In this document: positions 1 through 64,000 of the stretch, one piece after another | How positions within the stretch are numbered: position 1 is the first letter of the stretch | How the letters are laid out: every line of letters starts with the position of its first letter | NCBI RefSeq assembly: GCF_030409225.1 | Contig: NZ_JAUFPK010000008.1 | Coordinates: 1 to 64,000 of the forward strand | Reading direction: 5' to 3' | Length of the DNA: 64,000 bases | Source of the DNA: Aquisalimonas lutea | GTDB lineage: Bacteria; Pseudomonadota; Gammaproteobacteria; Nitrococcales; Aquisalimonadaceae | Notes under the pieces: generated by a model | What the model was told of the DNA's origin: nothing | The model's input: the letters and a program-made list of their open reading frames with translations, nothing else | The model's database searches: none | Position numbers and translations under genes: made by a program

Positions 1-441
1 CAGCGCCGGCGCCAGCGACTCCGGCCAGCCGAGAAAGGCGCACTGGGCGCGGGCGGCGAACGGACGGGCAAAGGCGTCCATGCACTCGACCTCGCGCCCG
101 GCCTGCAGGCCGTCGGCAAGCTCGGCTGCGATGGCCCGGCATGTCGGCTCAAAGCACTGCATGGCCGGGGCCTCGAAGTACGGCTCGATAAGCCGGCGGA
201 ACGGCGTGTGCTCGGGCGGGTCCATGCCGTTGGGCACGGACAGGTGCCGGGAGGCGCTGTTACTGAATGTCCCCGGGTCGTGCAGCACGTCGACGACGTC
301 GCGGTGCCGGAACAGCGTCCAGCCCTGGAGGTCACTGTAGGCGACGGGGCACTGATGGCGCATGGCGTCGTAGGCGGCGCGCTGGTCGGCGAGAATGTCC
401 TGCGACGCAGGCAGCCAGTCCTGTGGTCGGGATGGTGGCAT
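1..441 (-). CDS. Cytochrome P450, N-terminal part (runs off the window)
   Basis: This is the first 147 codons of a P450 on the minus strand; the haem-binding half lies beyond base 1. The diagnostic stretch is MDPPEHTPFRRLIEPYF, the conserved DPPEHxxxRR segment of the B-C region of bacterial P450s, preceded by typical substrate-domain text (LFRHRDVVDVLHDPGTFSN). There is no signal peptide, so it is a soluble class. The start is the ATG at 441, preceded by GGGGAGA. P450s are haem monooxygenases that need a ferredoxin or reductase partner; which one serves here is not visible. A perfect FNR/ANR-type box lies 86 bases upstream, so anaerobic control is plausible. Being next to NO-stress genes invites comparison with NO-reducing P450s, but nothing visible proves that function. 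Confidence 0.85.
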   Translation of the reverse strand, partial: MPPSRPQDWLPASQDILADQRAAYDAMRHQCPVAYSDLQGWTLFRHRDVVDVLHDPGTFSNSASRHLSVPNGMDPPEHTPFRRLIEPYFEAPAMQCFEPTCRAIAAELADGLQAGREVECMDAFARPFAARAQCAFLGWPESLAPAL

Positions 442-526
442 GGCGTCTCCCCGTGGTTGATCCGGGAGTCGGGCCTTCGTCCCGAGCCCGGCACATGAAT
501 CGTACGTGCTGCCGGCCGCCAGGGAT

Positions 527-540
527 TTGATGAAAATCAA
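527..540. promoter_or_regulatory. FNR/ANR box (TTGAT-GAAA-ATCAA)
   Basis: Perfect match to the FNR/ANR consensus TTGAT-N4-ATCAA, in the gap between the DUF3565 gene and the P450 gene, both on the minus strand. It is 86 bases upstream of the P450 start, suitable for activation. An FNR-family protein with an Fe-S cysteine motif is encoded at 13575-14339, so a cognate regulator is present in this window. Confidence 0.7.
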
Positions 541-561
541 GAGCGTGCCCCGGGGATCCCG

Positions 562-774
562 TTACGGTGGCTCGCCGTCCGCGCAGCGCTTGCACCAGAG
601 GCGGTAGCCCAGCATGTTCCGCCGGCCGCGTGCGGTGATCACCCAGAGCCTCTGCACCCAGGGTGGTTGATGGCGGACGTGGCGGGTATGGCCGCACTCC
701 AGGTCCGCCACCCAGTGGTCTTCGTCGTCGGTGTGGAAGTCGACGATGCGTTGTTGCATGCCGTCCCCGGTCAT
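562..774 (-). CDS. DUF3565 domain protein
   Basis: A 70-residue protein covering the whole DUF3565 family: an N-terminal IVDFHTDDEDHWVADLECGH segment, then HVRHQPPWVQRLWV and a C-terminal CKRC pair. The conserved Cys and His residues (CGH, RH, CKRC) suggest a small metal-binding fold. The biochemical role of the family is unknown. It lies downstream of nnrS on the same strand with a 154-base gap, so it may be co-transcribed. The start at 774 gives MTGDGMQQR; an internal ATG five codons later is also possible. Confidence 0.75.
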   Translation of the reverse strand: MTGDGMQQRIVDFHTDDEDHWVADLECGHTRHVRHQPPWVQRLWVITARGRRNMLGYRLWCKRCADGEPP

Positions 775-928
775 GATTTCAGCTTGCTGCCCCCAGCGAC
801 GGCCAGCCGTCGGCGCGCAGTGGGCGGTTGCGCGTGCGCAGGCTGGCGGGCAGGGCGGAGTCGCCCGTCAGGTGAATGTCCATCCGATGGCCCCGGTCCC
901 GCCGTTCGGCGAATGGCTCGGCGCTCCC

Positions 929-2110
929 TCAACCGGGGCGTCCGTCGACGCGGGGGGCGGTCAGGATGGGGAAGTAGCGCACCAGGAACAGACCGTACGC
1001 CGCGATCCACAGCGCACTTGCGGCACCGAGCCCCGCCTGCCACGGCACCAGCCCGAAGCCGGCCGCAACACGTATGACGGCGGCAAGATGGACTGCGGCG
1101 AACGCGGCCACCATGCCGCGTGGTAGTTGCAGCGCCCGGCCGGTATGGCCGAGGGCGACGCGGCTGATGACGCCGAGAATCAGTCCGCCCATGCCCCCGA
1201 CCCCCACGGCATGCACCCAGACCGTGGCGGACCACCAGCCGGCGGCGCTGCCCGCGAGGAGCCACAGTCCCGCCGGAATCCACAGCAGCGATACGTGCAG
1301 AATCCAGAGAAGCGGCTCCGATCGCACGCGCCAGCCCTGCCAGAGCACGATGCGAATCAGTGACAGGGCCCCGGCCACCAGCGCCGTCGCCGCGATGGCC
1401 GTGCCGTGGCCGCTCAGCACGGCAAGCAGTGTTGCCCCCATGCCGGCAAGCACGCCCCACTCCAGGGCGGGGATGATGCGGACGCCCTGGGTGGACAGTC
1501 CCTGATTGCGCAGCCATGCCATGGAGAAGTTCGGCGTGATGCGTCCGCCGATGACGAGCATCAGTGTCATGGCGAGCACCAGCGCGGCATTGATGAATGC
1601 GCCCTGAGGCCGCATGAAGAAGCCCAGTTGCATCAACCACAGCAGCCCCAGAACGGCGACAATCACAGTCTGCCGCTTCTGCCTTGCCTGCCAGATCCGC
1701 CAGCCCGCGTCGGCCATGATGAGCGGCAGAAAGGCCAGGTTGACGCCGGCGACGAGCCAGCCGGGAAATCCGCCCCCTGCGACCATGACCACGCGGCCGG
1801 CCAGCCATACCAGCCACATGGCCAGCAGAGCACGTCCGTGGGTTCGCTGCGTGCCCGTCCATACGCACACGGCGGTCAGAAGGAATCCGCCGATGGCAAC
1901 ATGCAGGAAGGCGAACACCATCTCGTGCTGATGCCAGTAGTAGCCGGGCAGGGCCAGCGGCAGTGTCAGCGGACTGGCCACCACGGTTACCCACAGAGGG
2001 ATCCAGAAGACCGCAAGCACGGCGAGAGAGAGGAAGAAGATGCGGAACGGATAGCCGAAAAGCTGCCACGCACCGCGGCCGACATCTCGCAGTACCATGG
2101 TTCCATCCAT
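929..2110 (-). CDS. nnrS: NnrS family membrane protein
   Basis: About 393 residues with roughly twelve hydrophobic segments, matching the NnrS family in length. Family marks are WQLFGYPFRIFF near the N-terminus, YYWHQHEMVFAF with its HxHE metal or haem ligands, GRITPNFS in the centre, and VHAVGVGGMGGLILGV with VALGHTGR towards the end. NnrS is a haem and copper inner-membrane protein that relieves nitrosative stress and is usually under NO-responsive control. The frame is open to 2257, but homology begins near MDGTMVLRDVGRG, so the ATG at 2110 is preferred; the ATG at 2098 is an alternative. A strong palindrome at 2219-2237 in the divergent promoter region is a likely NsrR operator. Confidence 0.88.
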   Translation of the reverse strand: MDGTMVLRDVGRGAWQLFGYPFRIFFLSLAVLAVFWIPLWVTVVASPLTLPLALPGYYWHQHEMVFAFLHVAIGGFLLTAVCVWTGTQRTHGRALLAMWLVWLAGRVVMVAGGGFPGWLVAGVNLAFLPLIMADAGWRIWQARQKRQTVIVAVLGLLWLMQLGFFMRPQGAFINAALVLAMTLMLVIGGRITPNFSMAWLRNQGLSTQGVRIIPALEWGVLAGMGATLLAVLSGHGTAIAATALVAGALSLIRIVLWQGWRVRSEPLLWILHVSLLWIPAGLWLLAGSAAGWWSATVWVHAVGVGGMGGLILGVISRVALGHTGRALQLPRGMVAAFAAVHLAAVIRVAAGFGLVPWQAGLGAASALWIAAYGLFLVRYFPILTAPRVDGRPG

Positions 2111-2218
2111 CAGGAAGACCCGGAACAACGAGCGTGGTTGTGGACGTCCCGGGCCCGGAGCCCGGATACGTGTGAATCGTGCATCTGGGGAGTCATTGGT
2201 TGAGTTGGCCGCTAAAAG

Positions 2219-2237
2219 ATGTATATTGAATATACAT
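2219..2237. promoter_or_regulatory. Perfect 19-bp palindrome, probable NsrR operator
   Basis: ATGTATATT-G-AATATACAT is a perfect inverted repeat with an A-run on the left and a T-run on the right. It lies between divergent nnrS and the AhpD-like gene. The half-site ATGTAT is the same as in the other candidate NsrR sites of this window, but the spacing between ATGTAT and ATACAT is seven bases here rather than five. Confidence 0.7.
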
Positions 2238-2334
2238 TTTTGCTTTAGGTGAAACAAGGTCGACGATGTGAAGCCAGAGGCCGGCCATCCTGGTACCGCC
2301 TGGTGAGAGAGCGCAGCAAAGAGAGGTGAAGGTC

Positions 2335-2643
2335 ATGACGCAGCAATCGCCCGGGAGACGCCGCGAGGATCTGACTCCGGAAGCGGAACAGGCCTGGCGC
2401 GCGTTCAGCAAGGCCGTCTTCCAGGCCGGCGCCCTGGATGCGCGCACCAAGCAGCTCATCGCCGTGGCCGTGGCGCATGTCACCCAGTGCCCGGATTGCC
2501 TGCAGAACCACACCCCCGGAGCCGCGCGTGAAAGCGCGACCGAGCAGCAGATCATGGAGGCCATCTGGGTCGCCGCCGAGATGCGTGCCGGGGGTGCCGT
2601 CGCCCATTCACGCCGGGCGCTCGAGGCACTGGATGATCGCTGA
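2335..2643 (+). CDS. AhpD-like / carboxymuconolactone decarboxylase family protein
   Basis: A 102-residue single-domain protein. The active-site motif CPDCLQNH matches the CxxCxxxH of AhpD-type alkylhydroperoxidases, which use the two cysteines as a redox pair. The flanking text (LDARTKQLIAVAVAHVTQC and AARESATEQQIMEAIWVAAEM) is typical of the CMD fold. A GTG nine bases upstream is in frame, but GAGAGGTGAAGG forms a ribosome-binding site for the ATG at 2335, which I chose. It is divergent from nnrS and shares the palindrome at 2219-2237, so a role in NO or peroxide stress is likely. The physiological substrate is not evident. Confidence 0.85.
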   Translation: MTQQSPGRRREDLTPEAEQAWRAFSKAVFQAGALDARTKQLIAVAVAHVTQCPDCLQNHTPGAARESATEQQIMEAIWVAAEMRAGGAVAHSRRALEALDDR

Positions 2644-2700
2644 TCACCGCCGGCGGCTGTCCGAGCCATCGCCGGCGCAGTCGCACGCCGGGGCGGCGCC

Positions 2701-2949
2701 ATGAATCCGGCCGAGGTGGTTCGCGACAGCGAACGACAGGAAGCGGAACGGATCGTCTTCCTGGAGGAAACCCGCGGCGAGGCGGATGCCCGGTCGTTTG
2801 CAGAACAAACGCTGCGCGTGTATCGGCGCGCCGTGGTGCAGCGGGCCGCGCCAGCCGGGGAGAAGGTCTTTCGCCTGCGCTTGCTGGGTTCCTACTGCTA
2901 CCTCAAGCGCTACCTTGAACGGAATCGTCAAAGTGGCCCATCACCCTGA
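2701..2949 (+). CDS. Small hypothetical protein
   Basis: An 82-residue protein that follows the AhpD-like gene after 57 bases on the same strand. It is charged and predicted helical throughout (RDSERQEAERIVFLEETRGEADARS is summarised here only by its character: acidic and basic residues alternating), with a YRRAVVQRAA segment and a C-terminal LGSYCYLKRYLERN. No family is recognised. The continuous same-strand arrangement and a GGGGCGG stretch before the ATG favour a real gene in the operon with the AhpD-like protein. Confidence 0.5.
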   Translation: MNPAEVVRDSERQEAERIVFLEETRGEADARSFAEQTLRVYRRAVVQRAAPAGEKVFRLRLLGSYCYLKRYLERNRQSGPSP

Positions 2950-2991
2950 TGCGGCTAACTCTCGCGCAGGGCGATTGACAGAATCCGGCGC

Positions 2992-3228
2992 TTACCCGGA
3001 GTGGGCGTCCAGACGGCCCGCCAGTACATCCGCCTGTACCGCTTCCAGGATCGCAGGCGTGGTAAGGGCGCAAATGCAGACGTGCGCCCTGGCCAGTAGT
3101 TCGGCGCACTGCCGTTGAACCCAGGGCGGTTGCTCACGACACACGGTGCAGGCGCGCTCGGCGCTGTCCTGAAGTCCGTCGAGGCGGACAGCGAGATTGT
3201 AGGCATCGGGATAACCGCTCACGTACAT
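2992..3228 (-). CDS. Small cysteine-containing hypothetical protein
   Basis: A 78-residue soluble protein with five cysteines, including ACTVCREQPPWVQRQC and AHVCICAL. The QPPWVQR string also occurs in the DUF3565 protein at 562-774, which may mean a shared small metal-binding theme or chance. It converges on the preceding hypothetical gene. No family is recognised. The alternative minus-strand frames here are proline and arginine-rich and look like shadows, so this frame is preferred. Confidence 0.5.
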   Translation of the reverse strand: MYVSGYPDAYNLAVRLDGLQDSAERACTVCREQPPWVQRQCAELLARAHVCICALTTPAILEAVQADVLAGRLDAHSG

Positions 3229-3282
3229 GGCTACGATCTCCCTGGTTCACGCCGAGGTGGTCCGAGTGTACGCGGGCCGGCA

Positions 3283-3480
3283 TTACGTCCAGGCCGGCGG
3301 ATCACTCGCCGGGAAGCTCTCCCAGGACGCCTCGTCGACGGAATCCCAGTACACGACCCGGCGAGAGGATTCGCCGGTAGCGTAGGGCCAGTGTGAAGGC
3401 ACGTTCGCCGCTGTATTACCGACGATCGATGTCCCGCGCCAGGTGGCACGGGTTGCGCGAGTATGATGCTCGGCGTTCAT
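3283..3480 (-). CDS. Small protein with SFPASDPPAW motif
   Basis: A 65-residue protein ending in VDEASWESFPASDPPAWT. The SFPASDPP motif near the C-terminus recurs in many short uncharacterised bacterial proteins, which is why I accept this ORF over the longer open frame reaching 3714. Its start is the ATG at 3480, just downstream of the hemerythrin gene on the same strand, so the two are probably co-transcribed. The function of the motif family is not known. Confidence 0.6.
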   Translation of the reverse strand: MNAEHHTRATRATWRGTSIVGNTAANVPSHWPYATGESSRRVVYWDSVDEASWESFPASDPPAWT

Positions 3481-3496
3481 GGTGAAAGCGCCTTGG

Positions 3497-4096
3497 CTAC
3501 GGTGCGCACAGGGGGCAGAAGCCCGTGCCCGACTGCGGGAGCTGGACCTTGAGCGCGAGCTCGATCCGGTCCCGTAGGTCGCGGTGGTCGGCGGCGTTGT
3601 CGGCCGTGAATGCCGGATCCAGGGTCCATTGGAAGGCCGTGGTCGCCTCGATCCAGTCCGCCGCGGCAAGCGTGTTATCCAGGGCGGGGAATAGCTCCCG
3701 CTCCTCGTCATCAAGATGGGTCTCGTAGAGGCGAACGTAGGCGTGCGCGAGGCGCACGAAGCGCGTCCGGCTGACCAGGCTGTCGGCCGCGATCTCGTCG
3801 AGTCGTCGCTGTAGTCTCTTGCCCAAGCGCGTCAGACGGTGGTGCTGAGCACGGATACGCGACACCGCGTCGGCGGCCGCGGGTTCGCGTGCGAGCAGCC
3901 GCTGGCCGAGGCGTTCCTCGAACGGGTGGTGATACTGCTCGGGCTTGCGGACGAGGTAATCGAGGATATCCGCCATCAGGACATAATCCGCGTCCCCGTT
4001 GGCCTCGATGCATTCGAGCTGCTGATCCAGAACCCGGAGCAACGGCCGAAGGTTATCGTGATCCTGCCGCAGCCGGCTCAACACCTGATCGTTCAT
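3497..4096 (-). CDS. Hemerythrin HHE-domain protein
   Basis: A 199-residue helical protein with the spaced ligands of a hemerythrin-like di-iron site: RQDHDNLRPLL near residue 10, PEQYHHPFEERLG around 55, AQHHRLTRLGKRL around 85 and YETHLDDEERELFP around 125. Such proteins bind oxygen, iron or NO. The C-terminal tail GTGFCPLCAP adds a CxxC pair that could bind metal or sense redox. The start is the ATG at 4096, preceded by AGGAGGT. A candidate NsrR site lies 35 bases upstream at 4131-4147, so it is probably induced by NO. The SFPASDPP protein follows directly. Confidence 0.87.
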   Translation of the reverse strand: MNDQVLSRLRQDHDNLRPLLRVLDQQLECIEANGDADYVLMADILDYLVRKPEQYHHPFEERLGQRLLAREPAAADAVSRIRAQHHRLTRLGKRLQRRLDEIAADSLVSRTRFVRLAHAYVRLYETHLDDEERELFPALDNTLAAADWIEATTAFQWTLDPAFTADNAADHRDLRDRIELALKVQLPQSGTGFCPLCAP

Positions 4097-4130
4097 GGCG
4101 CACCTCCTATTTTCCTGGATCCTATAAAAA

Positions 4131-4147
4131 GTGTATAAAAAATACAT
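4131..4147. promoter_or_regulatory. Candidate NsrR operator upstream of hemerythrin gene
   Basis: GTGTAT-AAAAA-ATACAT, an imperfect inverted repeat (five of six half-site bases symmetric) 35 bases upstream of the hemerythrin start. It shares the five-base spacer of the other sites in this window. Confidence 0.65.
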
Positions 4148-4295
4148 CAAAAAATCCAGTAGGCAACCACAGCCCTGAATATGTGTAACAAGGGCGCGCT
4201 CAGGGACGGTCGGATATCGCCAAGCCGGTCATGGATTCGGCGACGCGTTGGGGGATCGGGGCGCAGACAAGTCTGCCACTGGTTACTGCGGCATA

Positions 4296-4320
4296 ATCAA
4301 TGTATTATGGATCCATTGAT
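4296..4320. promoter_or_regulatory. Candidate NsrR autoregulatory operator
   Basis: ATGTAT-TATGG-ATCCAT inside a longer symmetric frame that begins ATCA and ends TGAT. It lies about 80 bases upstream of the nsrR GTG start, as expected if NsrR controls its own gene. Confidence 0.6.
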
Positions 4321-4398
4321 AGAGCCCCTGCGACTTCAATCGCGGGGAATGGCAAGCAACGGCTGTCGCGGGGTGCCGGCAGTGCGGAGGGCAACGCG

Positions 4399-4833
4399 GT
4401 GGAATTGACGTATCACACCGATTACGGTTTGCGCGTGCTGATGTACGCGGCGACGCACGAGGGGCGGCGCATTCCGATGCGCGAGATAGCCTCGGCGTAC
4501 GCGATCTCGATGGAGCATCTGCGCAAGGTAGTCCATCATCTGGCGCTGCACGGCTTCGTCGTTACCACCAAGGGCCGAACCGGTGGCCTTGCCCTCGGGC
4601 GTGCGCCGGAGTCGATCTGGGTGGGGGAGGTCGTCGGAGCGCTGGAGTCGTCGATGGAGATCGTCGACTGCGAGCGCAAGACGTGCGCCCTGCGAGGCGG
4701 GTGCGCTCTGAAGCGAAGCCTTGAAGGCGCGCGCGCCGCCTTTCTCGCCCACCTGAATACCGTCACGCTTGCCGATCTTGTTGGCAACACGGAGACGTTC
4801 AATCGGTTGTCGCGCCTGCCGGTCACGGCCTGA
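4399..4833 (+). CDS. nsrR: Rrf2-family NO-sensing repressor NsrR
   Basis: A 144-residue Rrf2-family regulator. The N-terminal winged helix is clear: LTYHTDYGLRVLMYAA, then MREIASAYAISMEHLRKVVHHL and the wing VVTTKGRTGGLALGR. The C-terminal cluster motif CERKTCALRGGC gives C-x4-C-x5-C, the spacing of NsrR, whose Fe-S cluster is attacked by NO so that repression is lifted. The start is the GTG at 4399 because GGAGGG sits seven bases before it and because family homology begins at ELTYHTDYGLR; the open frame to 4300 overlaps the operator. It probably regulates itself and most of the NO-stress genes of region 1. Confidence 0.92.
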   Translation: MELTYHTDYGLRVLMYAATHEGRRIPMREIASAYAISMEHLRKVVHHLALHGFVVTTKGRTGGLALGRAPESIWVGEVVGALESSMEIVDCERKTCALRGGCALKRSLEGARAAFLAHLNTVTLADLVGNTETFNRLSRLPVTA

Positions 4834-4970
4834 TCGCCGCCGTCCGTGCGCCCGTTGCCGACCGAGGGTACGGCCGCCCCGTTCCGTCCGTGCTTGGCGT
4901 TGCTATGCACGCGTCCGGTGCCGGGGGCAGGGGACGCCGCGACGGCCATCCGGCCGCCGCGGCCGCGGCG

Positions 4971-5645
4971 TCAATGCATCCGCAGCCGCGGGAACAGCAC
5001 ATTGTTCTCCAGGTGCACGTGTTCCCTGACGTCGTTCACGAACTTCGCCGTCCCCGCGTAGAGGGCCTGCCAGGTCCGGCATGCGTCGCGTGGGGGCCGG
5101 AACCCGTTGGCGATCATCTCGACCTTTCGAAGCGTCTCGCCGTGATCCCGGTGGTCCTGTTCCAACTGCGTGAAGACTTCCCCGGACAGATCCCGAATCT
5201 CGCCTTTTGCATACGGGAACAACACGACCTCCTCGTCATGCATGTGGGCGTCGAGGGTCTGCTGGATCTCCTCCAGGGCCCCACCGAGACCAGCCGGTAC
5301 TTCGGGGTGGCTTCCATGAACGGATTCCACCTTGAGCGCGAGGCGGATGAGCTCCGGCAATTCCTTGCGGTGCATGTGGTGGTAGCGCGTAAGAATGTGA
5401 TCCACCAATGCACCCGTGTCCATGTCGCTGTCAGCGGTCTCGCCCGAGGACAGGGCGGCAAGCTGGCGCTGGACCTCGGCGGGGTCGATGCCGCGCTCGC
5501 GGGCCGCACTGTCCAGCGTTGCGCTACCGCCGCAGCAGAAATCGAGGTCATACTCACGGAAAACGCGGGTAGCGCCCGGGATGTTCGCCGCGATCTCGCC
5601 GAGCGTGTGACGGGTCAGGTCGGATGGATTGGCTTGATGTTCCAT
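4971..5645 (-). CDS. ric: Iron-sulfur cluster repair di-iron protein RIC, copy 1
   Basis: A 224-residue YtfE/ScdA-family protein. Residues 1-70 form the ScdA N-terminal domain with the signature YDLDFCCGGSATL; the rest is a hemerythrin-like domain with ligands in TRYHHMHRKELPEL, LDAHMHDEEVVLFP, EQDHRDHGETL and REHVHLENNVLFP. RIC proteins repair Fe-S clusters damaged by NO or peroxide. The start is the ATG at 5645, preceded by GGGAG. It is 23 bases downstream of fdxA and forms an operon with it, under the palindrome at 6032-6048. A second, divergent copy is at 7461-8147. Confidence 0.94.
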   Translation of the reverse strand: MEHQANPSDLTRHTLGEIAANIPGATRVFREYDLDFCCGGSATLDSAARERGIDPAEVQRQLAALSSGETADSDMDTGALVDHILTRYHHMHRKELPELIRLALKVESVHGSHPEVPAGLGGALEEIQQTLDAHMHDEEVVLFPYAKGEIRDLSGEVFTQLEQDHRDHGETLRKVEMIANGFRPPRDACRTWQALYAGTAKFVNDVREHVHLENNVLFPRLRMH

Positions 5646-5668
5646 GGCTTGTCTCCCTCGGCTTCGGG

Positions 5669-5992
5669 TCATCGTTCAAGGTACGGTAGCTTGTTCGGCA
5701 TGCCGTCCCAGTCTTGCGCATCCTCCGGAGCATCCTTCATCTCCGTGAGCACGGGCCATTGGCGCGAGAGCTCGGCGTTGAGCTCCAGGAAGTGGCTCAT
5801 CTCGTCCGGCAAATCGTCTTCGGAGTAGATGGCTTCCGCCGGGCACTCCGGCTCGCACAGGGTGCAGTCGATGCACTCGTCCGGGTCGATGGCCAGGAAG
5901 TTGGGCCCCTCGTGGAAGCAGTCCACGGGGCAGACCTCGACGCAGTCCGTGTACTTGCACTTAATGCAGTTGTCGGTGACGACGTAGGTCAT
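5669..5992 (-). CDS. fdxA: 7Fe ferredoxin FdxA
   Basis: A 107-residue ferredoxin. The N-terminal half carries the cysteines of a [3Fe-4S] plus [4Fe-4S] protein: [17 protein letters not shown], then [17 protein letters not shown]. The acidic C-terminal tail ending [13 protein letters not shown] is typical of the FdxA group. It would pass electrons in the cytoplasm, here perhaps to RIC or to a P450. It is the first gene of an operon with ric copy 1. The NsrR-like palindrome at 6032-6048 lies 40 bases upstream of the start. Confidence 0.95.
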
Positions 5993-6031
5993 GGCGTGTC
6001 CTCTTCGGGCGTTGCAGGTACTGCATTAAAC

Positions 6032-6048
6032 ATGTATAAATAATACAT
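6032..6048. promoter_or_regulatory. Candidate NsrR operator between fdxA and a small gene
   Basis: ATGTAT-AAATA-ATACAT, perfectly symmetric in its half-sites. It lies in the divergent region between fdxA-ric (minus) and the 85-residue hypothetical gene (plus), and could control both. Confidence 0.75.
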
Positions 6049-6112
6049 CGTTTAGCATGGTACGCAAGCCTGCGAGTGAATCGCGCCGACGGACTGCGTG
6101 CAGGGAGGGGGT

Positions 6113-6370
6113 ATGACGTACTGGTGTTGCCGGCTGGACGAAGGGTCTCTGGAGCGCCTGCGGCGGGATCTGGATCTTCCGGATATGGTAAACCGGATGC
6201 ATTTTCAGAGCGAGTGGGGTCTGCCCCTTTGCCAGGTGCGCGAGCGGGCCATGGACGCGTTCATGGTGCTGGCAAGGCAGACGCATCCGTCCATGGAGCG
6301 GGCGCGCATACGGGCTCTGCTGAATGAGCTTCATCTTGTCTGCGAGCCCTCCTCAAGGCCCGCGCCGTAA
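6113..6370 (+). CDS. Small hypothetical protein divergent from fdxA
   Basis: An 85-residue soluble helical protein beginning MTYWCCRLDEGSLERLRRDL. It contains MHFQSEWGLPLCQVRERAM and ends LLNELHLVCEP. The ATG at 6113 has a strong purine-rich site (GGGAGGGGG) directly upstream; a GTG five codons earlier would overlap that site, so it was rejected. The gene shares its promoter region, with an NsrR-like palindrome, with fdxA. No family is recognised. Its position suggests a role in the NO response. Confidence 0.6.
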   Translation: MTYWCCRLDEGSLERLRRDLDLPDMVNRMHFQSEWGLPLCQVRERAMDAFMVLARQTHPSMERARIRALLNELHLVCEPSSRPAP

Positions 6371-6530
6371 CCGCGCAGGGCGCGTGCCTCGGGACAGACA
6401 GCCCCGGTACGGAACCGGATCGGCTGCGTGCCGCCTTCTGGCATCCCGGCGGGGTCGTGTGCATTGTGGCGCATCGTCCCGGGGGAGCATCCTGTAGCAA
6501 CGAGCCCATGGTCGCTGTCAGGAGGAGTCT

Positions 6531-7370
6531 ATGGCTGGCGATACGTCGCGTCCCGGAGGTGATGCGCCTGCGAAGCGCTCTCGGGCATTCTCGAAGTTCA
6601 CGCTCGGCCCGCAATCCCGCATCACGGAAGGGAAAACGTGGCCAGCCCCTGAGGGCGCCACACGGACCAAGCAGCTCCGGATCTACCGGTACGATCCCGA
6701 TTCCGGGGCCAATCCGCGTATCGACATCTACGAGATCGATCTGGATCGATTCGGACCCATGGTGCTCGATGCCCTTATCGGGATTAAGAGCGGGATCGAC
6801 CCGACGCTGACGTTCCGGCGTTCGTGCCGCGAAGGGGTCTGCGGCTCGTGCGCGATGAATATCGACGGCCGAAACTGGCTCGCGTGTACCCGCGCACTGG
6901 ATGAGACGCGGGATCCGCTCACCGTCTATCCATTGAACAACCTGCCGGTTGTAAAGGATCTGGTTCCCGACCAGACGCACCTGCTCGCGCAGTACGCCGC
7001 CATCAAGCCGTGGCTGCGCACGGAAAGCCCGACGCCGCCGGACAGGGAGCGCCTCCAGTCGAAGGAGGATCGGGAGAAGCTCGATGGCCTGTACGAGTGC
7101 ATTCTGTGCTTTTGCTGCACTGCGGGATGCCCGAGTCACTGGTGGAATGGCGACCGCTATCTCGGCCCGGCCGTCCTGCTTCAGGCGCAGCGCTGGCTCG
7201 CGGACAGTCGTGACGAGGCCACCGGCGAGCGCCTGGACGAGCTCGAGGACCCGTTCCGCCTGTACCGATGCCACTCGATCATAAACTGCACCTATACCTG
7301 TCCGAAGGGCCTGAACCCGGCGGAAGCCATCGCCCAGATCAAGAAGCAGATGATCGAGCGCCGTAGCTGA
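6531..7370 (+). CDS. sdhB: Succinate dehydrogenase/fumarate reductase iron-sulfur subunit, orphan copy
   Basis: A 279-residue SdhB. The N-terminal plant-type domain has [16 protein letters not shown] for [2Fe-2S]; the C-terminal half has [17 protein letters not shown] and [17 protein letters not shown] for [4Fe-4S] and [3Fe-4S]. The segment [20 protein letters not shown] resembles alphaproteobacterial and mitochondrial SdhB more than the E. coli type. No sdhA, sdhC or sdhD lies nearby, so it is an orphan subunit and probably joins a complex encoded elsewhere. Between fdxA-ric1 and ric2 it may supply a fresh Fe-S subunit under NO stress; this is inference. The start follows AGGAGGAG. Confidence 0.93.
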
Positions 7371-7400
7371 ACGAAGACGTGGTTCCTGCATAGGGCGCCC

Positions 7401-7435
7401 ACCTATAAAATGTATGAACGATGCATCTTATAGGT
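7401..7435. promoter_or_regulatory. Extended NsrR-like palindrome upstream of ric copy 2
   Basis: The core ATGTAT-GAACG-ATGCAT at 7410-7426 sits inside a longer inverted repeat: ACCTATAA begins it and TTATAGGT ends it, so 13 of 15 positions pair on each side of the five-base spacer. It lies 26 bases before the ric2 start and probably overlaps the core promoter, fitting repression. Confidence 0.8.
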
Positions 7436-7460
7436 GGTTTGTCTGCAAAGGAGCTTGACG

Positions 7461-8147
7461 ATGGGGAGGAGGTTCCGGGGGCAATCCTTGCGCGACGAGA
7501 CGATCGGTGCGATCGCGGCGAGTTTGCCGGGAGCGGATCGCGTGTTCCGTGAATTCGGCCTGAACTTCTGCTGCGAAGGCAAGCTTTTGCTTGCCGAGGC
7601 TGCGGCGCGGCGGGCCTTGAGCGTGGAGGAGATCGAACACCGGCTGACGGTCTGCCGCACCGTTGAACGGTTCAGCAAGGGCACGGCTGAACAGGATACC
7701 GGGCCCCTGATCCAGCACATCGTACAGCGCTATCACCGTGCCCACCGCCTCGGGTTTCCGGAGCTGGCCCGGTTGTCCCGGCACGTGGAGGCCGTCCACG
7801 CAGCCCATGCCAGCGTCCCGTGTGGCCTCGCAGTGACGCTGGAGAACGCTTTTGAGGCCCTCGACGAGCACATGCACGACGAGGAGCAAACGCTTTTCCC
7901 TGCGATGCTTCGCCGACGCCATGGACCGTTCGTTCCCGATCTGATCGCAGTGCTAACCCATGAGCACCTCGGAGTCGGGTCCCTGCTGCAGCGTTTGCGC
8001 TTCATGACCAACGCGTTCACGCCGCCACCGGACGCATGCCGATCCTGGCGACTGCTTTACTCCGGGCTTGCGGCCCTGGTTGATGACCTGCAGGACCATG
8101 TCCACTTGGAGAACAATGTCCTGTTCCCGCGGTTTGTCGCGGTGTGA
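7461..8147 (+). CDS. ric: Iron-sulfur cluster repair di-iron protein RIC, copy 2
   Basis: A 228-residue second YtfE/ScdA homologue. The N-terminal domain has FGLNFCCEGKLLL; the hemerythrin-like domain has VQRYHRAHRLGFPEL, LDEHMHDEEQTLFP, LTHEHLGVGSLL and QDHVHLENNVLFP. The start is the ATG at 7461, preceded by AAAGGAG; the open frame extends to 7434 but that part overlaps the operator region. It differs clearly from copy 1 in the linker between domains, so it is an old duplication or separately acquired. Likely cytoplasmic Fe-S repair under NsrR. Confidence 0.93.
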   Translation: MGRRFRGQSLRDETIGAIAASLPGADRVFREFGLNFCCEGKLLLAEAAARRALSVEEIEHRLTVCRTVERFSKGTAEQDTGPLIQHIVQRYHRAHRLGFPELARLSRHVEAVHAAHASVPCGLAVTLENAFEALDEHMHDEEQTLFPAMLRRRHGPFVPDLIAVLTHEHLGVGSLLQRLRFMTNAFTPPPDACRSWRLLYSGLAALVDDLQDHVHLENNVLFPRFVAV

Positions 8148-8270
8148 CTGAGTGCCGAATCCGTTCGGCAGGACGACTCCAGGATTCAAGATATTGGTTG
8201 TGCTCGGGGGCGGGTTTCCGCAGACAGGTATACCGCGCCACCAATGCCTGCGGACGTCGGCAATCAGCCG

Positions 8271-8299
8271 GCGCCGGGGTCCGTTACGGGCCCCGGCGC
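8271..8299. terminator. Hairpin between convergent ric2 and nirK
   Basis: Nine-base perfect stem GCGCCGGGG / CCCCGGCGC with an inner CCG/CGG pairing, placed between two converging genes. There is no clear T-tract on either side, so it may act as a weak bidirectional terminator or an mRNA 3' end stabiliser. Confidence 0.55.
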
Positions 8300-8308
8300 A
8301 GGGGATTG

Positions 8309-9394
8309 TCAGTTTGCCTTGAGAAGATCCGGGCGCTCGTCACCCTCGACGACCAGGTCTGCCGCTACGCCCTTGTGGACGGCACGGGAGAGGGCATGGT
8401 CGAGAACACGGATCGACTGCGGAACGGGCAACTCCATATCCCCCACCAGGCAGGAGCCCGGAGAGATCGGCACCGTGGAGACATAGCGCAGCGGCGCGTT
8501 CGCGAGCGCTCCCTGCGGCCAGTACCGGCTCCAGATGTTCCCGATCGGATGCAGAGCAGACGTCAGGTTCGGCCCCCCGACAACGATAAAGAAGCGCACG
8601 GTCTCACCGACGTTTGCCTTGAGCGGACCGAGCGCCATGTCCGTAAAGCTGGCAACAGCTCCGTTAAAGAGGACGTACGTCGGGTCTTCGCGGACCATGG
8701 AACGGTCGTGGAACTCGTAATCGCCAGGCACCCCGAAGGTGCTGTCGGTGTAGAGCTCGTGCTGCCCAAGGTAGAACTCCCGGTCCACCGGTGGTAAGCC
8801 TTCCTCCGGTTCGACGAGTATCATGCCGAACATGCCCCGGCTGATGTGCATGTCCGCATTGTCGACACCGCAGTGGTAGATCAGCCCCCCGGGGTAAGTG
8901 GCCTTGAATGTGAACGTCTTGGACTCTCCCGGAGCCACCTCGTTGTAATGCGCTCCCCCGCCTGAGCCATAGACGGCGTGCAGGTCCACGCTGTGGGAAT
9001 CCTCGCTGTCCTCGCTGTTGCGCAGCGTCAGGTTCACCGTGTCACCGACTCGGACGCGGATCATGGGACCGGGGATCTGCCCGTTGAAGGTCATGAACCG
9101 ATGGCGTACGCCCGGCATGACCTCGGCGATGCGCTCCTCGGCCACCAGCTCGATGTCATGCGTCATCGCCTCGGTGCGGTCGATGGGCGCAGGGATTTTG
9201 GTCGGGTCAGCGATGAGGCTTCCGTTCTCCGCCTGTGCCCCCTTCAGGGCGGCGCCTCCGCTGGAAGCGGCGTGCGCTGTACCGCTGCCGGTCAAGGTCG
9301 GGAGACTCCCCGCGCCAGCGGCCAAAGTCCCGGCACCGGCGATCTGCATGAACTCCCGACGGGACAGTGCGGATAGCTTGCTTGTGGGCTTCAC
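8309..9394 (-). CDS. nirK: Copper-containing nitrite reductase NirK (AniA type)
   Basis: A 361-residue periplasmic enzyme that reduces nitrite to NO. It begins with a Tat signal (SRREFMQIAGAGTLAAGAG). Copper ligands are visible: HSVDLHAVYG (type 2 His and the catalytic Asp), YHCGVDNADMHISRGM (type 1 Cys, His, Met) and SALHPIGNIW (third type 2 His). It belongs to the AniA-like class. The start is GTG at 9394, with AAGGAG at the right distance; the upstream ATG is out of frame. Electron donors are probably the pseudoazurin and azurin encoded nearby. Two NsrR-like palindromes lie in the divergent promoter region. Confidence 0.95.
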   Translation of the reverse strand: MKPTSKLSALSRREFMQIAGAGTLAAGAGSLPTLTGSGTAHAASSGGAALKGAQAENGSLIADPTKIPAPIDRTEAMTHDIELVAEERIAEVMPGVRHRFMTFNGQIPGPMIRVRVGDTVNLTLRNSEDSEDSHSVDLHAVYGSGGGAHYNEVAPGESKTFTFKATYPGGLIYHCGVDNADMHISRGMFGMILVEPEEGLPPVDREFYLGQHELYTDSTFGVPGDYEFHDRSMVREDPTYVLFNGAVASFTDMALGPLKANVGETVRFFIVVGGPNLTSALHPIGNIWSRYWPQGALANAPLRYVSTVPISPGSCLVGDMELPVPQSIRVLDHALSRAVHKGVAADLVVEGDERPDLLKAN

Positions 9395-9515
9395 GTTAGG
9401 ACTCCTTCATTTTCTCGGGCTGACAGAGAAAGGCTCGGACTGCGGGTATTCCCCGGGTGGGTAATCCCCGTCGATGCCTTCTTGGTTATGGGCCGGGCTT
9501 ACTCGGCTCAAAACG

Positions 9516-9532
9516 ATGTATATCGTATACAT
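9516..9532. promoter_or_regulatory. Candidate NsrR operator proximal to nirK
   Basis: ATGTAT-ATCGT-ATACAT, a perfect inverted repeat 121 bases upstream of the nirK GTG. It is one of two such sites in the 434-base gap between nirK and the divergent multicopper oxidase gene. I see no other gene in this gap. Confidence 0.78.
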
Positions 9533-9701
9533 CATTTATCGGGCGATGCAACACAACCTGATGGCAATGCCTTGCAATGCGGCTGTGGCCGCGGGTTTGG
9601 GGTCAGGTGCAGCCGAGCCTCCGGCAGCGTTCGCCCGGGACGGTGCACTGTCGCCCTGGGTTTCGCGACGTGGCTTGCGGGTTGGACAAGTGCATTAAAC
9701 G

Positions 9702-9718
9702 ATGTATTGTAAATACAT
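9702..9718. promoter_or_regulatory. Candidate NsrR operator proximal to multicopper oxidase gene
   Basis: ATGTAT-TGTAA-ATACAT, a perfect half-site match 110 bases upstream of the multicopper oxidase start. The two boxes in this gap are 186 bases apart, suggesting one operator for each divergent promoter. Confidence 0.75.
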
Positions 9719-9828
9719 GTTTGGCGAGCATGCCCTGAAGGAACGGGCAACCGGTTCCTGTCAGACACCGCCTCACCGGGTACGTCCTTGATTTAAACGG
9801 GTGAAGTAACCAACGGGAGCGAAACGGT

Positions 9829-10938
9829 ATGAGCACGGACTACGAGCCAGCGCGACGGAGATTCATGCAACTCGTCGGTGCGGGAACGGTCACGGCCATG
9901 GGTGCACGCCCGATCCTGGCGAACGCGGGCACCGGCGCGATCAGTGACGCGTCGTCTGCCGAGAGTAGCGCTGAACCTGGCAGTGGCACGATCCATCAGT
10001 TCGAGATGTCGATCGAGGAGCGCATGGTCGATGTTACGCCGGAGTTCGAAAGCAAGGTCTGGGCGTACAACGAGCAAGTCCCCGGCCCGCTCATTCACGT
10101 CCGGGAAGGCGACACGATCGAGGCGGTTCTCAAGAACCGCACCGAGGAGATGCACTCGATCCACTGGCATGGCATCCCGCAGACGGGCACATGGCGCAGC
10201 GACGGTGCTCCGGGGATTACCGAGCCCGGCGTCTCATCGGGCAGCAGCCACACGTACCGCTTCACGGCGAACAAGCCGGGCACGCTCTGGTATCACTGCC
10301 ACCAGGGCGTGCCCAACCATGTGGGTATCCGAGGCATGTGGGGCCCCCTCATCGTCGATCCGAAAGACCCCATTCCCCTGGAGAGAGAGGTCACAAAGGA
10401 TGCGATCCTCATGTTCTCCGGCTGGAATCCGGATGTAGCAAAGGACTACTTCGCCCTGTCTGATCCGACCGGCGGCATGCGGTATTTCTCGATCAATGGC
10501 CGGGCGTTTCCGCACAACCAGCCTTTGCGCGTCCGGGAGGGCGATGTTCTGCGACTGCGCCTGATGTCCGTCAGTGCGGACGTGGCCTTCCATCTCCACG
10601 GCCACGACATGCTCGTCACCCATCAGGACGGCCGGCCGCTGAATAGTCCGGAACTCGTTGACGTGGTCTATGTCGCGTTCGGCCAGCGCAAGGACGTGAT
10701 CGTCCGTATGAACAACCCTGGCCGGTGGCCCGCGCACGATCACCAGGAGCACCACCTCAGCAATGACGGGAAGACGCCCGGAGGTCTGTTCTTCGTCGTC
10801 GAGTACGAGGAGATCGAGCACGATCCTTGGTACTACTGGGCCCGCAAGGAATACGACCCGGATTTCTACTTCCAGGAGAGCCTCCAGCGCGGCTACGGCT
10901 TGATCGAGCAGCCGCAGTTCCGGGGGCGGTCCTTCTAG
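9829..10938 (+). CDS. Two-domain multicopper oxidase
   Basis: A 369-residue exported oxidase with a Tat-like start (RRRFMQLVGAGTVTAMGA). Trinuclear-site motifs are HSIHWHG, WYHCHQG, AFHLHGHDM and HDHQEHH. The Cys of the usual C-terminal HCH motif is Asp here (HDH), whereas domain 1 carries WYHCHQGVPNHVGIRGM, with Cys, His and Met placed much as in NirK. The type 1 copper therefore appears to be in domain 1, as in the type C two-domain oxidases thought to be related to the ancestors of NirK. Substrate unknown; copper or an electron-carrier protein are possibilities. It is divergent from nirK and upstream of pseudoazurin. Confidence 0.88.
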   Translation: MSTDYEPARRRFMQLVGAGTVTAMGARPILANAGTGAISDASSAESSAEPGSGTIHQFEMSIEERMVDVTPEFESKVWAYNEQVPGPLIHVREGDTIEAVLKNRTEEMHSIHWHGIPQTGTWRSDGAPGITEPGVSSGSSHTYRFTANKPGTLWYHCHQGVPNHVGIRGMWGPLIVDPKDPIPLEREVTKDAILMFSGWNPDVAKDYFALSDPTGGMRYFSINGRAFPHNQPLRVREGDVLRLRLMSVSADVAFHLHGHDMLVTHQDGRPLNSPELVDVVYVAFGQRKDVIVRMNNPGRWPAHDHQEHHLSNDGKTPGGLFFVVEYEEIEHDPWYYWARKEYDPDFYFQESLQRGYGLIEQPQFRGRSF

Positions 10939-11085
10939 ACGGTACGGTCGGCCACCCCACGGCGCGGGTGCTGGAGCGCGTGGGCGACGGCTCACTGTCG
11001 TTCGCCACTGAGCTTTCACTCCGACGCATGTGAACCGACCTGCCGGTAACTCGTAACCACGTCCTGATGATAAGGAGACCATGAT

Positions 11086-11565
11086 ATGAATCTTCCGTAT
11101 CGTTTACCCCTTCTTGCCGCTGTCACTGGCTTTGTGCTGGCTCAGCCGGCCCATGCCGAGCCGGCTGCCGAGGTCGAGATGCTCGATCGCGGGCCGGATG
11201 GCGAAGCCCGCGTATTCGAGCCCGATGTCGTCCACATCGACCCGGGCGAAACTGTCTACTTCAAGGCCACGGATCTTGGGCACGATGTCGAAGGCCTCGA
11301 CAGTCTCCGGCCGGACGATGCGGAGAGTTTCACCGGATACCGCAACGCTCCCCTGGAAGTCTCGTTCGACGCAGAGGGCGTGCATGTCTATCACTGCGAG
11401 TCCCACAAGGAGAAGGGTATGGTCGGTGTCGTCGTCGTGGGTGACCCGTCCGTGAACCTGGATGAGATTGCCTCGGAGATGGAAGACAGCGAGGCGCTCT
11501 CCGATCAGGGGCGTGCGCGGCTGGCCGAGATGCTCGATGAAGTCGAAGCCGCGGCGGCGCAGTAG
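11086..11565 (+). CDS. Pseudoazurin-like blue copper protein
   Basis: A 159-residue periplasmic cupredoxin with signal peptide LPLLAAVTGFVLAQPAHA cleaved near AHA-EP. The type 1 copper ligands are in DLGHDVEG (His) and YHCESHKEKGM (Cys, His, Met), in pseudoazurin order. The acidic helical C-terminus is longer than usual. It follows the multicopper oxidase gene by 147 bases and probably belongs to the same transcript. Likely role: periplasmic electron donor to NirK or partner of the oxidase. Confidence 0.92.
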   Translation: MNLPYRLPLLAAVTGFVLAQPAHAEPAAEVEMLDRGPDGEARVFEPDVVHIDPGETVYFKATDLGHDVEGLDSLRPDDAESFTGYRNAPLEVSFDAEGVHVYHCESHKEKGMVGVVVVGDPSVNLDEIASEMEDSEALSDQGRARLAEMLDEVEAAAAQ

Positions 11566-11604
11566 CTGGACCATCCACAGGGAGGCCGGTTAACGCTCAT
11601 TAAA

Positions 11605-11621
11605 ATGTATATAATGTACAT
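11605..11621. promoter_or_regulatory. Candidate NsrR operator upstream of rubredoxin-osmC
   Basis: ATGTAT-ATAAT-GTACAT, a near-perfect inverted repeat with the standard five-base spacer. It is 144 bases upstream of the rubredoxin start and just after the pseudoazurin stop, so it fits a promoter for the rubredoxin-osmC pair. Confidence 0.7.
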
Positions 11622-11764
11622 GGTATGGATGTTTAGGATGCCCATAGCCCTGTGGTGATGAAGCGATGCTGCCGGGGTGCGTTCATTGCTGTGTGTCCCC
11701 GTTAATGGGGTTACGGAGGTGGACGTTCACCCGGCAGCTGTTCCGGATCGGCGAGGTGATCACG

Positions 11765-11986
11765 ATGGCAGAAGGAGCTTTCGAGGGTGAAGAGCCGGAA
11801 TGCGCTGGTGCCGAGGCGCCGTCCGCGTTGTTCATGTGCACCGTTTGCGGCTGGACCTACGACGAAGAGGATGGTCTGCCGGAAGGCGGTATTCGCCCCG
11901 GAACGGCATGGAACGACATTCCGGAAGATTTCGTCTGCCCGGAGTGCGGCGTCGGCAAGGATGCTTTTGACAAGATCCGAACTTAG
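11765..11986 (+). CDS. Rubredoxin
   Basis: A 73-residue rubredoxin with an acidic N-terminal extension of about 20 residues. The iron ligands are MCTVCGWTYDEEDG and VCPECGVGKDAF, the standard pair of CxxCG motifs. The start is the ATG at 11765 preceded by GAGGTG; the frame is open further upstream, but that part overlaps promoter sequence. Rubredoxins pass single electrons, for example to flavodiiron NO reductases or rubrerythrins; no such partner is in the window. It is followed by osmC. Confidence 0.93.
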   Translation: MAEGAFEGEEPECAGAEAPSALFMCTVCGWTYDEEDGLPEGGIRPGTAWNDIPEDFVCPECGVGKDAFDKIRT

Positions 11987-12028
11987 GCGTGTTGCACGCC
12001 ATTCCACAGCAACGAAAGGAGACAACCC

Positions 12029-12457
12029 ATGAAACGCAATGCTGCAGCAGTCTGGAAAGGGGGCTTGAAGAACGGTGGGGGCGAGGTCTCCACGGAGAGC
12101 GGGGTTCTCTCCGCGGCGCAGTACGCGTTCGGCACGCGATTCGAGAACGGCACGGGGACCAACCCGGAAGAGCTGCTTGCCGCGGCTCACGCGGGGTGCT
12201 ACTCGATGGCTCTGTCCCTGGTTCTCGGTGAGTCGGATATCACGCCGGAGCGCATCGACACCACGGCATCGGTGAATATCGAGCCCAGCGACGACGGCTT
12301 CACCATCACGACCGTGCACCTGGATGTTTACGGGGACGTCCCCGGCATCAATGCCGATGACTTCCAGAAGGCGGCCGAGCAGGCGAAAGCGGGATGCCCC
12401 GTTTCCAAGCTGTTCAATGCCGAGATCACGATGACAGCCCATCTGAAGCGCAGTTGA
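12029..12457 (+). CDS. OsmC/Ohr-family peroxiredoxin
   Basis: A 142-residue OsmC protein. It contains GTNPEELLAAAHAGCYSMAL with the first catalytic Cys and KAGCPVSKLFNAEITM with the second, plus an N-terminal WKGGLKNGGGEVSTESGVL strand region typical of the OsmC subfamily. Such enzymes reduce organic hydroperoxides using a dihydrolipoamide-type reductant. It lies 43 bases after rubredoxin, preceded by AAAGGAG, and probably shares its NsrR-type promoter. A second OsmC-family protein, more distant, is at 20180-20734. Confidence 0.93.
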   Translation: MKRNAAAVWKGGLKNGGGEVSTESGVLSAAQYAFGTRFENGTGTNPEELLAAAHAGCYSMALSLVLGESDITPERIDTTASVNIEPSDDGFTITTVHLDVYGDVPGINADDFQKAAEQAKAGCPVSKLFNAEITMTAHLKRS

Positions 12458-12519
12458 GTCGGATGCAGGCCCGCCACGGTTGGGTGCTGACGCATACAAC
12501 CGTGGGGCGGCATTCTGCC

Positions 12520-12765
12520 GTCTACGCCTTCGAATTCGCCTACACGCCCAAGCATGGGAGTTGGCTGAATGTGGCCGAGATCGAGCTCAACGTCATGAAC
12601 CGACAGTGCCTCAACCAACGCATCGACTCTCTCAAGACCGTCCGCGATGAAGTTGCCGCCCGGCAGGCGGCACGGGATTGGCTTCAGACAAAGGTGCACC
12701 GGCAGTTCACAAACGAGGAAACCCGCATCAATCCGCCGGCGCTTTATACGACATTAGAAGCGTGA
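12520..12765 (+). pseudogene. IS630-family transposase C-terminal remnant
   Basis: The plus frame encodes FEFAYTPKHGSWLNVAEIEL followed by NRQCLNQRI and ends near PPALYTTLEA. This is the C-terminal end of an IS630/DDE transposase (TPxHGSWLNxxE carries the last catalytic acidic residue). The N-terminal two-thirds and the inverted repeats are missing, and it abuts the osmC stop, so it is a dead fragment. Confidence 0.8.
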
Positions 12766-12854
12766 CAGGGCACTAGCTGCCGTGGCGTGGAACTCGCAGC
12801 GGGCTTCGAGCTCGGAGCGGATAAAGCGGAGGATGGCACAACGCAAAACATTCG

Positions 12855-12871
12855 ATGTATTATGTGAGCAT
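12855..12871. promoter_or_regulatory. Degenerate NsrR-like site upstream of azurin
   Basis: ATGTAT-TATGT-GAGCAT: a good left half-site and a poor right one, 120 bases upstream of the azurin start. It is listed because of its position; the match is weak. Confidence 0.35.
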
Positions 12872-12990
12872 ATTTAAACAGCCCTTTGGCTGCTTCTGGT
12901 GTAAGCCTCGTTCGCTAGCTGAGTCATCGTGTTGGAAGCGTGCGAACAAGCCTTTTGCAATCCACCCATGGCAACCGAAAGGAGACAGCC

Positions 12991-13446
12991 ATGCGATTCT
13001 TTTCCCTGAGCCTCCTGGCACCCGCACTGCTTCTAATGATGCCCGTGTCGGCGTCAGCGGAGACCTGCGAGCTGTCGATTTCCGGCAACGATCAGATGCA
13101 GTTCGACAAATCCGAAATGGTGGTCGATGCCAACTGTGACCAGGTCACCGTTGAGCTTGAGCACACCGGCGAGCTCCCTGCCGACCAGATGGGCCACAAT
13201 TGGGTTCTCACCGAGACCGGTGATTTTCAGGATGTTGCCCAGGCGGGCATGAACGCCGGCATGGAGAACGACTACGTTCCCCAGGACGACGACCGCGTGA
13301 TTGCCTATACCGACGTGATCGGCGGTGGTGAGACCACGAGTGTGACCTTCGACGTCTCCCAGCTCGACAGCGGCGGTGACTATACCTTCTTCTGCTCCTT
13401 CCCTGGCCATTCTTCGGTCATGAGGGGCAAGCTGATCGTCGAGTAA
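12991..13446 (+). CDS. azu: Azurin
   Basis: A 151-residue periplasmic cupredoxin with signal peptide SLLAPALLLMMPVSASA followed by ETCELSISGNDQMQF, the conserved mature azurin start. Copper ligands: MGHNWVL (His) and FFCSFPGHSSVMRG (Cys, His, Met). The disulfide cysteines CEL and NCDQV are also present. The start is the ATG at 12991, preceded by AAAGGAG. Probable electron carrier for NirK. A stem-loop terminator follows at 13463. Confidence 0.95.
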   Translation: MRFFSLSLLAPALLLMMPVSASAETCELSISGNDQMQFDKSEMVVDANCDQVTVELEHTGELPADQMGHNWVLTETGDFQDVAQAGMNAGMENDYVPQDDDRVIAYTDVIGGGETTSVTFDVSQLDSGGDYTFFCSFPGHSSVMRGKLIVE

Positions 13447-13462
13447 GCTAGCTGAATGGCTA

Positions 13463-13490
13463 CCGGGCCGTCCGCGGCCCGGCCTTTGTC
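13463..13490 (+). terminator. Stem-loop terminator after azurin
   Basis: Perfect eight-base stem CCGGGCCG / CGGCCCGG with loop TCCG, followed by CCTTTGTC. It lies 17 bases after the azurin stop codon. Confidence 0.7.
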
Positions 13491-13574
13491 CCGGCGGCCG
13501 GAGGGATAGATAACGAACAGCCGCCAGAACGGACAGCACTCACAGACTAAAGCCCCCGGCCGGCGGATACCTTA

Positions 13575-14339
13575 CTAAGTCCTGTGCTCCTGGACTACCT
13601 GGGAGGAACTACGGGTCAGAAGGCGCAGTGCGCCCGGATTGTCCAGACCGATGGATTGCCCCTGGACGCTCATCCAGCCGTGGTCCATGAACCGGCGGAA
13701 GAGCCGGCTGACGGTCTCCGGCACGAGCCCGAGATAGTTGCCGAGTTCGTGCCGGGACATGGGCAGGCGAACCGGCGTGGCGGCAAGGCCGCGTTGGACG
13801 TGGCGGTCCGACAAGTGGACCAGGAACGCGGCGAGGCGCTGCTCGGCGTTGCGGCGCGCAAGCAGGTGCAGCATCTCCTGCTCGGCGGCGATTGCCTGGC
13901 TCATCCGGCGGACCAGGTGCCGGCGCAGCCCGTGCACGTGTTCGGACAGGCCCTCCAGCTCTGCGAACGGGATCTCGCACACACGGGTCGTTTCCAGGGC
14001 CGCGGCAGTGGACGGATGGGCATCGAAACCGATGGCATCGAGCCCCACCAGCTCGCCAGGGAGGTGGAACGCGGTGATCTGCTCTTCGCCGTCTTCGGTA
14101 ACGGTTACGCTCTTCAGCGCGCCGGCACGGACGGCGTAAACCGAGTGGAACGGCTTGCCCGGATGATAGACGATCTGCCCCCGCACCAGGGGGTGTCCCC
14201 GTTGCACGATACCGTCGAGGGTCTCGATGCCGGCGGCATCCAGTGCGACCGGCAGGCACAGATCGTTCAGGCTGCAGCTCGTGCAGCTCTCCCGGAGGTT
14301 ATGGATGCGCGGTTCGGCGCCGGGCTGGCGTTCGACCAT
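13575..14339 (-). CDS. fnr: FNR/ANR-type oxygen-sensing regulator
   Basis: A 254-residue Crp/Fnr regulator. Residues 20-31 include SCTSCSLNDLCLP (C-x2-C-x5-C), and a fourth Cys is at TTRVCEIPF, so all four [4Fe-4S] ligands of FNR are present. The cyclic-nucleotide-like fold follows, then the HTH MSRHELGNYLGLVPETVSRLFRRF, with the E-x2-SR recognition residues of FNR, which bind TTGAT-N4-ATCAA. The start is the ATG at 14339 behind GGAGGAGG; the open frame to 14480 is not supported. The perfect FNR box at 527-540 is a likely target. Confidence 0.92.
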   Translation of the reverse strand: MVERQPGAEPRIHNLRESCTSCSLNDLCLPVALDAAGIETLDGIVQRGHPLVRGQIVYHPGKPFHSVYAVRAGALKSVTVTEDGEEQITAFHLPGELVGLDAIGFDAHPSTAAALETTRVCEIPFAELEGLSEHVHGLRRHLVRRMSQAIAAEQEMLHLLARRNAEQRLAAFLVHLSDRHVQRGLAATPVRLPMSRHELGNYLGLVPETVSRLFRRFMDHGWMSVQGQSIGLDNPGALRLLTRSSSQVVQEHRT

Positions 14340-14612
14340 GGCGGGGCCTCCTCCGTCCTTTTTGTGTTCCGGTGTGTCACCGCAGGCTCCGGGACACCTG
14401 TTCCAACAGGCTGTGTTCTCCTTTGCGTCAGTGGGCCACTTTGTTTCCGATATGGTGGTACGAGTGCTATCGGTCAGCATAGCCGTTTGTTCCGCGAAAT
14501 GGCGATATGCGTGGCGAACTGGGGTGGTCGGCTTACAGGCGGGGCGTAGCAGGCCAGCGCCCGCCCATGGAGGGCGGACGCTGTCCAGGAAGCCCGTAAA
14601 CCGGTCGATGGA

Positions 14613-16589
14613 TCAGGTGACGGGCCGCTCGCGGGCTTGTGCCGTGCCATCGCGAGCCTCGCCCGCCTTTGTGCCGCGGTGCCGGGTGCGCAGCAACCGC
14701 ATGCCGTTGACCACCACCACGAGCACCGAGACCTGATGGACGAACATGCCCCCGGCCATGTGGACGGTCTCGGCGAACACCCCCGCCAGGAGGCCCGCGA
14801 CGGTGAGCAGGGCAATGACGACGTTCTGGCGGATGTTGACCACCGTCGCCCGGGCCAGGCCCACGGCCTCGGAGACCTTGTTCAGATCATCCGCCATCAG
14901 GGCGATGTCCGCGGTGTCCACGGCCACGTCCGTGCCGGTCGCGCCCATGGCGATGCCGATATCGGCGGCGGCGAGCGCGGGCGCGTCGTTGATGCCATCG
15001 CCCACCATGGCGGTGACGCCGACCTCCCGGCGCAGTTCCTCGATGGCGTCGAGCTTGTGCTCGGGCAGCAGGCCGGCGCGGATATCGTCGATGCCGAGCG
15101 CCTCGCCGATACGCTCGGCACTGGCCTGGTTGTCGCCGGTGAGCATGACCAGCCGCACGCCGGTCTCGCGCAGCCGCTGCAGGGCGGCGGCCGCCTCCGG
15201 GCGAATGGCATCGGCGAACCCGAGCAATCCGACCGGTTGACCGTCCACTGCGACGACGGCGGCTGTCTCGCCGCGCTCCCGAACTGCGGCCAGGGCCTCG
15301 TCGGCGGCGGCCGGCCAGTGTTGCGCACGCCCGTGAACCCAGTCCGGGCGGCCCACGTCGATGTGCCGGTCCTGCCACTGGGCCTGGATGCCGCCGCCGA
15401 CGGCGGTCTCGAAGGCGTCCGCCCGCAGCCCCGGGTCCGCCTCGCCGAGCGCACGCAGCACGGCTCGGGCCAGCGGGTGCTCGGAGCCGCCCTCCGCCAC
15501 GGCTGCCCACGCCAATAGCCGCTGCCGGTCATCACTGGACGGCATACCCGGAACATCCTCGAGACCAGCGAACGCAACGGCCGACGCCACCTCCGGACGC
15601 CCGACGGTGAGCGTGCCGGTCTTGTCGAAGGCCACGGCGCGGATGCGGCCCGCGGTCTCCAGGTGCTCGCCGCCCTTGATGAGAATGCCCCGGCGCGCTC
15701 CGCGGCCGATGCCGGCGATCACGGAGATGGGCGTGGAGATCACCAGGGCCCCGGGGCAGGCGATGACCAGAAGGGTGAGCGCCAGCACCGCGTCCTGCGT
15801 GACAGCGAATGCACCGCCGGAGAGAACGATGATTGCCGGGGTGTACCACCGGGCGAAGCGCTCGATGAAGCGCTGGGTCGGCGCCTTCGCTTCCTGGGCT
15901 TGCTCGACGCGCTGGATCACGCGTGCCAGGGTCGTGTCCGCTCCAACGCCCTCGGCGCGGATGGTGAGATAGCCATCCTGGCTCATGGTCCCGGCGAACA
16001 CGGCCGCCCCGGGCTCCTTGGTCTCCGGCATGGGCTCGCCGGTGATGGCGCTTTGATCCACCGCGGCCCGGCCGCTGAGAACGGTGCCGTCCACGGCGAT
16101 GCGCCCACCCGGACGCACGATCACCGTCTCGCCGGGTGCGACCTGGGCCGGACCGACGGTGACCTCGTCGCCGTCGCGCAGCACGGTGATCTCCGTGGGC
16201 GCGAGATCCAGGAGATCCTTCAGGGCGGCCCGGGTGCGCGCCAGGGTCCGGGCTTCCAGGTAGCCGCCCAGGACGAACAGCAGCGTGACCGCCGCGGCCT
16301 CCCAGTACTCGCCGATGGCCACCGCCCCGACGGCGGCGATGGTGACCAGCAGCTCGATGCTGATGCTGCCCCGGCGCAGCGCGTGAACAGCCCGCACGGC
16401 GACGTGCGTGCCGGCGAGTACGGCGGCGATGAGCCACAGCCCGTCGGTCAGCGCCCCCGGGCCGCCGGCAAAGTGACTGGTAACCCCGGCGAGCGCGAAC
16501 ACGCCGCTGACCAGGGTGAGCGCCGCCCGGCTTCGTACCGGTGAGGCGATGAGATCCCGTGTCCACGGGAGAAGCGTTGCAGCAGACAT
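14613..16589 (-). CDS. Heavy-metal P1B-type ATPase with CPG motif
   Basis: A 658-residue metal exporter. Order: transmembrane segments, actuator TGEPMPETKEPG, transport-site TM LLVIACPGALVISTP, phosphorylation site FDKTGTLT, nucleotide-domain SEHPLARAVL, hinge MVGDGINDAPAL, last TM MFVHQVSVLVVVVNGMRLLR. The usual CPC is CPG here, and the last helix carries HQxSVLxVxxNGM, so the metal may not be the Zn/Cd of classic ZntA. There is no fused HMA domain; the separate HMA protein encoded just upstream in the same operon probably delivers or regulates metal. The start follows GAAGGAGG. Confidence 0.9.
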   Translation of the reverse strand: MSAATLLPWTRDLIASPVRSRAALTLVSGVFALAGVTSHFAGGPGALTDGLWLIAAVLAGTHVAVRAVHALRRGSISIELLVTIAAVGAVAIGEYWEAAAVTLLFVLGGYLEARTLARTRAALKDLLDLAPTEITVLRDGDEVTVGPAQVAPGETVIVRPGGRIAVDGTVLSGRAAVDQSAITGEPMPETKEPGAAVFAGTMSQDGYLTIRAEGVGADTTLARVIQRVEQAQEAKAPTQRFIERFARWYTPAIIVLSGGAFAVTQDAVLALTLLVIACPGALVISTPISVIAGIGRGARRGILIKGGEHLETAGRIRAVAFDKTGTLTVGRPEVASAVAFAGLEDVPGMPSSDDRQRLLAWAAVAEGGSEHPLARAVLRALGEADPGLRADAFETAVGGGIQAQWQDRHIDVGRPDWVHGRAQHWPAAADEALAAVRERGETAAVVAVDGQPVGLLGFADAIRPEAAAALQRLRETGVRLVMLTGDNQASAERIGEALGIDDIRAGLLPEHKLDAIEELRREVGVTAMVGDGINDAPALAAADIGIAMGATGTDVAVDTADIALMADDLNKVSEAVGLARATVVNIRQNVVIALLTVAGLLAGVFAETVHMAGGMFVHQVSVLVVVVNGMRLLRTRHRGTKAGEARDGTAQARERPVT

Positions 16590-16621
16590 GTCGTGCCTCC
16601 TTCAGGGAATGAGCAGGGACC

Positions 16622-16652
16622 CGCCCCGGGTGCCCGCTGGGCACCCGGGGCG
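16622..16652 (-). other. Perfect 14-bp hairpin between HMA gene and ATPase gene
   Basis: The stem CGCCCCGGGTGCCC pairs perfectly with GGGCACCCGGGGCG across a three-base loop. It sits in the 67-base gap between two minus-strand genes and has no T-tract. Such intercistronic hairpins can protect the upstream message, giving more of the small chaperone than of the pump. Confidence 0.7.
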
Positions 16653-16656
16653 CGGC

Positions 16657-16866
16657 TCAGAACGCGCTGACGCGGGCCTCGTAGCCGGCCTCGCGCACGG
16701 CCTGGCGCAACCGCTCCGGGTCCACCTGCTCGTGCTCGACCTCGATGCGGCCGGTGTTGAAGTGCACCGTGGCGTTGTCGACGCCGGGCAGCGTGGTCAG
16801 GGCCTTCTCGATCTTGCTCACGCAGGAGGGGCAGTTGAGTTCGTCGCTGCGAAGAATGGTCTTCAT
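16657..16866 (-). CDS. HMA-domain metal chaperone
   Basis: A 69-residue soluble heavy-metal-associated domain. The metal motif is LNCPSCVSKIEKAL (CxxC in the first loop), followed by LPGVDNATVHFNTGRIEVEH and EAGYEARV, the ferredoxin-like fold of CopZ/HMA proteins. The start is the ATG at 16866, behind GGAGGT. It is the first gene of an operon with the P-type ATPase and lies directly downstream of a Crp/Fnr regulator gene on the same strand. Confidence 0.92.
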   Translation of the reverse strand: MKTILRSDELNCPSCVSKIEKALTTLPGVDNATVHFNTGRIEVEHEQVDPERLRQAVREAGYEARVSAF

Positions 16867-16944
16867 GGCAACCTCCGGTTCGTCGTCTAAATGGCAGGAA
16901 TACCGTACGACCGGAGGTGGGGCAGGATGTATGATGTGGCGCAA

Positions 16945-17691
16945 TCAACTCCCGGCGATGGCACGAAGGCGGTCCGGGTCGCGGATGGCGACCCACTGGC
17001 GGCCGGTGTCGATGACCCCGCTGCGCCGAAAGGCGGCCATGGTGCGGCTGATCGTCTCCTGGGTCGCGCCCACCATGGCGGCGAGGTCCTGCTGGGGCAG
17101 CGGCGACTGAATGAGGAGGCCGACTTCGGTGGCCTCGCCCAGGCGTTCGCTGAGCTTGAGCAGTGCCGTGGCAAGGCGCGCCTCCACCGGGGCGGCGGCG
17201 AGCTGGCGGATGCTCTCGCGGGCCTCATCCAGCTCGTGGGCGACGGCGTGCAGGACCTTCAGCGCCACCTCCGGGTGGTGCTCCAGAATGTCCTCGAACG
17301 CCTCGGCGGTGATCCGCAGGACGCAGCACTCGGTCTGGGCGATGGCGGTCTCTCGGTAGTGGCGCTGGCCGATGGCGGCAACACCGCCGAACAACGCCCC
17401 CGGGGCCAGGAGGTCGAGAAGGACGTCATCGCCGTCCGGGCTGTGCCGCACGAGCTTGACCTTGCCGTGGGCGACGAAGAAAAGCCGCGTGGCCTCGGTG
17501 CCCTCGCGGCAGATAACCCCTTCCGCCGGATGATGCTGCTCGCGGAACCGGGCGTTGACCGCGTCCAGCGCCTCCGCCGACAGGTCCCGGAAGTAATGGG
17601 CATCGCCGAGGATCCGCCGGCGCAGCTCCGCGGAGCAGTGCCCGGCCTCTAGGGTTTCATCGCGAAGGGGCGTGGTTCGTTTGCGGGGCAT
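16945..17691 (-). CDS. Crp/Fnr-family regulator without Fe-S cysteines
   Basis: A 248-residue regulator. The cyclic-nucleotide-like domain includes GVICREGTEATRLFFVAHGKV and LLDLLAPGALFGGVAAIGQR; the HTH is PQQDLAAMVGATQETISRTM. The N-terminus lacks the FNR cysteine cluster, so it is a different sensor class. It could be a DNR/NnrR-like NO sensor that binds haem, or a regulator of the adjacent metal operon; the sequence alone does not decide. It is 78 bases upstream of the HMA gene on the same strand and 48 bases downstream of gdhA. Confidence 0.85.
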   Translation of the reverse strand: MPRKRTTPLRDETLEAGHCSAELRRRILGDAHYFRDLSAEALDAVNARFREQHHPAEGVICREGTEATRLFFVAHGKVKLVRHSPDGDDVLLDLLAPGALFGGVAAIGQRHYRETAIAQTECCVLRITAEAFEDILEHHPEVALKVLHAVAHELDEARESIRQLAAAPVEARLATALLKLSERLGEATEVGLLIQSPLPQQDLAAMVGATQETISRTMAAFRRSGVIDTGRQWVAIRDPDRLRAIAGS

Positions 17692-17739
17692 GAAGAAGGC
17701 TCCTTAGGGATCTCAACGAAGCGGGGCTTACCGGGCCAC

Positions 17740-19170
<1,431 letters not shown>

Positions 19171-19311
19171 TCAGGTTCTTGGGGCACGTCGTCTCGTCCT
19201 TGGCCGTGCTGGTCGGCTACCAGACGGTCCGTCTCTCTCCCCCGGAATTTTCCTATCATGCCCTTGAGGCACCGCACGATGGGAGCGGTCCTCAGGGGTG
19301 CGCTGCCAAGC

Positions 19312-19722
19312 TTACTCACGCCAGTAGTTGTTGGCCTCAGCGACGGTTCGGAAGTGGATCGCGATGACTTCTGAGGCCTTCATCAAGCTATCCGCGTCGC
19401 GTTCGTAGACATCTCGGAGGCTCTGGCGAACCTCGGCATCCGGCTGCGTGGTGGCGACACCCTTCTGAGCGAGTTGAACCGCCACTGCGAAGCCCTCCTG
19501 TGGGGTATCCGTGATCAGGCTCAAGCCGTCTTCGTCGCCGTTCTGCTCAGCCAGCGCGCTGTTCGCGCCGAGCCCGAGCATGGTTGCGAACGCCGCCACA
19601 GCGATCACGCGGCGTGCCGCTCGCCAGCCCCGTGGTCCTACATGACGCTCCTGCTTCTCACCAGCGGAGAACGCCGGGCAGGCGCTGCCAATCGGAGTCT
19701 GATCGGTACTATATCCAGTCAT
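19312..19722 (-). CDS. Secreted protein of unknown function under an NsrR-like site
   Basis: A 136-residue protein with a signal sequence (RRVIAVAAFATMLGLGANSALA, given here by its core VIAVAAFATMLGLG) cleaved before EQNGDEDG. The N-terminal 35 residues before the hydrophobic core are unusually long and include CPAFSAGEKQERH. The mature part, about 78 residues, is acidic and helical (VAVQLAQKGVATTQPDAEV, FRTVAEANNYW). No family is recognised. The ATG at 19722 is preferred because AGGAGAA lies at the right distance. An NsrR-like palindrome is 104 bases upstream, so it is probably part of the NO response, acting in the periplasm. Confidence 0.65.
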   Translation of the reverse strand: MTGYSTDQTPIGSACPAFSAGEKQERHVGPRGWRAARRVIAVAAFATMLGLGANSALAEQNGDEDGLSLITDTPQEGFAVAVQLAQKGVATTQPDAEVRQSLRDVYERDADSLMKASEVIAIHFRTVAEANNYWRE

Positions 19723-19825
19723 GGCCACTTCTCCTCGCGTTGGGTTGCTGCCTCGCCTCCCTGGCCCATCCGTCTCCTCCCGAGTGCTCGTAGTCGCCCC
19801 AAAGAGACGATCAAGTTACTATAAC

Positions 19826-19842
19826 GTGTATATAGAATACAT
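19826..19842. promoter_or_regulatory. Candidate NsrR operator upstream of secreted protein gene
   Basis: GTGTAT-ATAGA-ATACAT with the standard five-base spacer. It is the last copy of the motif in the window and marks the apparent right edge of the NO-stress region. Confidence 0.7.
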
Positions 19843-20179
19843 CAATAAGTGAGTAAGTATTCCAGCCATTGCCCGCTACGGGCGGCGCAGGGTCATGGCT
19901 TCACCTCCCCTAAAGGGAACGATAGACGGTGCACGCTGACGCGTCGAAAGCGAGGGCGGGCTGAAGCCGTTTAGTATTTATCCGACACCTGCCCCTTCAT
20001 GAGCATCGAAGGGGTGGGCACCGGGGTGTCCGTAGAGGTGATGAAGAAGACAAACCACTCCTTCGGTGATTGGTACACCTATTCGATAGAGATTGCAACG
20101 CGCCTACAGGCCGCACCTGCAAGCGCGTAACCTTTAACAAACCGGTAAATTACGGATTCCCTATTTCAGTACTCATGTA
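19843..20179. other. Gap without a supported gene
   Basis: This 337-base stretch lies between the last NsrR-like site and the OsmC-family gene. The only open frame is antisense to the OsmC gene and reads like a shadow. I see no RNA gene, repeat or terminator here. Confidence 0.5.
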
Positions 20180-20734
20180 TCAGGATATAGTCAGGTCGCC
20201 TGACAACCGGACCTTGTTCGCGATACTCATCGCATTCGGACTTAGTTCAACAGCTTTTTTCTCAAGCTCTCGGAACTCCTCCTCCGAGGCATCACCCGAG
20301 ACGTGGATGACGTACCTAACCTCTGCCAACTCCACGGGGGAAGTATCGTTAAGCGCCAGAAAGCCTGATAGGTCGAGTTGTCCGAAAATTTCGACATTCA
20401 AGCGGTCCAGCTTTACCCCCTTGGCCGACGCCCCAACTGCAAATCCAACCATGATGCACGCGCCCACACCGGACAGAAGATACTCCTGTGGTGTCGGGGC
20501 GCTATTCTTACCGAGAAGCTGAGTCGGTTCATCCACTTTCCATGAAAAATCCCGGTCCACCTTCTCGCCACCCAACGTAATTGGGAGCGCTCTCGCCTGG
20601 GCTGACGTTCCGCCGTTCCACTCCACGTTAACTCCGTACTCGGCAATACCACTCTCGGGGGACTCAGTAATCCCCTCCCTGGCAGAGTTTAGAGCGGTCA
20701 CATCTACACCGTTTCTGACTGCATCACTACTCAT
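20180..20734 (-). CDS. OsmC-family protein
   Basis: A 184-residue OsmC-like protein of the longer subgroup. It has NSAPTPQEYLLSGVGACIMV, the conserved helix with one Cys, then VKLDRLNVEIFGQLDLSGFL and a C-terminal SIANKVRLSG. The second catalytic Cys of classical OsmC/Ohr proteins is not seen; AMSIAN occupies that region, so peroxidase activity is uncertain. The start is the ATG at 20734 preceded by GGAG; two ATGs slightly upstream overlap that site. It lies downstream of the TRAP genes on the same strand, after a 311-base gap. Confidence 0.82.
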   Translation of the reverse strand: MSSDAVRNGVDVTALNSAREGITESPESGIAEYGVNVEWNGGTSAQARALPITLGGEKVDRDFSWKVDEPTQLLGKNSAPTPQEYLLSGVGACIMVGFAVGASAKGVKLDRLNVEIFGQLDLSGFLALNDTSPVELAEVRYVIHVSGDASEEEFRELEKKAVELSPNAMSIANKVRLSGDLTIS

Positions 20735-21045
20735 ATGATTCTCCATCACGTTGTAACAACACTATTGCTCCGGCTGACGAGCAGCCACTGAATCAGCTTT
20801 CCCCAAAAGAATGCTGAAGTAAGGCCTGTCTTGCTCCTCTTTAGCGCGCCCGCACCGGTACCTGTCCGGTATTAGCGGCCTGCTTTTCGGGAATCCGTCA
20901 ATGTGATTCCGACGTAAGAACTGGGCCAACGAGCACCGCTTCCTCTGAATCCGCGTCGCGGCGGGTCTACACCGGGCCCAAATCAACCAGTGCCCGTCCG
21001 GTGGACCAAATTGTGGTCCAGTGGTGACGCTCTCGGCGGGCTACT
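20735..21045. other. Gap without a supported gene
   Basis: A minus-strand frame at 20762-20986 could encode 74 basic residues but has no ribosome-binding site, family or codon pattern that I can support. Nothing else is seen between dctM and the OsmC-family gene. Confidence 0.45.
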
Positions 21046-22332
21046 TTAATCCATGAAGCTTGGCAACCACGTTGCAATGGCGGGAAAAGCGCAGAGAAGC
21101 CCTAGAACGAGCAACTGAGCCAAGACGTGCGGCGCAACGCCATAAAAACCATCCATTACCGGTATCTTCGTATACTTGGCGACGACGAAGACATTCAGTC
21201 CAACGGGGGGTGTGACAAGACCGATCTCGGCCGTGAGAATTACGATGACACCAAACCATATTGGGTCGATACCAAGAGAGTGAACAAGTGGCATAACGAC
21301 CGGAATGGTGAGAACCAATATCGAAATCAAGTCCAGAAAGCAGCCCATAATCAAATAAATGGTGATCAACGCGAGTAGGATTCCCCACGTCGGAAGGCCG
21401 GATTCTGCGACGGCTGACAGGATAGCCTGCGGCGTTTGCGTCAACGCGAGGAAAGTACTGAAGACATCAGCAGCAATAACGATTAGTGCCAACATCGCCG
21501 TTATACGGGCAGTGCTAGCTAAGGCATCCCAGAGTTTGCGCCAAGTTAAAGAACGGAAAGCCAGCGCGAAAGCGAATGCCCCGAACGCACCCAGTGCTGA
21601 CGCCTCCACTGGTGTTGCGATACCAAGGTAGATCGTTCCTGTGACCAAGGCAAACAACGTCAGGAAAGGCCCAAGAACCTTGAGCGCAGAGAGCTTTTCG
21701 CGCCAAGTGAACGACCTACTTGTAGGTGCGAGCTCCGGTTTACGGCTTATCAGCACCATGATGGTGAGGATGATCGCCGCGGTTACCACTAGCCCTGGAA
21801 GAATCGATGCGATCAGAAGCTTGCTAATGCTCGTTTCGCTAAGAACACCGTAGAAGATAATCCCGATGCTTGGCGGGATGAGCATGGCAAGAGTTCCCGA
21901 GATCGCGACGACACCCGCCGCGAGGCGGCGTTCATATCCCTGTTTGATCATTGCGGGGATGCTGGTGCTCGAGAGCGTGGCTGCGGCTGCCGTACTCGAC
22001 CCGGAAATCGCCCCAAACGCGGCTCCGCTCACGGCGGTCGCAATGGCGAGTCCACCTTTCGTTCGACCGATCCACACCGCTGCTGCTTTGAAGAGACTAT
22101 CCGAAATCCCACTAACAACGAGCAAGCTTCCCATAAGTATGAACATGGGGATCGTTAAGAGCTCAAAGTTCGCGATAGCTGAAAACGGTGTGGACTCGAG
22201 TATCCCGACCACCATCCAAGGACCAAACAGAATGGAAAGGCCGACCGAACCGGAAATAAATAGGGCGAAAGCAACAGGAATCTTTGCGGCCAAGAGGAAG
22301 ATTAGAAGAATCAATATGAATATGGTTATCAT
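21046..22332 (-). CDS. dctM: TRAP transporter large permease DctM
   Basis: A 428-residue integral membrane protein with about twelve hydrophobic segments. Family marks are NFELLTIPMFILMGSLL, the loop SGAAFGAISGSSTAAAATLS, MLIPPSIGIIFYG and CFLDLISILVLTIPV, all typical of DctM. It is the ion-coupled transport channel of a tripartite carboxylate transporter. Its start overlaps the end of dctQ by four bases (ATGA), so the two are translationally coupled. The binding protein is encoded separately at 24487, beyond the iclR gene on the other strand. Confidence 0.94.
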   Translation of the reverse strand: MITIFILILLIFLLAAKIPVAFALFISGSVGLSILFGPWMVVGILESTPFSAIANFELLTIPMFILMGSLLVVSGISDSLFKAAAVWIGRTKGGLAIATAVSGAAFGAISGSSTAAAATLSSTSIPAMIKQGYERRLAAGVVAISGTLAMLIPPSIGIIFYGVLSETSISKLLIASILPGLVVTAAIILTIMVLISRKPELAPTSRSFTWREKLSALKVLGPFLTLFALVTGTIYLGIATPVEASALGAFGAFAFALAFRSLTWRKLWDALASTARITAMLALIVIAADVFSTFLALTQTPQAILSAVAESGLPTWGILLALITIYLIMGCFLDLISILVLTIPVVMPLVHSLGIDPIWFGVIVILTAEIGLVTPPVGLNVFVVAKYTKIPVMDGFYGVAPHVLAQLLVLGLLCAFPAIATWLPSFMD

Positions 22333-22877
22333 TCTCCCCCCTCCGGAACTTTATTCATTTGTTCGACTGAGAAAATTTCGTCCTCACCGAGGAAGGAGCC
22401 AAGAAGACGGTAGAGAACTCTTGCTCCGAGGAAAAAGAAGCCAACCGTAACCAGGCCCCAAGTGGGCCACGTCAACCACTGTATAACGCCATAAACGGTA
22501 TCCGCATTGACAAGCGAGTTGATCGTGCGTTCGTAGAACTTGTAAGAGATGGTAAAAAAGACGAGGGAGATAAATAGAGAGGCAGAAAAATTTACCGCTA
22601 GCCCGAGCCATCGCGGAAAGAACTGCGCAAAAAAGTCGATTTGGACGTTTTCGTTGCGTTCAAATGTGTGAGAGAGGGCGAAGAAAACCGTAATCGGAAA
22701 TAAGTAGTAGGTTATTAAGTGTGTGCTAAATTGGAGCGGGCTATCGAGCGCATAACGAAAGACAACATCGGCAACAATGATTCCCATGATAGCCAATAAG
22801 CACACGCCCACGATCAACATAAGCGCGCGGTCGATCCACAACAAAAAAAGCCCAACCAATCGATAAGCGGATCGCAT
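22329..22877 (-). CDS. dctQ: TRAP transporter small permease DctQ
   Basis: A 182-residue protein with four transmembrane helices, as expected for DctQ: WIDRALMLIVGVCLLAIMG, FSTHLITYYLFPITVFFALS, LAVNFSASLFISLVFFTIS and WGLVTVGFFFLGARVLY. VFRYALDSPLQFS is the conserved loop after helix 1. The start is the ATG at 22877 behind CGGAGGAG; the frame is open to 23051 but without homology. It is the first gene of dctQM and probably regulated by IclR through the motif at 22978-22995. Confidence 0.9.
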   Translation of the reverse strand: MRSAYRLVGLFLLWIDRALMLIVGVCLLAIMGIIVADVVFRYALDSPLQFSTHLITYYLFPITVFFALSHTFERNENVQIDFFAQFFPRWLGLAVNFSASLFISLVFFTISYKFYERTINSLVNADTVYGVIQWLTWPTWGLVTVGFFFLGARVLYRLLGSFLGEDEIFSVEQMNKVPEGGE

Positions 22878-22977
22878 TCTCTCTCCTCCGAGCCGCGGAC
22901 ATATACACCAAACTTGGCCCGTGAGACCCCACGCATTTGGGGTTGACGGACGAAGCAAAGGCGACGTCCCGTATTTT

Positions 22978-22995
22978 GATAATATTATCGAATTA
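22978..22995. promoter_or_regulatory. Palindrome and shared motif upstream of dctQ, possible IclR site
   Basis: A perfect 12-base palindrome GATAATATTATC (22978-22989) overlaps the string ATTATCGAATTA (22984-22995). Nearly the same string, ATTATCGGATTA, recurs at 24322-24333 upstream of dctP. The two sites flank the iclR gene and precede the two transcription units of the TRAP system. The rest of the 532-base gap 22878-23409 shows no gene. Confidence 0.5.
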
Positions 22996-23375
22996 CAGCA
23001 GCCGGGCATGTAGATGTCAACAGAGGCTGGAGTGCTATGGGTGTAGCACATGGCGGAGCCGCCGCGCAGGCAGATGGGGTCGGACGTGGCCGAATCGTGC
23101 TGCGAGCAAGGAAGAGTAAGAGTGACAGGGACTGCCGGGTTTTGTTCTTGGAGCCCGACGTCGTAAGCGGTCGAATGCAGGATGGAGCTCGGCCTGGAGC
23201 GCTCGGGTCGAGGGAGGGGCGGATGGAGTGTGTAGCGATCGTAGCTTCCTCGTTGGCGTCTGCCTAGCTGGCGCGTGACTCAGGGAGCGGAGACCTGAAC
23301 GACGGGATACAGTCATGGAACACCTGTGTCAGGGGTAGCCCTCGCAGCTTGACAGGCGTCGCCAAGAGGGTCTAG

Positions 23376-23396
23376 TTTTCGCAAAATTTGCCAAAA
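23376..23396. promoter_or_regulatory. 21-bp inverted repeat directly upstream of iclR
   Basis: TTTTCGCAAA-A-TTTGCCAAAA is an inverted repeat with one mismatch, ending 14 bases before the iclR ATG. Its position suits autorepression. It differs from the ATTATCGRATTA motif, so two kinds of operator may exist here. Confidence 0.55.
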
Positions 23397-23409
23397 AACG
23401 GGATACCCC

Positions 23410-24243
23410 ATGTCACAGCAGGCCTCTGAACCCCTACGACGGATGTCGCGTGTGCTACAGGCGGTCGCACGCGCACCGGAGGGCGCGACGCGAGCGACCA
23501 TTGCGAAGGAGCTAGATCTCCCCACGAGCACGGTACACCGGATGGTACAAAGCCTATTGTCGCTGGAGTTCCTGGACGTAGGACCAAACGGTGAAACGGT
23601 TCATATCGGACCTGCGATTGTTGATGCCGCGTTACGCGGTTCCCAGCCGAGCACTCTTAGCGCGGCGCTAGCTCCGTACCTGACTCAGCTTGCCGATCGG
23701 GTTGGGGAGTCTGCCTTCGTCTCGCGCTTCAACCAGAACCAAGTGGAACTCATTGCCGTCTATGGCCCTACTCGCGCCGATGCCGCGTATGTGCACCCGG
23801 CCCGCGGACCAGTACCGCTGCATGCGTGTTCCTCTGCGAAGGCAATTTTTGCCTTTCGTGACCGCGCCCAAGTACAACAACTGCTTCAAGAGATCCACTT
23901 AGAGGGTTTAACCGCCAATACGGTATCCGACCTGCGCGAGTACTTCGCCGAGCTCGACGAGGTCCGCTTCCGAGGTTATGCGGAATGTCGTGAGGAGATC
24001 ACGCGAGGTGTCTACAGCATCGCCGCCCCGGTCGAAACCCGCCTTTCTGACGTGCGCCTGAGCATCGGTGTAACGACGTTAATAAGTCGGGCCAACGACC
24101 TCGGGACAGATTTCTTCGCCAAGCACGTGCTGGACATGGCCCGCACATTGGGAACCGTGATCAGCGGGTACCGGGATGGATATGGGCTCGTGACCGAGTC
24201 CGCAAAGTCTTCGGCGAGCGACGGCGCGGTAGGCGCTGAATAG
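23410..24243 (+). CDS. IclR-family transcriptional regulator
   Basis: A 277-residue IclR protein. The N-terminal winged HTH is MSRVLQAVARAPEGATRATI then AKELDLPTSTVHRMVQSL; the effector domain includes YVHPARGPVPLHACSSAKAI, with the conserved Cys, and RGYAECREEITRGVYSIAAP. IclR proteins typically control catabolic operons in response to an aromatic or small organic acid. It sits between dctQM (minus) and dctP with the CoA genes (plus), and so probably controls both. The ribosome-binding site is weak, but the start fits family length. Confidence 0.93.
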   Translation: MSQQASEPLRRMSRVLQAVARAPEGATRATIAKELDLPTSTVHRMVQSLLSLEFLDVGPNGETVHIGPAIVDAALRGSQPSTLSAALAPYLTQLADRVGESAFVSRFNQNQVELIAVYGPTRADAAYVHPARGPVPLHACSSAKAIFAFRDRAQVQQLLQEIHLEGLTANTVSDLREYFAELDEVRFRGYAECREEITRGVYSIAAPVETRLSDVRLSIGVTTLISRANDLGTDFFAKHVLDMARTLGTVISGYRDGYGLVTESAKSSASDGAVGAE

Positions 24244-24321
24244 TGCAACCGGGCGCACGAGCCCGCCAAGCGACCAAGTTATAGTTGACGGCCAGGCATG
24301 GGCGTGCCATTTTCTAAGAAC

Positions 24322-24333
24322 ATTATCGGATTA
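24322..24333. promoter_or_regulatory. Motif ATTATCGGATTA upstream of dctP
   Basis: Second copy of the ATTATCGRATTA string found upstream of dctQ. It lies 154 bases before the dctP start and is a candidate regulator-binding site. Confidence 0.4.
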
Positions 24334-24383
24334 TGGGAATTGTGAATGGCTGCCCAAGTCAACGCGATTCGCGCATGGACAGC

Positions 24384-24432
24384 GCAAGTGCCGCGTACCT
24401 GCGGGGCCGCAAGTGCCGCGTACCTGCGGGGC
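24384..24432. repeat. Two-copy 25-bp tandem repeat in dctP leader
   Basis: The unit GCAAGTGCCGCGTACCTGCG plus GGGC(C) occurs twice back to back with a period of 25 bases, 54 bases before the dctP start. It falls in the untranslated leader if the ATG at 24487 is the true start. Confidence 0.85.
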
Positions 24433-24486
24433 ACTGAGTCGAGCAAACGACATAAGAGCAGTAACGATGAAAGCGGAGGAGCAATC

Positions 24487-25536
24487 ATGCAGATCCAAGT
24501 ACGAAGCACCAGTGCCCTCACGGTCGCGCTAGGCGTATCAATGGCGGCATCGCTGCCACTGCCCAGTGAGGCTTCGGAGACAACGTTACGGTTCGCGGAC
24601 TGGCTTCCCACGAGCCATTATGTGGTCGAAGAAGGTATTCAGCCGTGGATGGAGGATGTGGAGGAAGCGTCGGACAGCAGCATCAAGTTCGACTATTACC
24701 CCGCCGAGCAGATCGGCGACGCCTCGGAGATGCTTTCCCTGGTTCGTTCTGGCGTAGCGGACGTCGTGCATCTTTCTCCTGCCTACCTTTCGGACAAACT
24801 GCCGCTATCGGGCGTCGCGGAACTACCAGGACTGTTTGAACGAGTCTGCGACGGAACGCATGCGGTGCAGCAGCTACTTACGCCCGGCTCTGAAGTGCAC
24901 GAAACCGAATACGCAGAGCGTGGCGTCCGGGTGCTGTGGGCGCACACCTATGAACCGTACCGCATTGTCACCGTCGACCCACCGGTGCGAACCATGGAAG
25001 ACCTGAGCGGGTTACGGATTCGTAGTGCCGGGGGCAGCATGTCCACAACCGCGCGCAACGTGGGCGCGGTGCCCATGGATATGACTGGCCCGGAAATGCT
25101 CCAGTCCATGCAACGGGGCACGTTGGACGGGACATTTGCCCCGTTGCTGAGCCTCTATCCCTTTGATCTTCAAACAGTTCTAAACTACATCACCACTGAT
25201 GGCAGCATGGCGAGCTTCGTTTCCGTGTATGCCATCAGCGAGCGCGCATGGAACGAGCTCGATGCCGAGCAGCAGGCCGTACTGGAAGAGACCAGCCGCG
25301 CCGCTGCACAACGCACATGCGAGTGGATTGATACCGCCTCAGAACAAATTGTCGAACGCCTCGAGTCCGACGGCCTCGAAGCGGTCGAGATGGAACCGGG
25401 TGATCTCGAGGAGCTGAACCGCGGCTTGGAGAAAGCCCGTGCCGAGTGGGTGGAGACCATGGAGGACTCGGGTCGTCCAGCGAGTGAAGTGCTAAGCACC
25501 TTCAATGATGCGGTCGCGGAGCGCCAAAGCCAATAG
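24487..25536 (+). CDS. dctP: TRAP transporter solute-binding protein DctP
   Basis: A 349-residue periplasmic protein with signal peptide ALTVALGVSMAASLPLPSEA. The mature protein starts SETTLRFADWLPTSHYVVEE and contains YYPAEQIGDASEML, LRIRSAGGSMSTTARNVGAV and the DctP signature MTGPEMLQSMQRGTLDG, in which an Arg usually binds the carboxylate of the ligand. The start is the ATG at 24487 behind GGAGGAG; the longer frame to 24346 runs through the tandem repeat. It is the ligand-capture part of the DctQM system and the first gene before the CoA enzymes. Confidence 0.92.
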   Translation: MQIQVRSTSALTVALGVSMAASLPLPSEASETTLRFADWLPTSHYVVEEGIQPWMEDVEEASDSSIKFDYYPAEQIGDASEMLSLVRSGVADVVHLSPAYLSDKLPLSGVAELPGLFERVCDGTHAVQQLLTPGSEVHETEYAERGVRVLWAHTYEPYRIVTVDPPVRTMEDLSGLRIRSAGGSMSTTARNVGAVPMDMTGPEMLQSMQRGTLDGTFAPLLSLYPFDLQTVLNYITTDGSMASFVSVYAISERAWNELDAEQQAVLEETSRAAAQRTCEWIDTASEQIVERLESDGLEAVEMEPGDLEELNRGLEKARAEWVETMEDSGRPASEVLSTFNDAVAERQSQ

Positions 25537-25557
25537 GTGGCACCCGACGTCACGCAG

Positions 25558-25596
25558 CGCCCCGTTGGCAGGATAAGTAGGCCTGCTAACGGGGCG
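25558..25596 (+). terminator. Strong hairpin between dctP and the quinone-oxidoreductase-like gene
   Basis: A 15-base stem (CGCCCCGTTGGCAGG with CCTGCTAACGGGGCG, one G-T pair) and a nine-base loop. There is no T-tract after it, so partial termination or message stabilisation is more likely than full termination, leaving dctP more abundant than the enzymes downstream. Confidence 0.65.
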
Positions 25597-25659
25597 CCCC
25601 GTTGCCTCGGAAATATAGTTGGGGCAGCAAACGCTTTCACCGGAACCGGACAGCCAATT

Positions 25660-26652
25660 ATGACCGCGACCATGCGCGCACTCTTGTGCCGCGAGTACGG
25701 AGATGTTGACGATCTCGTTCTCGGTACGGCACCCGTGCCCCGAGCAGACAATGGACAGCTACTCGTCCGGGTTCACGCTGCGGGCCTCAACTTCGCCGAC
25801 GCTCTCGTCGTGGGAGGGCGTTATCAGATTCGCCATGAACCTCCCTTTGTGCCGGGCTCAGAGTTGTCGGGGGAGGTGATCGCCATCGGCGAAGACATCA
25901 CAGATTTTTGCCCCGGCGATAGAGTCATGGCCCAAGTTGATATCGGGGCCTTTGCCGACTACACGGTTGTCGACGCCCGCCGCGCACAGCATGTACCGAA
26001 AGAGATGAGTGACGACGAGGCGGCCGCTTTCTACGTCGCCTACGGCACCGCTGGCGCCGCGTTGTTGCATCGCTGCCGCCTCACCCCTTCGGAAACCGTT
26101 CTCGTGTTCGGCGCCAGTAGCGGCGTCGGTCTTGCCGCATTACAGGTTGCGAAAGCAACTGGTTGTTCCGTCATTGCCGGCACACGCGACCCAGATAAGG
26201 CCGCTTTCGTCCGAGAGCAGGGAGCGGATTTTACGGTTGCGATCCATGCCGAGGATGCTCGGGACCAGGTGCGGGCATGGACAGAATCCCACGGCGTAGA
26301 TGTGGTCTTTGATCCCGTCGGCGGGGATGCGACACGTCTGGGACTGAAATGCATCGCCTGGGAAGGACGGCACGTCGTGGTCGGTTTCGTCAGCGGAACG
26401 ATCCCCCAGATTCCGACCAACCATCTCCTACTGAAGAACGCGGACATGATCGGCTTCTTCTGGGGAGACTATTACCACCGCCGCCCCAAGGACACGCAGC
26501 ACATGTTCGAGCGCCTATTCGACTACTACCGGCAAGGCACGCTCAAGCCTCACATCGCGGTTTCGGTCGAGCCGACAGAGATCACCAGGACGCTGCGCGC
26601 GCAACAACAGGGCGAGATTCTGGGCAAAGCGGTAGCTCGCTTTGGCCTGTAG
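25660..26652 (+). CDS. Quinone oxidoreductase-like MDR-family NAD(P)H enzyme
   Basis: A 330-residue zinc-free medium-chain dehydrogenase/reductase. Marks: MRALLCREYGDVDDL, GLNFADALVVGGRYQ, PPFVPGSELSGEVIAIGE, the nucleotide-binding VFGASSGVGLAALQVA and the closing ILGKAVARFGL. Such enzymes reduce quinones or the double bond of enoyl compounds, including enoyl-CoA. The ATG at 25660 and one four codons later are both possible starts; neither has a strong ribosome-binding site. It lies between dctP and the enoyl-CoA hydratase, so it may act on a CoA intermediate of the same pathway. Confidence 0.88.
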   Translation: MTATMRALLCREYGDVDDLVLGTAPVPRADNGQLLVRVHAAGLNFADALVVGGRYQIRHEPPFVPGSELSGEVIAIGEDITDFCPGDRVMAQVDIGAFADYTVVDARRAQHVPKEMSDDEAAAFYVAYGTAGAALLHRCRLTPSETVLVFGASSGVGLAALQVAKATGCSVIAGTRDPDKAAFVREQGADFTVAIHAEDARDQVRAWTESHGVDVVFDPVGGDATRLGLKCIAWEGRHVVVGFVSGTIPQIPTNHLLLKNADMIGFFWGDYYHRRPKDTQHMFERLFDYYRQGTLKPHIAVSVEPTEITRTLRAQQQGEILGKAVARFGL

Positions 26653-26699
26653 CGAGAGGTTGCTTGCTCCGAACCAGTAATTACTCGGAAGAGGTTCCC

Positions 26700-27452
26700 A
26701 TGGATTCGACTTCGAATATCCAAGTCACTGAACATGGTGCGACCGCGTACCTGACCCTTGATCGTCCTGCAACGCGCAACGCCTTGACCCATCAACTGAT
26801 GTGCGAGCTGGACGAGATATGTCGTGATTTGCGTCAGCGTACGGACCTTACCACCGTCGTGCTCTCGGGCAATGGCCCTGCCTTTTGTGCCGGTGCGGAC
26901 CTCAACGAGAACCTGTTCTTCTCTCCCGACATACCGGCGGATGAACGAGCCGACGTCGGCAACTTCGGCGGCGAGGTTATCCAGTTCTGGGAGCGGTTGC
27001 CGCAAATCACCATCGTGGCTGTCGAAGGGTTTGTCGTTGGGGGCGGGTTGACACTGGCGCTTAGTTCCGACTTTCGCGTGTTTGCGCGCAATGCGTTCAT
27101 CTATGTCCCAGAGATCGATCTCGGCTCCAATTACGGCTGGAATACCGTTCCCCGGCTTGTTGCCTACGCTGGCCCCGCGAGAACCAAACGTATCGTGCTG
27201 CTCGCCGAGAAAATCTACGCAGAGCAGGCGGAGACATGGGGGCTTGTTGATTTTGTAGTCTCTGAAGGCAAGGCACTTGCTCGCGCGACCGAGTTGGCGG
27301 ACTCCTTCGCTCACAAGCCTCGCCTGGCGGTGCGGACGAGCAAGCGAGCGATTAACGCGGTGAGCAATGCATTAGTGGACGTCGCCTCACATGGCGACAT
27401 GGTCCAGTCGCTGGCTTGCGTCGCCTCCTTTAACGAAAGACCCGGGGAGTAA
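26700..27452 (+). CDS. Enoyl-CoA hydratase/isomerase family protein
   Basis: A 250-residue crotonase-fold protein. It has LTLDRPATRNALTHQLMCEL, the first oxyanion-hole region SGNGPAFCAGADLNE, and VEGFVVGGGLTLALSSDFRV with the second oxyanion-hole Gly. In place of the catalytic Glu pair, the region PEIDLGSNYGWNTVPRLV has Asp or Asn at the usual sites, so the exact reaction (hydration, isomerisation or other) is open. The start is the ATG at 26700, behind GGAAGAGG. The acyl-CoA ligase gene starts four bases after its stop codon. Confidence 0.9.
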   Translation: MDSTSNIQVTEHGATAYLTLDRPATRNALTHQLMCELDEICRDLRQRTDLTTVVLSGNGPAFCAGADLNENLFFSPDIPADERADVGNFGGEVIQFWERLPQITIVAVEGFVVGGGLTLALSSDFRVFARNAFIYVPEIDLGSNYGWNTVPRLVAYAGPARTKRIVLLAEKIYAEQAETWGLVDFVVSEGKALARATELADSFAHKPRLAVRTSKRAINAVSNALVDVASHGDMVQSLACVASFNERPGE

Positions 27453-27456
27453 AGCC

Positions 27457-29019
27457 ATGCCACGGGAAACATCCGTCGCCGAATTCGTGTTCCAAACAGC
27501 CTCCCAATCGCCCGAACGCATCGCACTCGGAAATGTTGAGGAGCACGTAACGTATCGGGAGCTCGCTAGCCGCGTCGCCCGCCTCGCGGCCGGACTACGC
27601 CGGCTCGGGCTATCGCGCGGTGATCGTATCGGTGTTTTGACGACGCCGCGCGCGGACGCTTATACGTTGTTCCTCGCCGCCAACGCCATCGGTGTCACAT
27701 GGTTGGGGATTAACCCGAAGCACACCTACCGGGAAATGGACTACGTCGTCCAAGATGCACAACCGGCTGCCTTGTTCTTCATAAGTGAACTTGAGGGGCG
27801 AAAATACAGGGACGACGTGCGGCGTCTGGCCAGCGATGCCGCCAGCGTGAAAGCTACGGTCAGCCTCGATGATACCGCAACCGGCGCAACGACCCTGTCA
27901 TCGCTGTACGAGGAGCCGACTTCGCCCCACCCGTCCGAGTTGGGGGAAGATATGGCCGAGGATGCGGCGCTGCTTGTCTATACCTCCGGGTCGACCGGTA
28001 GCCCAAAGGGCGTTCTGCTGCAGAACAAAGCCATGATTCGCCGCAGCCTGACGCAACTGGAGCATTGGCCACTAAGCGATCCTCCCGTTATCTACAACTC
28101 CTTCCCTATGAACCACATCGGCGGAATGCATTTTCTCTCGTGCTACGCCATGGTCGGCCGCGGAGCGATTCATTTCCGTGAAAAGTTCGAAGCCGATACT
28201 GTGCCGGACCTGGTTCACGACCTCGGTATCAATATACTTCTCCTCCTTCCGACCATGTATCAGCTCATTGCGTCGTCGCCCAACTTCGATGTGGCGAAAT
28301 TTGCGTCTGTCCAGTGGTTCGTCTTCTCAGGCGCCCAGATGCCGCGCGAAATTCTCCGTCGCCTTCGGGCGGCAGGCGGGCGCATTGGCACTTCGTACGG
28401 CATGACCGAAACGTGTGGTTCGGTGACGTACGGTTACCCGGACGAAGATCTCGACACCTTGGCGATCACTATTGGTCGTTCCGTACCGAATGGGGAGGTA
28501 CGAGTCCACAAGGAGGACGGAACCGCCGCCGCGGAGGGCGAGAAAGGCGAGATTCAGGTTCGCCCGGAGTACTGCATGGCAGGATATCTGAATCGGCCCG
28601 AGGCGACTCGCGACACCTACACCGAGGATGGTTGGCTTAAGACCGGGGATCTGGTCGAGGTCATGCCGCGGGGCAATCTGCGTTTCGTTGGCCGGACTTC
28701 GGAGATGTTCAAATCCGGTGGCTACAACGTGTACCCGCGCGAAATCGAGCTGACGATCGAAGCAAAAGACGGCGTGGACATCGCGGCGGTCGTCGCCGTG
28801 CCGGACCAATTGTACTCGGAGATCGGGTACGCGTTTGTGGTACCTCGCTCCGACGCACACCTCGACGAGACAGAGCTCCGAGATTGGTGCCGCGAACAAT
28901 TGGCAAATTACAAGATCCCAAAGCGGATCTTCGTGCGGGATAGCTTGCCCATGCTGGCGATCGGAAAAGTGGATAAAGTGAAGCTCAGACAGGAACTCCT
29001 GGCGGAAGAGGCCGAGTGA
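27457..29019 (+). CDS. AMP-forming acyl-CoA ligase
   Basis: A 520-residue ANL-superfamily ligase. Core motifs: LLVYTSGSTGSPKGVLLQN (ATP-binding loop), GTSYGMTETCGSVTYG, TEDGWLKTGDLVEV and GRTSEMFKSGGYNVYPREIE, then a C-terminal YKIPKRIFVRDSLPMLAIGKVDK containing the catalytic Lys. It activates a carboxylate as acyl-AMP and then as acyl-CoA. It resembles the CaiC/fatty-acid-CoA ligase group; the substrate is presumably the acid taken up by the TRAP system. The start follows GGGGAG, immediately after the hydratase gene. Confidence 0.93.
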   Translation: MPRETSVAEFVFQTASQSPERIALGNVEEHVTYRELASRVARLAAGLRRLGLSRGDRIGVLTTPRADAYTLFLAANAIGVTWLGINPKHTYREMDYVVQDAQPAALFFISELEGRKYRDDVRRLASDAASVKATVSLDDTATGATTLSSLYEEPTSPHPSELGEDMAEDAALLVYTSGSTGSPKGVLLQNKAMIRRSLTQLEHWPLSDPPVIYNSFPMNHIGGMHFLSCYAMVGRGAIHFREKFEADTVPDLVHDLGINILLLLPTMYQLIASSPNFDVAKFASVQWFVFSGAQMPREILRRLRAAGGRIGTSYGMTETCGSVTYGYPDEDLDTLAITIGRSVPNGEVRVHKEDGTAAAEGEKGEIQVRPEYCMAGYLNRPEATRDTYTEDGWLKTGDLVEVMPRGNLRFVGRTSEMFKSGGYNVYPREIELTIEAKDGVDIAAVVAVPDQLYSEIGYAFVVPRSDAHLDETELRDWCREQLANYKIPKRIFVRDSLPMLAIGKVDKVKLRQELLAEEAE

Positions 29020-29054
29020 GATAGAGGATAACTACCCTCTGGCAACGCTTCAAG

Positions 29055-30239
29055 AGTTTAGCTCATCTGGTCTGTGCCTGTACCTCGGCGCGCCATGGTA
29101 TATCCCCGAGTCTCCTGTTCCGGCGGAAAAAGCTGATGAACGACGGTGGCATGACGGCGGTTGGCTCGGGCGACGAGATGGTCAGCGCCGCCGAGGTGAA
29201 GGCGGTGAAGCGCCAGGTGCGTGAGCTCGAGCGCCTTCTGGGGCGCAAGACCATGGAGACCAAGATTCTCAAGGAAGCCTTGGAGGTGGCTCAGGCAAAA
29301 AAGTTGATCTCGCGCATGCCCTTGTTGCCGCCGGACGATTCCCGGTGAAGCGCATCAGTGAGGTGCTGGGCGTGGCGCGCTCGAACCTGATCGAGCGCAG
29401 AGCCGGCCGCCACTGTGGGCGTCCCTCGCGCTACCGGGTCGCCGACGACGAGCGGCTGCTGCCGCAGGTGCGGGCCATCTGCACGGCTCGCGGTGCCTAC
29501 GGCTACCGGCGCGTGATAGCGCATCTGAACCGGGATCTGGCCGCCGCCGGCGAGCGGGTGAACCGAAGCGGATCTATCGACTGATGAAGGCCCATGATCT
29601 GCTGCTCACGCGCTACACCGGCAGGCCGGTCACCGACAAGGCCCACGATGGCCAGGTCATCACGCTGAAGTCCGATCTGCGGTGGTGCTCGGATGTCATG
29701 GAGATCCGCTGCTGGAATGGCGAGGCAGTGCGCGTGGCATTCAGCCTGGACGCTGTTACCGGGAAGCCATGCGGTATGTAGCAACCACCGGTGGCGTCAC
29801 CAGGGAGATGATCCAGGATCTTTTGGTCGAGACGATGGAATACCGCTTCGGCGATGTCTTCCGGCTGCCGCATCCGATCGAGTGGCTCAGCGACAACGGG
29901 AGTTGCTACACCGCGGCGCAGACCCGGGCCATGGCCCGCCAGCTCGGATTTCTGCCATGCACCACCGCTGTTCGCAGCCCGCAGAGCAACGGCATGGCCG
30001 AGGCGTTCGTGAAGGCGTTCAAGCGCGACTACGTATACCTGAACGATCTGCCGGATGCAGCAACGGTGCTGGCGCGACTGCCCCGATGGTTCGCCGACTA
30101 CAACCGCTTCCATCCGCATAAGGGGCTGAAGATGCAATCGCCCTGGGAGTACCGCCAGAGCATGGAGGCGACCGGAATTCTCCACTTTATGACCGGTCAG
30201 TTATCCGGCGAGATCTCAGCCACAGCGAGGAGATGCTGA
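29055..30239 (+). pseudogene. IS3-family (IS2-like group) transposase remnant
   Basis: OrfA is missing its N-terminus; what remains is a leucine-zipper region VKRQVRELERLLGRKTMETK. OrfB is broken by two apparent single-base deletions: near 29564 (after GERVN, where RKRIYRLMKAHDLLL should follow) and near 29756 (after FSLDA). The catalytic stretch is still readable: HPIEWLSDNGSCYTAAQTRA, then SPQSNGMAEAFVKAFKRDYV with its terminal Glu. No intact inverted repeats were found. It borders the recombinase gene at 30291 and separates region 2 from the mobile region. Confidence 0.85.
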
Positions 30240-30290
30240 GCGAGTACCGCCGCGTCGATGGGAACTTGTGTTTGGTCGTCCTCGCCGTTA

Positions 30291-31526
30291 TCACGATTGC
30301 GCCCTAGCTTGCCGCCCGGGCATCGTGCCTGACGCGAGTATCCGGTTACCGGTAGCGTACCCTCTGGCGAAGTAGGTATTGTTCGACAGCGCCTCAACGA
30401 ATAGCTGCGCCCCGCGCTCGCCGGCAGATTGGTGAATCTGCGGAATCCAGCGTGCGTAGACGCGGCGTATCATAGCCCAGTCCGCATGACCCATCTGCAT
30501 TGCGATCCAGGACGGATCTTCTCCAGCAGTGAGCAGCCACGAAGCGTACGTGTGGCGCAGTTGGTACGGAGGACGATACCGCACACTAGCTGCGCGCAAT
30601 GTATGACGCCAGTGCCGGCGAATCGCAGCGTCGCTCGCATATGGAAGCCCCGTTGCGGGGTCCCGCCAGATGCGCCCGCCGATGCGTACCTGCGCACGAT
30701 ACTCGGCGACAAGGGCCTCTCGGGCGACTGGCAAGAGCTCGATCTCATGTTGGCCCGCCAATGTCTTTGTTACTGGTTTGGCGCGTCCCCGGACGATCAC
30801 CCGGTTTATGCGCACGCTCCCCCGCGACCAATTGATATCCGACCATTCGAGTCCCAGAAGCTCCGAGGTGCGAAGCCCGGTACTAACGGCGAATCGCACC
30901 AGCCGTGCGAAACTCCGACGTTCGCATGCCGCAAGGACTCGCTGTAGCTCCTCCGGGGTGAGCGGGTCAGGCTGTGGTGGCGCACGGTGCCGCTCGACCG
31001 GTATGCGGATACGATCAAGGGGGTCGCGGTCGATAAGGCCATCCGCGTAGGCGTCGCCAAGCGCACGACGCAGCGGTGTGAGGACCGTGCCGAGGCGCTT
31101 GGTGCCGTGTGGCCAGCTGCGCATCCATGCCCGCAGGCGCGCGACCGTCACTTCATGGAGCTGGAGATCACCGAAGGCGGGCAGCAGATGCGTGTGCACC
31201 ACACACGCATAGTCGCGGGCGGTGCTGGGCGCGCAGTGGTGTGTGACGTCGGCGAGATACACCCGCAGGGCTTCGCGGACACGTGGTGTTGCGTTGTGGC
31301 TGAGCTGCCGCGCGCGGGGGGAGTTCGGAAAGTGCTCGCGAAAATCGAACCGGCCGTGCTCGATCTCGTAGAGAATTGCGGCACGCTTTTGCGCAGCATA
31401 GCGAAGGTTCGCCCGGTTTGGGGGCAAGGGCAGGCGCTCGCGGTAGTGTCGCCCATGCCACGTGAATGCAATCTGGATGGTGTCGTTCGGCGTAATGGTG
31501 ATGCCGCGCGGAGTGGATTGAGACAT
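30291..31526 (-). CDS. Tyrosine recombinase / integrase
   Basis: A 411-residue integrase. Residues 1-60 form an arm-binding domain (TWHGRHYRERLPLPPNRANL), 85-170 the SAM-like core-binding domain (CAPSTARDYACVVHTHLLPA), and 190-380 the catalytic domain with GLRTSELLGLEW (first Arg), PYQLRHTYASWLL (HxxR) and HADWAMIRRVYARW (His and nucleophilic Tyr). All catalytic residues are present, so it may be active. Its 3' end lies 52 bases beyond the IS3 remnant. It may have driven insertion of the element ending at the tRNA-Arg fragment (34371-34421); this is inference. Confidence 0.93.
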   Translation of the reverse strand: MSQSTPRGITITPNDTIQIAFTWHGRHYRERLPLPPNRANLRYAAQKRAAILYEIEHGRFDFREHFPNSPRARQLSHNATPRVREALRVYLADVTHHCAPSTARDYACVVHTHLLPAFGDLQLHEVTVARLRAWMRSWPHGTKRLGTVLTPLRRALGDAYADGLIDRDPLDRIRIPVERHRAPPQPDPLTPEELQRVLAACERRSFARLVRFAVSTGLRTSELLGLEWSDINWSRGSVRINRVIVRGRAKPVTKTLAGQHEIELLPVAREALVAEYRAQVRIGGRIWRDPATGLPYASDAAIRRHWRHTLRAASVRYRPPYQLRHTYASWLLTAGEDPSWIAMQMGHADWAMIRRVYARWIPQIHQSAGERGAQLFVEALSNNTYFARGYATGNRILASGTMPGRQARAQS

Positions 31527-31699
31527 ACGTGCCCGATACCTCCCGTTGCTTTTGGGTGAGGCGATCTAGCTCCGGCGTCAACGGCCATGACGAGCGATGG
31601 ATGTAGTAGGCCCGGCGCCGATACTGGTTCGCCCACAGCTGGATTCAACCAGCCGGTTGAGTTCGGTGCTGGCTGAACGGCCGTGTGTATGCGATCCAG

Positions 31700-31978
31700 T
31701 CAGACGTCGGTCATTCCGCCGCACGGGGTTGAGTCACCGCCGTCGGCGACTGTGGTCGGTGCTTGCGGGAGACGGGCCGACCCATGTTGGTGGTCGGCAC
31801 TGTCGGCCGTTGGTTGCCCTAGCACCAGTGGCACGGCAATTGTTATCTCGATCATCCGGCGCAGGGGCTGCGTGACGAGACCGAATGCCTCGCCCGAGAT
31901 CCAGCCGAAAAAGGCGGCTTTGATGTGCCGGAGGAGTTGCGCCAGGAGAGGCAGAATGTGTTTCATGGATTTTCTCAT
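31700..31978 (-). CDS. Possible small membrane-associated protein
   Basis: A 92-residue frame beginning MRKSMKHILPLLAQLLRHIK, with a hydrophobic stretch MIEITIAVPLVLG and a polar glycine- and serine-containing tail. A weak AGGG precedes the ATG at 31978. No family is recognised. The C-terminal half resembles shadow coding, so only the first 55 residues look protein-like. Listed as a low-confidence gene in the mobile region. Confidence 0.3.
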   Translation of the reverse strand: MRKSMKHILPLLAQLLRHIKAAFFGWISGEAFGLVTQPLRRMIEITIAVPLVLGQPTADSADHQHGSARLPQAPTTVADGGDSTPCGGMTDV

Positions 31979-32239
31979 TGCCAACCCTGATTGAATATTA
32001 TAATAATCCTTGCCTTATTCGTCAATAGAAAGCTCCTTAAAAATCGGAATAGACCATCGTTCTTTATATCTTCCGAGGCGGTTGTACAAGCATACAACAC
32101 GCTCGCCAGTCTCAGTCCGTTGTTAAGAATCAGACGCTTCGGATAAGCTTTTGCTTTCATCATTGCAACAGCGTCTCAATGAATAGAAAGACCGCATTGA
32201 CAGAAGCAAAAAGAGGATTCCCTTTTGAGGAAAAAGATG

Positions 32240-32283
32240 TTATAACTATTATAACGGTTATAACAATTATAAAGTTATATAAC
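32240..32283. repeat. Iteron-like array of TTATAAC repeats, 9-bp period
   Basis: Five near-copies of TTATAAC start at 32240, 32249, 32258, 32267 and 32275, the first four exactly nine bases apart; the last is the palindrome GTTATATAAC. The array lies in an AT-rich island inside GC-rich DNA, with no supported gene from 31979 to 32726. Such arrays serve as replication iterons or as cooperative operator sites. No initiator gene was found next to it. Confidence 0.75.
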
Positions 32284-32726
32284 GCATATAAGGTAGAGGT
32301 TCTTTTCACCGAAACACTGTGGGGTGTTGGCGCGGGTTGGGCGAAAAAACTGCTGCCAGCCGTGGCAGTTTCGATGCCTTACGGGGCACTTTGCCTGCCT
32401 GAACGGGCAGGAACGGTGCCAGTACCGGACTGCGGCCTTGATGATGGCCATAGTCGGTTCGCATTGGGCTTTGCGCATAGGCTCCGATGCTCGCAAAGTC
32501 GCGAGCGAAAGCTCGGAGGATGTCACTGTCGACGACAGCGACGTTTTGTACAAACTCCGGTGGTATTCGTGCGATGAAAGCGTCGGGGACCATTGGGGAA
32601 AATCAATAGAGCGGTGTCACCGGGCGATTCGACTGCTGTCGTCTCGACGCCCGGTGACAAACGATCGCTCCAACCGAGGCGCAATCATCTCGGATAGCCG
32701 TGATCCGTGACCGGAGTGAGGCGGGG

Positions 32727-32942
32727 CTATCTTTTGTGCCCCTCGTGGGTTTCTCGTTCGCGGCCGAAGCCCATGGCATCCATGAGGTGCCACGCAACGA
32801 AAACCAAGTCGGCAGTGCGCAGCGGGCCGTGAATAACAAGGGGCTCGACGTCACAGGGGCCGAGGAATTCGAACCGGTGCACTGCGGGCTCGTCGTTGCC
32901 CCGATCCTCGACGGTGTGCTGGACGGCTGTGATCGTGGGCAT
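32727..32942 (-). CDS. Small hypothetical protein
   Basis: A 71-residue soluble acidic protein beginning MPTITAVQHTVEDRGNDEPA and containing HRFEFLGPCDVEPLVIHGPL and VFVAWHLMDAMGFGRERETH. The ATG at 32942 has GGAG six bases upstream, and codon use is normal. No family is recognised. It lies 130 bases downstream of the first exonuclease gene on the same strand and could be the last gene of that group. Confidence 0.5.
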   Translation of the reverse strand: MPTITAVQHTVEDRGNDEPAVHRFEFLGPCDVEPLVIHGPLRTADLVFVAWHLMDAMGFGRERETHEGHKR

Positions 32943-33072
32943 AGGCATCTCCAGAAGCGTTGAATTCCATAATATGCGGCGTGTCGGCACGCGCAATGGC
33001 GTGGCCTGAAAATGACGCGGATCGGGTCTCGGAATGGTGGAAACCGGTCTGTCGGGGACGGGTGCCTATTGC

Positions 33073-33600
33073 CTATGAGTCGCAATGGGTGCGGTTGAGC
33101 CGATAGGCTTCGACCAGCGCCCTGACATCATCTCCTGCGCGATGGTGGCCGATGCCGAGCTTTGCTTGGGCTTGGGTTTTGGCCGCCTCCACGGACTCGT
33201 GGGAGGGAGAGGCGCCGGCAAGAGCAATCAGGCGGTCGGCGCTGACGATGCGAAGCGCGTGATCCGGATACCCCCCGGCAGTGAGCAGAACGCCGATCCA
33301 GAACCGGTCGAACGGTGCGGCATCGGAGTAGAGGGTCTCAGTGCGAGCCGTCTCGATCAGTTTCATGCAGACTCGTTCGATCGGCGTACCCTCGGCGAGG
33401 AGTGCCTCCGTCGTCAGGCCATGAAGCGCCTCGGCTTGCTCACTCCAGGAGCGGTGAACTTGCCACTCTTCTGGGGGCGCGATCAGCATGGACTCGACGT
33501 GGCCCTCGGCGTCCGACCAGGCAACCTCGACCGGATAGCTGTCGCACTCGAGGCCCGACGCCTCGACGTCGATAAAGCGGGGTAGGGTACGTTCACGCAT
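33073..33600 (-). CDS. DEDDh-type 3'-5' exonuclease-like protein, copy 1
   Basis: A 175-residue protein with the DnaQ/RNase T fold. Exo I is RFIDVEASGL (DxE), the central region has ALHGLTTEALL and LYSDAAPFDRFW (catalytic Asp), and Exo III is GHHRAGDDVRAL, with the HxxxxD spacing of DEDDh enzymes. All four acidic residues and the His are present, so it may be active. It overlaps the end of the coiled-coil gene by eight bases, giving translational coupling. A paralogous pair lies at 36546-37488. The nucleic-acid target is unknown. Confidence 0.8.
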   Translation of the reverse strand: MRERTLPRFIDVEASGLECDSYPVEVAWSDAEGHVESMLIAPPEEWQVHRSWSEQAEALHGLTTEALLAEGTPIERVCMKLIETARTETLYSDAAPFDRFWIGVLLTAGGYPDHALRIVSADRLIALAGASPSHESVEAAKTQAQAKLGIGHHRAGDDVRALVEAYRLNRTHCDS

Positions 33601-34021
33601 TTGGCGTTCCTCGATTAGCAAGACTCAGTGCGAGCAGGAACTCGTGATAGGAGTCATGATCACGTAGCCTCTCCTGAGCCTCCTCCGGGAGGCTCTCGAT
33701 GAGCCTCGCGGCGTGGATCAACCCCTGCCTGCAGGTGTGGAGTTCATCCTCGGTGCCGATGGTGTCGACGAACTCAACGACGGCTTCCGCGCTCAGCCGG
33801 TCATTTTTCTCGCGCTCCTCCTGGAGTTGCTCTTCGAGGTCAGTGATTCGGCGCTGCAGGCGTAAAGCCCTGGATACCTCGGGTTGGTCTGGTTGGCGGT
33901 TCCTGCGTCCCCAGGGGAAGCCGTCACGTACCGTGTTCGCTGGAAGGCCGCCGACCTCACGGTCCAGCAAGCCGATGGTCGACATGGCGAGTTGCTGTAG
34001 CAGACGCTGGGAAAAGCTCAT
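33593..34021 (-). CDS. Coiled-coil protein, partner of exonuclease copy 1
   Basis: A 142-residue protein. The N-terminus MSFSQRLLQQLAMSTIGLLDREVGG is shared with the paralogue at 37057; the middle RLQRRITDLEEQLQEEREKN is a clear coiled coil, also shared (EEELQEEREKN there); the C-terminus ends in helices with LPEEAQERLRDHDSYHEFL. No named family is recognised. Because the pair exonuclease plus coiled-coil protein occurs twice in 5 kb in the same order, the two products probably work together, perhaps as a complex. Start: ATG at 34021, where homology begins. Confidence 0.65.
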   Translation of the reverse strand: MSFSQRLLQQLAMSTIGLLDREVGGLPANTVRDGFPWGRRNRQPDQPEVSRALRLQRRITDLEEQLQEEREKNDRLSAEAVVEFVDTIGTEDELHTCRQGLIHAARLIESLPEEAQERLRDHDSYHEFLLALSLANRGTPNA

Positions 34022-34245
34022 GGGAGCGGCTGACCTCCGATGGCGTTCGATCCGGTCTCGGGATAAGGGCGACTCGGCGGTTCGTCCCCCTCGAGTACGG
34101 CGTGGTGATCTCAGCTCGGGGACGTGTTGTATGTCATGCACAACGGGGTGATCCGTCGGCGTCGAGAGGGGTTGACCGACGCCGATGAGCGGATATTCAG
34201 CCCGTGTTCACAGGGCGTCGAGGGAGCGCGCCAGGTGCGTTTTTT

Positions 34246-34486
34246 CTGCGTCATAGAACTAACTCCGTACACGGAAAATCAAGAGATTAAGTGCCAACAC
34301 GGATTTGTACTATGACGTAGAACAAAAAACGTAAGGAATTGTTTTGTAAGTTAAATTCCGGGAGTAAACACCCTGGCTACGAACCAGGCGGTCGGAGGTT
34401 CGAATCCTTCCGGGCGCGCCATACAAGCAGGTTTCAGAGGCACGGATGCCTCGATCTGCGTCATAGATTCGGGGTTGCGTCATAGA
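34246..34486. promoter_or_regulatory. Repeated YTGCGTCATAGA sites around the tRNA fragment
   Basis: Three direct copies of YTGCGTCATAGA (34246-34257, 34456-34467, 34475-34486) and one shorter inverted copy (TACGTCATAG on the minus strand at 34310-34319) bracket the tRNA-Arg fragment. The spacing and position fit arm-type binding sites for a tyrosine recombinase at an attachment site. The gap 34022-34502 contains no gene besides these and the tRNA fragment. Confidence 0.6.
34371..34421 (+). other. 3' fragment of tRNA-Arg(ACG), attachment-site junction
   Basis: The 3' two-thirds of a tRNA is present: anticodon arm CCTGG-CTACGAA-CCAGG (anticodon ACG, Arg), variable loop CGGTC, T arm GGAGG-TTCGAAT-CCTTC, acceptor strand CGGGCGC, then G and CCA. 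The 5' half (acceptor strand and D arm) is absent; upstream sequence does not pair with the acceptor. Break points at the anticodon stem are typical of integrase crossover, so this is read as an attachment core rather than a working tRNA. Confidence 0.85.
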
Positions 34487-34502
34487 TCGCGTCTCCGAGC
34501 CG

Positions 34503-35520
34503 TTAGTCCTTTACGGGAATGAATGCCGGCCCCCTACGATAAGCGCGCTGGGTGGTTACCGGATCGGCGTGCCCTAATAGCTGCTGGGCACGCTCCAGGC
34601 TTTCTGCGTCGGACGCAGCCTTGCCCCGCAGGTCGTGGTCCGTGAAGCGCTCACTCACCTGCGTTTCCGTGAGTACGCGGTCCATGAACCGCCGCCACAT
34701 ACTGTTCCAGCCTTCCGCACGCCCGTCCGCCCGGAGGTAGCAATCACCGCGGCGGTTGCAGAACACATACGGCCCAATGTCCACGGGTCTTGCTGCAAGT
34801 GCGGTCTCGAAGCAGTGTTCGAGTGCTTTCGTGCGCTCGAAAATCATTGGCTTGTTCGTCTTGCTGGTGACGACGTGGAGGCCATCATCGCGCATGTCGG
34901 TGACCTTCAGGCTGAGGAGATCCTTGCGGCGCAAGCCCGTCATGAGCTTAAGAGCGATGTACGCTTGAATCATCCGGATGCTGCCCCGCTTGCGCCTTGG
35001 CGTGACTTTGGCGAGTTCGTCGATCTCCCAGTCCTCGACGTAGCGGGTGCGCGGACCGTTGCCTTTGATCATCACCTCGCCTTTGAACGGATGGCGCGAC
35101 AGAACGCCCCATTCAACTGCTTTCGTGTAGATATGGACAGCGTCTCGATTTCCCGCTTGGCCGCCGTCCGTTTGCCGCGCCGATCGGCGTACGCGTAAAT
35201 GTGCCAGGGTTCGATTGCGTCAATCGGCATAGCGCCGAAGACATGCCCGAGCTTGTTTCGCCGTGTGCTGAGCCTGTGGCCGGGAATCACTTCCCGTTCA
35301 TAGGGCTCGATGAGCTGCCCGATGGTCGTGATGGTCTCCCGCGTCTCCATGCGCGCTGCCCAGGCCTGGTAGGCCTCGGTCAGGGTGTGTCCAAGCAGAA
35401 ATTTCTTCTTGCCGCCCCAGTGCGCCTCCTGGCCCGGGGGCACTCGGTATAGTAGGCATTGCGCTCGTGAACCCAGCGCGGAGGTAACCCTTTGTTCTTG
35501 CTTAGACGTGGTTTCGGCAT
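34503..35520 (-). pseudogene. Decayed tyrosine integrase next to the tRNA fragment
   Basis: Three overlapping frames join into one integrase of about 340 residues: an N-terminal arm domain (PPRWVHERNAYYT then WGGKKKFLLGHTLTEAYQAW), a core-binding domain, and a catalytic domain with TGLRRKDLLSL, FTDHDLRGKAA and LLGHADPVTTQRAY. Frame changes occur near 35448 (TAC lost its T in YYYRVPPG) and near 35135 (CCC read as CC, where LSHIYTKAVEWG is expected). Both are explained by single-base deletions. All catalytic residues survive, so decay is recent, or these are sequencing errors. The DUF4224 gene directly precedes it. Confidence 0.85.
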
Positions 35521-35521
35521 T

Positions 35522-35746
35522 TTACAGGCTACTCCAATCCGGCTCGTGGGTTCTTGGCTTGTTTCGGGTTCCCTGTTTCGGGGCAAACGTGGCTTCGACG
35601 TGCGAACGCGTCACCGCAGGACTGCCGTCGATGCGTACACGGTGCTCAATCTTCATCGCACGCAAGCAGCGCAGTTGCGCGGGCTTGCGTTGCTTGCCCG
35701 TCATTTCGACGATTTCTTCGTGGGTAAGGAAAAGGGACTGCGTCAT
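35522..35746 (-). CDS. DUF4224 small protein, excisionase-like
   Basis: A 74-residue protein beginning MTQSLFLTHEEIVEMTGKQR and continuing QLRCLRAMKIEHRVRIDGSP, the DUF4224 pattern (a short HTH-like protein commonly encoded next to phage and island integrases). The start is the ATG at 35746 behind GGAGGG; the longer frame upstream is not supported. It ends one base before the integrase start at 35520, an arrangement that supports co-expression and an excisionase or DNA-bending role. Confidence 0.8.
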   Translation of the reverse strand: MTQSLFLTHEEIVEMTGKQRKPAQLRCLRAMKIEHRVRIDGSPAVTRSHVEATFAPKQGTRNKPRTHEPDWSSL

Positions 35747-36545
35747 GCGGTCGCCCTCCGTGATGACGTTTTTGCCTTGGCTTTTCTGACCGCGCGGGAG
35801 GTATGCGGATGCATCAACAGCTGCGATGAGAGTGCCCGCGAAGGGACGAGCAGGCGTTGCGGCGTGTTCGCTCTTGGTGTTGGGCAGTGCCCGCGCATTA
35901 GCGCGCACATCGTCGTCGAGGTGAGGGAGGGCGACGGACGCGGCACGGATACCGTGTGGACCCAGCGCACGCCGGACCGATCCTGAGATGGCTCGGACGT
36001 CGGTGCTGGCCGGTAGCACGAGGTTGCGTTCTGGGGGAGCGCCGGACTTGACATGAGCGATATTATATGATTCTCGCGCTTTCTGTCAAGGCATAATTGA
36101 TCGCCCGGGCTTGTCGAGTCAGGAAAAAATATTGGAAGTCAATGGCTTAGGAGATTTCCGGTCTCATTCGCCCGTTCGCCACAGCCTGAACCGATTTTGT
36201 TGTCGGGCGCGGTGGCTATCCCGTATCGGTCCCACCTCCGTGATATACGCTGCACCGATATACTGAGCATCCGAGGTGATGACGAGTCCAATCCAAAGAG
36301 GACCGCCTGCCGACCCTCGGCGACAGCTTGTGTGGCCCAGGCCTCGACATTCGTTCCGTTCGTGGTTCAGATGGGCGCATCAGCACGGAATCATGCGACG
36401 CCAACGTTCAACTGAGGCGGGTCTATCGCCCGAGGCATCGACCATGTACTGGGCTATCGAAGCGCATGTATCTGCGGTTCAGCGCCTTTGCGCTATTACC
36501 GTTCGAGAGTTCGCTTGTGTCTAACCTTGTGTTTACCCCGGGCCC
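35747..36545. other. Gap without a supported gene
   Basis: The 799 bases between the DUF4224 gene and exonuclease copy 2 contain an AT-rich patch near 36050-36145 and only frames that look like chance. A terminator-like hairpin pointing along the plus strand lies at the end (36535-36561), so an unannotated plus-strand transcript is possible. Confidence 0.4.
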
Positions 36546-36561
36546 TCACCCGGGGTTTTTC
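36535..36561 (+). terminator. Rho-independent terminator-like hairpin, plus strand
   Basis: Stem ACCCCGGG / CCCGGGGT with loop CCCTCA, followed by TTTTT. On the minus strand it overlaps the stop codon of exonuclease copy 2 but lacks a T-tract there. It therefore points along the plus strand, where no gene is visible upstream. Confidence 0.7.
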
Positions 36562-37091
36562 TTGCGCAAGAGATACGCTGTGAGAATCGCTCTCACGTCA
36601 TCTTTTGCCCGAAGAGTCAGGTCGTCCTGGAAAATCCACTCACGCAGGTTCTCCATTGCCTGTATGGGTGCCCCGGGGACATCCGAGAAAGGCCAATAGG
36701 CAGGCCAACGGGGCGGGCAGTCGCCTCTAGCGATCCATGCCCCCGAGACCATCCAGAGCATCTCGAACCAGTGCGGATCGAAGGTTATCGCGTCGCAGTA
36801 CATGGGCGCCCCTTGGATACCGGCCAAGAGCCGGCTGATGATCACGCCCGCGTCCTCGCCGTGCTGCTCCAGGTAGTCGATGGACAGCCCGTGGAGCTCT
36901 TCGGCCCGCGGATCCCAGGAGTCCATATCGGACTCAGGGTGCGGGCGCACGAGCGCCCCATCGATGGTTCCATCGCGCAGGCTCCAAGCGATCTCCACGG
37001 GGAAGCTCCCGGGCTTGAGGCCCGAGGCTTCGATGTCGAGAAAACACGGGAGGGCCTCAGTCGTCCTTGTTGTCGCTCCGCGCGAGCGCAA
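36546..37091 (-). CDS. DEDD-type exonuclease-like protein, copy 2, lacking the catalytic His
   Basis: A 181-residue paralogue of the protein at 33073. Exo I is CFLDIEASGL (DxE), the central region has ELHGLSIDYLEQHGED and MYCDAITFDPHW, and the last motif is TLRAKDDVRAIL. Where copy 1 has HRAGDD, this one has LRAKDD, so the DEDDh His is replaced by Leu and activity is doubtful. The only upstream initiation codon in frame is a TTG at 37091, inside the coiled-coil gene, so the start is uncertain. The hairpin at 36535 overlaps its 3' end. Confidence 0.7.
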   Translation of the reverse strand: MRSRGATTRTTEALPCFLDIEASGLKPGSFPVEIAWSLRDGTIDGALVRPHPESDMDSWDPRAEELHGLSIDYLEQHGEDAGVIISRLLAGIQGAPMYCDAITFDPHWFEMLWMVSGAWIARGDCPPRWPAYWPFSDVPGAPIQAMENLREWIFQDDLTLRAKDDVRAILTAYLLRKKNPG

Positions 37092-37488
37092 GTTCGACCC
37101 TGAGGAAGCGATAGTCTCTGTAGGCCTCGAGTCGCTCGTGGACCTCCAGCGGCAGGCTGTCCATAAGCCGCGCCATCTGGTTGATCAGCCGCTGGTTGTC
37201 ATCGGCCTGGGTGGTCGTGTGCATGTGGTCGGCGAACTCAAGGGTCGCCTGCTCGCTCAAGGCCTCATTTTTCTCGCGCTCTTCTTGGAGTTCCTCCTCG
37301 AGCAGCGCCACTCGGCGCTTGAGGCGCATGGCCTGGGAGCTGTCCACGAGCGGCGCGCTCGATCGCGGGATCAGCCCCCAGGCCGGACCTGAGGTGGGCT
37401 CGTTGCTCGGCGCAGTGCCGACCTCCCGATCCAGGAGACCAGCGGTGGCGAACCCGAGCTCGCGTACGATGCGTTCTGCGAAGTCCAG
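37057..37488 (-). CDS. Coiled-coil protein, partner of exonuclease copy 2, probable CTG start
   Basis: A paralogue of the 33593-34021 protein. The first ATG is at 37347, but the frame continues upstream with LDFAERIVRELGFATAGLLD and REVGTAPSNEP, which aligns to the N-terminus of the other copy (SFSQRLLQQL ... GLLDREVGG). The alignment ends at a CTG at 37488 that has AGGAGG six bases upstream, and the frame closes with TAG just before that. A CTG start giving 143 residues is therefore the best model. The coiled coil is VALLEEELQEEREKNEALSE. Confidence 0.6.
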   Translation of the reverse strand: MDFAERIVRELGFATAGLLDREVGTAPSNEPTSGPAWGLIPRSSAPLVDSSQAMRLKRRVALLEEELQEEREKNEALSEQATLEFADHMHTTTQADDNQRLINQMARLMDSLPLEVHERLEAYRDYRFLRVELALARSDNKDD

Positions 37489-37511
37489 AGGCGCCTCCTA
37501 AGTGGCTTGCG

Positions 37512-37595
37512 TTACTGCGTGAGGGCGATGACCCAATGGCTGCCCATGTAGAGGAACATGAGGGTCACCACGATACGATCGAGCGCTTTGATCAT
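37512..37595 (-). CDS. Possible 27-residue membrane peptide upstream of the coiled-coil gene
   Basis: The minus strand encodes MIKALDRIVVTLMFLYMGSH followed by WVIALTQ, a single hydrophobic helix. GAGGTG precedes the ATG at 37595 and the stop lies 23 bases before the coiled-coil gene start. Size, hydrophobicity and operon position resemble small toxins or membrane anchors, but nothing more can be shown. I found no counterpart upstream of copy 1. Confidence 0.35.
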   Translation of the reverse strand: MIKALDRIVVTLMFLYMGSHWVIALTQ

Positions 37596-38103
37596 AAGCA
37601 CCTCACTGGGTTGCGACGGCGTAGGTCCTCGCGGAGCTCGACAGCAGGAGACAACCAAAGGCTGTCAGCGCTTGCGCCGAGCGTCCGCTCAGGATTGCGA
37701 CAACAATCTCCATTGCGTCCTCGTAGGGATGGCTTGTGGCTTACTGAGGGGCCGCGTGTGCGGCAAAAGGGATAGCGCAGGACCCTTGGGTCCTACTAAG
37801 GCGAAGGTCGGGCTTGCGATGCGAATGAGCAAGACAACCTTTTATTGTTACATAAATTATATAGAGGATGAACACTCTTGTCAACTTAGGCAGATGCGCG
37901 TACGCGCGCGCGAGGAGGACAACACAAGGGTACTTAGGCTACACGGGAGACTCGCGCTGGTCTCGCGCGCGGAGAAAATTAAAAAATTCTCACTACTTAG
38001 CGCCTCCTGCCTGTCCGCTGAGATCCGTAGGCTGGCTTCTGACTTCGGATACTATAAGACTTTTGATGTCCGGCAAATTCTGGTTTGAGCGAGTCGCGCA
38101 GCC
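37596..38103. other. Gap without a supported gene
   Basis: This 508-base stretch includes AT-rich DNA at 37830-38070. The plus-strand frames here have irregular composition and no ribosome-binding site or family match. I see no RNA gene. Confidence 0.45.
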
Positions 38104-38991
38104 TTAAGTCCAGGTCTTGATGAAGTCGATGCTCGCCCTGTTCACGACGTCTGGATCAGAGGCACTGAGGAAGTGTTGGCCGTTGTCGACGACGCGAAGC
38201 TGGGCGTCGGCCGCGTTGGTGAACATCGTGATCTCCTCTTCGGCGTTAGGCACTGAGTAGACTTGATCATGCGTGCCTTGCATCCAGAGCACCGGACATT
38301 TCACCGCGTCGAGCCGGCCGCGGAGGCCGTCGCGGTCCCGGAGATTGATGGCGCACATGCGTAGCCGCTTGCGGCCGTCGTCCCCTTGGTAGTTCGCCTT
38401 ATGCAGCGCACGCCAGCGCTCGCGCTCCTGCGCGGAAACCTGGTCACCAATGCCGACGCTCAAGATGAAGTCCGTGAACTCATCGTCGACGGTCCAGTCA
38501 TCGCCGACGGGCTGCGAAAGTGAATCAATCAGCGGCGTGCACACCTCGCTCCCGTCCCAGCAGCCAAGATCGCGACTGCGCTGGCTCTCGTAGTCCATGG
38601 AAGTGCCGAGGGGGAGGATGCCCCGAATCCGCTCGGGCTCGAGCATCGCCATGCGCGCAGCCACCCATCCTCCCTGCGAGGTCCCCAGCACGAACGCCTC
38701 GGAAATGCCCAGCGCCTCGAGCACCTGCAGGTTGGCAAGGGCGGTGTCCCAGTACGTAAACTGTTCGTACGATGTCCGCGTCTGGCCATGACCGAATAGC
38801 TCGATCGCGAGGAGGTTCGCGGTGGTACTCAGCGTCTCATCGGTGAATTGCGGCTGATAGAGTTCCGACGACGTACTGAAGGAGTTCACCAGAACGAGCG
38901 TCGGGAGTGACGCGTCAAAGGCTCTCCCGAAGCGGTACCCGATACGGGAGTTGCGCAGGTGCGGGACCGTGATCGTTTGCACTTCGCTCAT
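38104..38991 (-). CDS. Alpha/beta-fold hydrolase
   Basis: A 295-residue hydrolase. The nucleophile elbow is VLGTSQGGWVAA (GxSxG with Ser), the oxyanion region LVLVNSFSTSSELYQPQF, the acid lies in MQGTHDQVYSVPNAEEE, and the catalytic His in VVDNGQHFLSASDP. It resembles 3-oxoadipate enol-lactonase-like esterases. The start is the ATG at 38991 behind AGGAGAA; homology begins at that point and the longer frame has none. It is divergent from the three-gene operon at 39162. The substrate is unknown. Confidence 0.88.
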   Translation of the reverse strand: MSEVQTITVPHLRNSRIGYRFGRAFDASLPTLVLVNSFSTSSELYQPQFTDETLSTTANLLAIELFGHGQTRTSYEQFTYWDTALANLQVLEALGISEAFVLGTSQGGWVAARMAMLEPERIRGILPLGTSMDYESQRSRDLGCWDGSEVCTPLIDSLSQPVGDDWTVDDEFTDFILSVGIGDQVSAQERERWRALHKANYQGDDGRKRLRMCAINLRDRDGLRGRLDAVKCPVLWMQGTHDQVYSVPNAEEEITMFTNAADAQLRVVDNGQHFLSASDPDVVNRASIDFIKTWT

Positions 38992-39161
38992 CAGACTTCT
39001 CCTGCAGGCGCTCGACCGGGTGCGGCAAGGGGTGCACGCATGGCTTGATCCCGTGCATTCAGTGTAGCCCCCGAGATGGCAACGTGAGATGGGAGGCCGA
39101 GGACCGTGTTCCGGTATGCAACGCCGCACGGTCTCGCGGGTGCGGTCGTGGGAGTTGAGGG

Positions 39162-40163
39162 GTGAGTTTGTTCAAGATCGGTGAAAAGGACCGCGAAGGC
39201 CGCCAGAAGCGCATCGAGCACACCGGAGAGTACCTGCGTGCGAGCCGCACCGGAGGCGTCTCTTTGCGCGCTCACACCCGCGTCTCCGGGGTCAACGTCA
39301 CCGGTAACACGAGCCATGGTGTGCGCGTGTCCACGCGGCTCGCGAAGAACACCCAGGTCGCCTTCCAGAACGGCCGCTTCATCCTCCGTGGACGCTACGG
39401 TTCCGACGCGGCCAAGGTGAATCTCTCCAAAAGCGGGGTCTCGGTGTCCACCAAGACGCCGGTGGGCGCGTTCAACTGGATCAAGCCCGGTCGGTCCTCG
39501 TTCAAGATGGCCGGCGTCCAGGTGCGCGGCCACAAGGCGGCCTATCTGCAGGTGATCTATCTGCTGATCGCGGCAGTCGTTGCTGTGGTCGGCCTCATCG
39601 TCCAAGTGCTGGGCTTCGTCGTCGGCTTGCTGGTCCGGGGCGTACAGGCCCTGGTTGCCCGTCGGGAGCAGGCCCGACGCGAGCAAGAGCGCCTCGACCT
39701 CACGGTGGCCGACGTCGCCGATGAAGGGAAAAGAATTCTGGAGGCAAACGACGTGGCCTTGGAAAAGGAGCCCCACCGGGATCTCTTCGCGGCGCTGGTG
39801 TTCACGGTGACTTGCCTGGGGCGTGGTCGGACGTGGTTCGATCCGGCAGCCGTCGGGATGGAGGCGCCAGACCACGCCGCCGATCATGTCCTCCTGCACG
39901 ATGTGCGCACGGCAGGGGAGCAGATCCGGCAGTGGCTGGATGCCTCATCCGACGCCCAGAGACCAGAGCCAACCCTGGGCGTGCTGCACCATCTGGCCGC
40001 GGCCTTTGGGCGAAAGGTCGATCCATCGACCCGGGCGGAGGCGCTGCTCTCCCTGGATGACGCCTGCCTGGCCGCCGGCCCCCGGACCGTGCTCCAGGAA
40101 GCGATGATCGACCTCCTCGCGGAGACGCTGGACGTCGACCTGGTGCTGGAGGGGGAAGGGTGA
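39162..40163 (+). CDS. Membrane protein of unknown function, first gene of a three-gene operon
   Basis: A 333-residue protein in three parts. Residues 1-115 are beta-rich with repeated glycine turns (GVSLRAHTRVSGVNVTGNTS, VNLSKSGVSVSTKTPVG) and vaguely recall DUF4236. Residues 125-160 form a hydrophobic hairpin (LQVIYLLIAAVVAVVGLIVQ, VLGFVVGLLVRGV). Residues 165-333 are a charged helical region with no known domain. The start is a GTG at 39162 behind GTTGAGGG. It overlaps the next gene by four bases. No signal peptide is seen, so both soluble parts probably face the cytoplasm. Confidence 0.7.
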   Translation: MSLFKIGEKDREGRQKRIEHTGEYLRASRTGGVSLRAHTRVSGVNVTGNTSHGVRVSTRLAKNTQVAFQNGRFILRGRYGSDAAKVNLSKSGVSVSTKTPVGAFNWIKPGRSSFKMAGVQVRGHKAAYLQVIYLLIAAVVAVVGLIVQVLGFVVGLLVRGVQALVARREQARREQERLDLTVADVADEGKRILEANDVALEKEPHRDLFAALVFTVTCLGRGRTWFDPAAVGMEAPDHAADHVLLHDVRTAGEQIRQWLDASSDAQRPEPTLGVLHHLAAAFGRKVDPSTRAEALLSLDDACLAAGPRTVLQEAMIDLLAETLDVDLVLEGEG

Positions 40164-40897
40164 GCGGAGAGGAAGCGAACGGCTTTCAGGGTGTTGTGGC
40201 CATCCACGAGCACCTTGTCCGCACCCCGGATGCGGACGCAATGAGCGATGCACTCCACCCGGGGTGGCTGGATCCGCCCGAGCGGTGGACGCCGACCTTC
40301 GAGCCCATCGCCCTGTATCAAGCCGTCGACTCGGCAGAGCTCGGGCTGGCCGGCACCGAGAGCTTCCACGACATCGCGGATGATGCGCTCGACCGAGCCG
40401 TGTTGCGGGTTGTCGATGGGGAGGGGCCTGTCCACTTCCGGGCCCTGGCCGATCGCCTGCTCACCGCAGCGGACGTCGGCCGGCTGGGCTCGCGCATCCG
40501 CGCCCGAATCGAGTCCCACCTGGAGGGTCTGGAGGAGGGCGGGAGACTCGAGCGGCGGGACGACTTCATTGGTCGATGGCAGCAGTTCCTGGTGCCTCCC
40601 TTTCGGGACTGGGGAGAGGCCCCGGAGAAGACGCGTCAGCTCGACCACGTCCACGATAGTGAGCTCATGCTGTGCCTGTTCCGTGCGGTGCTGGAAGAGG
40701 AGGGCATCGATGCCGACACAGCCATGAACAACGGACTGTACCGGATCGGATTCACCAGGCTGACGGACAATGCACGCGAGCGACTCGAGGCCCCGCTGCA
40801 AAGGCTCATCGACGAGGCAATGCTCACGAAGAGAGGAGAGAGCATCACGCTCGGGCCTGAAGCCTTCGTGCGGCGTTCGGGGCCGCGTCCCGCATGA
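40160..40897 (+). CDS. Free-standing DUF3320-like protein
   Basis: A 245-residue protein. Residues 70-130 (LRVVDGEGPVHFRALADRLL, VGRLGSRIRARIESHLEGL) match the pattern of DUF3320, a domain normally found at the C-terminus of very large DUF4011-type helicases. Here it stands alone with extra N- and C-terminal regions. The start and stop overlap the neighbouring genes by four bases each. DUF3320 is of unknown function, but its usual partners act on nucleic acids. Confidence 0.65.
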   Translation: MSGEEANGFQGVVAIHEHLVRTPDADAMSDALHPGWLDPPERWTPTFEPIALYQAVDSAELGLAGTESFHDIADDALDRAVLRVVDGEGPVHFRALADRLLTAADVGRLGSRIRARIESHLEGLEEGGRLERRDDFIGRWQQFLVPPFRDWGEAPEKTRQLDHVHDSELMLCLFRAVLEEEGIDADTAMNNGLYRIGFTRLTDNARERLEAPLQRLIDEAMLTKRGESITLGPEAFVRRSGPRPA

Positions 40898-41634
40898 CCG
40901 TCCGCATCGTGGGAATCGACTGTGCAACCGACGCCCGGCGCGTCGGGTACGCCTTCGCCATGCACCGTAACGGCCATACCATCGTTGAGAAGGTCGCTGC
41001 AGGTTCGGCTGTCGCCGCTCCGGTCGACGCCATTGCGGCCTGGCTCAGTCGGGACAACAGCCCCGCATTGCTGGCCCTCGACGCACCACTCGGCTGGCCG
41101 GCGACCTTGGGCACGGCGCTGCCAACGCATCAGGCAGGACAGCCCCTGCCCGGCACCGCGAACGACCTCTTCCGTCGGCACACCGACCGCTTCATCCGCG
41201 AGAACATTGGCAAACAGTCCCTCGACGTTGGCGCAGACCGAATCGCCCGCACCGCCCACGCGGCGCTGCAGATGCTGCAAGGACTCCGCGAGCGGCTTGG
41301 TGAGGCCATTCCCCTGGCATGGCAGCCAACCATCTCCGGCGTGCAGGCGATTGAGGTGTATCCGGCCGCCACGCTCGCTGCGCATGGGATTCGCCCGACA
41401 GGCTATAAGGCAGTGGCAGGAGGCCAAGCGCGAGAGCGTGTGCTTTCAGCGGTCCGGGAACGCCTGAGTGTGGACGCGGCCATCCCCGACATCGGCTACT
41501 CCTCGGATGGCATCGACGCGGTACTCTGTACGCTCGCCGCACGGGATTTCTTGGCCGAGGTGGCTCTGCCACCGGAACCCAGTGCACCGGTGGAGACCGA
41601 GGGGTGGATATGGGTACGTGTTCCGAAATATTGA
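40894..41634 (+). CDS. DUF429 family protein, predicted RNase H-like fold
   Basis: A 246-residue protein of the DUF429 family. The first strand is VRIVGIDCATDARRVGYAF (Asp), the second acidic residue is in LLALDAPLGWP, then FRRHTDRFIRENIGKQ, AIEVYPAATLAAHG (Glu) and SSDGIDAVLCTLAARDFL (Asp). These positions match the acidic set of an RNase H-like active site, so it may be a nuclease. It is the last gene of the coupled operon. The exact substrate is unknown. Confidence 0.8.
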   Translation: MTVRIVGIDCATDARRVGYAFAMHRNGHTIVEKVAAGSAVAAPVDAIAAWLSRDNSPALLALDAPLGWPATLGTALPTHQAGQPLPGTANDLFRRHTDRFIRENIGKQSLDVGADRIARTAHAALQMLQGLRERLGEAIPLAWQPTISGVQAIEVYPAATLAAHGIRPTGYKAVAGGQARERVLSAVRERLSVDAAIPDIGYSSDGIDAVLCTLAARDFLAEVALPPEPSAPVETEGWIWVRVPKY

Positions 41635-41850
41635 CGAGCACGCTTCGGAAACGGCACGTCGTAGCCGCGACTGGGTGGTATCGGCCCTCACCAGACGTCC
41701 GGCCATGCGAGTCAAGCGTCCGCTTCCAAGATCAGAGGCCAGAATTAGGATCAACACAACCTCGAAATTGCACTGGACGATACTGACTACCAGGAACGAA
41801 AGGACAGGCGATGGTGTGCTTGGATTGGAAACGCCTATCCAGACGATCAG

Positions 41851-42513
41851 TTATCCGTCAACGAGTAAACCGTTGAGCATCGGCTCGATGACGCTCATGG
41901 CCTCGTCCAGCGCCTCATTCGAATCCGCCGCATTCGCAACAAGTAAGCAGGCCTCATTGAGCGCGCCGGCGATAACCCCGGCGAGCATTGCCAAGGGAAG
42001 AGGCTTGATGATGCCCCGCTGCATGGCGCGCCGGAGGTCGGCGCGCAGCAACGTCACGCCGTACTCGCTTTCGACGCGCTGCCAATCCTCCCAGGAAAGG
42101 ACCCAGCGGGCATCAACCAGCACGATCTGACGAATGGACGCGTCACTGTGGAGCTCGATGTACCGCCGGCAGCGTGACCTCAGCTCAGCCCAGACCTTCG
42201 CGTTCGTTTGCGCGGTAAAGCGCTCCAGGTGCAGCGCATGGCTATCGTCCGGGGAGAACGGCTTGTGCTCGGCGTGGGTGATGAACGCACCGCGGCTGAG
42301 TTCCTTCTTGACGTTCTCGAACACCCGCAGGAACAAATCCTCCTTCCCCGCGAAGTGGTGGTAGAACGCGCCTTTGGTGACCTCGGCCAGACGCACGATG
42401 TCGTCGACGGACGCATTGGCATAGCCCTGTCTGGCGAACTGCTTGCGCGCCGCCACGATGAGCGCATCACGAGTCACTCGCCCCTGCTCTGCTTTTCTCG
42501 AAACCGTTGCCAT
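41851..42513 (-). CDS. TetR-family transcriptional regulator
   Basis: A 220-residue TetR protein. The HTH is in LIVAARKQFARQGYANASVD then DIVRLAEVTKGAFYHHFAGK, followed by the helical ligand domain. The start is the ATG at 42513 behind AAGGAG; an ATG 18 bases earlier includes that site. It is divergent from the DUF4242 gene, with two ATAC-N5-GTAT operators in between, so it probably represses both itself and that gene. Confidence 0.93.
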   Translation of the reverse strand: MATVSRKAEQGRVTRDALIVAARKQFARQGYANASVDDIVRLAEVTKGAFYHHFAGKEDLFLRVFENVKKELSRGAFITHAEHKPFSPDDSHALHLERFTAQTNAKVWAELRSRCRRYIELHSDASIRQIVLVDARWVLSWEDWQRVESEYGVTLLRADLRRAMQRGIIKPLPLAMLAGVIAGALNEACLLVANAADSNEALDEAMSVIEPMLNGLLVDG

Positions 42514-42533
42514 CCGTCGTCTCCTTGACATAC

Positions 42534-42568
42534 ATACCGTCAGTATCTATACAACATACTACCGGTAT
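42534..42568. promoter_or_regulatory. Two ATAC-N5-GTAT operators
   Basis: ATACCGTCAGTAT (42534-42546) and ATACTACCGGTAT (42556-42568) have the same half-sites and spacer, with centres 22 bases apart, about two helical turns. They lie between divergent tetR and the DUF4242 gene. Confidence 0.7.
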
Positions 42569-42594
42569 GCAAATGAGGCAAACGGGAGGTAGTC

Positions 42595-42870
42595 ATGCCG
42601 AAGTACGTGATTGAACGCGAAATCCCCGGGGTGGGCGAGATGAGCGCGGAACAACTCCGGGAGGCATCGCGTGCATCCAATGCCGTACGCGACGAGCTCG
42701 GCCCGAGGGAGCTGCAGTGGCTCAACAGCTACATTTGCGATGACAAGATCTACTGCGTATACATTGCGGCCAACGAAGACATAATCCATGAGCATGCCCG
42801 CTGCCTGGATATCCCAGCGAACCGGATCGCCCGAGTCCAGGCCGTAACCGACCCTTCCACTGCAGAGTAG
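42595..42870 (+). CDS. DUF4242 domain protein
   Basis: A 91-residue protein matching DUF4242: MPKYVIEREIPGVGEMSAEQ, then LGPRELQWLNSYICDDKIYC, YIAANEDIIHEHARC, and VQAVTDPSTAE at the end. The family is small and functionally undefined, though some members bind metal. A good GGGAGG precedes the ATG. It is probably controlled by the adjacent TetR protein. Confidence 0.88.
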   Translation: MPKYVIEREIPGVGEMSAEQLREASRASNAVRDELGPRELQWLNSYICDDKIYCVYIAANEDIIHEHARCLDIPANRIARVQAVTDPSTAE

Positions 42871-43065
42871 CTGCGATCAAAGATGGAGCTGCGGTGGCAG
42901 GCCCGCCGTAGCTCCACACTGCGCACACCTGGCTTGTCGTGCCCCGACCCATACCCGACCTATGCCCTTGCCTCGCCCAATGTCAGCTTCTTGTGTAGCC
43001 GAGCTACACCGGTCTTGAAACGTTCGATTAGCGTTTCATTCGCTATCCGCAAAGAAAGCACTCCT

Positions 43066-43485
43066 CTACAGGACCTTGATCGTTCTGCGAGCCCCGTCCA
43101 GTTGGAGTATGTCTCCTGTTTTAATCGAGTCGAAAATCTTGGAGTCCACTCCTGAGGCAATCGGGATACCGGCGGCAACAGCACCCTGCACCATTACCGG
43201 ATTGATTTCACCGAAGATGAGTCCGGAAAATCCAACGCCGAGGTTTGCCATGGCTGGTAGAGCCCACCCTGCGGCTACGCCACCCTGAACCCCTGGTGAC
43301 ACCAGAATATAGCCATTGATCTTTTTGCCAAAGAGTGGATGCGATTGTCTGGAAAACGCACCGGTCTTTCTATTCAGGTCATAGCGCGCACTGAAAGGTA
43401 AGGGGTCCACAAGTGCCGGAGCCTCAATCAGCGAGTCTGTAGCTTGGGCGATGTAGAAGATCGTGTGCGTCGCATCATTAGTCAT
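43066..43485 (-). CDS. Aconitase X small subunit (DUF126)
   Basis: A 139-residue swivelling-domain protein. Conserved elements are ALVDPLPFSARYDLNRKTGA, SHPLFGKKINGYILVSPGVQ, PVMVQGAVAAGIPIASGVDS and GDILQLDG. In AcnX enzymes this subunit closes over the substrate of the large subunit. It follows the large-subunit gene with a four-base overlap. Two-subunit AcnX enzymes act as hydro-lyases, for example cis-3-hydroxyproline dehydratase or mevalonate-5-phosphate dehydratase in archaea; the substrate here is unknown. Confidence 0.9.
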   Translation of the reverse strand: MTNDATHTIFYIAQATDSLIEAPALVDPLPFSARYDLNRKTGAFSRQSHPLFGKKINGYILVSPGVQGGVAAGWALPAMANLGVGFSGLIFGEINPVMVQGAVAAGIPIASGVDSKIFDSIKTGDILQLDGARRTIKVL

Positions 43486-44717
43486 TTTAGTCTACCCGTA
43501 ATGGCTGCATGAACACAGTCTTCAGTCCTTTGGAGAATGGGTTGATATCCATGAGCTTTGATAATGTTCACTAGCTTTGCTGAATTCGTTACCACATTTC
43601 TCCACCCAAACTGTTCTCGCTGGGCGGCGGGGTCCATGATGTACCAGCACGTTCCTTTTAGAATTAGTCCACCAGCGTCGCGAATGGTTTGCGCAATCCC
43701 TTGCTCTTCCGCCACAAAGTGAACGGCCGTGTTCGTAGTGAGGATGAGCTGTACGTTCTCTGACACCTTCTTTCCTGAAAGAAGAGAGGCGATTTTCTTC
43801 ATCTCGAAAAGGGATAGCTGTGGCGCGGTAAAGACGACGAGATCGGGGTTTTCATTGGTTTGTTGCGACTCGAAATAGTCGTCGAGTGTCCGCTCCGTAA
43901 TCACCGTCTCGTCCAGAATAGAGCGACCATTTACCGCTGCTTCCATGTTCGGTGCTTCAGGGGTTGTATTAACGACGTGATACATCGCCATGGAACCGAA
44001 ACTTGCAAGGCTCGCGCCCAAGTGTTTGAGGTTGTCCGAGGAGGGCGCGCTATTAGGCATGGAGAATGCTGGGACATTCCAGTAGCTACGGAAGCGTTCA
44101 CCGACGATCGCGCCGACGGCACCCCAATCGGCGTAGTCGTCGAGGTGCGCCTCTTGGCGGACGATGACGTTAGCGCGACGGTTTACGTCGAGGTGGTAGC
44201 CGTACGCTGGGGTGCGACCCGTTAGTCCGGCTGCTAGCGAGGCGGGTCCGGACTCATAATTGGTACGTGCTCCGAGGACGGAATTGGCGTAGGCAACAGT
44301 CCCTGTGTCACCCCAGGCGACGTGTTCTCCCTTGGTCGGTTGAAAGTGCGTCTGGTATCCAATGCACGTGTTTGCGGTGAGTACGCCGAGTTGACGTAAG
44401 AGCGCAAGGACTTGAGTCTCGCCCTCAACGAGCCCAGTGTCCTGCTTGAGAAAGTCGGCATGCTCGAAGTCAACACATGAGGGGTTGCGCGTGGTAGGGA
44501 TCCGAGTTGCAAGACCTGCCCGCGCAAGGTCTTGTAGGAACGATAGTCCCATGCTTCCGAAGACTTCCGGATCGCCCATGAAGTGAGCGTTCGTGACGGG
44601 CACGAAACCATCCGCATCGAAGAACTGCCCTACCTGATACTGCTGCGCGAAGACCGCGGCAAGCGCCTCGCCGGCATCCCCGTTGAGTATCTCTTGCTCT
44701 TCCCGTGAAAGCTTCAT
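43482..44717 (-). CDS. Aconitase X large (catalytic) subunit (DUF521)
   Basis: A 411-residue AcnX protein. Features: LSREEQEILNGDAGEALAAV near the start, FVPVTNAHFMGDPEVFGSMG, NPSCVDFEHADFLKQD, LTANTCIGYQTHFQPTKGEH with a likely cluster or active-site Cys, GARTNYESGPASLAAGLTGR and a C-terminal KGTCWYIMDP. The start at 44717 has GGGGAA upstream. It acts as a Fe-S or metal-dependent dehydratase with the DUF126 subunit. It is divergent from the first binding-protein gene, and the intergenic region carries strong operator-like symmetry. Confidence 0.9.
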   Translation of the reverse strand: MKLSREEQEILNGDAGEALAAVFAQQYQVGQFFDADGFVPVTNAHFMGDPEVFGSMGLSFLQDLARAGLATRIPTTRNPSCVDFEHADFLKQDTGLVEGETQVLALLRQLGVLTANTCIGYQTHFQPTKGEHVAWGDTGTVAYANSVLGARTNYESGPASLAAGLTGRTPAYGYHLDVNRRANVIVRQEAHLDDYADWGAVGAIVGERFRSYWNVPAFSMPNSAPSSDNLKHLGASLASFGSMAMYHVVNTTPEAPNMEAAVNGRSILDETVITERTLDDYFESQQTNENPDLVVFTAPQLSLFEMKKIASLLSGKKVSENVQLILTTNTAVHFVAEEQGIAQTIRDAGGLILKGTCWYIMDPAAQREQFGWRNVVTNSAKLVNIIKAHGYQPILQRTEDCVHAAITGRLK

Positions 44718-44820
44718 TGCCGTTCCCCGTAATGTGGAGAGGACTGACCTGAGCACGTGTGATCTGCGACTCCGCGCCCTTGGGCCTACCCTCGTGGTTC
44801 ATTTGGATGGGAGTTTGAAA

Positions 44821-44872
44821 GGTATGCATAGGTATGTCAATATTTGACACAAGAGGTATGCAGACCTATGGT
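44821..44872. promoter_or_regulatory. Divergent control region with nested symmetry and a plus-strand promoter
   Basis: Between acnX and the first binding-protein gene lie TGTCAA-TAT-TTGACA (44835-44849, perfect), flanked by direct repeats GGTATGCA (44821, 44855) and inverted CATAGGT / ACCTATG (44827, 44864). TTGACA at 44844-44849, 17 bases, then TATGGT at 44867-44872 makes a plausible sigma-70 promoter for the plus-strand operon. The GntR regulator at 60585 is a candidate ligand-responsive factor. Confidence 0.6.
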
Positions 44873-44972
44873 TATGTTGTTGGTTGCAGCAATCTGCTAC
44901 TGACTGAGTCGAGTAGGTTCGGGGACGCGTTAAGGCAGGATGCCTGCTTCGAGACGAAACGGGAGGTGTGAA

Positions 44973-46022
44973 ATGGGAACGTCCTTATCAGTACTCCGGC
45001 GCCGTGTGGTTTCCGCAGGGCTGTGTGTGTGCGCGATTACAATGACGGCTGGCGTCGCTAATACCAGTGCTGCGCAGGATGACGAGCTGATCCCTGTCAG
45101 TATCGGGCTTCCGATATCCAACTACTGGCCTGGATACGTTGCCCGCGAGCAGGGATTCTTTGAGGAAGCCGGATTCAAGCCCGAGTTTCATATGTTTACC
45201 TCAGGTGCTCCCTTGATCGCTGCGATGCAGTCCGGGAGCATCGATGTGGCCTGGACGGGGCTTGCAACGTTGTTCATGGTCCACCAGGACATTCCGCTTA
45301 CGTATCTCTACACACCGCTCAATTCCTCGAGTCAGCAAGGGTTTATCGTGAACCCCGATACCGGGATTGAGTCGTACCGGGATATTGCACAAGCGTCGGC
45401 GATTGGTGCGCCGACGGCGACGTGTGCGCACATCGCGACAAGTCTGGCTGCCGATGCGGCGGGCGTGTCGATGGACGAGGTGAATCGTCGCAACGTCAGC
45501 CCTGAAAACCTGCAGCCAGCGCTCGAGGATGGGGATATCGACGCTGCCTTCATTTGGGGGCCGTGGAGTTTGCAGCTGCAGGAAGCGGGATATCCGGTGG
45601 TGAGCTGGGACCGCGACTACAATGGTGAGGTGTGCGCGACCAATGTTGCCGCACGGCCATCCTTCCTTGAAGAGCATCCGGAAGCGGGGTGCCGGCTGGT
45701 GAAAGCCCAGGCCCTAACCCTGGAGGCAACAGAAGCCAATCCGGAGCTCGCGGTGACCGCCCTTCAACGGGTGTTGGGTCTTTCCGAAAAGCTTGCCCGG
45801 GAGACCTACGAGACCCTGGAAATCCCGTCGCTCGAGTCGCAGATCCAGGATGGAACCGCCTGGTCCTTGACAGAAGCGCCCGGGGGGCTTGTCGACAAGC
45901 TGCACACTGCGAGCAAGGCCCTTCATAGTGCCGAGGTGTTTCCTGAGCCGGTCTCCAGGGAGAAGCTGGATGATGCGGTAACGCCGGAGTATGTCGAGCA
46001 ATTCCTGAACGGTGAGTGTTGA
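44973..46022 (+). CDS. NitT/TauT-type ABC solute-binding protein 1
   Basis: A 349-residue periplasmic binding protein of the NMT1/SsuA-like class. The signal peptide is VVSAGLCVCAITMTAGVANT ending near AA-QD. The mature protein begins LIPVSIGLPISNYWPGYVAR and has the class pattern FTSGAPLIAAMQSGSIDVAW, APTATCAHIATSLAADA and DIDAAFIWGPWSLQLQE. It is clearly more distant from binding proteins 2 and 3 than they are from each other. The start follows GGGAGGTG. Ligands of this class are small organic or inorganic anions; which one cannot be told. Confidence 0.9.
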   Translation: MGTSLSVLRRRVVSAGLCVCAITMTAGVANTSAAQDDELIPVSIGLPISNYWPGYVAREQGFFEEAGFKPEFHMFTSGAPLIAAMQSGSIDVAWTGLATLFMVHQDIPLTYLYTPLNSSSQQGFIVNPDTGIESYRDIAQASAIGAPTATCAHIATSLAADAAGVSMDEVNRRNVSPENLQPALEDGDIDAAFIWGPWSLQLQEAGYPVVSWDRDYNGEVCATNVAARPSFLEEHPEAGCRLVKAQALTLEATEANPELAVTALQRVLGLSEKLARETYETLEIPSLESQIQDGTAWSLTEAPGGLVDKLHTASKALHSAEVFPEPVSREKLDDAVTPEYVEQFLNGEC

Positions 46023-46138
46023 GCCTGGTGGGGACTGCGGAGTCGCTTCGGGGTGCACGGGGGATTCCTTACTGCCAGTAGGCTCGTCGAGGAAAACAAT
46101 CAGCCCCATGCGCGGGGCAATGAGGAGGAGATGGTTCG

Positions 46139-47164
46139 ATGAGTATCAAAACAGCGATTGCGAAAGGCGCCCTAGTCACGCTCGTGGCACAGATCTCCTT
46201 TGGTCAGGTTGTCCAGGCATCAGAAGGCGAAACAGTTTCTTTTGATTACGGGATTCCGTCGGGGTTCTATGCATCCCTCTACGTCGCGGAAGATCTTGGG
46301 CTTTTCGACAAGTACGGGTTGGATCCCAATTTTCATCACTTCGACTCAGGCGCGCCACTGCTTGCGGGATTGGAGAGTGAGAGCCTGGACGTGGTGACCA
46401 CCGGTCTTGCCTCGGTATTTGCCATTGGGAAGGGCATTCCGATTACGTACATCATGTGGGAGGGTGATGCCGCGCAGGCGGAAGGGATTATCGCTCGCAA
46501 CGGAGTCGGCATGGAATCCATCGAGGACCTGGGACGGATCGACGCTATCGGGGCGCCCACCGGTACCTGTGCGCAAATCTCCCTGTACCACGCCGCGGAC
46601 CACGCGGGTGTCGACTACAACGACCTGAACCGGGTCAACGTGGCGCCACCGATGTATGCCAACGCCTTCCACAGCGCGTCCCTGGATGCCGGGGTCTCAT
46701 GGTCTCCCTATCTGATCTCCATGAAGCAAGACGGCCATGACCTGGTTGGACTCGACCCCGAGTGGATGCCCGAGGGAGGTGCGTGCCCGGAGATGACGAT
46801 GGCGCGAACGCCTTTCCTTGAAGAGAACCCGGAGGTAGCAAGGCGCCTGGTTCGGATCAACGCCGAGGCGCGTGCCGCAATCGCCGAAGACCCCTCACTC
46901 GCGCTCGACGCGGTTAAACGGCGGTTGAGCCTCAATGACGACGTGGCGAGGGAGGTGTTTGAACTCTACGAATTTCCCTCGTTTGAGCAGCAGCTTGACG
47001 CCGACTCTCGCTATTCCCTGGTAGGAGAGAAGGGGGTCGTGGCTCAGCTCAAGGTTGCCGCCGATACCTTCGAAGAGCTCGGTGTTATTTCCGAGACGTT
47101 ATCCGTCGAGACACTGAGCGACGCGGTCGAACCGCGCTATGTCCAGGAGTACGCGAATGACTAG
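46139..47164 (+). CDS. NitT/TauT-type ABC solute-binding protein 2
   Basis: A 341-residue periplasmic protein with a short signal peptide (AKGALVTLVAQISFGQVVQA). It continues FDYGIPSGFYASLYVAEDLG, DSGAPLLAGLESESLDVVTT, GAPTGTCAQISLYHAADHAG and GLDPEWMPEGGACPEMTMAR. It shares most of these segments with binding protein 3 (49037), so the two are recent paralogues, with a GTC-type binding-loop motif PTGTCA in both. A GAGGAGGAG site precedes the ATG. It has no ABC ATPase or permease of its own. Confidence 0.9.
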   Translation: MSIKTAIAKGALVTLVAQISFGQVVQASEGETVSFDYGIPSGFYASLYVAEDLGLFDKYGLDPNFHHFDSGAPLLAGLESESLDVVTTGLASVFAIGKGIPITYIMWEGDAAQAEGIIARNGVGMESIEDLGRIDAIGAPTGTCAQISLYHAADHAGVDYNDLNRVNVAPPMYANAFHSASLDAGVSWSPYLISMKQDGHDLVGLDPEWMPEGGACPEMTMARTPFLEENPEVARRLVRINAEARAAIAEDPSLALDAVKRRLSLNDDVAREVFELYEFPSFEQQLDADSRYSLVGEKGVVAQLKVAADTFEELGVISETLSVETLSDAVEPRYVQEYAND

Positions 47165-47348
47165 CGGGACTTCGCGGGATGCGCAGATGCTCGACTGGCT
47201 TTGTACACCCACCCCTCTCGGGCGATGAAGCAATCCTGTGGAGGCCGGCTGAGGACCATGGATGGTCCGTAGTGGCGATCAGTCCAGAGGAAGAGGTTCC
47301 CTTATCGGCGAGCCCTAAGCAATACACTCCAATAACCGGAGTAACTCC

Positions 47349-48134
47349 ATGAGTAGCGATTACCAGAACCTGCATGACGTTTCAGGAAAAGCGGCCGTAG
47401 TCATTGGCGCGGCGGGCGGTATCGGGCACGCGGTGGCCAGAGGACTGGCAGCGAACGGTGCACGGACCATCTGCGTGGACGTGGACGCAGATGGCGCAGA
47501 AACGACAGCGACCACGATCCGCAACGATGGAGGACAAGCGGAGTCGGTGAAAGCGGACGTGCTCTCCGATGGGGATCTAGACCGCCTTACGACGGAGTAT
47601 GGAGACGCCGAGATCCTCGTTGTTACCCCGGCCATCCTGGTACGTAAGCGGATCACGGAGCAGAACGACGACGAGTTCGACAAGCAAGTCAACCTCAACG
47701 TGAAGGGGACGTTCCGGGTGGTGCGAGGCTTCGGTCGCGCAATGGCTGAGCGGGGTCGGGGCAGCATCATCGGGTTCTCAAGTGTCCGGGCGGAGCTTGT
47801 TGAGCCTGGTTCGGGGGTGTACGCGGCAACCAAGGCTGCCGTTCTGCAAATGCTCAGAACTCTCGCCGCAGAGCTCGGGCCGGACGGCGTACGCGTAAAC
47901 CTGATATCGCCAAGCCCCGTCGCAACGCGGCTCACGGAAGACGTAAGAAGTCGTCCGGAGTGGTTCGAGGCAACGGCCAACCGGTCAATGCTGCGGCGGT
48001 GGGCAGAGCCCGACGATTTCGTCGGTCCGGCGCTGTTTCTTGCCTCCGACGCGTCGCGATTCGTTACCGCCGCAAATCTCGCAGTCGATGGTGGATGGAG
48101 CGCGGCTGACGGCCTTTCACGCATTAGCGGTTGA
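47349..48134 (+). CDS. Short-chain dehydrogenase/reductase (SDR)
   Basis: A 261-residue classical SDR. The cofactor loop is VVIGAAGGIGHAVARGLAAN; the Asp in TICVDVDADG favours NAD. The catalytic residues are in IIGFSSVRAELVEPG and GVYAATKAAVLQML (Ser, Tyr-x3-Lys), and AVDGGWSAADGLSRISG closes the fold. The expected NAG motif is VTPA here, a departure from the usual Asn. It probably oxidises a hydroxy intermediate to a keto compound in the pathway of this cluster. It lies between binding protein 2 and the ABC ATPase gene. Confidence 0.92.
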   Translation: MSSDYQNLHDVSGKAAVVIGAAGGIGHAVARGLAANGARTICVDVDADGAETTATTIRNDGGQAESVKADVLSDGDLDRLTTEYGDAEILVVTPAILVRKRITEQNDDEFDKQVNLNVKGTFRVVRGFGRAMAERGRGSIIGFSSVRAELVEPGSGVYAATKAAVLQMLRTLAAELGPDGVRVNLISPSPVATRLTEDVRSRPEWFEATANRSMLRRWAEPDDFVGPALFLASDASRFVTAANLAVDGGWSAADGLSRISG

Positions 48135-48212
48135 GCCCGGCTGTTGTGGGGGAGAGCCGAACATAAATGCAGGCGCTAGGCAGTAGATTGTGGCGCTTCG
48201 CGAGGAGGAGAG

Positions 48213-49037
48213 ATGAGCAACAGTACCCCGAAAATAGAGTTCGAAAACGTCCAGAAGGTGTACCCACCTGTCAAGAAATCAGGTGAACCGGTTGAGGCAA
48301 TTGGCGATCTGTCTCTTGCGTTGGAGGAGTCCGAGATATTCTCGATCGTAGGGCCGACAGGGTGCGGAAAATCGACTGCACTAAACATGATCGCGGGGTT
48401 CGAATACCCGAGTGCCGGTGCACTGACCCTGGATGGAATGCCCATCGCCAATCCCGGGCCGGATCGGGCTGTCGTGTTTCAGCATCAATCCCTGTTCCCT
48501 TGGCTGACGGCCCTGGATAACGTCACTCTGGGCGTCAAGTGCCGGGGGATGCCCAAGAGCGAGTACATGGCGAAGGCACGAGAACTCCTCAATGCCGTCG
48601 GGCTGTCCGGATTTGAGAAGAGCTATCCGTATCAACTTTCCGGTGGAATGCAGCAGCGCGTCCAGATTGCACGGGCACTCATTAGTAGCCCGAGCGTGCT
48701 CCTGATGGATGAGCCTTTTGGTGCGCTGGATTACCAGACCCGACTCCTAATGCAGCAGCTCCTCCTCGAGCTTTGGATCGAATTCAGACCAACGATTTTC
48801 TTCATTACACACGACGTTACCGAGGCCGTGTTTATTTCGGACCGAGTCGGCGTGATGACGCAGCGTCCGGGGCGGCTCAAGACCGTCGCCGATGTTCCCA
48901 TTGCCAAGCCCAGGACAATCGACACGCTTACCGATAGCCAGTTCACTGAGATCGAGCACCGCGTGCTGACCTCCGTCCAGGAAGAGATCGGAACCATTGG
49001 GCTTGGCGCAAGTAATAGCGACAGGAGGACCACCTGA
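48213..49037 (+). CDS. ABC transporter ATP-binding protein (NitT/TauT type)
   Basis: A 274-residue ATPase. Walker A is [16 protein letters not shown]-loop [20 protein letters not shown], signature [17 protein letters not shown], Walker [15 protein letters not shown], and H-loop [12 protein letters not shown]. It belongs to the SsuB/TauB/NrtD class. It ends in ATG overlap with the third binding-protein gene, and the permease follows, so these three genes make one import system. The start has GAGGAGGAG upstream. Confidence 0.94.
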
Positions 49038-50080
49038 TGCTCAACACACGGTGGACCCAAGCACTTGCTATAGCCGGCGTTACCGGGTTTCTAGCGCTTA
49101 CTGGCACGGCAGGAGCCGATAGTACAGCGCCGATTCAGTTCAATTACGGGGCTCCGACCTCTGTCTATCCGGTGTTGTATGTAGCCGAGGATTTAGGGCT
49201 CTTCGAGGAGCATGGGCTGAAGCCGAACTTCCATTATTTCGACTCGGGTGCCCCCCTTCTTGCCGGTCTTGAGAGTGAAAGTCTCGACGTTGTGACGACG
49301 GGACTCGCGTCGATCTTCGCCGTTGGACGTGGGATCCCTGTCGTCTACCTCTTCTGGGAAGGCGATGCCGCTCAAGCGGAGGGATTGGTCGCTCGGGACG
49401 GTGTGGACATGCAGTCCGTAGAAGACCTGAGCCAGGTAGGTACCGTCGGCGTGCCAACAGGTACGTGCGCTCACGTCTCCCTTTTCCACGCCGCGGACAA
49501 GGCGGGGATTCCGTATAAGGAGCTGGATACTGTCGATATCGCACCTCCCTTGTACGCAAACGCGTTTCACAGCGAGTCGATCGACGCTGGCTTGGCTTGG
49601 TCACCCTACCTTCTGGATTTGCAGGCGCAGGGTCACGAGGTCGTCGGGTTCGATCCCGAATGGGTACCTGGCGGCGGGGCATGTCCGGACATGACGTTGG
49701 CGCGAAAGGGCGCTCTCGAGGAGAACCCGGAACTGGGTCATCGTCTGGCGGCTGTCAACGCAGAAGCCAGAAAAGCGCTGGAGAGCAATCCGGACCTTGG
49801 CGTCCAGGCCATCGTGTCGCGGCTCAATGTCTCCCGGGAGGTCGCGGAGGCCGTTCTCGATAGGTATCTCCAAGGGGTCCCCTCTTTTGCAGAACAGTTG
49901 AGTCCTGACTCGCGATACGCACTGGTCGGGGCGGACGGACTTGTCGCGCAGCTGGTTTTGGCTGCCGAGACATTTGCAGAGCTCGGCGTCCTTGATGGGG
50001 CCCTCAGTGAGGACGAAATCTTACGTGCCATCGACGCCGATTACATCAAAAGCGAGTTGGCGGCCGGGAGGAATGATTAG
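49037..50080 (+). CDS. NitT/TauT-type ABC solute-binding protein 3
   Basis: A 347-residue periplasmic protein with signal peptide ALAIAGVTGFLALTGTAGA. The mature part reads FNYGAPTSVYPVLYVAEDLG, DSGAPLLAGLESESLDVVTT, GVPTGTCAHVSLFHAADKAG and GFDPEWVPGGGACPDMTLAR, closely matching binding protein 2. It overlaps the ATPase gene by one base and is followed at once by the permease gene, so it is the binding protein most directly linked to the transporter. Confidence 0.91.
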   Translation: MLNTRWTQALAIAGVTGFLALTGTAGADSTAPIQFNYGAPTSVYPVLYVAEDLGLFEEHGLKPNFHYFDSGAPLLAGLESESLDVVTTGLASIFAVGRGIPVVYLFWEGDAAQAEGLVARDGVDMQSVEDLSQVGTVGVPTGTCAHVSLFHAADKAGIPYKELDTVDIAPPLYANAFHSESIDAGLAWSPYLLDLQAQGHEVVGFDPEWVPGGGACPDMTLARKGALEENPELGHRLAAVNAEARKALESNPDLGVQAIVSRLNVSREVAEAVLDRYLQGVPSFAEQLSPDSRYALVGADGLVAQLVLAAETFAELGVLDGALSEDEILRAIDADYIKSELAAGRND

Positions 50081-50082
50081 CC

Positions 50083-50934
50083 ATGGCTGTAACAACACCA
50101 GTGGATAGAACCCGCAACACAAGCAGAGCGGCAGGCGGGTCTGCTTCGAAGGGGAGCGTCAGCATGCTTCGCAGAGTTCCGTTACCGGTCATTTCGATTA
50201 CCGCAATCGCCATACTACTTTTCATTTGGTACCTAGTGACGAATCTAGGAGTTGTTGGACCAAGGCAATTGCCGGCGCCGCAAGCGCTATTCAGCCAGTT
50301 TTTGACCCTGGCGGAGAACGGCTATCAGGGAACGGCATTACTGGTCCAGATCCAAGCGAGCCTCGGAAGAACACTCATCGGGTTTTTCATCGGGGCCACG
50401 GCTGGAATCGTCGTGGGCCTTGCGGGTGGATATAGCCGGATAATTGGTGCAGTGATTACACCAATAATGGCGTTTATTCGTCCCATTCCTCCGATCGCTT
50501 TCATTCCGATGGTGGTGCTTTATCTGGGGCTGGGCGAGACAGGGAAGATCGTTCTGATCGTGGTGACGGCATTCAATTACTCAGTGGTTAACGCTCAGGC
50601 AGGAGCTGCAGGAACACCCATCGCATACCGGCGAGCGGCGGCGACACTTGGGCTTTCAAAGTTTCAGGAATTCATGCGGATTATCGTACCTTCGGCGCTT
50701 CCGGCCATCTTTACCGGGCTCCGCGTTGCGCTTGCGCTCAGCTGGGCCGTTGTGGTTGCCGCTGAGCTGGTCGGTGCCCAGAAGGGTCTTGGATACATGA
50801 TTAATAACGCCGCCCTTCTATTCGACATACCGACGGTATTCATCGGAATTATCCTCATCGGGATTATCGGTATGACGTTGAATGGGCTCATTGGTGTGGC
50901 CGAGAAAAAGCTTGTGCATTGGGGCGGGCGCTGA
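50083..50934 (+). CDS. ABC transporter permease (NitT/TauT type)
   Basis: A 283-residue membrane protein with six predicted helices. It includes ISITAIAILLFIWYLVTNLG, IGFFIGATAGIVVGLAGGYS, the EAA-like loop region YRRAAATLGLSKFQEFMRII, and ALALSWAVVVAAELVGAQKG, typical of SsuC/TauC permeases. An unusually polar N-terminal extension of about 30 residues precedes the first helix. It is the only permease in the cluster, so a homodimer probably serves all three binding proteins. Confidence 0.92.
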   Translation: MAVTTPVDRTRNTSRAAGGSASKGSVSMLRRVPLPVISITAIAILLFIWYLVTNLGVVGPRQLPAPQALFSQFLTLAENGYQGTALLVQIQASLGRTLIGFFIGATAGIVVGLAGGYSRIIGAVITPIMAFIRPIPPIAFIPMVVLYLGLGETGKIVLIVVTAFNYSVVNAQAGAAGTPIAYRRAAATLGLSKFQEFMRIIVPSALPAIFTGLRVALALSWAVVVAAELVGAQKGLGYMINNAALLFDIPTVFIGIILIGIIGMTLNGLIGVAEKKLVHWGGR

Positions 50935-50935
50935 T

Positions 50936-51358
50936 ATGGAAACCGACGTAGCAACCGATCAGGCAAAAAATCCACTTGACGTCTATTGGGATTATGTTCG
51001 TTCCGGCCGATTTGCGATTCCTTCATGCCGGAAGTGTCAAAAGAAATTTCTTCCGCCGAGGCGGTTTTGCCCCGCGTGTGGATCGGAGGATATTGGCTGG
51101 AGAGAAAGCCAGGGACGTGGGTCTGTCTATACCTACACGGTCATTCATAGCGCACCGAATGAAGGGCTGAAAGCGGAAGTACCCTATGTGATCGCATTGG
51201 CTGACATTGAGGATCTTGGCACAGGCAGCCGATTCTACGCTCGCGTGTTCGACGTTGATCCCTCGGACATCTACACGGGGTTGCCCGTGAAGGTTGTTAT
51301 CCGAAGTGACAGAAACGGAGACAGTCTGCCGGTGCTCGTGCCACGGGAGGATGCATGA
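50936..51358 (+). CDS. DUF35-type Zn-ribbon/OB-fold protein
   Basis: A 140-residue protein. The rubredoxin-like Zn ribbon is IPSCRKCQKKFLPPRRFCPA then CGSEDIGW (two CxxC pairs), followed by an OB fold with GSVYTYTVIHSAP. The start is the ATG at 50936, one base after the permease stop; the upstream frame is shadow. DUF35 proteins form complexes with thiolase-like enzymes and help position acyl-CoA. Its gene overlaps the thiolase-like gene by four bases, so the two surely act together. Confidence 0.92.
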   Translation: METDVATDQAKNPLDVYWDYVRSGRFAIPSCRKCQKKFLPPRRFCPACGSEDIGWRESQGRGSVYTYTVIHSAPNEGLKAEVPYVIALADIEDLGTGSRFYARVFDVDPSDIYTGLPVKVVIRSDRNGDSLPVLVPREDA

Positions 51359-52503
51359 ACGGAGCAAGAACCGACGCTGCGATTGTTGGCGCGGCGACTT
51401 CGGACCTGGGCTATACGCCGGATTTCAGTACCCTTGACCTCATGGCGCAGGCCGCACATCGGGCCCTCGAGGATGCGGGAATCGGTAAGGACGAGGTCGA
51501 CGGATTGTTTACTGCGACGGCGCAGGTGCATCTGCCGACGTTGTCGCTGTCGGAGTACCTCGGTATTCGGCCGACGTATTTTGACTCCACCGTCCACGGC
51601 GGGGCGTCAAACCTCTCCCATGTCCGTCACGCGATTGCCGCTTTGCAGAGTGGACAGTGCGAGGTCGCGCTGATCGTCTACGGAAGTACCCAGCGCTCGG
51701 AACTCAAGCGATCCGGCACGCGACCGGCGGTGGCGGTTCCTCCGCCGCTGGAGGCGCCCTACGGTCCGATGTTCCCCGTGACGTCCTACGCGCTGATGGC
51801 GCAACGGCACATGAGTGAGTTCGGTACGACCCGGGAAGATCTGGCCAATGTTGCCGTTACCGCCAGTCAGTGGGGGAGTTTGAACCCGGATGCGTTCCGC
51901 CGTTCCGTCATCACGGTTGACGACGTTCTGCAGTCGCCACTTCTGTCCAGCCCCCTCCGGGCGAAGGATTGTTGCCTGATTACTGATGGCGGTGGTGCGT
52001 TGGTAATTACCACGAGAGACCGCGCACGGTCTGCTCGTCAACGTCCCGTACATGTTCTCGGAACAGGCGAGGTGACGGAACACGAAGGCATGATCAATAT
52101 GCCGGACCTCGCTTCAACCGGAGCCATTAGGACCGGACGAGTGGCCTTCGAGCAGGCCAGTTTAGAGCCATCTGAGGTCGATGTCGTTCAGATCTATGAC
52201 GCGTTCACCATCAACCCGATCATGATCCTGGAAGACCTCGGGTTCTGTGACAAAGGCGCCGGCTCTCGGATTTTCGCAGAGGGGCGGGCGAGCCCTGGGG
52301 GAGATTTGCCTGTGAATACGAGCGGTGGAGGTTTGGCCTATACCCACCCCGGGATGTTCGGGATTTTCACGTTGCTCGAGAACGTCCGGCAACTGCGCGG
52401 CGAGGCGGGTGATCGACAGGTTGACCATGCCCGAATCGCTCTTGCGCACGGCATCGGGGGAACGATGTCAAGTCATTGCACGGTGATTCTCGGGAGCGAT
52501 TGA
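51355..52503 (+). CDS. Thiolase-like (SCP2-type) protein lacking the usual nucleophilic Cys
   Basis: A 382-residue thiolase-fold protein. The region where a thiolase has its acylated Cys reads STVHGGASNLSHVRHAIAAL, with no Cys. Later motifs are VDVVQIYDAFTINPIMILED, the loop GGGLAYTHPGMFGIF with the conserved His, and HGIGGTMSSHCTVILG. This matches the SCP-x/Ltp-like group, some members of which are retro-aldolases rather than thiolases. With its DUF35 partner it probably breaks or forms a C-C bond in an acyl-CoA. Thiolysis is possible but not supported by the active site. Confidence 0.88.
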   Translation: MNGARTDAAIVGAATSDLGYTPDFSTLDLMAQAAHRALEDAGIGKDEVDGLFTATAQVHLPTLSLSEYLGIRPTYFDSTVHGGASNLSHVRHAIAALQSGQCEVALIVYGSTQRSELKRSGTRPAVAVPPPLEAPYGPMFPVTSYALMAQRHMSEFGTTREDLANVAVTASQWGSLNPDAFRRSVITVDDVLQSPLLSSPLRAKDCCLITDGGGALVITTRDRARSARQRPVHVLGTGEVTEHEGMINMPDLASTGAIRTGRVAFEQASLEPSEVDVVQIYDAFTINPIMILEDLGFCDKGAGSRIFAEGRASPGGDLPVNTSGGGLAYTHPGMFGIFTLLENVRQLRGEAGDRQVDHARIALAHGIGGTMSSHCTVILGSD

Positions 52504-52544
52504 GCACCCTTTTTGAAACAAAGAATGATTCGGAGTAGTGCGTA

Positions 52545-54644
52545 ATGCGAAGGTTACTTTCACCGTCGAGTATTGCCGTTGTTGGGGCATCAACCAATCC
52601 GAAGGCTATTGGCGGCCAGCCTATTCGGCAATTGTTCAACCACGGGTACTCGGGGCGTGTACTCCCCGTCAACCCGAACCGGGACACTGTCCAGGAACTC
52701 GAATGTTTTCCCTCGGTCAGCGAGCTTCCCGGTGACGTCGATGTGGCGCTTATTGCTGTTCCGGCACCAAACGTTGAGGGGGTCGTCGAGGAGTGCGGAA
52801 AGAAGGGAATCCCGTACGCCGTGGTCCTAAGTTCCGGGTTTGCGGACGCCGGTGGAGACGGGATCGAGCTTCAAGAACGTCTGGTCAAGACCGCTCAGAA
52901 GTATGGCGTCAGAATCCTGGGGCCGAACTGCGTCGGATACATCTCGATGACGCACAACTTCTATGGAGGGTTTGGCGCATTTTTCGACTATCAGTTTGCG
53001 TCGGGTCCGGTCGGGTTTGTGACGCAAAGCGGTGGTGTTGGTGGCGGCCTTCTCACAATCCTGGAAGAACGAGGCATCCGGTTCAGCCATTTTCTCCATA
53101 CGGGGAACGCAGCGGATATCGACATCGAAACCGGGATCGAGGCGTTCGTCGATGATCCCGACACGAATGTGATCCTCGCCTATCTGGAAGGCCTGGCGAA
53201 CAACAGTCGCTTCCGGCAGGTCGCTGAACGCGCCTTGGTGGCCCGCAAGCCGATTATAGCCTGGAAGGCCGGAAAGTCAGCGCGAAGTGGCACGGCTGTC
53301 GTCTCTCATACCGGCCGAATGGCCGGGGATATCGATCGGTATCGTGCGGTCTTCGAAAGGTACGGTGTTGTCGAAGTAGATGACACTGAAGATCTCTCAG
53401 ACACGTTAAAACTTGCCCAGATGCAGTGTATTCCGCACGGGAGGCGCGTTGGAATTGTGTCGGTGTCAGGCGGTGCGGGGGTAATCGCCGCGGACTGTCT
53501 AGAGGAAGCCGAGAACGTCGAACTCGTTGATTTCAAAGATGAAACAGAGCGGAAAATCTCGGAACTTCTACCCGGATTCGCAACGAGCCGGAATCCGATT
53601 GACGTGACCGCACAGATTTTCAACGAGCCTGATCTCTTCGAAAAGGTGGTCGGGGCCGTATGCGAGGAAAACGAGGTCGACGTGATCGTTACCTGCATTG
53701 CCTCGGTCCACGGCGAGGTCGGCGAGACGATCGCACGAGCCATTGCGGATACGCAGAGCAAGGTTGGTGTTCCGATCGTGACCGTGTGGGCGTCCCGCGA
53801 TGAATTGAATGCGCCCGCCTTCAGAATTCTAGATGAAAAAGTGGTTCCGATCTTTCGTTCCCCAGAGCGGGCGCTGCGGGCGCTTGACCGCGTTGCGGCA
53901 TTTGGCATAACGCTGACGGCTCGGGAGAAGGAGAAAGAAGCGCGGCCGACGGAGCTGCCCGAACGGCTGGACGGCCAATACGATGCGAGCCAGGACAAGC
54001 AGCTAACGAGGCTCACAGAGTTCGACACGCTGGAGATGCTGCGGACCTACGGTGTTGCCGTCCCCGAGCAGAGACTTGTCACCGATGAGGGTGACGTGTC
54101 GCAGGCTCTGAAGGATGTCGGCACACCGGTCGTCATGAAGGTTCAGTCGCCGGATATCGCGCACAAGGCGGAGATCGGCGGTGTCGCCCTGACTGTTGAG
54201 TCCGAGGACGATGCGATTACGGCTTACAGGCAAATCATGGACGCTGCCTCGAAGGTCAGCGGCGCAGAGATCCGCGGCGTTGTCATGCAGCGTAAAAGCC
54301 GTCCGGGCGTCGAGATTATCTGCGGGTATGTACGGGACGCCGTCTTGGGGGATTTTCTCCTGTGTGGCGGCGGTGGGACGGACGTCGAGAAGAAGCGGGA
54401 TGTGCAACTCATACCGATGCCAGCCACGACCCGCGAGATTCGGGACAAGGTTCGGCGCGTGCATGCGGTGCGCAAGTTCGAATCCCAGCATCATCAATTT
54501 GACTCGCTCATCACGGTTATTTCTGCGCTGCAGCAATTTGCTCTGGATCACGCTGGAGATCTCGGGGAGCCTGAGATCAACCCGGTGATTATCAATGAAG
54601 ACAGTGTTATTGCCGTGGATGCTCTAGCGATTGCCAGAAAATGA
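52545..54644 (+). CDS. ADP-forming acyl-CoA synthetase (ACD type)
   Basis: A 699-residue single-chain NDP-forming CoA ligase. The N-terminal CoA-binding domain has LLSPSSIAVVGASTNPKAIG; the next domain has the phospho-His loop VVSHTGRMAG; the C-terminal ATP-grasp domain runs from RTYGVAVPEQRLVTDEGD through DFLLCGGGGTDVEKKRDVQL and EPEINPVII. It interconverts acyl-CoA, ADP and phosphate with acid and ATP, and so can save energy when a pathway ends in an acyl-CoA, or activate an acid. The start follows CGGAG. It lies after the thiolase-like gene with a 41-base gap. Confidence 0.93.
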   Translation: MRRLLSPSSIAVVGASTNPKAIGGQPIRQLFNHGYSGRVLPVNPNRDTVQELECFPSVSELPGDVDVALIAVPAPNVEGVVEECGKKGIPYAVVLSSGFADAGGDGIELQERLVKTAQKYGVRILGPNCVGYISMTHNFYGGFGAFFDYQFASGPVGFVTQSGGVGGGLLTILEERGIRFSHFLHTGNAADIDIETGIEAFVDDPDTNVILAYLEGLANNSRFRQVAERALVARKPIIAWKAGKSARSGTAVVSHTGRMAGDIDRYRAVFERYGVVEVDDTEDLSDTLKLAQMQCIPHGRRVGIVSVSGGAGVIAADCLEEAENVELVDFKDETERKISELLPGFATSRNPIDVTAQIFNEPDLFEKVVGAVCEENEVDVIVTCIASVHGEVGETIARAIADTQSKVGVPIVTVWASRDELNAPAFRILDEKVVPIFRSPERALRALDRVAAFGITLTAREKEKEARPTELPERLDGQYDASQDKQLTRLTEFDTLEMLRTYGVAVPEQRLVTDEGDVSQALKDVGTPVVMKVQSPDIAHKAEIGGVALTVESEDDAITAYRQIMDAASKVSGAEIRGVVMQRKSRPGVEIICGYVRDAVLGDFLLCGGGGTDVEKKRDVQLIPMPATTREIRDKVRRVHAVRKFESQHHQFDSLITVISALQQFALDHAGDLGEPEINPVIINEDSVIAVDALAIARK

Positions 54645-54677
54645 CGGAATTGACGAGCCAATAGTCAGGAGATGTTT

Positions 54678-55235
54678 ATGAGTAACACAGATAATGTTCT
54701 CTCCTTTCGGGAAGTCACGGAAATCCTGAGAATCATGGATGACGTACCTCGTGGAGGAGAGGTGACGTTAAAGATTGGTGAGGCCTCGCTGAAGATCAGA
54801 GTTGGGGGAGGGGGCGAAGCACGGAGCACGACGTTGCCGGAGCCGACGCGGGCAGTCAAACCGGCCCCCACCGCAAGCGAGAAGCCCCCAGCCGCTGAGG
54901 GAGCTAGCGCGGCCGGGCGGACAGGTGATACGGGCGCGGCGGCGACGCGGGCTGATGAAGCGCCTGAGGGCTGGACGGCCGTGGAAAGCCCCATGGCCGG
55001 AGTTTTCTATCGAACTCCCTCCCCGGGCGAAGCACCGTTCGTTGAGGTGGGTGATTTCGTTGAGAAGGGGCAGCAGGTCGGGATCATTGAAGTGATGAAG
55101 CTGATGAATCGGATCGTCGCACCCAGCAATGGGATTGTGCGCGAAATCTGCCTCGAGAACGAAGAACTCGCTGAGTTCGGCTCGGTTCTCATGTGGATCG
55201 CGGAGGCGAACGAGGCAGAGGCCACGAGCGGCTGA
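54678..55235 (+). CDS. Biotin carboxyl carrier protein
   Basis: A 185-residue AccB-like protein. The N-terminal helix (SFREVTEILRIMDDVPRGGE) is followed by a long alanine-, proline- and threonine-rich linker, then the biotinyl domain with SPMAGVFYRTPSPGEAPFVE and the biotinylation site IEVMKLMNRI (Lys). The start is the ATG at 54678, seven bases after AGGAGA; an ATG six bases earlier is too close. It is the first of three genes for a biotin-dependent carboxylase. Confidence 0.93.
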   Translation: MSNTDNVLSFREVTEILRIMDDVPRGGEVTLKIGEASLKIRVGGGGEARSTTLPEPTRAVKPAPTASEKPPAAEGASAAGRTGDTGAAATRADEAPEGWTAVESPMAGVFYRTPSPGEAPFVEVGDFVEKGQQVGIIEVMKLMNRIVAPSNGIVREICLENEELAEFGSVLMWIAEANEAEATSG

Positions 55236-55257
55236 GCTCTGGGCAAGGAGGACGGTC

Positions 55258-56595
55258 ATGAAACGGGTTTTGGTCGCTAACCGTGGAGAAATCGCGGTCC
55301 GCGTGATCCGCGCCTGTCGCGAGATGAATATCGAAGCGGTAGCCGTGTACTCCAAGGCAGACGCGAACGCTCTTCATGTGGAGCTGGCCGACCGGGCGAT
55401 ATGCGTGGGACCTGCACGGGTTACCGACAGCTATTTGAACATGGACGCCATTATCCAGATAGCGCTTTCTACGGGGTGTGACGGGATCCATCCCGGATAC
55501 GGTTTTCTCTCGGAGAACCCTGAGTTCGCGCAGAAATGCTCCGATGAAGGACTCACGTTCATTGGGCCTGACGCCAGCATCATCAGGGCAATGGGGGACA
55601 AGGTCCAAGGGCGGCTTATTGCCAAGGAGGCAGGAGTTCCGATTGTGGACGGAACCGAGGGAACGGAGGTGAGTTTCGATGACGTAGCGGCGCTCGCTCA
55701 ACGTTCCGGCTTTCCGGTCCTGCTCAAGGCGGCCGCAGGCGGTGGCGGCCGGGGAATGCGCATTGTCTGGAGCGAGGACGAGCTTAAGGGACAGTTTGAG
55801 GATGCACAGGCAGAAGCGCTGTCCTCGTTTGGTGACAAGACGGTGTATGCGGAGCGGTTCTTACCCTCAATCAGGCACGTAGAGGTGCAGGTGATGGGCA
55901 ATGGCGAAGGAGAAGTCATCCACTTCGGAACGCGTGATTGCACGTTGCAGCGGCGTCACCAGAAGGTCGTGGAGGAGGCACAGGCGACCTATTTTTCACC
56001 GGAGAAACGCGAAGAGATTGCATCGGACGCCGTGCGGCTTGCGTCTCACCTGGATTACGCCGGGGCAGGAACGGTTGAGTTCGTTGTTGATGCCCAAACG
56101 GCGGAGCACTTCTTTATCGAGGTGAATACCCGCATTCAGGTGGAGCATCCGGTAACGGAGATGATTACAGGTGTCGATCTCGTCAGGGAACAGCTCGAAG
56201 TCGCATCAAACGGAAGATTTTCCGAGGATGCGCAGGCGAGTAATGAGCTAAGGGGACATGCGTTAGAATTGAGAATTAACGCCGAGGATCCCGATTCGAA
56301 TTTTGCACCATGCCCTGGGAGAATTAATAATATGACAATACCTGGTGGTCCGGGCGTACGGTTTGATTCCCATATGAGACCAGGGGCAGAAATTTCTCCT
56401 TTTTATGATTCGATGATTGCCAAGCTGATTGTGCACGACATCAATCGCAAAAAGGCTATTGCTAGAGCGCAAAGAGCTCTTCGGGAGTTCGATATAACGG
56501 GCGTCAAAACGAATTCAAAGTTCCTTCTTGAAATTGTTTCTTCAACCGATTTCGTTAACGACGACATCGATACTGGATGGTTGGAGAGAAGATAA
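55258..56595 (+). CDS. Biotin carboxylase subunit
   Basis: A 445-residue AccC-like ATP-grasp enzyme. It has KRVLVANRGEIAVRVIRACR, GCDGIHPGYGFLSENPEFA, the glycine-rich ATP lid LLKAAAGGGGRGMRIV, TRDCTLQRRHQKVVEE and the active-site text FIEVNTRIQVEHPVTE. It carboxylates biotin on the carrier protein using ATP and bicarbonate. The ATG at 55258 follows AAGGAGG. Codon use becomes more AT-rich in the last third, and this continues into the next gene. Confidence 0.95.
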   Translation: MKRVLVANRGEIAVRVIRACREMNIEAVAVYSKADANALHVELADRAICVGPARVTDSYLNMDAIIQIALSTGCDGIHPGYGFLSENPEFAQKCSDEGLTFIGPDASIIRAMGDKVQGRLIAKEAGVPIVDGTEGTEVSFDDVAALAQRSGFPVLLKAAAGGGGRGMRIVWSEDELKGQFEDAQAEALSSFGDKTVYAERFLPSIRHVEVQVMGNGEGEVIHFGTRDCTLQRRHQKVVEEAQATYFSPEKREEIASDAVRLASHLDYAGAGTVEFVVDAQTAEHFFIEVNTRIQVEHPVTEMITGVDLVREQLEVASNGRFSEDAQASNELRGHALELRINAEDPDSNFAPCPGRINNMTIPGGPGVRFDSHMRPGAEISPFYDSMIAKLIVHDINRKKAIARAQRALREFDITGVKTNSKFLLEIVSSTDFVNDDIDTGWLERR

Positions 56596-56637
56596 AGATT
56601 TACTACGCAATACTGAATTTTGTATGAGGACTCGAAG

Positions 56638-58113
56638 ATGGGTAAGAGAGTTGAAATTGAGGATATAACGATAAGGGACGGTGCTCAATGCCTTTGGGCG
56701 ACACGATTGTCCACGGAGGAAATCGTTCCTATCGCTAAGACCATTGATCAAGCGGGGTTCACGGTTGTTGATTTGACTGGGGGCGCTGCGATCGACACGA
56801 GTATCATGTATTTGCAGGAGGATCCGTTCGAGCGTTGTCGGGTACTCAGTGAATTGATGCCGAATTCGAGATTAAACTTTAACTCTAGAGGTCAGAGCGT
56901 ATTTCGGTGGACGCAATACCCCGATGATGTAGCGGAATTAACAATTCGAGTGTTCGCTCGTAACGGCATCAAGTCGATCATGTTGTTTGATCCCCTGAAC
57001 GACATGAGGAATCTGGAATTTTCGGCGAAGATTGCAAAGGAACACGGACTATATGTCATTGGAAGCGTGACGTACACCATCAGTCCGTATCACACCGACG
57101 AACACTTCGTGGAGAAGACTCGCGATTTAGTTGAGATGGGTGTGGATGCGGTCTCCCTCAAGGACCCAAGCGGGCTATTAACCGCGGAGCGCGCCGTAGG
57201 TTTGCTAAGGCAGATGCGATCAGTGCTTCATGGCCAAGCATTGCAGTTACATTGTCATACGTCGACTGGCACCGGGGAGGAGGTCCATAAGGCAGCAATG
57301 GATATGGGCGAAGAAGGGCCGGATGTGTATCACGGTGCGGCACCGCCACTGGCATGGGGCCTTTCGCATCCTTCGCATGAGTTTCTGGTCGACAACTTGG
57401 TGGAAAGGGGGTTCGACGTCGGTTTGGACATGGAAGCCGTCCGAGACATGAGCGCTTACCTCCGCTATTTAGCTGAGAAACGAGGGCTTCCGGAGGGCAA
57501 GCCCGTTTCTAAAAGTGAAGGGGAAGGGACCCGGCGGCACGGTGTGCCAGGTGGGATGTTCAGTAATCTGCGGAGCCAACTCGAGGATCAAGGCTGTGCG
57601 GACCGTTTGCCCGAGGTATTGGAAGAAGTCCAGCGGGTTCGCCATGACCTGGGTTATCCCCTTCTTGTCAGCCCGATGGCCCAATATGTGGGTACCACCG
57701 CGGTACTAAATGTGCTTGCAGGGCGGTATGAGGTGGTTCCCGACGAAGTCAGAAACTACTTGCTCGGGTACTACGGGACGCCACCTGGGCCCGTGGACGA
57801 GAACATCCAAGACAAGATCCTAAACGGTGCGGAACCGATCAAGGAGCGTCCTGGAGAAGTTCTTGAGCCAATGGTCGAGGAGTTCCGAAAGAAAAACGGT
57901 CCCTTTCAGACGGAGGAAGACCTGGTTCTGAATATCTTCTATTCGAAGCCAATCCTGGATAAGTGGAATCTCAAGAACTGGGAGGGCTACCGAAGAACCC
58001 CGAAAAACGCTACGACATTCTTAATGCGTGAGGCAGTCACGAAAACGGACATCGACGAATTCTCATTTGAAAATCAAGAAAAGAAAATCACGGTAACATA
58101 TCAAGCGGACTAG
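56638..58113 (+). CDS. Pyruvate/oxaloacetate-carboxylase-type carboxyltransferase subunit
   Basis: A 491-residue HMGL-like TIM barrel plus PYC_OADA domain. Metal and catalytic motifs: DITIRDGAQCLWATRL, VSLKDPSGLLTAERAV with the Lys that is carbamylated in PYC, and the metal pair LQLHCHTSTGTG (HxH). The C-terminal domain has GVPGGMFSNLRSQL and RVRHDLGYPLLVSP. PYC-type domains carboxylate alpha-keto acids, so the acceptor may be a keto acid; the actual acceptor is unknown. A DUF-type biotin domain is absent, the carrier being encoded separately. Start: ATG at 56638 behind GAGGA. Confidence 0.93.
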   Translation: MGKRVEIEDITIRDGAQCLWATRLSTEEIVPIAKTIDQAGFTVVDLTGGAAIDTSIMYLQEDPFERCRVLSELMPNSRLNFNSRGQSVFRWTQYPDDVAELTIRVFARNGIKSIMLFDPLNDMRNLEFSAKIAKEHGLYVIGSVTYTISPYHTDEHFVEKTRDLVEMGVDAVSLKDPSGLLTAERAVGLLRQMRSVLHGQALQLHCHTSTGTGEEVHKAAMDMGEEGPDVYHGAAPPLAWGLSHPSHEFLVDNLVERGFDVGLDMEAVRDMSAYLRYLAEKRGLPEGKPVSKSEGEGTRRHGVPGGMFSNLRSQLEDQGCADRLPEVLEEVQRVRHDLGYPLLVSPMAQYVGTTAVLNVLAGRYEVVPDEVRNYLLGYYGTPPGPVDENIQDKILNGAEPIKERPGEVLEPMVEEFRKKNGPFQTEEDLVLNIFYSKPILDKWNLKNWEGYRRTPKNATTFLMREAVTKTDIDEFSFENQEKKITVTYQAD

Positions 58114-58124
58114 AGGGCGGAGTC

Positions 58125-58445
58125 ATGGTAAAAATTGCGATTATCCTTTTCAGGAACAGTATGTCGCTTGAAGAGCAGCACCGGTGGTGGCTTGAAGAGC
58201 ATGCACCGATGGCCCGGAAAATGCCTGGGCTTCGGGGCTACACGATCAATTTAAGTGCCAAGGGTGAAGGAGGTGAAGAGCCTGAAATTGCCGGAACGGA
58301 TTACTTGGAGTTCGACGACTGGGAGTCTGCCATGAAGGCTTATCAGTCAGTGGAGTGGAATGAGGCACGAGAACACACGGCCAAAAGCGGGGCCAAAGCA
58401 ATTCGGACATGGATTAAGGAGACAAGACATATTCTCGAAGAGTAA
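58125..58445 (+). CDS. EthD-like small protein
   Basis: A 106-residue dimeric alpha/beta-barrel protein of the EthD type: VKIAIILFRNSMSLEEQHRW, then WLEEHAPMARKMPGLRGYTI and a C-terminal ETRHILEE. EthD proteins accompany degradation enzymes, but their reaction is generally undefined; some related proteins are small-ring dehydratases or lyases. It begins 11 bases after the carboxyltransferase stop, behind GGCGGAG, so it belongs to the same operon. Confidence 0.87.
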   Translation: MVKIAIILFRNSMSLEEQHRWWLEEHAPMARKMPGLRGYTINLSAKGEGGEEPEIAGTDYLEFDDWESAMKAYQSVEWNEAREHTAKSGAKAIRTWIKETRHILEE

Positions 58446-58574
58446 GAAGGATCTTCGACCAAGGGGGCAGTCTGAGCCCGATGTGACCGGTAGAACGCTG
58501 GGCGGCGTCGAGGATGCTTGTGTAAGTGTAGCAACGGCAGGTCATGGAGAATGGGCCAGGCGCGAGGCATACCA

Positions 58575-60356
58575 ATGGTTTCTCGGAGAGCCTTGCCGTT
58601 CTTGGCGTGGCTGCCGAGCGTCACGGTCCGCACGTTGTGGGCGGACCTTCTGGCTGGGCTCACGGGAGCGGTCATCGTTTTGCCCCAAGGCGTCGCCTAT
58701 GCACTGATAGCCGGGCTACCGCCGCAGTATGGGTTGTATACGGCGATCGTGCCACCGGTTATCGCTGGCTTGTTCGGTTCGTCGCGACACTTGGTCTCAG
58801 GTCCTACTGCTGCGATCTCAATTGTCGTGTTCAGCGTCGTCAGCGGCGTTGTCTCACCGGATAGCCCGCAGTTCGTTCCGTACGTGCTCACCCTTACCTT
58901 CATGGCTGGCGCCATCCAGTTCATGCTCGGGTTGGCAAGAGTGGGCACGTTGGTGAACTTTATCTCGCACACGGTCGTGGTAGGATTTACGACCGGTGCG
59001 GCGGTGGTGATCGCCGTGAGTCAGCTGCGTCATTTCCTCGGCCTGGATGTCGGCAGCAGCGCTTCCTTCCCCGAGACCGTATCGACAGTGATGAGCGCCT
59101 TGCCCGCGACGAATCCGTGGGCGGTCGCCATCGGTGGGATCACGCTGATTACCGCAATGGCTGTGCGCTGGCTATGGCCGCGTTCGCCGGGGTTACTTAT
59201 CGCCATGGTTGTCGGAAGCGTTGCGGGCACTGTCTTGGGCGCCGAGCGCTATGGTGTCGAGCGGGTTGGGGCTATTCCCGGCGAGCTCCCGGCGCCGTCA
59301 TTCCATTTGCTCTCGCCGGAGGCAATGCCTGAACTCGCTTCAGGTGCGCTAGCGGTTGCGGTGATCGCGTTGATTGAGGCAGTGGCCATTGCCCGGGCCG
59401 TGGGGATGCGGTCCCGCCAGCGTATCGACGGCGACCAGGAGTTCATCGGTCAGGGGCTATCCAATATTGTCGGCAGCTTGTTCTCCTGCTATGCGGCGTC
59501 CGGGTCTTTCACACGCACAGGGGCGAACTATGAGGCTGGGGCTCGTACCCCGCTCGCTGCGGTCTTCGCGGCGTCGATCCTGCTTGTTGTTGTGCTTGCC
59601 GTACCCGGTGTGACGGCCTATCTACCAATGCCGGCGATGGCTGCCGTGGTACTGGTCATCGCCTGGAATCTCGTAGATCTTGGGCGGTTGCGCCAGATTG
59701 TCAGTGTAAGCCGTGAAGAGACGGCGATTTTGGTCGTGACATTCCTGGCGACTCTGTTGCTGGATCTGGAGTTCGCTATTTACGCGGGTGTGCTTCTGTC
59801 TTTATTGCTGTTCCTCAAGCGTAGCGCCCGGCCCTACATCGTTGCTGTGGCGCCAATGCACGGGCGGCCCGGCCGGCCGTTGCGGAACGCTGCCAAACGC
59901 GGTCTGGCGGAGTGCCCGCAAGTCAAAATTCTGCGCATCGACGGCCCGCTGTTTTTCGGTTCGGCAGACCATCTACAGGGGCATCTTGGGCAGTTGACCG
60001 AGGCTGGCTACAGTCATGTGGTGCTTGAGGGCAGTGGCGTCGATTTTGTGGACGTTGCGGCCGCGGAGACGCTCGCACAGGAGGCAGAGCGTTTTCGCAG
60101 TCTCGGTGGCGGATTGTGGCTTTGTAGTTTCAAGGAACCGGCGGGGGAATTACTACGTTATCGCGTCTTTCGAGACGCAATTGGCGCGAAATATATCCAT
60201 GGCTCGCCGGACGACGCCATTGGAGCGATTTTTTCGGAGACTCCGCTGTGCAGTGAGTGTCGACAAGAGGACAGACGCTGTTGTCGGTTGATTGACGGTG
60301 CTCGTGAAAGCACGGACGAGCGGGTGACGAGGCAGCCGACACCTTATCTGCCGTAG
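58575..60356 (+). CDS. SulP-family anion transporter with STAS domain
   Basis: A 593-residue transporter. The first part has the SulP signature VLPQGVAYALIAGLPPQYGL and about eleven helices (for example LVSGPTAAISIVVFSVVSGV), and the last 150 residues form a STAS domain (ILRIDGPLFFGSADHLQGHL, VVLEGSGVDFVDVAAAE). A Cys-rich tail (LCSECRQEDRRCCRL) follows. The start is uncertain: the ATG at 58575 has GAGG at good distance; one at 58551 lies directly on GGAGA. SulP proteins carry sulfate, bicarbonate or dicarboxylates. Next to a biotin carboxylase, bicarbonate is an attractive but unproven substrate. Confidence 0.9.
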   Translation: MVSRRALPFLAWLPSVTVRTLWADLLAGLTGAVIVLPQGVAYALIAGLPPQYGLYTAIVPPVIAGLFGSSRHLVSGPTAAISIVVFSVVSGVVSPDSPQFVPYVLTLTFMAGAIQFMLGLARVGTLVNFISHTVVVGFTTGAAVVIAVSQLRHFLGLDVGSSASFPETVSTVMSALPATNPWAVAIGGITLITAMAVRWLWPRSPGLLIAMVVGSVAGTVLGAERYGVERVGAIPGELPAPSFHLLSPEAMPELASGALAVAVIALIEAVAIARAVGMRSRQRIDGDQEFIGQGLSNIVGSLFSCYAASGSFTRTGANYEAGARTPLAAVFAASILLVVVLAVPGVTAYLPMPAMAAVVLVIAWNLVDLGRLRQIVSVSREETAILVVTFLATLLLDLEFAIYAGVLLSLLLFLKRSARPYIVAVAPMHGRPGRPLRNAAKRGLAECPQVKILRIDGPLFFGSADHLQGHLGQLTEAGYSHVVLEGSGVDFVDVAAAETLAQEAERFRSLGGGLWLCSFKEPAGELLRYRVFRDAIGAKYIHGSPDDAIGAIFSETPLCSECRQEDRRCCRLIDGARESTDERVTRQPTPYLP

Positions 60357-60541
60357 GTGGCGTGTTAAGTCTAGACCTTAGTTACCACCATCTAGGCCTG
60401 TCTCGCCTGCACTACCTATGTCCGTAGCTGGAGTCGGAGCGTCGGACTGTGCCGACACTTGGAAGCTTCCCGCGTAGAACAACGGTCACGACCCTGTGAC
60501 TCGCGAGGTAAATACTGCGCATGAGATAATGCGGACGTCTG

Positions 60542-60557
60542 CATATGTTATAATATG
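60542..60557. promoter_or_regulatory. Inverted repeat over the -10 region of the GntR gene
   Basis: CATAT-GTTATA-ATATG overlaps TATAAT (60549-60554), 30 bases before the GTG start. A repressor bound here would block its own promoter. Confidence 0.5.
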
Positions 60558-60584
60558 TATAGGGATACAGTTAGGAGCGTAGCG

Positions 60585-61385
60585 GTGGAAGAAGTTAAAG
60601 AAGAGGCAGTAATTGATATCTCTTCAGAGTTGGATGCGGACAGCGCTGTCGCAGTCCATGAGCAGTTGTCCGAGGCCTTGCGAAGGGAGATTGAGAGCCA
60701 GAAAGCAGGCGCGAGGCTCCCTACAGAAAAGGAGCTTGTTGCGCGCTTTAACGTTAGCCGAAGTACTGTTCGGCGTGCGATAGAGACATTGGTGGACAAA
60801 GGGCTACTTGTCCGCCGCCAGGGAAAGGGTACATACGTTGCGGGTAAGCGTCCCGTGCAAATGGTCGACAGGCTTGCCCCGTTTGTAGAGTCGTTCACAG
60901 CCTCGGGGCTAACGCCGATAGTGTCTCTGCTAGAGTATACATGGTTTGCGGATTCAGATAGCGCTCCTGATCCTTTAGCAAAGCAGGAGGGGGGTATACT
61001 TTTTGTCCGGCGCCTTTATCGAGCAGAAGGCGTTCCCCACGCCATAGCAGAAATCTATGTGCCGGAGCGTTTTGGCCGATTCATGTCGCGAGCTGATGTG
61101 GAAGAGCACCCTATTTATCAGGTATTACAAGAGCGTGCGGGTAAAGAGCCACGTTACGCTAATATCACACTAACTTGTGTTGCGGCGAAACCGCATATTG
61201 CGTCACTTCTTGAACTCAATGAAGGAGACCTGATTCCTTGTCTTAAACGCGTTTCTTATGGTGATGATGGCGAAGTTCTTGAGGTCATGACTGCGCCGCT
61301 TCGACCGGATGCGTTTGAATTGCGGACCACCGTGGGCACGGATCACTCCCGCCCGGTTTCATTTACTTTTGGAACACAAAAGTGA
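60585..61385 (+). CDS. GntR-family (HutC subfamily) transcriptional regulator
   Basis: A 266-residue regulator. The winged HTH is LSEALRREIESQKAGARLPT then EKELVARFNVSRSTVRRAIE and LVRRQGKGTYVAG; the rest is a UTRA effector domain (FVRRLYRAEGVPHAIAEIYV, FGRFMSRADVEEHPIYQVLQ). The GTG at 60585 behind TTAGGAG is preferred over an ATG at 60555 that overlaps the -10 box. Its gene follows the region 5 cluster and its ligand is probably a substrate or intermediate of that pathway. The gene is more AT-rich than its surroundings. Confidence 0.92.
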   Translation: MEEVKEEAVIDISSELDADSAVAVHEQLSEALRREIESQKAGARLPTEKELVARFNVSRSTVRRAIETLVDKGLLVRRQGKGTYVAGKRPVQMVDRLAPFVESFTASGLTPIVSLLEYTWFADSDSAPDPLAKQEGGILFVRRLYRAEGVPHAIAEIYVPERFGRFMSRADVEEHPIYQVLQERAGKEPRYANITLTCVAAKPHIASLLELNEGDLIPCLKRVSYGDDGEVLEVMTAPLRPDAFELRTTVGTDHSRPVSFTFGTQK

Positions 61386-61647
61386 AGCACTCCATTGCGT
61401 AAATCTCCAATAAGTTATCGAGGGGCACCGAGACCGTCCTTTTGAGAGCACGATTGTTGGTGCGTCAGGAAACACAGTCATCCGGATGCCTGTTAGCGAT
61501 GATCCAGAGACGGCCGACTGCTGCCGGAAGCGGTGTGATTGTCCGTCGCGTCGTGAGGACGACCCTCGATGGCAATCTCCGGCCATCAGCGAATACCACA
61601 CAACGATTATCAGAGCACGTCCACCTAGCTCGTGACATGCCTCAGCT

Positions 61648-62693
61648 GGCTCTGTTCAATTTAAAGGTTGATCGCCTGTCGTCCCATTGCCGAGGCCACG
61701 ATTTCGTCCGCGTCGATGCCCTGAGGCTTCCAGCTCATCAAGCGCATCCAGGCCAGATAGTTCGATAGATACTTCGTAGCGATGCCGCGAAGGCCGTAGA
61801 GAATCCAGCCTTGGAGTCGGCCGTGGTAGTTGTTGACGTTCTGCACATGGAAGCCGCCGTCGCGCACGTGGCCGTGATAGCTGGCGACGAAGTGCTTGGT
61901 GGTGATGCCCAACCTCTCACCGACACGCTCATAGGCGGAGTGGCCGTCAGTGCAGACAACTGTATCCGTATCCTTCACAACAGGCGCGAGTGCCTTACTG
62001 ATCTCGACACCCGAGACGCGCTCCAACACGCGATCTGTCGTGAATGGCTGCCCGCGCACGCGCCCGACGAGAACAGGAACCCATTTGTCGTTACTACGGC
62101 CACCGCCGCCTTGTCCGCCGCCACGCCGGCGCGGCGCACGCGCCATCTTGCGTGACCCCTTCTGCGAGCGCCGGAAGTAGGTCTCGTCAACTTCCAGAAG
62201 GCCAGAGACTTGTTCGGGCTGGTGCTCGACCGCGTTTTCCAGAAAGCGGTGGCGCCAGCGGAACGCCTTGTCGATGGTCATCCCGAGTTCCCGGGCGGTG
62301 GCGCGGATGGTCATGCCTTGGCGCATGCAGTCCGCATACGCAGCGAACAACTCCTTGTCGCGCAGCCGGGACAGCGGCGTGCCCGTGGTGGCGTTCGACG
62401 TCTTGCCGCAGTCCCGGCACAGCCAGCGCTGGAGTCCACGGCGACGGCCGTTGCGCACAACCCGTTCACTCTCGCAGTGAGCGCATACCGGCGGCTTCGC
62501 GGCTTCAATCACAGCGAGGCTCGACCCCGCGCCCTGACCCTGGGTCAGCGTCTCGCGCAGGCGCCTGCTTTGTGTCGGGGTCAGGCTCTCGACCGAGGAA
62601 AGCAATTCTTTGAATTTCTTGGGATCCATAGACACTCAGGCCGTTGCGGGGAACGGTGCACTGTACCAATCAACCTCCAAATTGAACAGAGCC
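61648..62693 (-). mobile_element. IS1595-family insertion sequence, complete
   Basis: The element is bounded by 25-base terminal inverted repeats that match at 23 positions: GGCTCTGTTCAATTT begins the left end and AAATTGAACAGAGCC closes the right end. It encodes one transposase on the minus strand. The eight bases outside each end (CCTCAGCT and GCGCGATC) do not match, so no target-site duplication is visible. Confidence 0.9.
61661..62635 (-). CDS. IS1595-family transposase
   Basis: A 324-residue transposase. The N-terminal zinc ribbon is VCAHCESERVVRNGRRRGLQ then RWLCRDCGKT; the DDE-like (ISXO2-type) core has LLEVDETYFRRSQKGSRKMA, TVVCTDGHSAY and GITTKHFVASYHGHVRDGGF, then VQNVNNYHGRLQGWI. 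A glycine-rich insert RRRGGGQGGGGR lies between the first two catalytic residues. The gene is intact, and its ends lie inside the inverted repeats, so the element may be active. Confidence 0.93.
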   Translation of the reverse strand: MSMDPKKFKELLSSVESLTPTQSRRLRETLTQGQGAGSSLAVIEAAKPPVCAHCESERVVRNGRRRGLQRWLCRDCGKTSNATTGTPLSRLRDKELFAAYADCMRQGMTIRATARELGMTIDKAFRWRHRFLENAVEHQPEQVSGLLEVDETYFRRSQKGSRKMARAPRRRGGGQGGGGRSNDKWVPVLVGRVRGQPFTTDRVLERVSGVEISKALAPVVKDTDTVVCTDGHSAYERVGERLGITTKHFVASYHGHVRDGGFHVQNVNNYHGRLQGWILYGLRGIATKYLSNYLAWMRLMSWKPQGIDADEIVASAMGRQAINL

Positions 62694-62966
62694 GCGCGAT
62701 CAGCCGCAATTATAATTTCAGCGCAATCGATCTTATCAGCCTTGATGCGGCTAATCTTCAGTTCGCTCTCAACTTCCTCTGCGGCAAAGGCGCCCTGATG
62801 AAGCATCCTGCAGATTTGCCCGGAGTACCAGAGGATCTACTGGATCGGATTGAAGCGCTTCATAGGCAGTGGGCTAGCGTCTCGGCACTTTAACCAACGC
62901 CGGCGGGTTCTACCCCGTTTGCACGGACACATCCATTAAGGCCCAATGCGGGCTGGGAGGTGTCTG

Positions 62967-63254
62967 ATGGCGAAACGCACGAAGTACTCGGCGGAGTTCA
63001 AGCGCGAGGCGGTGGAGCTGGTCAAGCGGTCGGATGTCTCCACGAGTCAGGTGGCCCGAGAGCTGGGGATCGACGGCAACATGCTCTCGCGTTGGCGCCG
63101 CGAGCATGAGAGGGATCACTCGACTGCGTTCCAGGGCCAAGGCAGTCCCCGCGACGAGGAGGTTGCCGAGCTGCGGCGCGAGCTGGCGCGAGTCAGGAAG
63201 GAACGTGATTTTTTAAAGGACGCGGCAGCGTTCTTCGCGAAGGAATCGAAGTGA
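62967..63254 (+). CDS. IS3-family transposase OrfA
   Basis: A 95-residue OrfA with the HTH MAKRTKYSAEFKREAVELVK, RSDVSTSQVARELGIDGNML and a C-terminal leucine-zipper helix (EVAELRRELARVRKERDFLK). It overlaps OrfB by four bases, the usual site of programmed frameshifting in IS3 elements. It is preceded by a likely element end near 62910. Confidence 0.92.
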   Translation: MAKRTKYSAEFKREAVELVKRSDVSTSQVARELGIDGNMLSRWRREHERDHSTAFQGQGSPRDEEVAELRRELARVRKERDFLKDAAAFFAKESK

Positions 63255-63659
63255 GATTCCGGGCGATTGATCGTTGCCGCAGCGCGTATCCAGTGCGCCT
63301 GATGTGTCGATGCCTCAATGTCTCGCCGAGCGGGTATTACGCCTGGGCGAAGCGCCCGATGAGTCCGGGGCAAGCGGACAATCAACGGCTTTCGAAGCGT
63401 ATCGAGGCGCTCCACGAGGAAAGTGACGGCGTGCTTGGCAGTCCGCGGATCTGGGAGGCACTGCGTTACGAAGGCGAAGGCTGTGGCCATAACCGTGTCG
63501 CCCGATTGATGCGGGCCAAAGGGCTACGAGGGATCCCGCAGCGTCGACGGTGGAACCGGAAGAAGGCAGGTGCGCGTCCTGACGGCATCGGCAACCACTT
63601 GGGGCGGGATTTCGCCGCCGATGCTCCCAACACCAAGTGGGTGACCGATATCACCTACC
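63251..63659 (+). pseudogene. IS3-family transposase OrfB, interrupted
   Basis: The N-terminal part of OrfB is present: YPVRLMCRCLNVSPSGYYAW, then RIEALHEESDGVLGSPRIWE and NTKWVTDITY, which contains the first catalytic Asp. Coding homology stops exactly there; the frame continues in unrelated arginine-rich text. The break coincides with the GTGTG start of a probable group II intron. The rest of OrfB lies beyond the window, if it exists. Confidence 0.85.
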
Positions 63660-64000
63660 GTGTGCCTCGTCCCTTGAGGCCTTGGAGAGAAGGCGGAAGG
63701 GGCACGAGCATGACTGGAATTCCGCTGTGCAACCCAGGGAAGGGGCGACGCAGCGGGCTGCCCTTCGCTGCGGGAGGGCATGAGCCGAAGCGGCGGTGAC
63801 CTGCTGTGCACTGGCAGGGTGACGTAACCCGTGGGAAACGGGGTGTGAGGCGAAGCCGTTACGCCAAGATGCACCTCCAGGCTGAGTACCGAGAGGTTGA
63901 GGAACACGAACCGATTGATCCGCGTCTATGGGCTGAACATGTCGCCACCACCTACACGGCTTAGCAGGTGGTGTCCGTATCGGGCTGGGTTGATAAGTAG
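63660..64000 (+). mobile_element. Probable group II intron, 5' part (runs off the window)
   Basis: The interrupted IS3 gene is followed by GTGTGCCTCGTCC, which matches the 5' GUGYG consensus of group II introns. The next 340 bases are non-coding and full of short paired segments, such as ACCACCT-ACACGGCTTAGC-AGGTGGT near 63945-63972. No intron-encoded protein is seen yet, as expected for the 5' ribozyme domain. Its identity rests on the exact junction and the loss of coding; the 3' end and reverse transcriptase are outside the window. Confidence 0.6.

Follow-up and report, generated by a model that had tools for sequence, protein, structure and literature searches.

A recurring gene cluster in Aquisalimonas lutea and a possible carboxylation-dependent route for the degradation of an organic anion

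Which compound would a bacterium degrade with an ABC importer, an AcnX-like protein, an SDR dehydrogenase, a DUF35/thiolase-fold pair, a CoA ligase and a biotin-dependent carboxylase encoded side by side? Such a gene set is present in Aquisalimonas lutea, within the first 64,000 nucleotides of contig NZ_JAUFPK010000008.1 (assembly GCF_030409225.1), called the window here. The original prediction had described the genes at 43066-61385 as one cluster for uptake, carboxylation, CoA ligation and C-C bond cleavage. Every gene class that it named has Pfam or NCBIfam support there, the NCBIfam matches being mostly below the curated cut-offs and thus giving the family, not the substrate. An EthD-like protein and a SulP permease had not been named. 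The cluster consists of:

43066-43485, minus strand: AcnX small (swivel) subunit of a Ser-less "AcnX-Gly" clade (Pfam PF01989, E 1.3e-16; alignments)
43482-44756, minus strand: AcnX large subunit (PF04412, E 4.2e-113)
44940-46022, plus strand: NMT1/SsuA-type substrate-binding protein 1 (Pfam/NCBIfam)
46139-47164, plus strand: NMT1/SsuA-type substrate-binding protein 2 (Pfam/NCBIfam)
47349-48134, plus strand: SDR dehydrogenase (PF13561, E 7.5e-56)
48213-49037, plus strand: TauB-like ABC ATPase (Pfam/NCBIfam; counterparts in other clusters)
49037-50080, plus strand: NMT1/SsuA-type substrate-binding protein 3 (Pfam/NCBIfam)
50083-50934, plus strand: TauC-like ABC permease (Pfam/NCBIfam; counterparts in other clusters)
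50882-51358, plus strand: DUF35 zinc-ribbon/OB-fold partner (PF01796, PF12172)
51355-52503, plus strand: thiolase-fold lyase, predicted retro-aldolase-type (Gly for the nucleophile Cys, YDAF motif)
52545-54644, plus strand: ADP-forming acyl-CoA synthetase (ACD), fused alpha-beta (PF13607, PF13549, PF13380)
54672-55235, plus strand: biotin carboxyl carrier protein, BCCP (PF00364, E 6.5e-18)
55129-56595, plus strand: biotin carboxylase, BC (PF02786, PF00289, PF02785)
56620-58113, plus strand: PYC/OADA-type carboxyltransferase, CT (PF02436; tree, residues)
58125-58445, plus strand: EthD-like ferredoxin-fold protein, 106 aa (five-cluster conservation; structure model and fold match)
58518-60356, plus strand: SulP permease (Pfam)
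60555-61385, plus strand: GntR/UTRA regulator (PF00392, PF07702)

For three genes the alignments place the likely true start inside these frames, at 44717 (AcnX large subunit), about 50936 (DUF35 protein) and about 55258 (BC). No tRNA was found in the 64 kb.

All 14 core components occur together in four of the four further genomes found (three Arthrobacter, one Leucobacter), a number that is to be read as at least four since the relatives were detected by an exact short-peptide scan of genome contigs. Together with the window, this results in five clusters of this type (W-type), from two phyla and with 14/14 components each. The genomes sampled were 398 at the level of the phylum, 395 from the family of Arthrobacter 35W, 249 from that of Leucobacter, 299 from that of G313 and 14 from the own family; the samples from the families of Arthrobacter 35W and Leucobacter yielded no cluster beyond those already known. 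The SDR is 49–57%, the EthD-like protein 66–70% and the GntR regulator 41–48% identical to the counterparts in the four other clusters. Gene order is reshuffled locally, yet the genes are not scattered in these relatives, as would have spoken against the predicted unit. This joint recurrence indicates that the cluster is not a chance neighborhood, and the genes very probably represent one co-regulated unit. The best reading includes a horizontally transferred, single-regulon pathway. Searches of plasmids yielded no match with the EthD-like protein (E ≤ 1e-5) or the permease (E ≤ 1e-40) as query, and with 24.9 kb of window sequence megablast found only two short matches there.

For the thiolase-fold protein, a thiolase cleavage had been assumed. 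The nucleophile Cys is replaced by Gly in 5/5 W-type proteins, and plain thiolytic cleavage was therefore rejected as a reading. The nine Cys-less homologues aligned (L094 is outside the alignment) all carry this Gly together with the Tyr of a YDxF motif. Both are the residues of the Ltp2/Sal aldolases according to the available text of PMC12329534. Among PDB entries with a stated function, the aldolase CtSal (9MYR) scores highest, with 202 bits; 7YVY, a Cys-bearing protein named acetyl-CoA acetyltransferase, scores 150 bits and lies between CtSal and Ltp2. Thus, the steroid side-chain aldolases CtSal-CtShyDUF35 and TcLtp2-ChsH2 share the thiolase fold, the DUF35 partner, the Gly and the YDxF Tyr with the window pair, as far as they are described in the part of that source available (PMC12329534). 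In contrast, the motif reads YDAF in the window and YDHF or YDCY in these aldolases, and the second catalytic residue is not kept, a Tyr/Phe mix being found at Tyr344 of Ltp2 and Ala at Cys304 of Sal. Unlike the steroid systems, the cluster contains neither steroid genes nor a MaoC hydratase. The benzoylsuccinyl-CoA thiolase BbsAB is likewise a DUF35/thiolase-fold pair but a weaker match (136 bits versus 202 for CtSal). The enzyme is therefore predicted to be of the retro-aldolase type and should not cleave by thiolysis. The thiolases of the related loci L018, L020, L029 and L032 bear the Cys, so a retro-aldolase would fit only if a beta-hydroxyacyl-CoA or a hydrate is formed. The cluster encodes no dehydrogenase that would act on an aldehyde product.

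The ACD carries CoA-binding, ligase and ATP-grasp_5 domains in a single chain and stays below the NCBIfam equivalog cut-offs. In the related cluster L020 an AMP-forming ligase takes its place; therefore the ACD more likely spends ATP to form the CoA thioester, and the earlier idea that ATP is regained at the end is not favored.

BCCP, BC and CT are three separate proteins, as expected of a ketone carboxylase. Outside the W-type there are 13 related CT loci, and 8 of them have genes for a beta-keto-acid-type ligation or cleavage close by: a CoA transferase and a thiolase (L032), an AMP ligase with DUF35 and thiolase (L029) or with thiolase (L020), an ACD and a thiolase (L018), acetoacetate-CoA ligase (L031, L034) and BKACE-like proteins (L030, L078/L082). 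No such ligase or thiolase is found in the stretch examined of L019, L033 and L035, L036 has an acetoacetate decarboxylase gene only, and the L028 stretch is without annotation. The KD and HxH residues, which we take to be the metal ligands of the CT, are intact in the W-type and changed in L020 (GD, MAH), L029 (ED) and L035 (SD), which makes L020 and L029 less reliable guides than one would conclude from their genes.

For the AcnX-like protein, the dehydration proposed earlier is not supported. In the alignments, Gly69 of the small subunit occupies the position of the catalytic Ser (Ser70 in AtAcnX, Ser62 in TkAcnX). The same Gly is present in 29/29 distinct loci, gathered with a clade-specific model (E ≤ 1e-120), so that the count describes the uniformity of the AcnX-Gly clade and not of all AcnX; some of these loci are near-identical, and member G009:C400 is outside the small-subunit count. 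The two outgroup loci L042 and L043 have the Ser. The large subunit retains the cluster cysteines C131 and C370 and lacks the third one. Of the substrate-binding residues Glu292, Asp203, Tyr534 and Lys530 of AtAcnX, among which Asp203 is hydroxyproline-specific, only the last is retained (Lys394), the others being Asp150, Met60 and Ile398, respectively. The window protein thus shares the fold family, the Lys and two Fe-S cysteines with the AcnX dehydratases of types I, IIa and IIb, but differs at the catalytic Ser, the third Cys, Glu292, Asp203 and Tyr534. In the available part of PMC8184944, three Cys ligands are given for types I and IIb and two for IIa, the latter being the state found here, and uncharacterized subclasses IIc-IIf are listed (PMC8184944). 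The window protein possibly belongs to one of the latter. Two known reactions were rejected: for cis-3-hydroxyproline dehydration landmark residues and, among the scanned proteins, proline enzymes are missing, and for mevalonate-5-phosphate dehydration the third Cys, the catalytic Ser and, among the scanned proteins, a kinase. In the family to which Cupriavidus belongs, 17/299 sampled genomes have a Ser-less AcnX. Elsewhere its neighbors include malate synthase, glycolate oxidase and TPP-dependent two-subunit enzymes (TPP_enzyme_N/C), which we presume to be comD/comE-like; part of the neighbor labels at AcnX-Gly loci and at L078/L082 stems from BLAST against a hand-made reference set.

Taken as one route, these parts would import an anion via the TauBC-like ABC system with its three binding proteins, and the SDR, perhaps with AcnX-Gly, would form an enolizable product from it, either a ketone or a 2-oxo acid. 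BCCP, BC and CT would then use ATP and bicarbonate to carboxylate it beside the carbonyl to a beta-keto acid, as the CT phylogeny and the neighbors of most related CTs suggest. By its family, the ACD would form the CoA thioester, and the DUF35/thiolase-fold enzyme would break the C-C bond without thiolysis, either by a retro-aldol reaction on a beta-hydroxyacyl-CoA after reduction by the SDR, or on the hydrate of a beta-ketoacyl-CoA. We favor this sequence of carboxylation, ligation and non-thiolytic cleavage tentatively, at somewhat less than an even chance; activation before carboxylation, as originally predicted, is possible but not preferred. The substrate would be a small hydroxy- or oxo-organic anion, of which we are much less sure than of this scheme; the unity of the genes is much surer than either. 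Carnitine, levulinate, tropane alkaloids, sulfolactate and tartrate were weighed as substrates from chemistry alone.

The steps might also run in the reverse order, a reading that we regard as doubtful though serious. Here, an imported beta-hydroxy acid would first be ligated to CoA by the ACD and then cleaved by the DUF35/YDxF aldolase. Of the two products, an acyl-CoA and a carbonyl compound (2-oxo acid or ketone), the latter would be carboxylated to an oxaloacetate-like acid. The aldolase signature implies a beta-hydroxyacyl-CoA, the characterized AcnX substrates bear a beta-hydroxy acid, and AcnX-Gly is found elsewhere beside the 2-oxo-acid enzymes named above. Furthermore, the CT retains the Arg that presumably binds the carboxylate of pyruvate, and therefore its substrate may be a 2-oxo acid. 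However, in the related clusters this kind of carboxylase is accompanied by ligases and by thiolases that bear the Cys, as would be expected if carboxylation came first, and the SDR would be left without an obvious role.

An unlikely variant concerns the substrate: the acid may bear a sulfonate or belong to a similar class of anions, and AcnX-Gly would act on the sulfonate acid. This is suggested by the SsuA/TauA-like binding proteins, although these stay under the NCBIfam cut-offs, by permeases of the TauE/SafE family that the clusters of L018 and L078 encode, by SulP in the window and in at least 8 of 24 other AcnX-Gly loci, and by the two-subunit TPP enzymes. Yet the same transporter families also carry carboxylates, no recognizable desulfonating enzyme is present among the scanned cluster proteins, and the window SulP, which shares 79% identity with a paralogue at another place in its own genome, is probably a local recruit.

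It is quite improbable that the biotin enzyme is an acquired anaplerotic pyruvate carboxylase that travels with a degradation operon. Its PYC/OADA fold and the retained R19, D20, Q23 and later Arg would fit, as would the finding that this CT is the sole match (E ≤ 0.001) in the window's genome. In a tree of six PYC/OadA and 18 other CTs, which does not include HpeB, XccC and Acv, however, all six PYC/OadA split from the others (UFBoot 100); the grouping of the W-type with L018 and L078 has a support of 67, and other deep nodes 46–65. Trp at position 26 of the window CT is found in 18/18 of the others and in 0/6 PYC/OadA. The essential Thr of PYC (Thr882 in R. etli), which we place in the VTP motif, reads Ser in W-type, L018 and L078, and the four actinobacterial genomes keep the W-type CT although they also encode a second, separate homologue as long as a PYC (1148–1224 aa in open frames). 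The earlier assignment "PYC-type" thus needs changing in that the CT stands apart from this small PYC/OadA sample.

Among the papers listed in literature searches, none describes this gene set in its title or the beginning of its abstract, which agrees with the original prediction that no known pathway has the full set; its carboxylation logic, however, resembles the aryl-ketone route Hpe as far as the available text describes it (PMC9618137). Like Hpe of Rhodococcus rhodochrous GD02, Acv of Sphingobium SYK-6 and Xcc of Aromatoleum, the window would combine a three-part biotin-dependent ketone carboxylase with subsequent CoA ligation and C-C cleavage. In the portion of PMC9618137 available, the ligases of these systems are AMP-forming whereas that of the window is ADP-forming, and the Cys-less thiolase-fold lyase stands in place of a CouO-type hydrolase. 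AcnX, SDR, the dedicated ABC importer and EthD are additions relative to that account, and hpe itself is present in few genomes and was apparently acquired horizontally (PMC9618137). A PEP-type kinase or phosphatase as in these systems was not found among the 20 window proteins scanned.

A new CO2-fixing degradation route is conceivable but rather doubtful: the Ser-less AcnX, present in several bacterial groups and often near anion transporters, and the Cys-less DUF35/thiolase-fold enzyme would have gained new chemistry after the loss of their usual catalytic residues, the latter cleaving carboxylated intermediates by a retro-aldol or hydrolytic retro-Claisen reaction. Together with a dedicated ketone or 2-oxo-acid carboxylase, they would make accessible a group of natural organic acids, possibly including sulfonates, for which no degradation is known to have been described. 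If the proposed scheme is right, biotin-dependent carboxylation of carbonyl compounds would be a modular strategy of catabolism that is not confined to aryl ketones and in which the CoA-ligation and cleavage modules can be exchanged, and both protein groups would be given testable roles. The names AcnX and thiolase would be misleading in many genomes; some records label Cys-less DUF35-partnered "thiolases" as acetyl-CoA acetyltransferase.

The unit may be controlled by its own GntR protein, for which a motif search gave two candidate operators:

44820-44833, no strand assigned: AGGTATGCATAGGT, in the divergent gap between AcnX and substrate-binding protein 1
60535-60548, no strand assigned: ACGTCTGCATATGT, just upstream of the GntR gene

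These are the only two occurrences (≤2 mismatches) in the 64 kb. The motif was derived from L002 and L005, and in the three loci that had not supplied it 4/4 matches (≤2 mismatches) are located in intergenic gaps that precede genes of the cluster. Shuffled controls gave a mean of 0.07 and reached four matches in 0/2000, with gap boundaries that were fixed after the first motif search and three other, matchless window gaps outside the test. Operator patterns typical of UTRA-type regulators are absent or present in one or two gaps. The GntR protein would thus control AcnX, the main operon and itself through shared sites, in line with the predicted dedicated regulator; the candidate operators common to the sub-operons argue against their separate regulation. 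That unrelated operons adjoin by accident is very improbable and already close to refuted, since in spite of differing module order and an inverted ABC block in L005 the full set recurs in five genomes of two phyla and its parts appear to share operator-like sites.

A sigma70-like site (44844-44872) has weaker copies of the motif (3 mismatches) around it, at positions 44854 and 44864. The right end of the cluster is adjoined by an IS1595-type transposase (61661-62635) with 25-nt inverted repeats on both sides.

All gene classes for which the original prediction had proposed one new catabolic pathway at 43066-61385 were found there by Pfam and NCBIfam. Two genes were absent from its list, a SulP permease (58518-60356, by Pfam) and an EthD-family gene of 106 amino acids (58125-58445). 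The co-occurrence of these genes elsewhere was borne out as well. A single scan of genome contigs with the carboxyltransferase (CT, PYC/OADA-type) of the cluster, followed by extension of the flanks, revealed four relatives at 65-70% identity, present in Arthrobacter sp. 35W, MYb229 and HY1533 and in Leucobacter chromiisoli. All four genomes contain the 14 core components, namely the small and large subunits of AcnX, the ATPase, binding protein and permease of an ABC transporter, DUF35, the thiolase-fold enzyme, the ADP-forming acyl-CoA synthetase (ACD), the biotin carboxylase (BC) and its carrier (BCCP), CT, SDR, EthD and GntR. From the ATPase through binding protein, permease, DUF35, thiolase-fold enzyme, ACD, BCCP and BC to CT, the gene order is identical in the window and in three of the relatives. 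HY1533 has its ABC block inverted and relocated, the SDR gene of the window stands at a different position than in the other clusters and the EthD gene shifts, the components nevertheless staying together.

Outside these five window-type clusters the carboxyltransferase is rare. In the window's family, 13 other members (four from the same genus) yielded a best match of 46% identity. In the phylum sample, one of 398 genomes was matched at E <= 1e-120, the window's own, and the samples of the Arthrobacter family (3 of 395 at E <= 1e-100) and the Leucobacter family (1 of 249 at E <= 1e-110) returned solely genomes known already. This sparse distribution over two distant groups is the pattern of a cluster that has been spread rarely, by horizontal transfer. 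No SulP gene was found in the fetched stretches of the four relatives, and the window's genome harbors a second SulP (G000:C1:504071-505177) that is 79% identical to the one of the cluster. Because of this paralogue, the window SulP was probably recruited locally, entering the transferred operon by duplication.

Directly on the right, the cluster is adjoined by an IS1595-type transposase (61648-62693) with flanking 25-nt inverted repeats that are 92% complementary. The G+C content is 51-60% across 42-62 kb (2-kb steps), whereas further along the contig (75-91 kb, 4-kb steps) it is 62-67%. On the left, an ORF at 40160-40897 matches DUF3320 (42.7 bits, over the Pfam cut-off) and weakly the C-terminal end of the anti-phage protein ProA (40.6 bits, far under the NCBIfam cut-off). 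Together with its DUF429 neighbor (40894-41634) it is possibly a defense remnant. Between 31527 and 38103 no ORF of at least 230 amino acids is listed, which is unusual given the contig G+C of about 60%.

A palindrome, ACGTATNNATACGT, was first noticed in two of the relatives' loci (L002 and L005). Allowing up to two mismatches, it occurs exactly twice in the 64-kb window, once between AcnX and the gene of the first binding protein (44820) and once immediately upstream of GntR (60535, the gene lying at 60555). The two other relatives' loci (L003 and L004) contain a single match each over the whole locus, both in the AcnX/ABC gap. Within the selected gaps, the three loci that did not supply the motif thus contain four matches, compared with an average of 0.07 in shuffles, and 0 of 2000 shuffles reached four; the gap limits were set after the window matches had been seen, and three further window gaps contained no match. 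The total number of matches is ordinary, their placement is unusual. Weaker copies at 44854 and 44864 flank a promoter-like site (TTGACA-17-TATGGT); such sites are not enriched in the region (9 versus 7.8 in shuffles). The GntR protein is predicted to bind these candidate operators.

For the pathway as a whole, the following scheme is proposed. A compound would be imported and converted by the SDR, with or without AcnX, into a carbonyl compound, which would then undergo ATP-dependent carboxylation to a beta-keto acid, ligation to CoA by ACD and finally a non-thiolytic cleavage. The data establish the gene families, their conservation, the operator-like sites, the altered active sites and the separation of the CT from PYC/OadA; each reaction, the order of the steps and the direction in which ACD and SDR work are inferred. 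The closest described pathway is the Hpe/Acv route, and a matching description of the gene set was not found in the titles and abstract starts of the open-licence literature searched.

In a tree of 24 carboxyltransferases, six PYC/OadA proteins are split from the 18 others (UFBoot 100), all of which carry a Trp at window CT position 26 that is present in 0 of the 6. The five window-type proteins group together (UFBoot 100), whereas their grouping with the compared loci L018 and L078 (67) and the other deep nodes among the 18 (46-65) are less supported. The window-type CT keeps R19, D20, Q23 and a later Arg, which we take to be the ligand of pyruvate's carboxylate and which is gone at L019, L028, L030, L031 and L034. 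KD and HxH, presumably the metal ligands, are intact in the window-type CT and altered at L020, L029 and L035, and the VTP motif is VSP in window-type, L018 and L078 proteins. No further CT match was detected in the window's genome; the four actinobacterial genomes additionally carry a PYC-length homologue. This residue pattern makes a 2-oxo acid or another carboxylated ketone a reasonable substrate class. The main rival to the proposed order would have ligation and retro-aldol cleavage first and then carboxylation of a 2-oxo-acid product. Carboxylation to a beta-keto acid is preferred mainly because beta-keto-acid-type ligases, transferases, thiolases or BKACE are encoded near eight of the 13 related CT loci outside the window type (L018, L020, L029, L030, L031, L032, L034 and L078). 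The remaining five are L019, L033 and L035, without such neighbors within the stretch seen, L036 with an acetoacetate decarboxylase gene, and the unannotated L028. The PEP-type kinase genes at L034 and the HAD hydrolases at L030, L031 and L034 resemble the acetovanillone pathway (PMC9618137).

Two of these loci are of separate interest. On plasmid pRB98 of Rhodococcus oxybenzonivorans (L029, 1026-12774), PEP-utilizing/pyruvate phosphate dikinase-type genes, an AMP ligase, BCCP, BC, CT, DUF35, a Cys-bearing thiolase and a phosphatase form one run, probably an Hpe-like aryl-ketone route with a DUF35/thiolase ending in place of the hydrolase. A plasmid of Cnuibacter physcomitrellae (L032, 5767-15616) encodes SDR, CT, BCCP, BC, BioY, a 3-oxoacid CoA-transferase and a thiolase, adjoined by a gene named 2,4'-dihydroxyacetophenone dioxygenase family; it is likely a further ketone-carboxylation route.

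The thiolase-fold enzyme displays HGG[AS]SN at the position of the thiolase Cys in all five window-type clusters, whereas the Cys is kept at L018, L020, L029 and L032. A Gly at this position is also found in four further named homologues (50-57% identical), and all nine aligned Cys-less proteins contain YDxF instead of the NEAF of the classical thiolases aligned or the HDAF of L029. In both features, these nine proteins therefore resemble the steroid aldolases Ltp2 and Sal. According to the CtSal study (PMC12329534; companion Shy study, PMC11321319), thiolytic cleavage is precluded when a Gly takes the place of this Cys. The top-scoring PDB match is 4U4E (353 bits), named thiolase with no stated function apparent and likewise without the Cys, followed by 9MYR (CtSal, 202 bits), the Cys-containing 7YVY (named acetyl-CoA acetyltransferase, 150 bits), 6OK1 (Ltp2, 141 bits) and 7PXP (BbsB, 136 bits). 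MaoC-type hydratase genes are present in each of the stretches around five named homologues, the Azospirillum stretch also encoding a separate classical acyltransferase. Conservation does not extend to the second catalytic residue of either aldolase, so that an aldolase-like mode of action is better supported than identity with Ltp2 or Sal.

The EthD-like protein is among the most conserved of the set (66-70% identity across all five clusters). A five-sequence model (mean pLDDT 78) displays a ferredoxin-like topology, with EthD-family BH0200 (TM 0.79), 4-methylmuconolactone methylisomerase and olivetolic acid cyclase as best fold matches. Possible roles are those of a small acid-base enzyme or a lactone isomerase.

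In AcnX, the general base is Ser70 (AtAcnX) or Ser62 (in the small subunit of TkAcnX), and the further landmarks are three Cys ligands, Glu292, Asp203, Lys530 and Tyr534 (PMC8184944, PMC5144071); subclasses IIc-IIf are described as uncharacterized and without the landmark residues (PMC8184944). In the alignment, the window AcnX has Gly69 at the Ser position, two Cys (C131 and C370), Asp150 for Glu292, Met60 for Asp203 and Ile398 for Tyr534, Lys394 being the sole one of the latter residues kept. This Ser to Gly exchange is present in all 29 distinct loci of the clade that were examined (AcnX-Gly; L041 and L066 are the same record, counted once), and the outgroup loci L042 and L043 retain the Ser. 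In the family holding Cupriavidus sp. EM10, AcnX-Gly was detected at E <= 1e-120 in 17 of the 299 genomes, compared with 2 of 398 in the phylum sample and 3 of 14 in the window's family; it also occurs on several plasmids. A GntR-family gene lies close by at 15 or more of the 24 distinct loci outside the window-type clusters (with a UTRA domain by Pfam at L040 and L044), and a SulP gene at eight or more. Other neighbors, labeled at part of the loci by BLAST to a hand-made reference set, are TTT binding proteins, a MatC carrier, two-subunit TPP enzymes and, at L039, a fumarase/succinate-dehydrogenase-like set. The common theme is the uptake of small organic anions. A carboxylase of the window's kind is present at two of these loci:

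Gene content of the two AcnX-Gly loci with a carboxylase outside the window-type clusters
L020 (genome G005): NMT1 ABC transporter, SDR, classical thiolase, CT, BCCP, BC, AMP ligase, AcnX
L078/L082 (genome G1094): BCCP, CT, NMT1/TauBC ABC transporter, two TauE-family permeases, BKACE-like gene, GMC oxidoreductase, SulP, AcnX

L038 and L068 combine AcnX-Gly with genes for malate synthase, glycolate oxidase, two-subunit TPP enzymes and a GMC oxidoreductase, presumably a separate pathway that employs the same Ser-less AcnX. In Cupriavidus sp. EM10 (L041, about 13224-13621) the gene of the small AcnX subunit matches as two pieces in different frames, unlike in C. campinensis (L040), where the match is single and unbroken.
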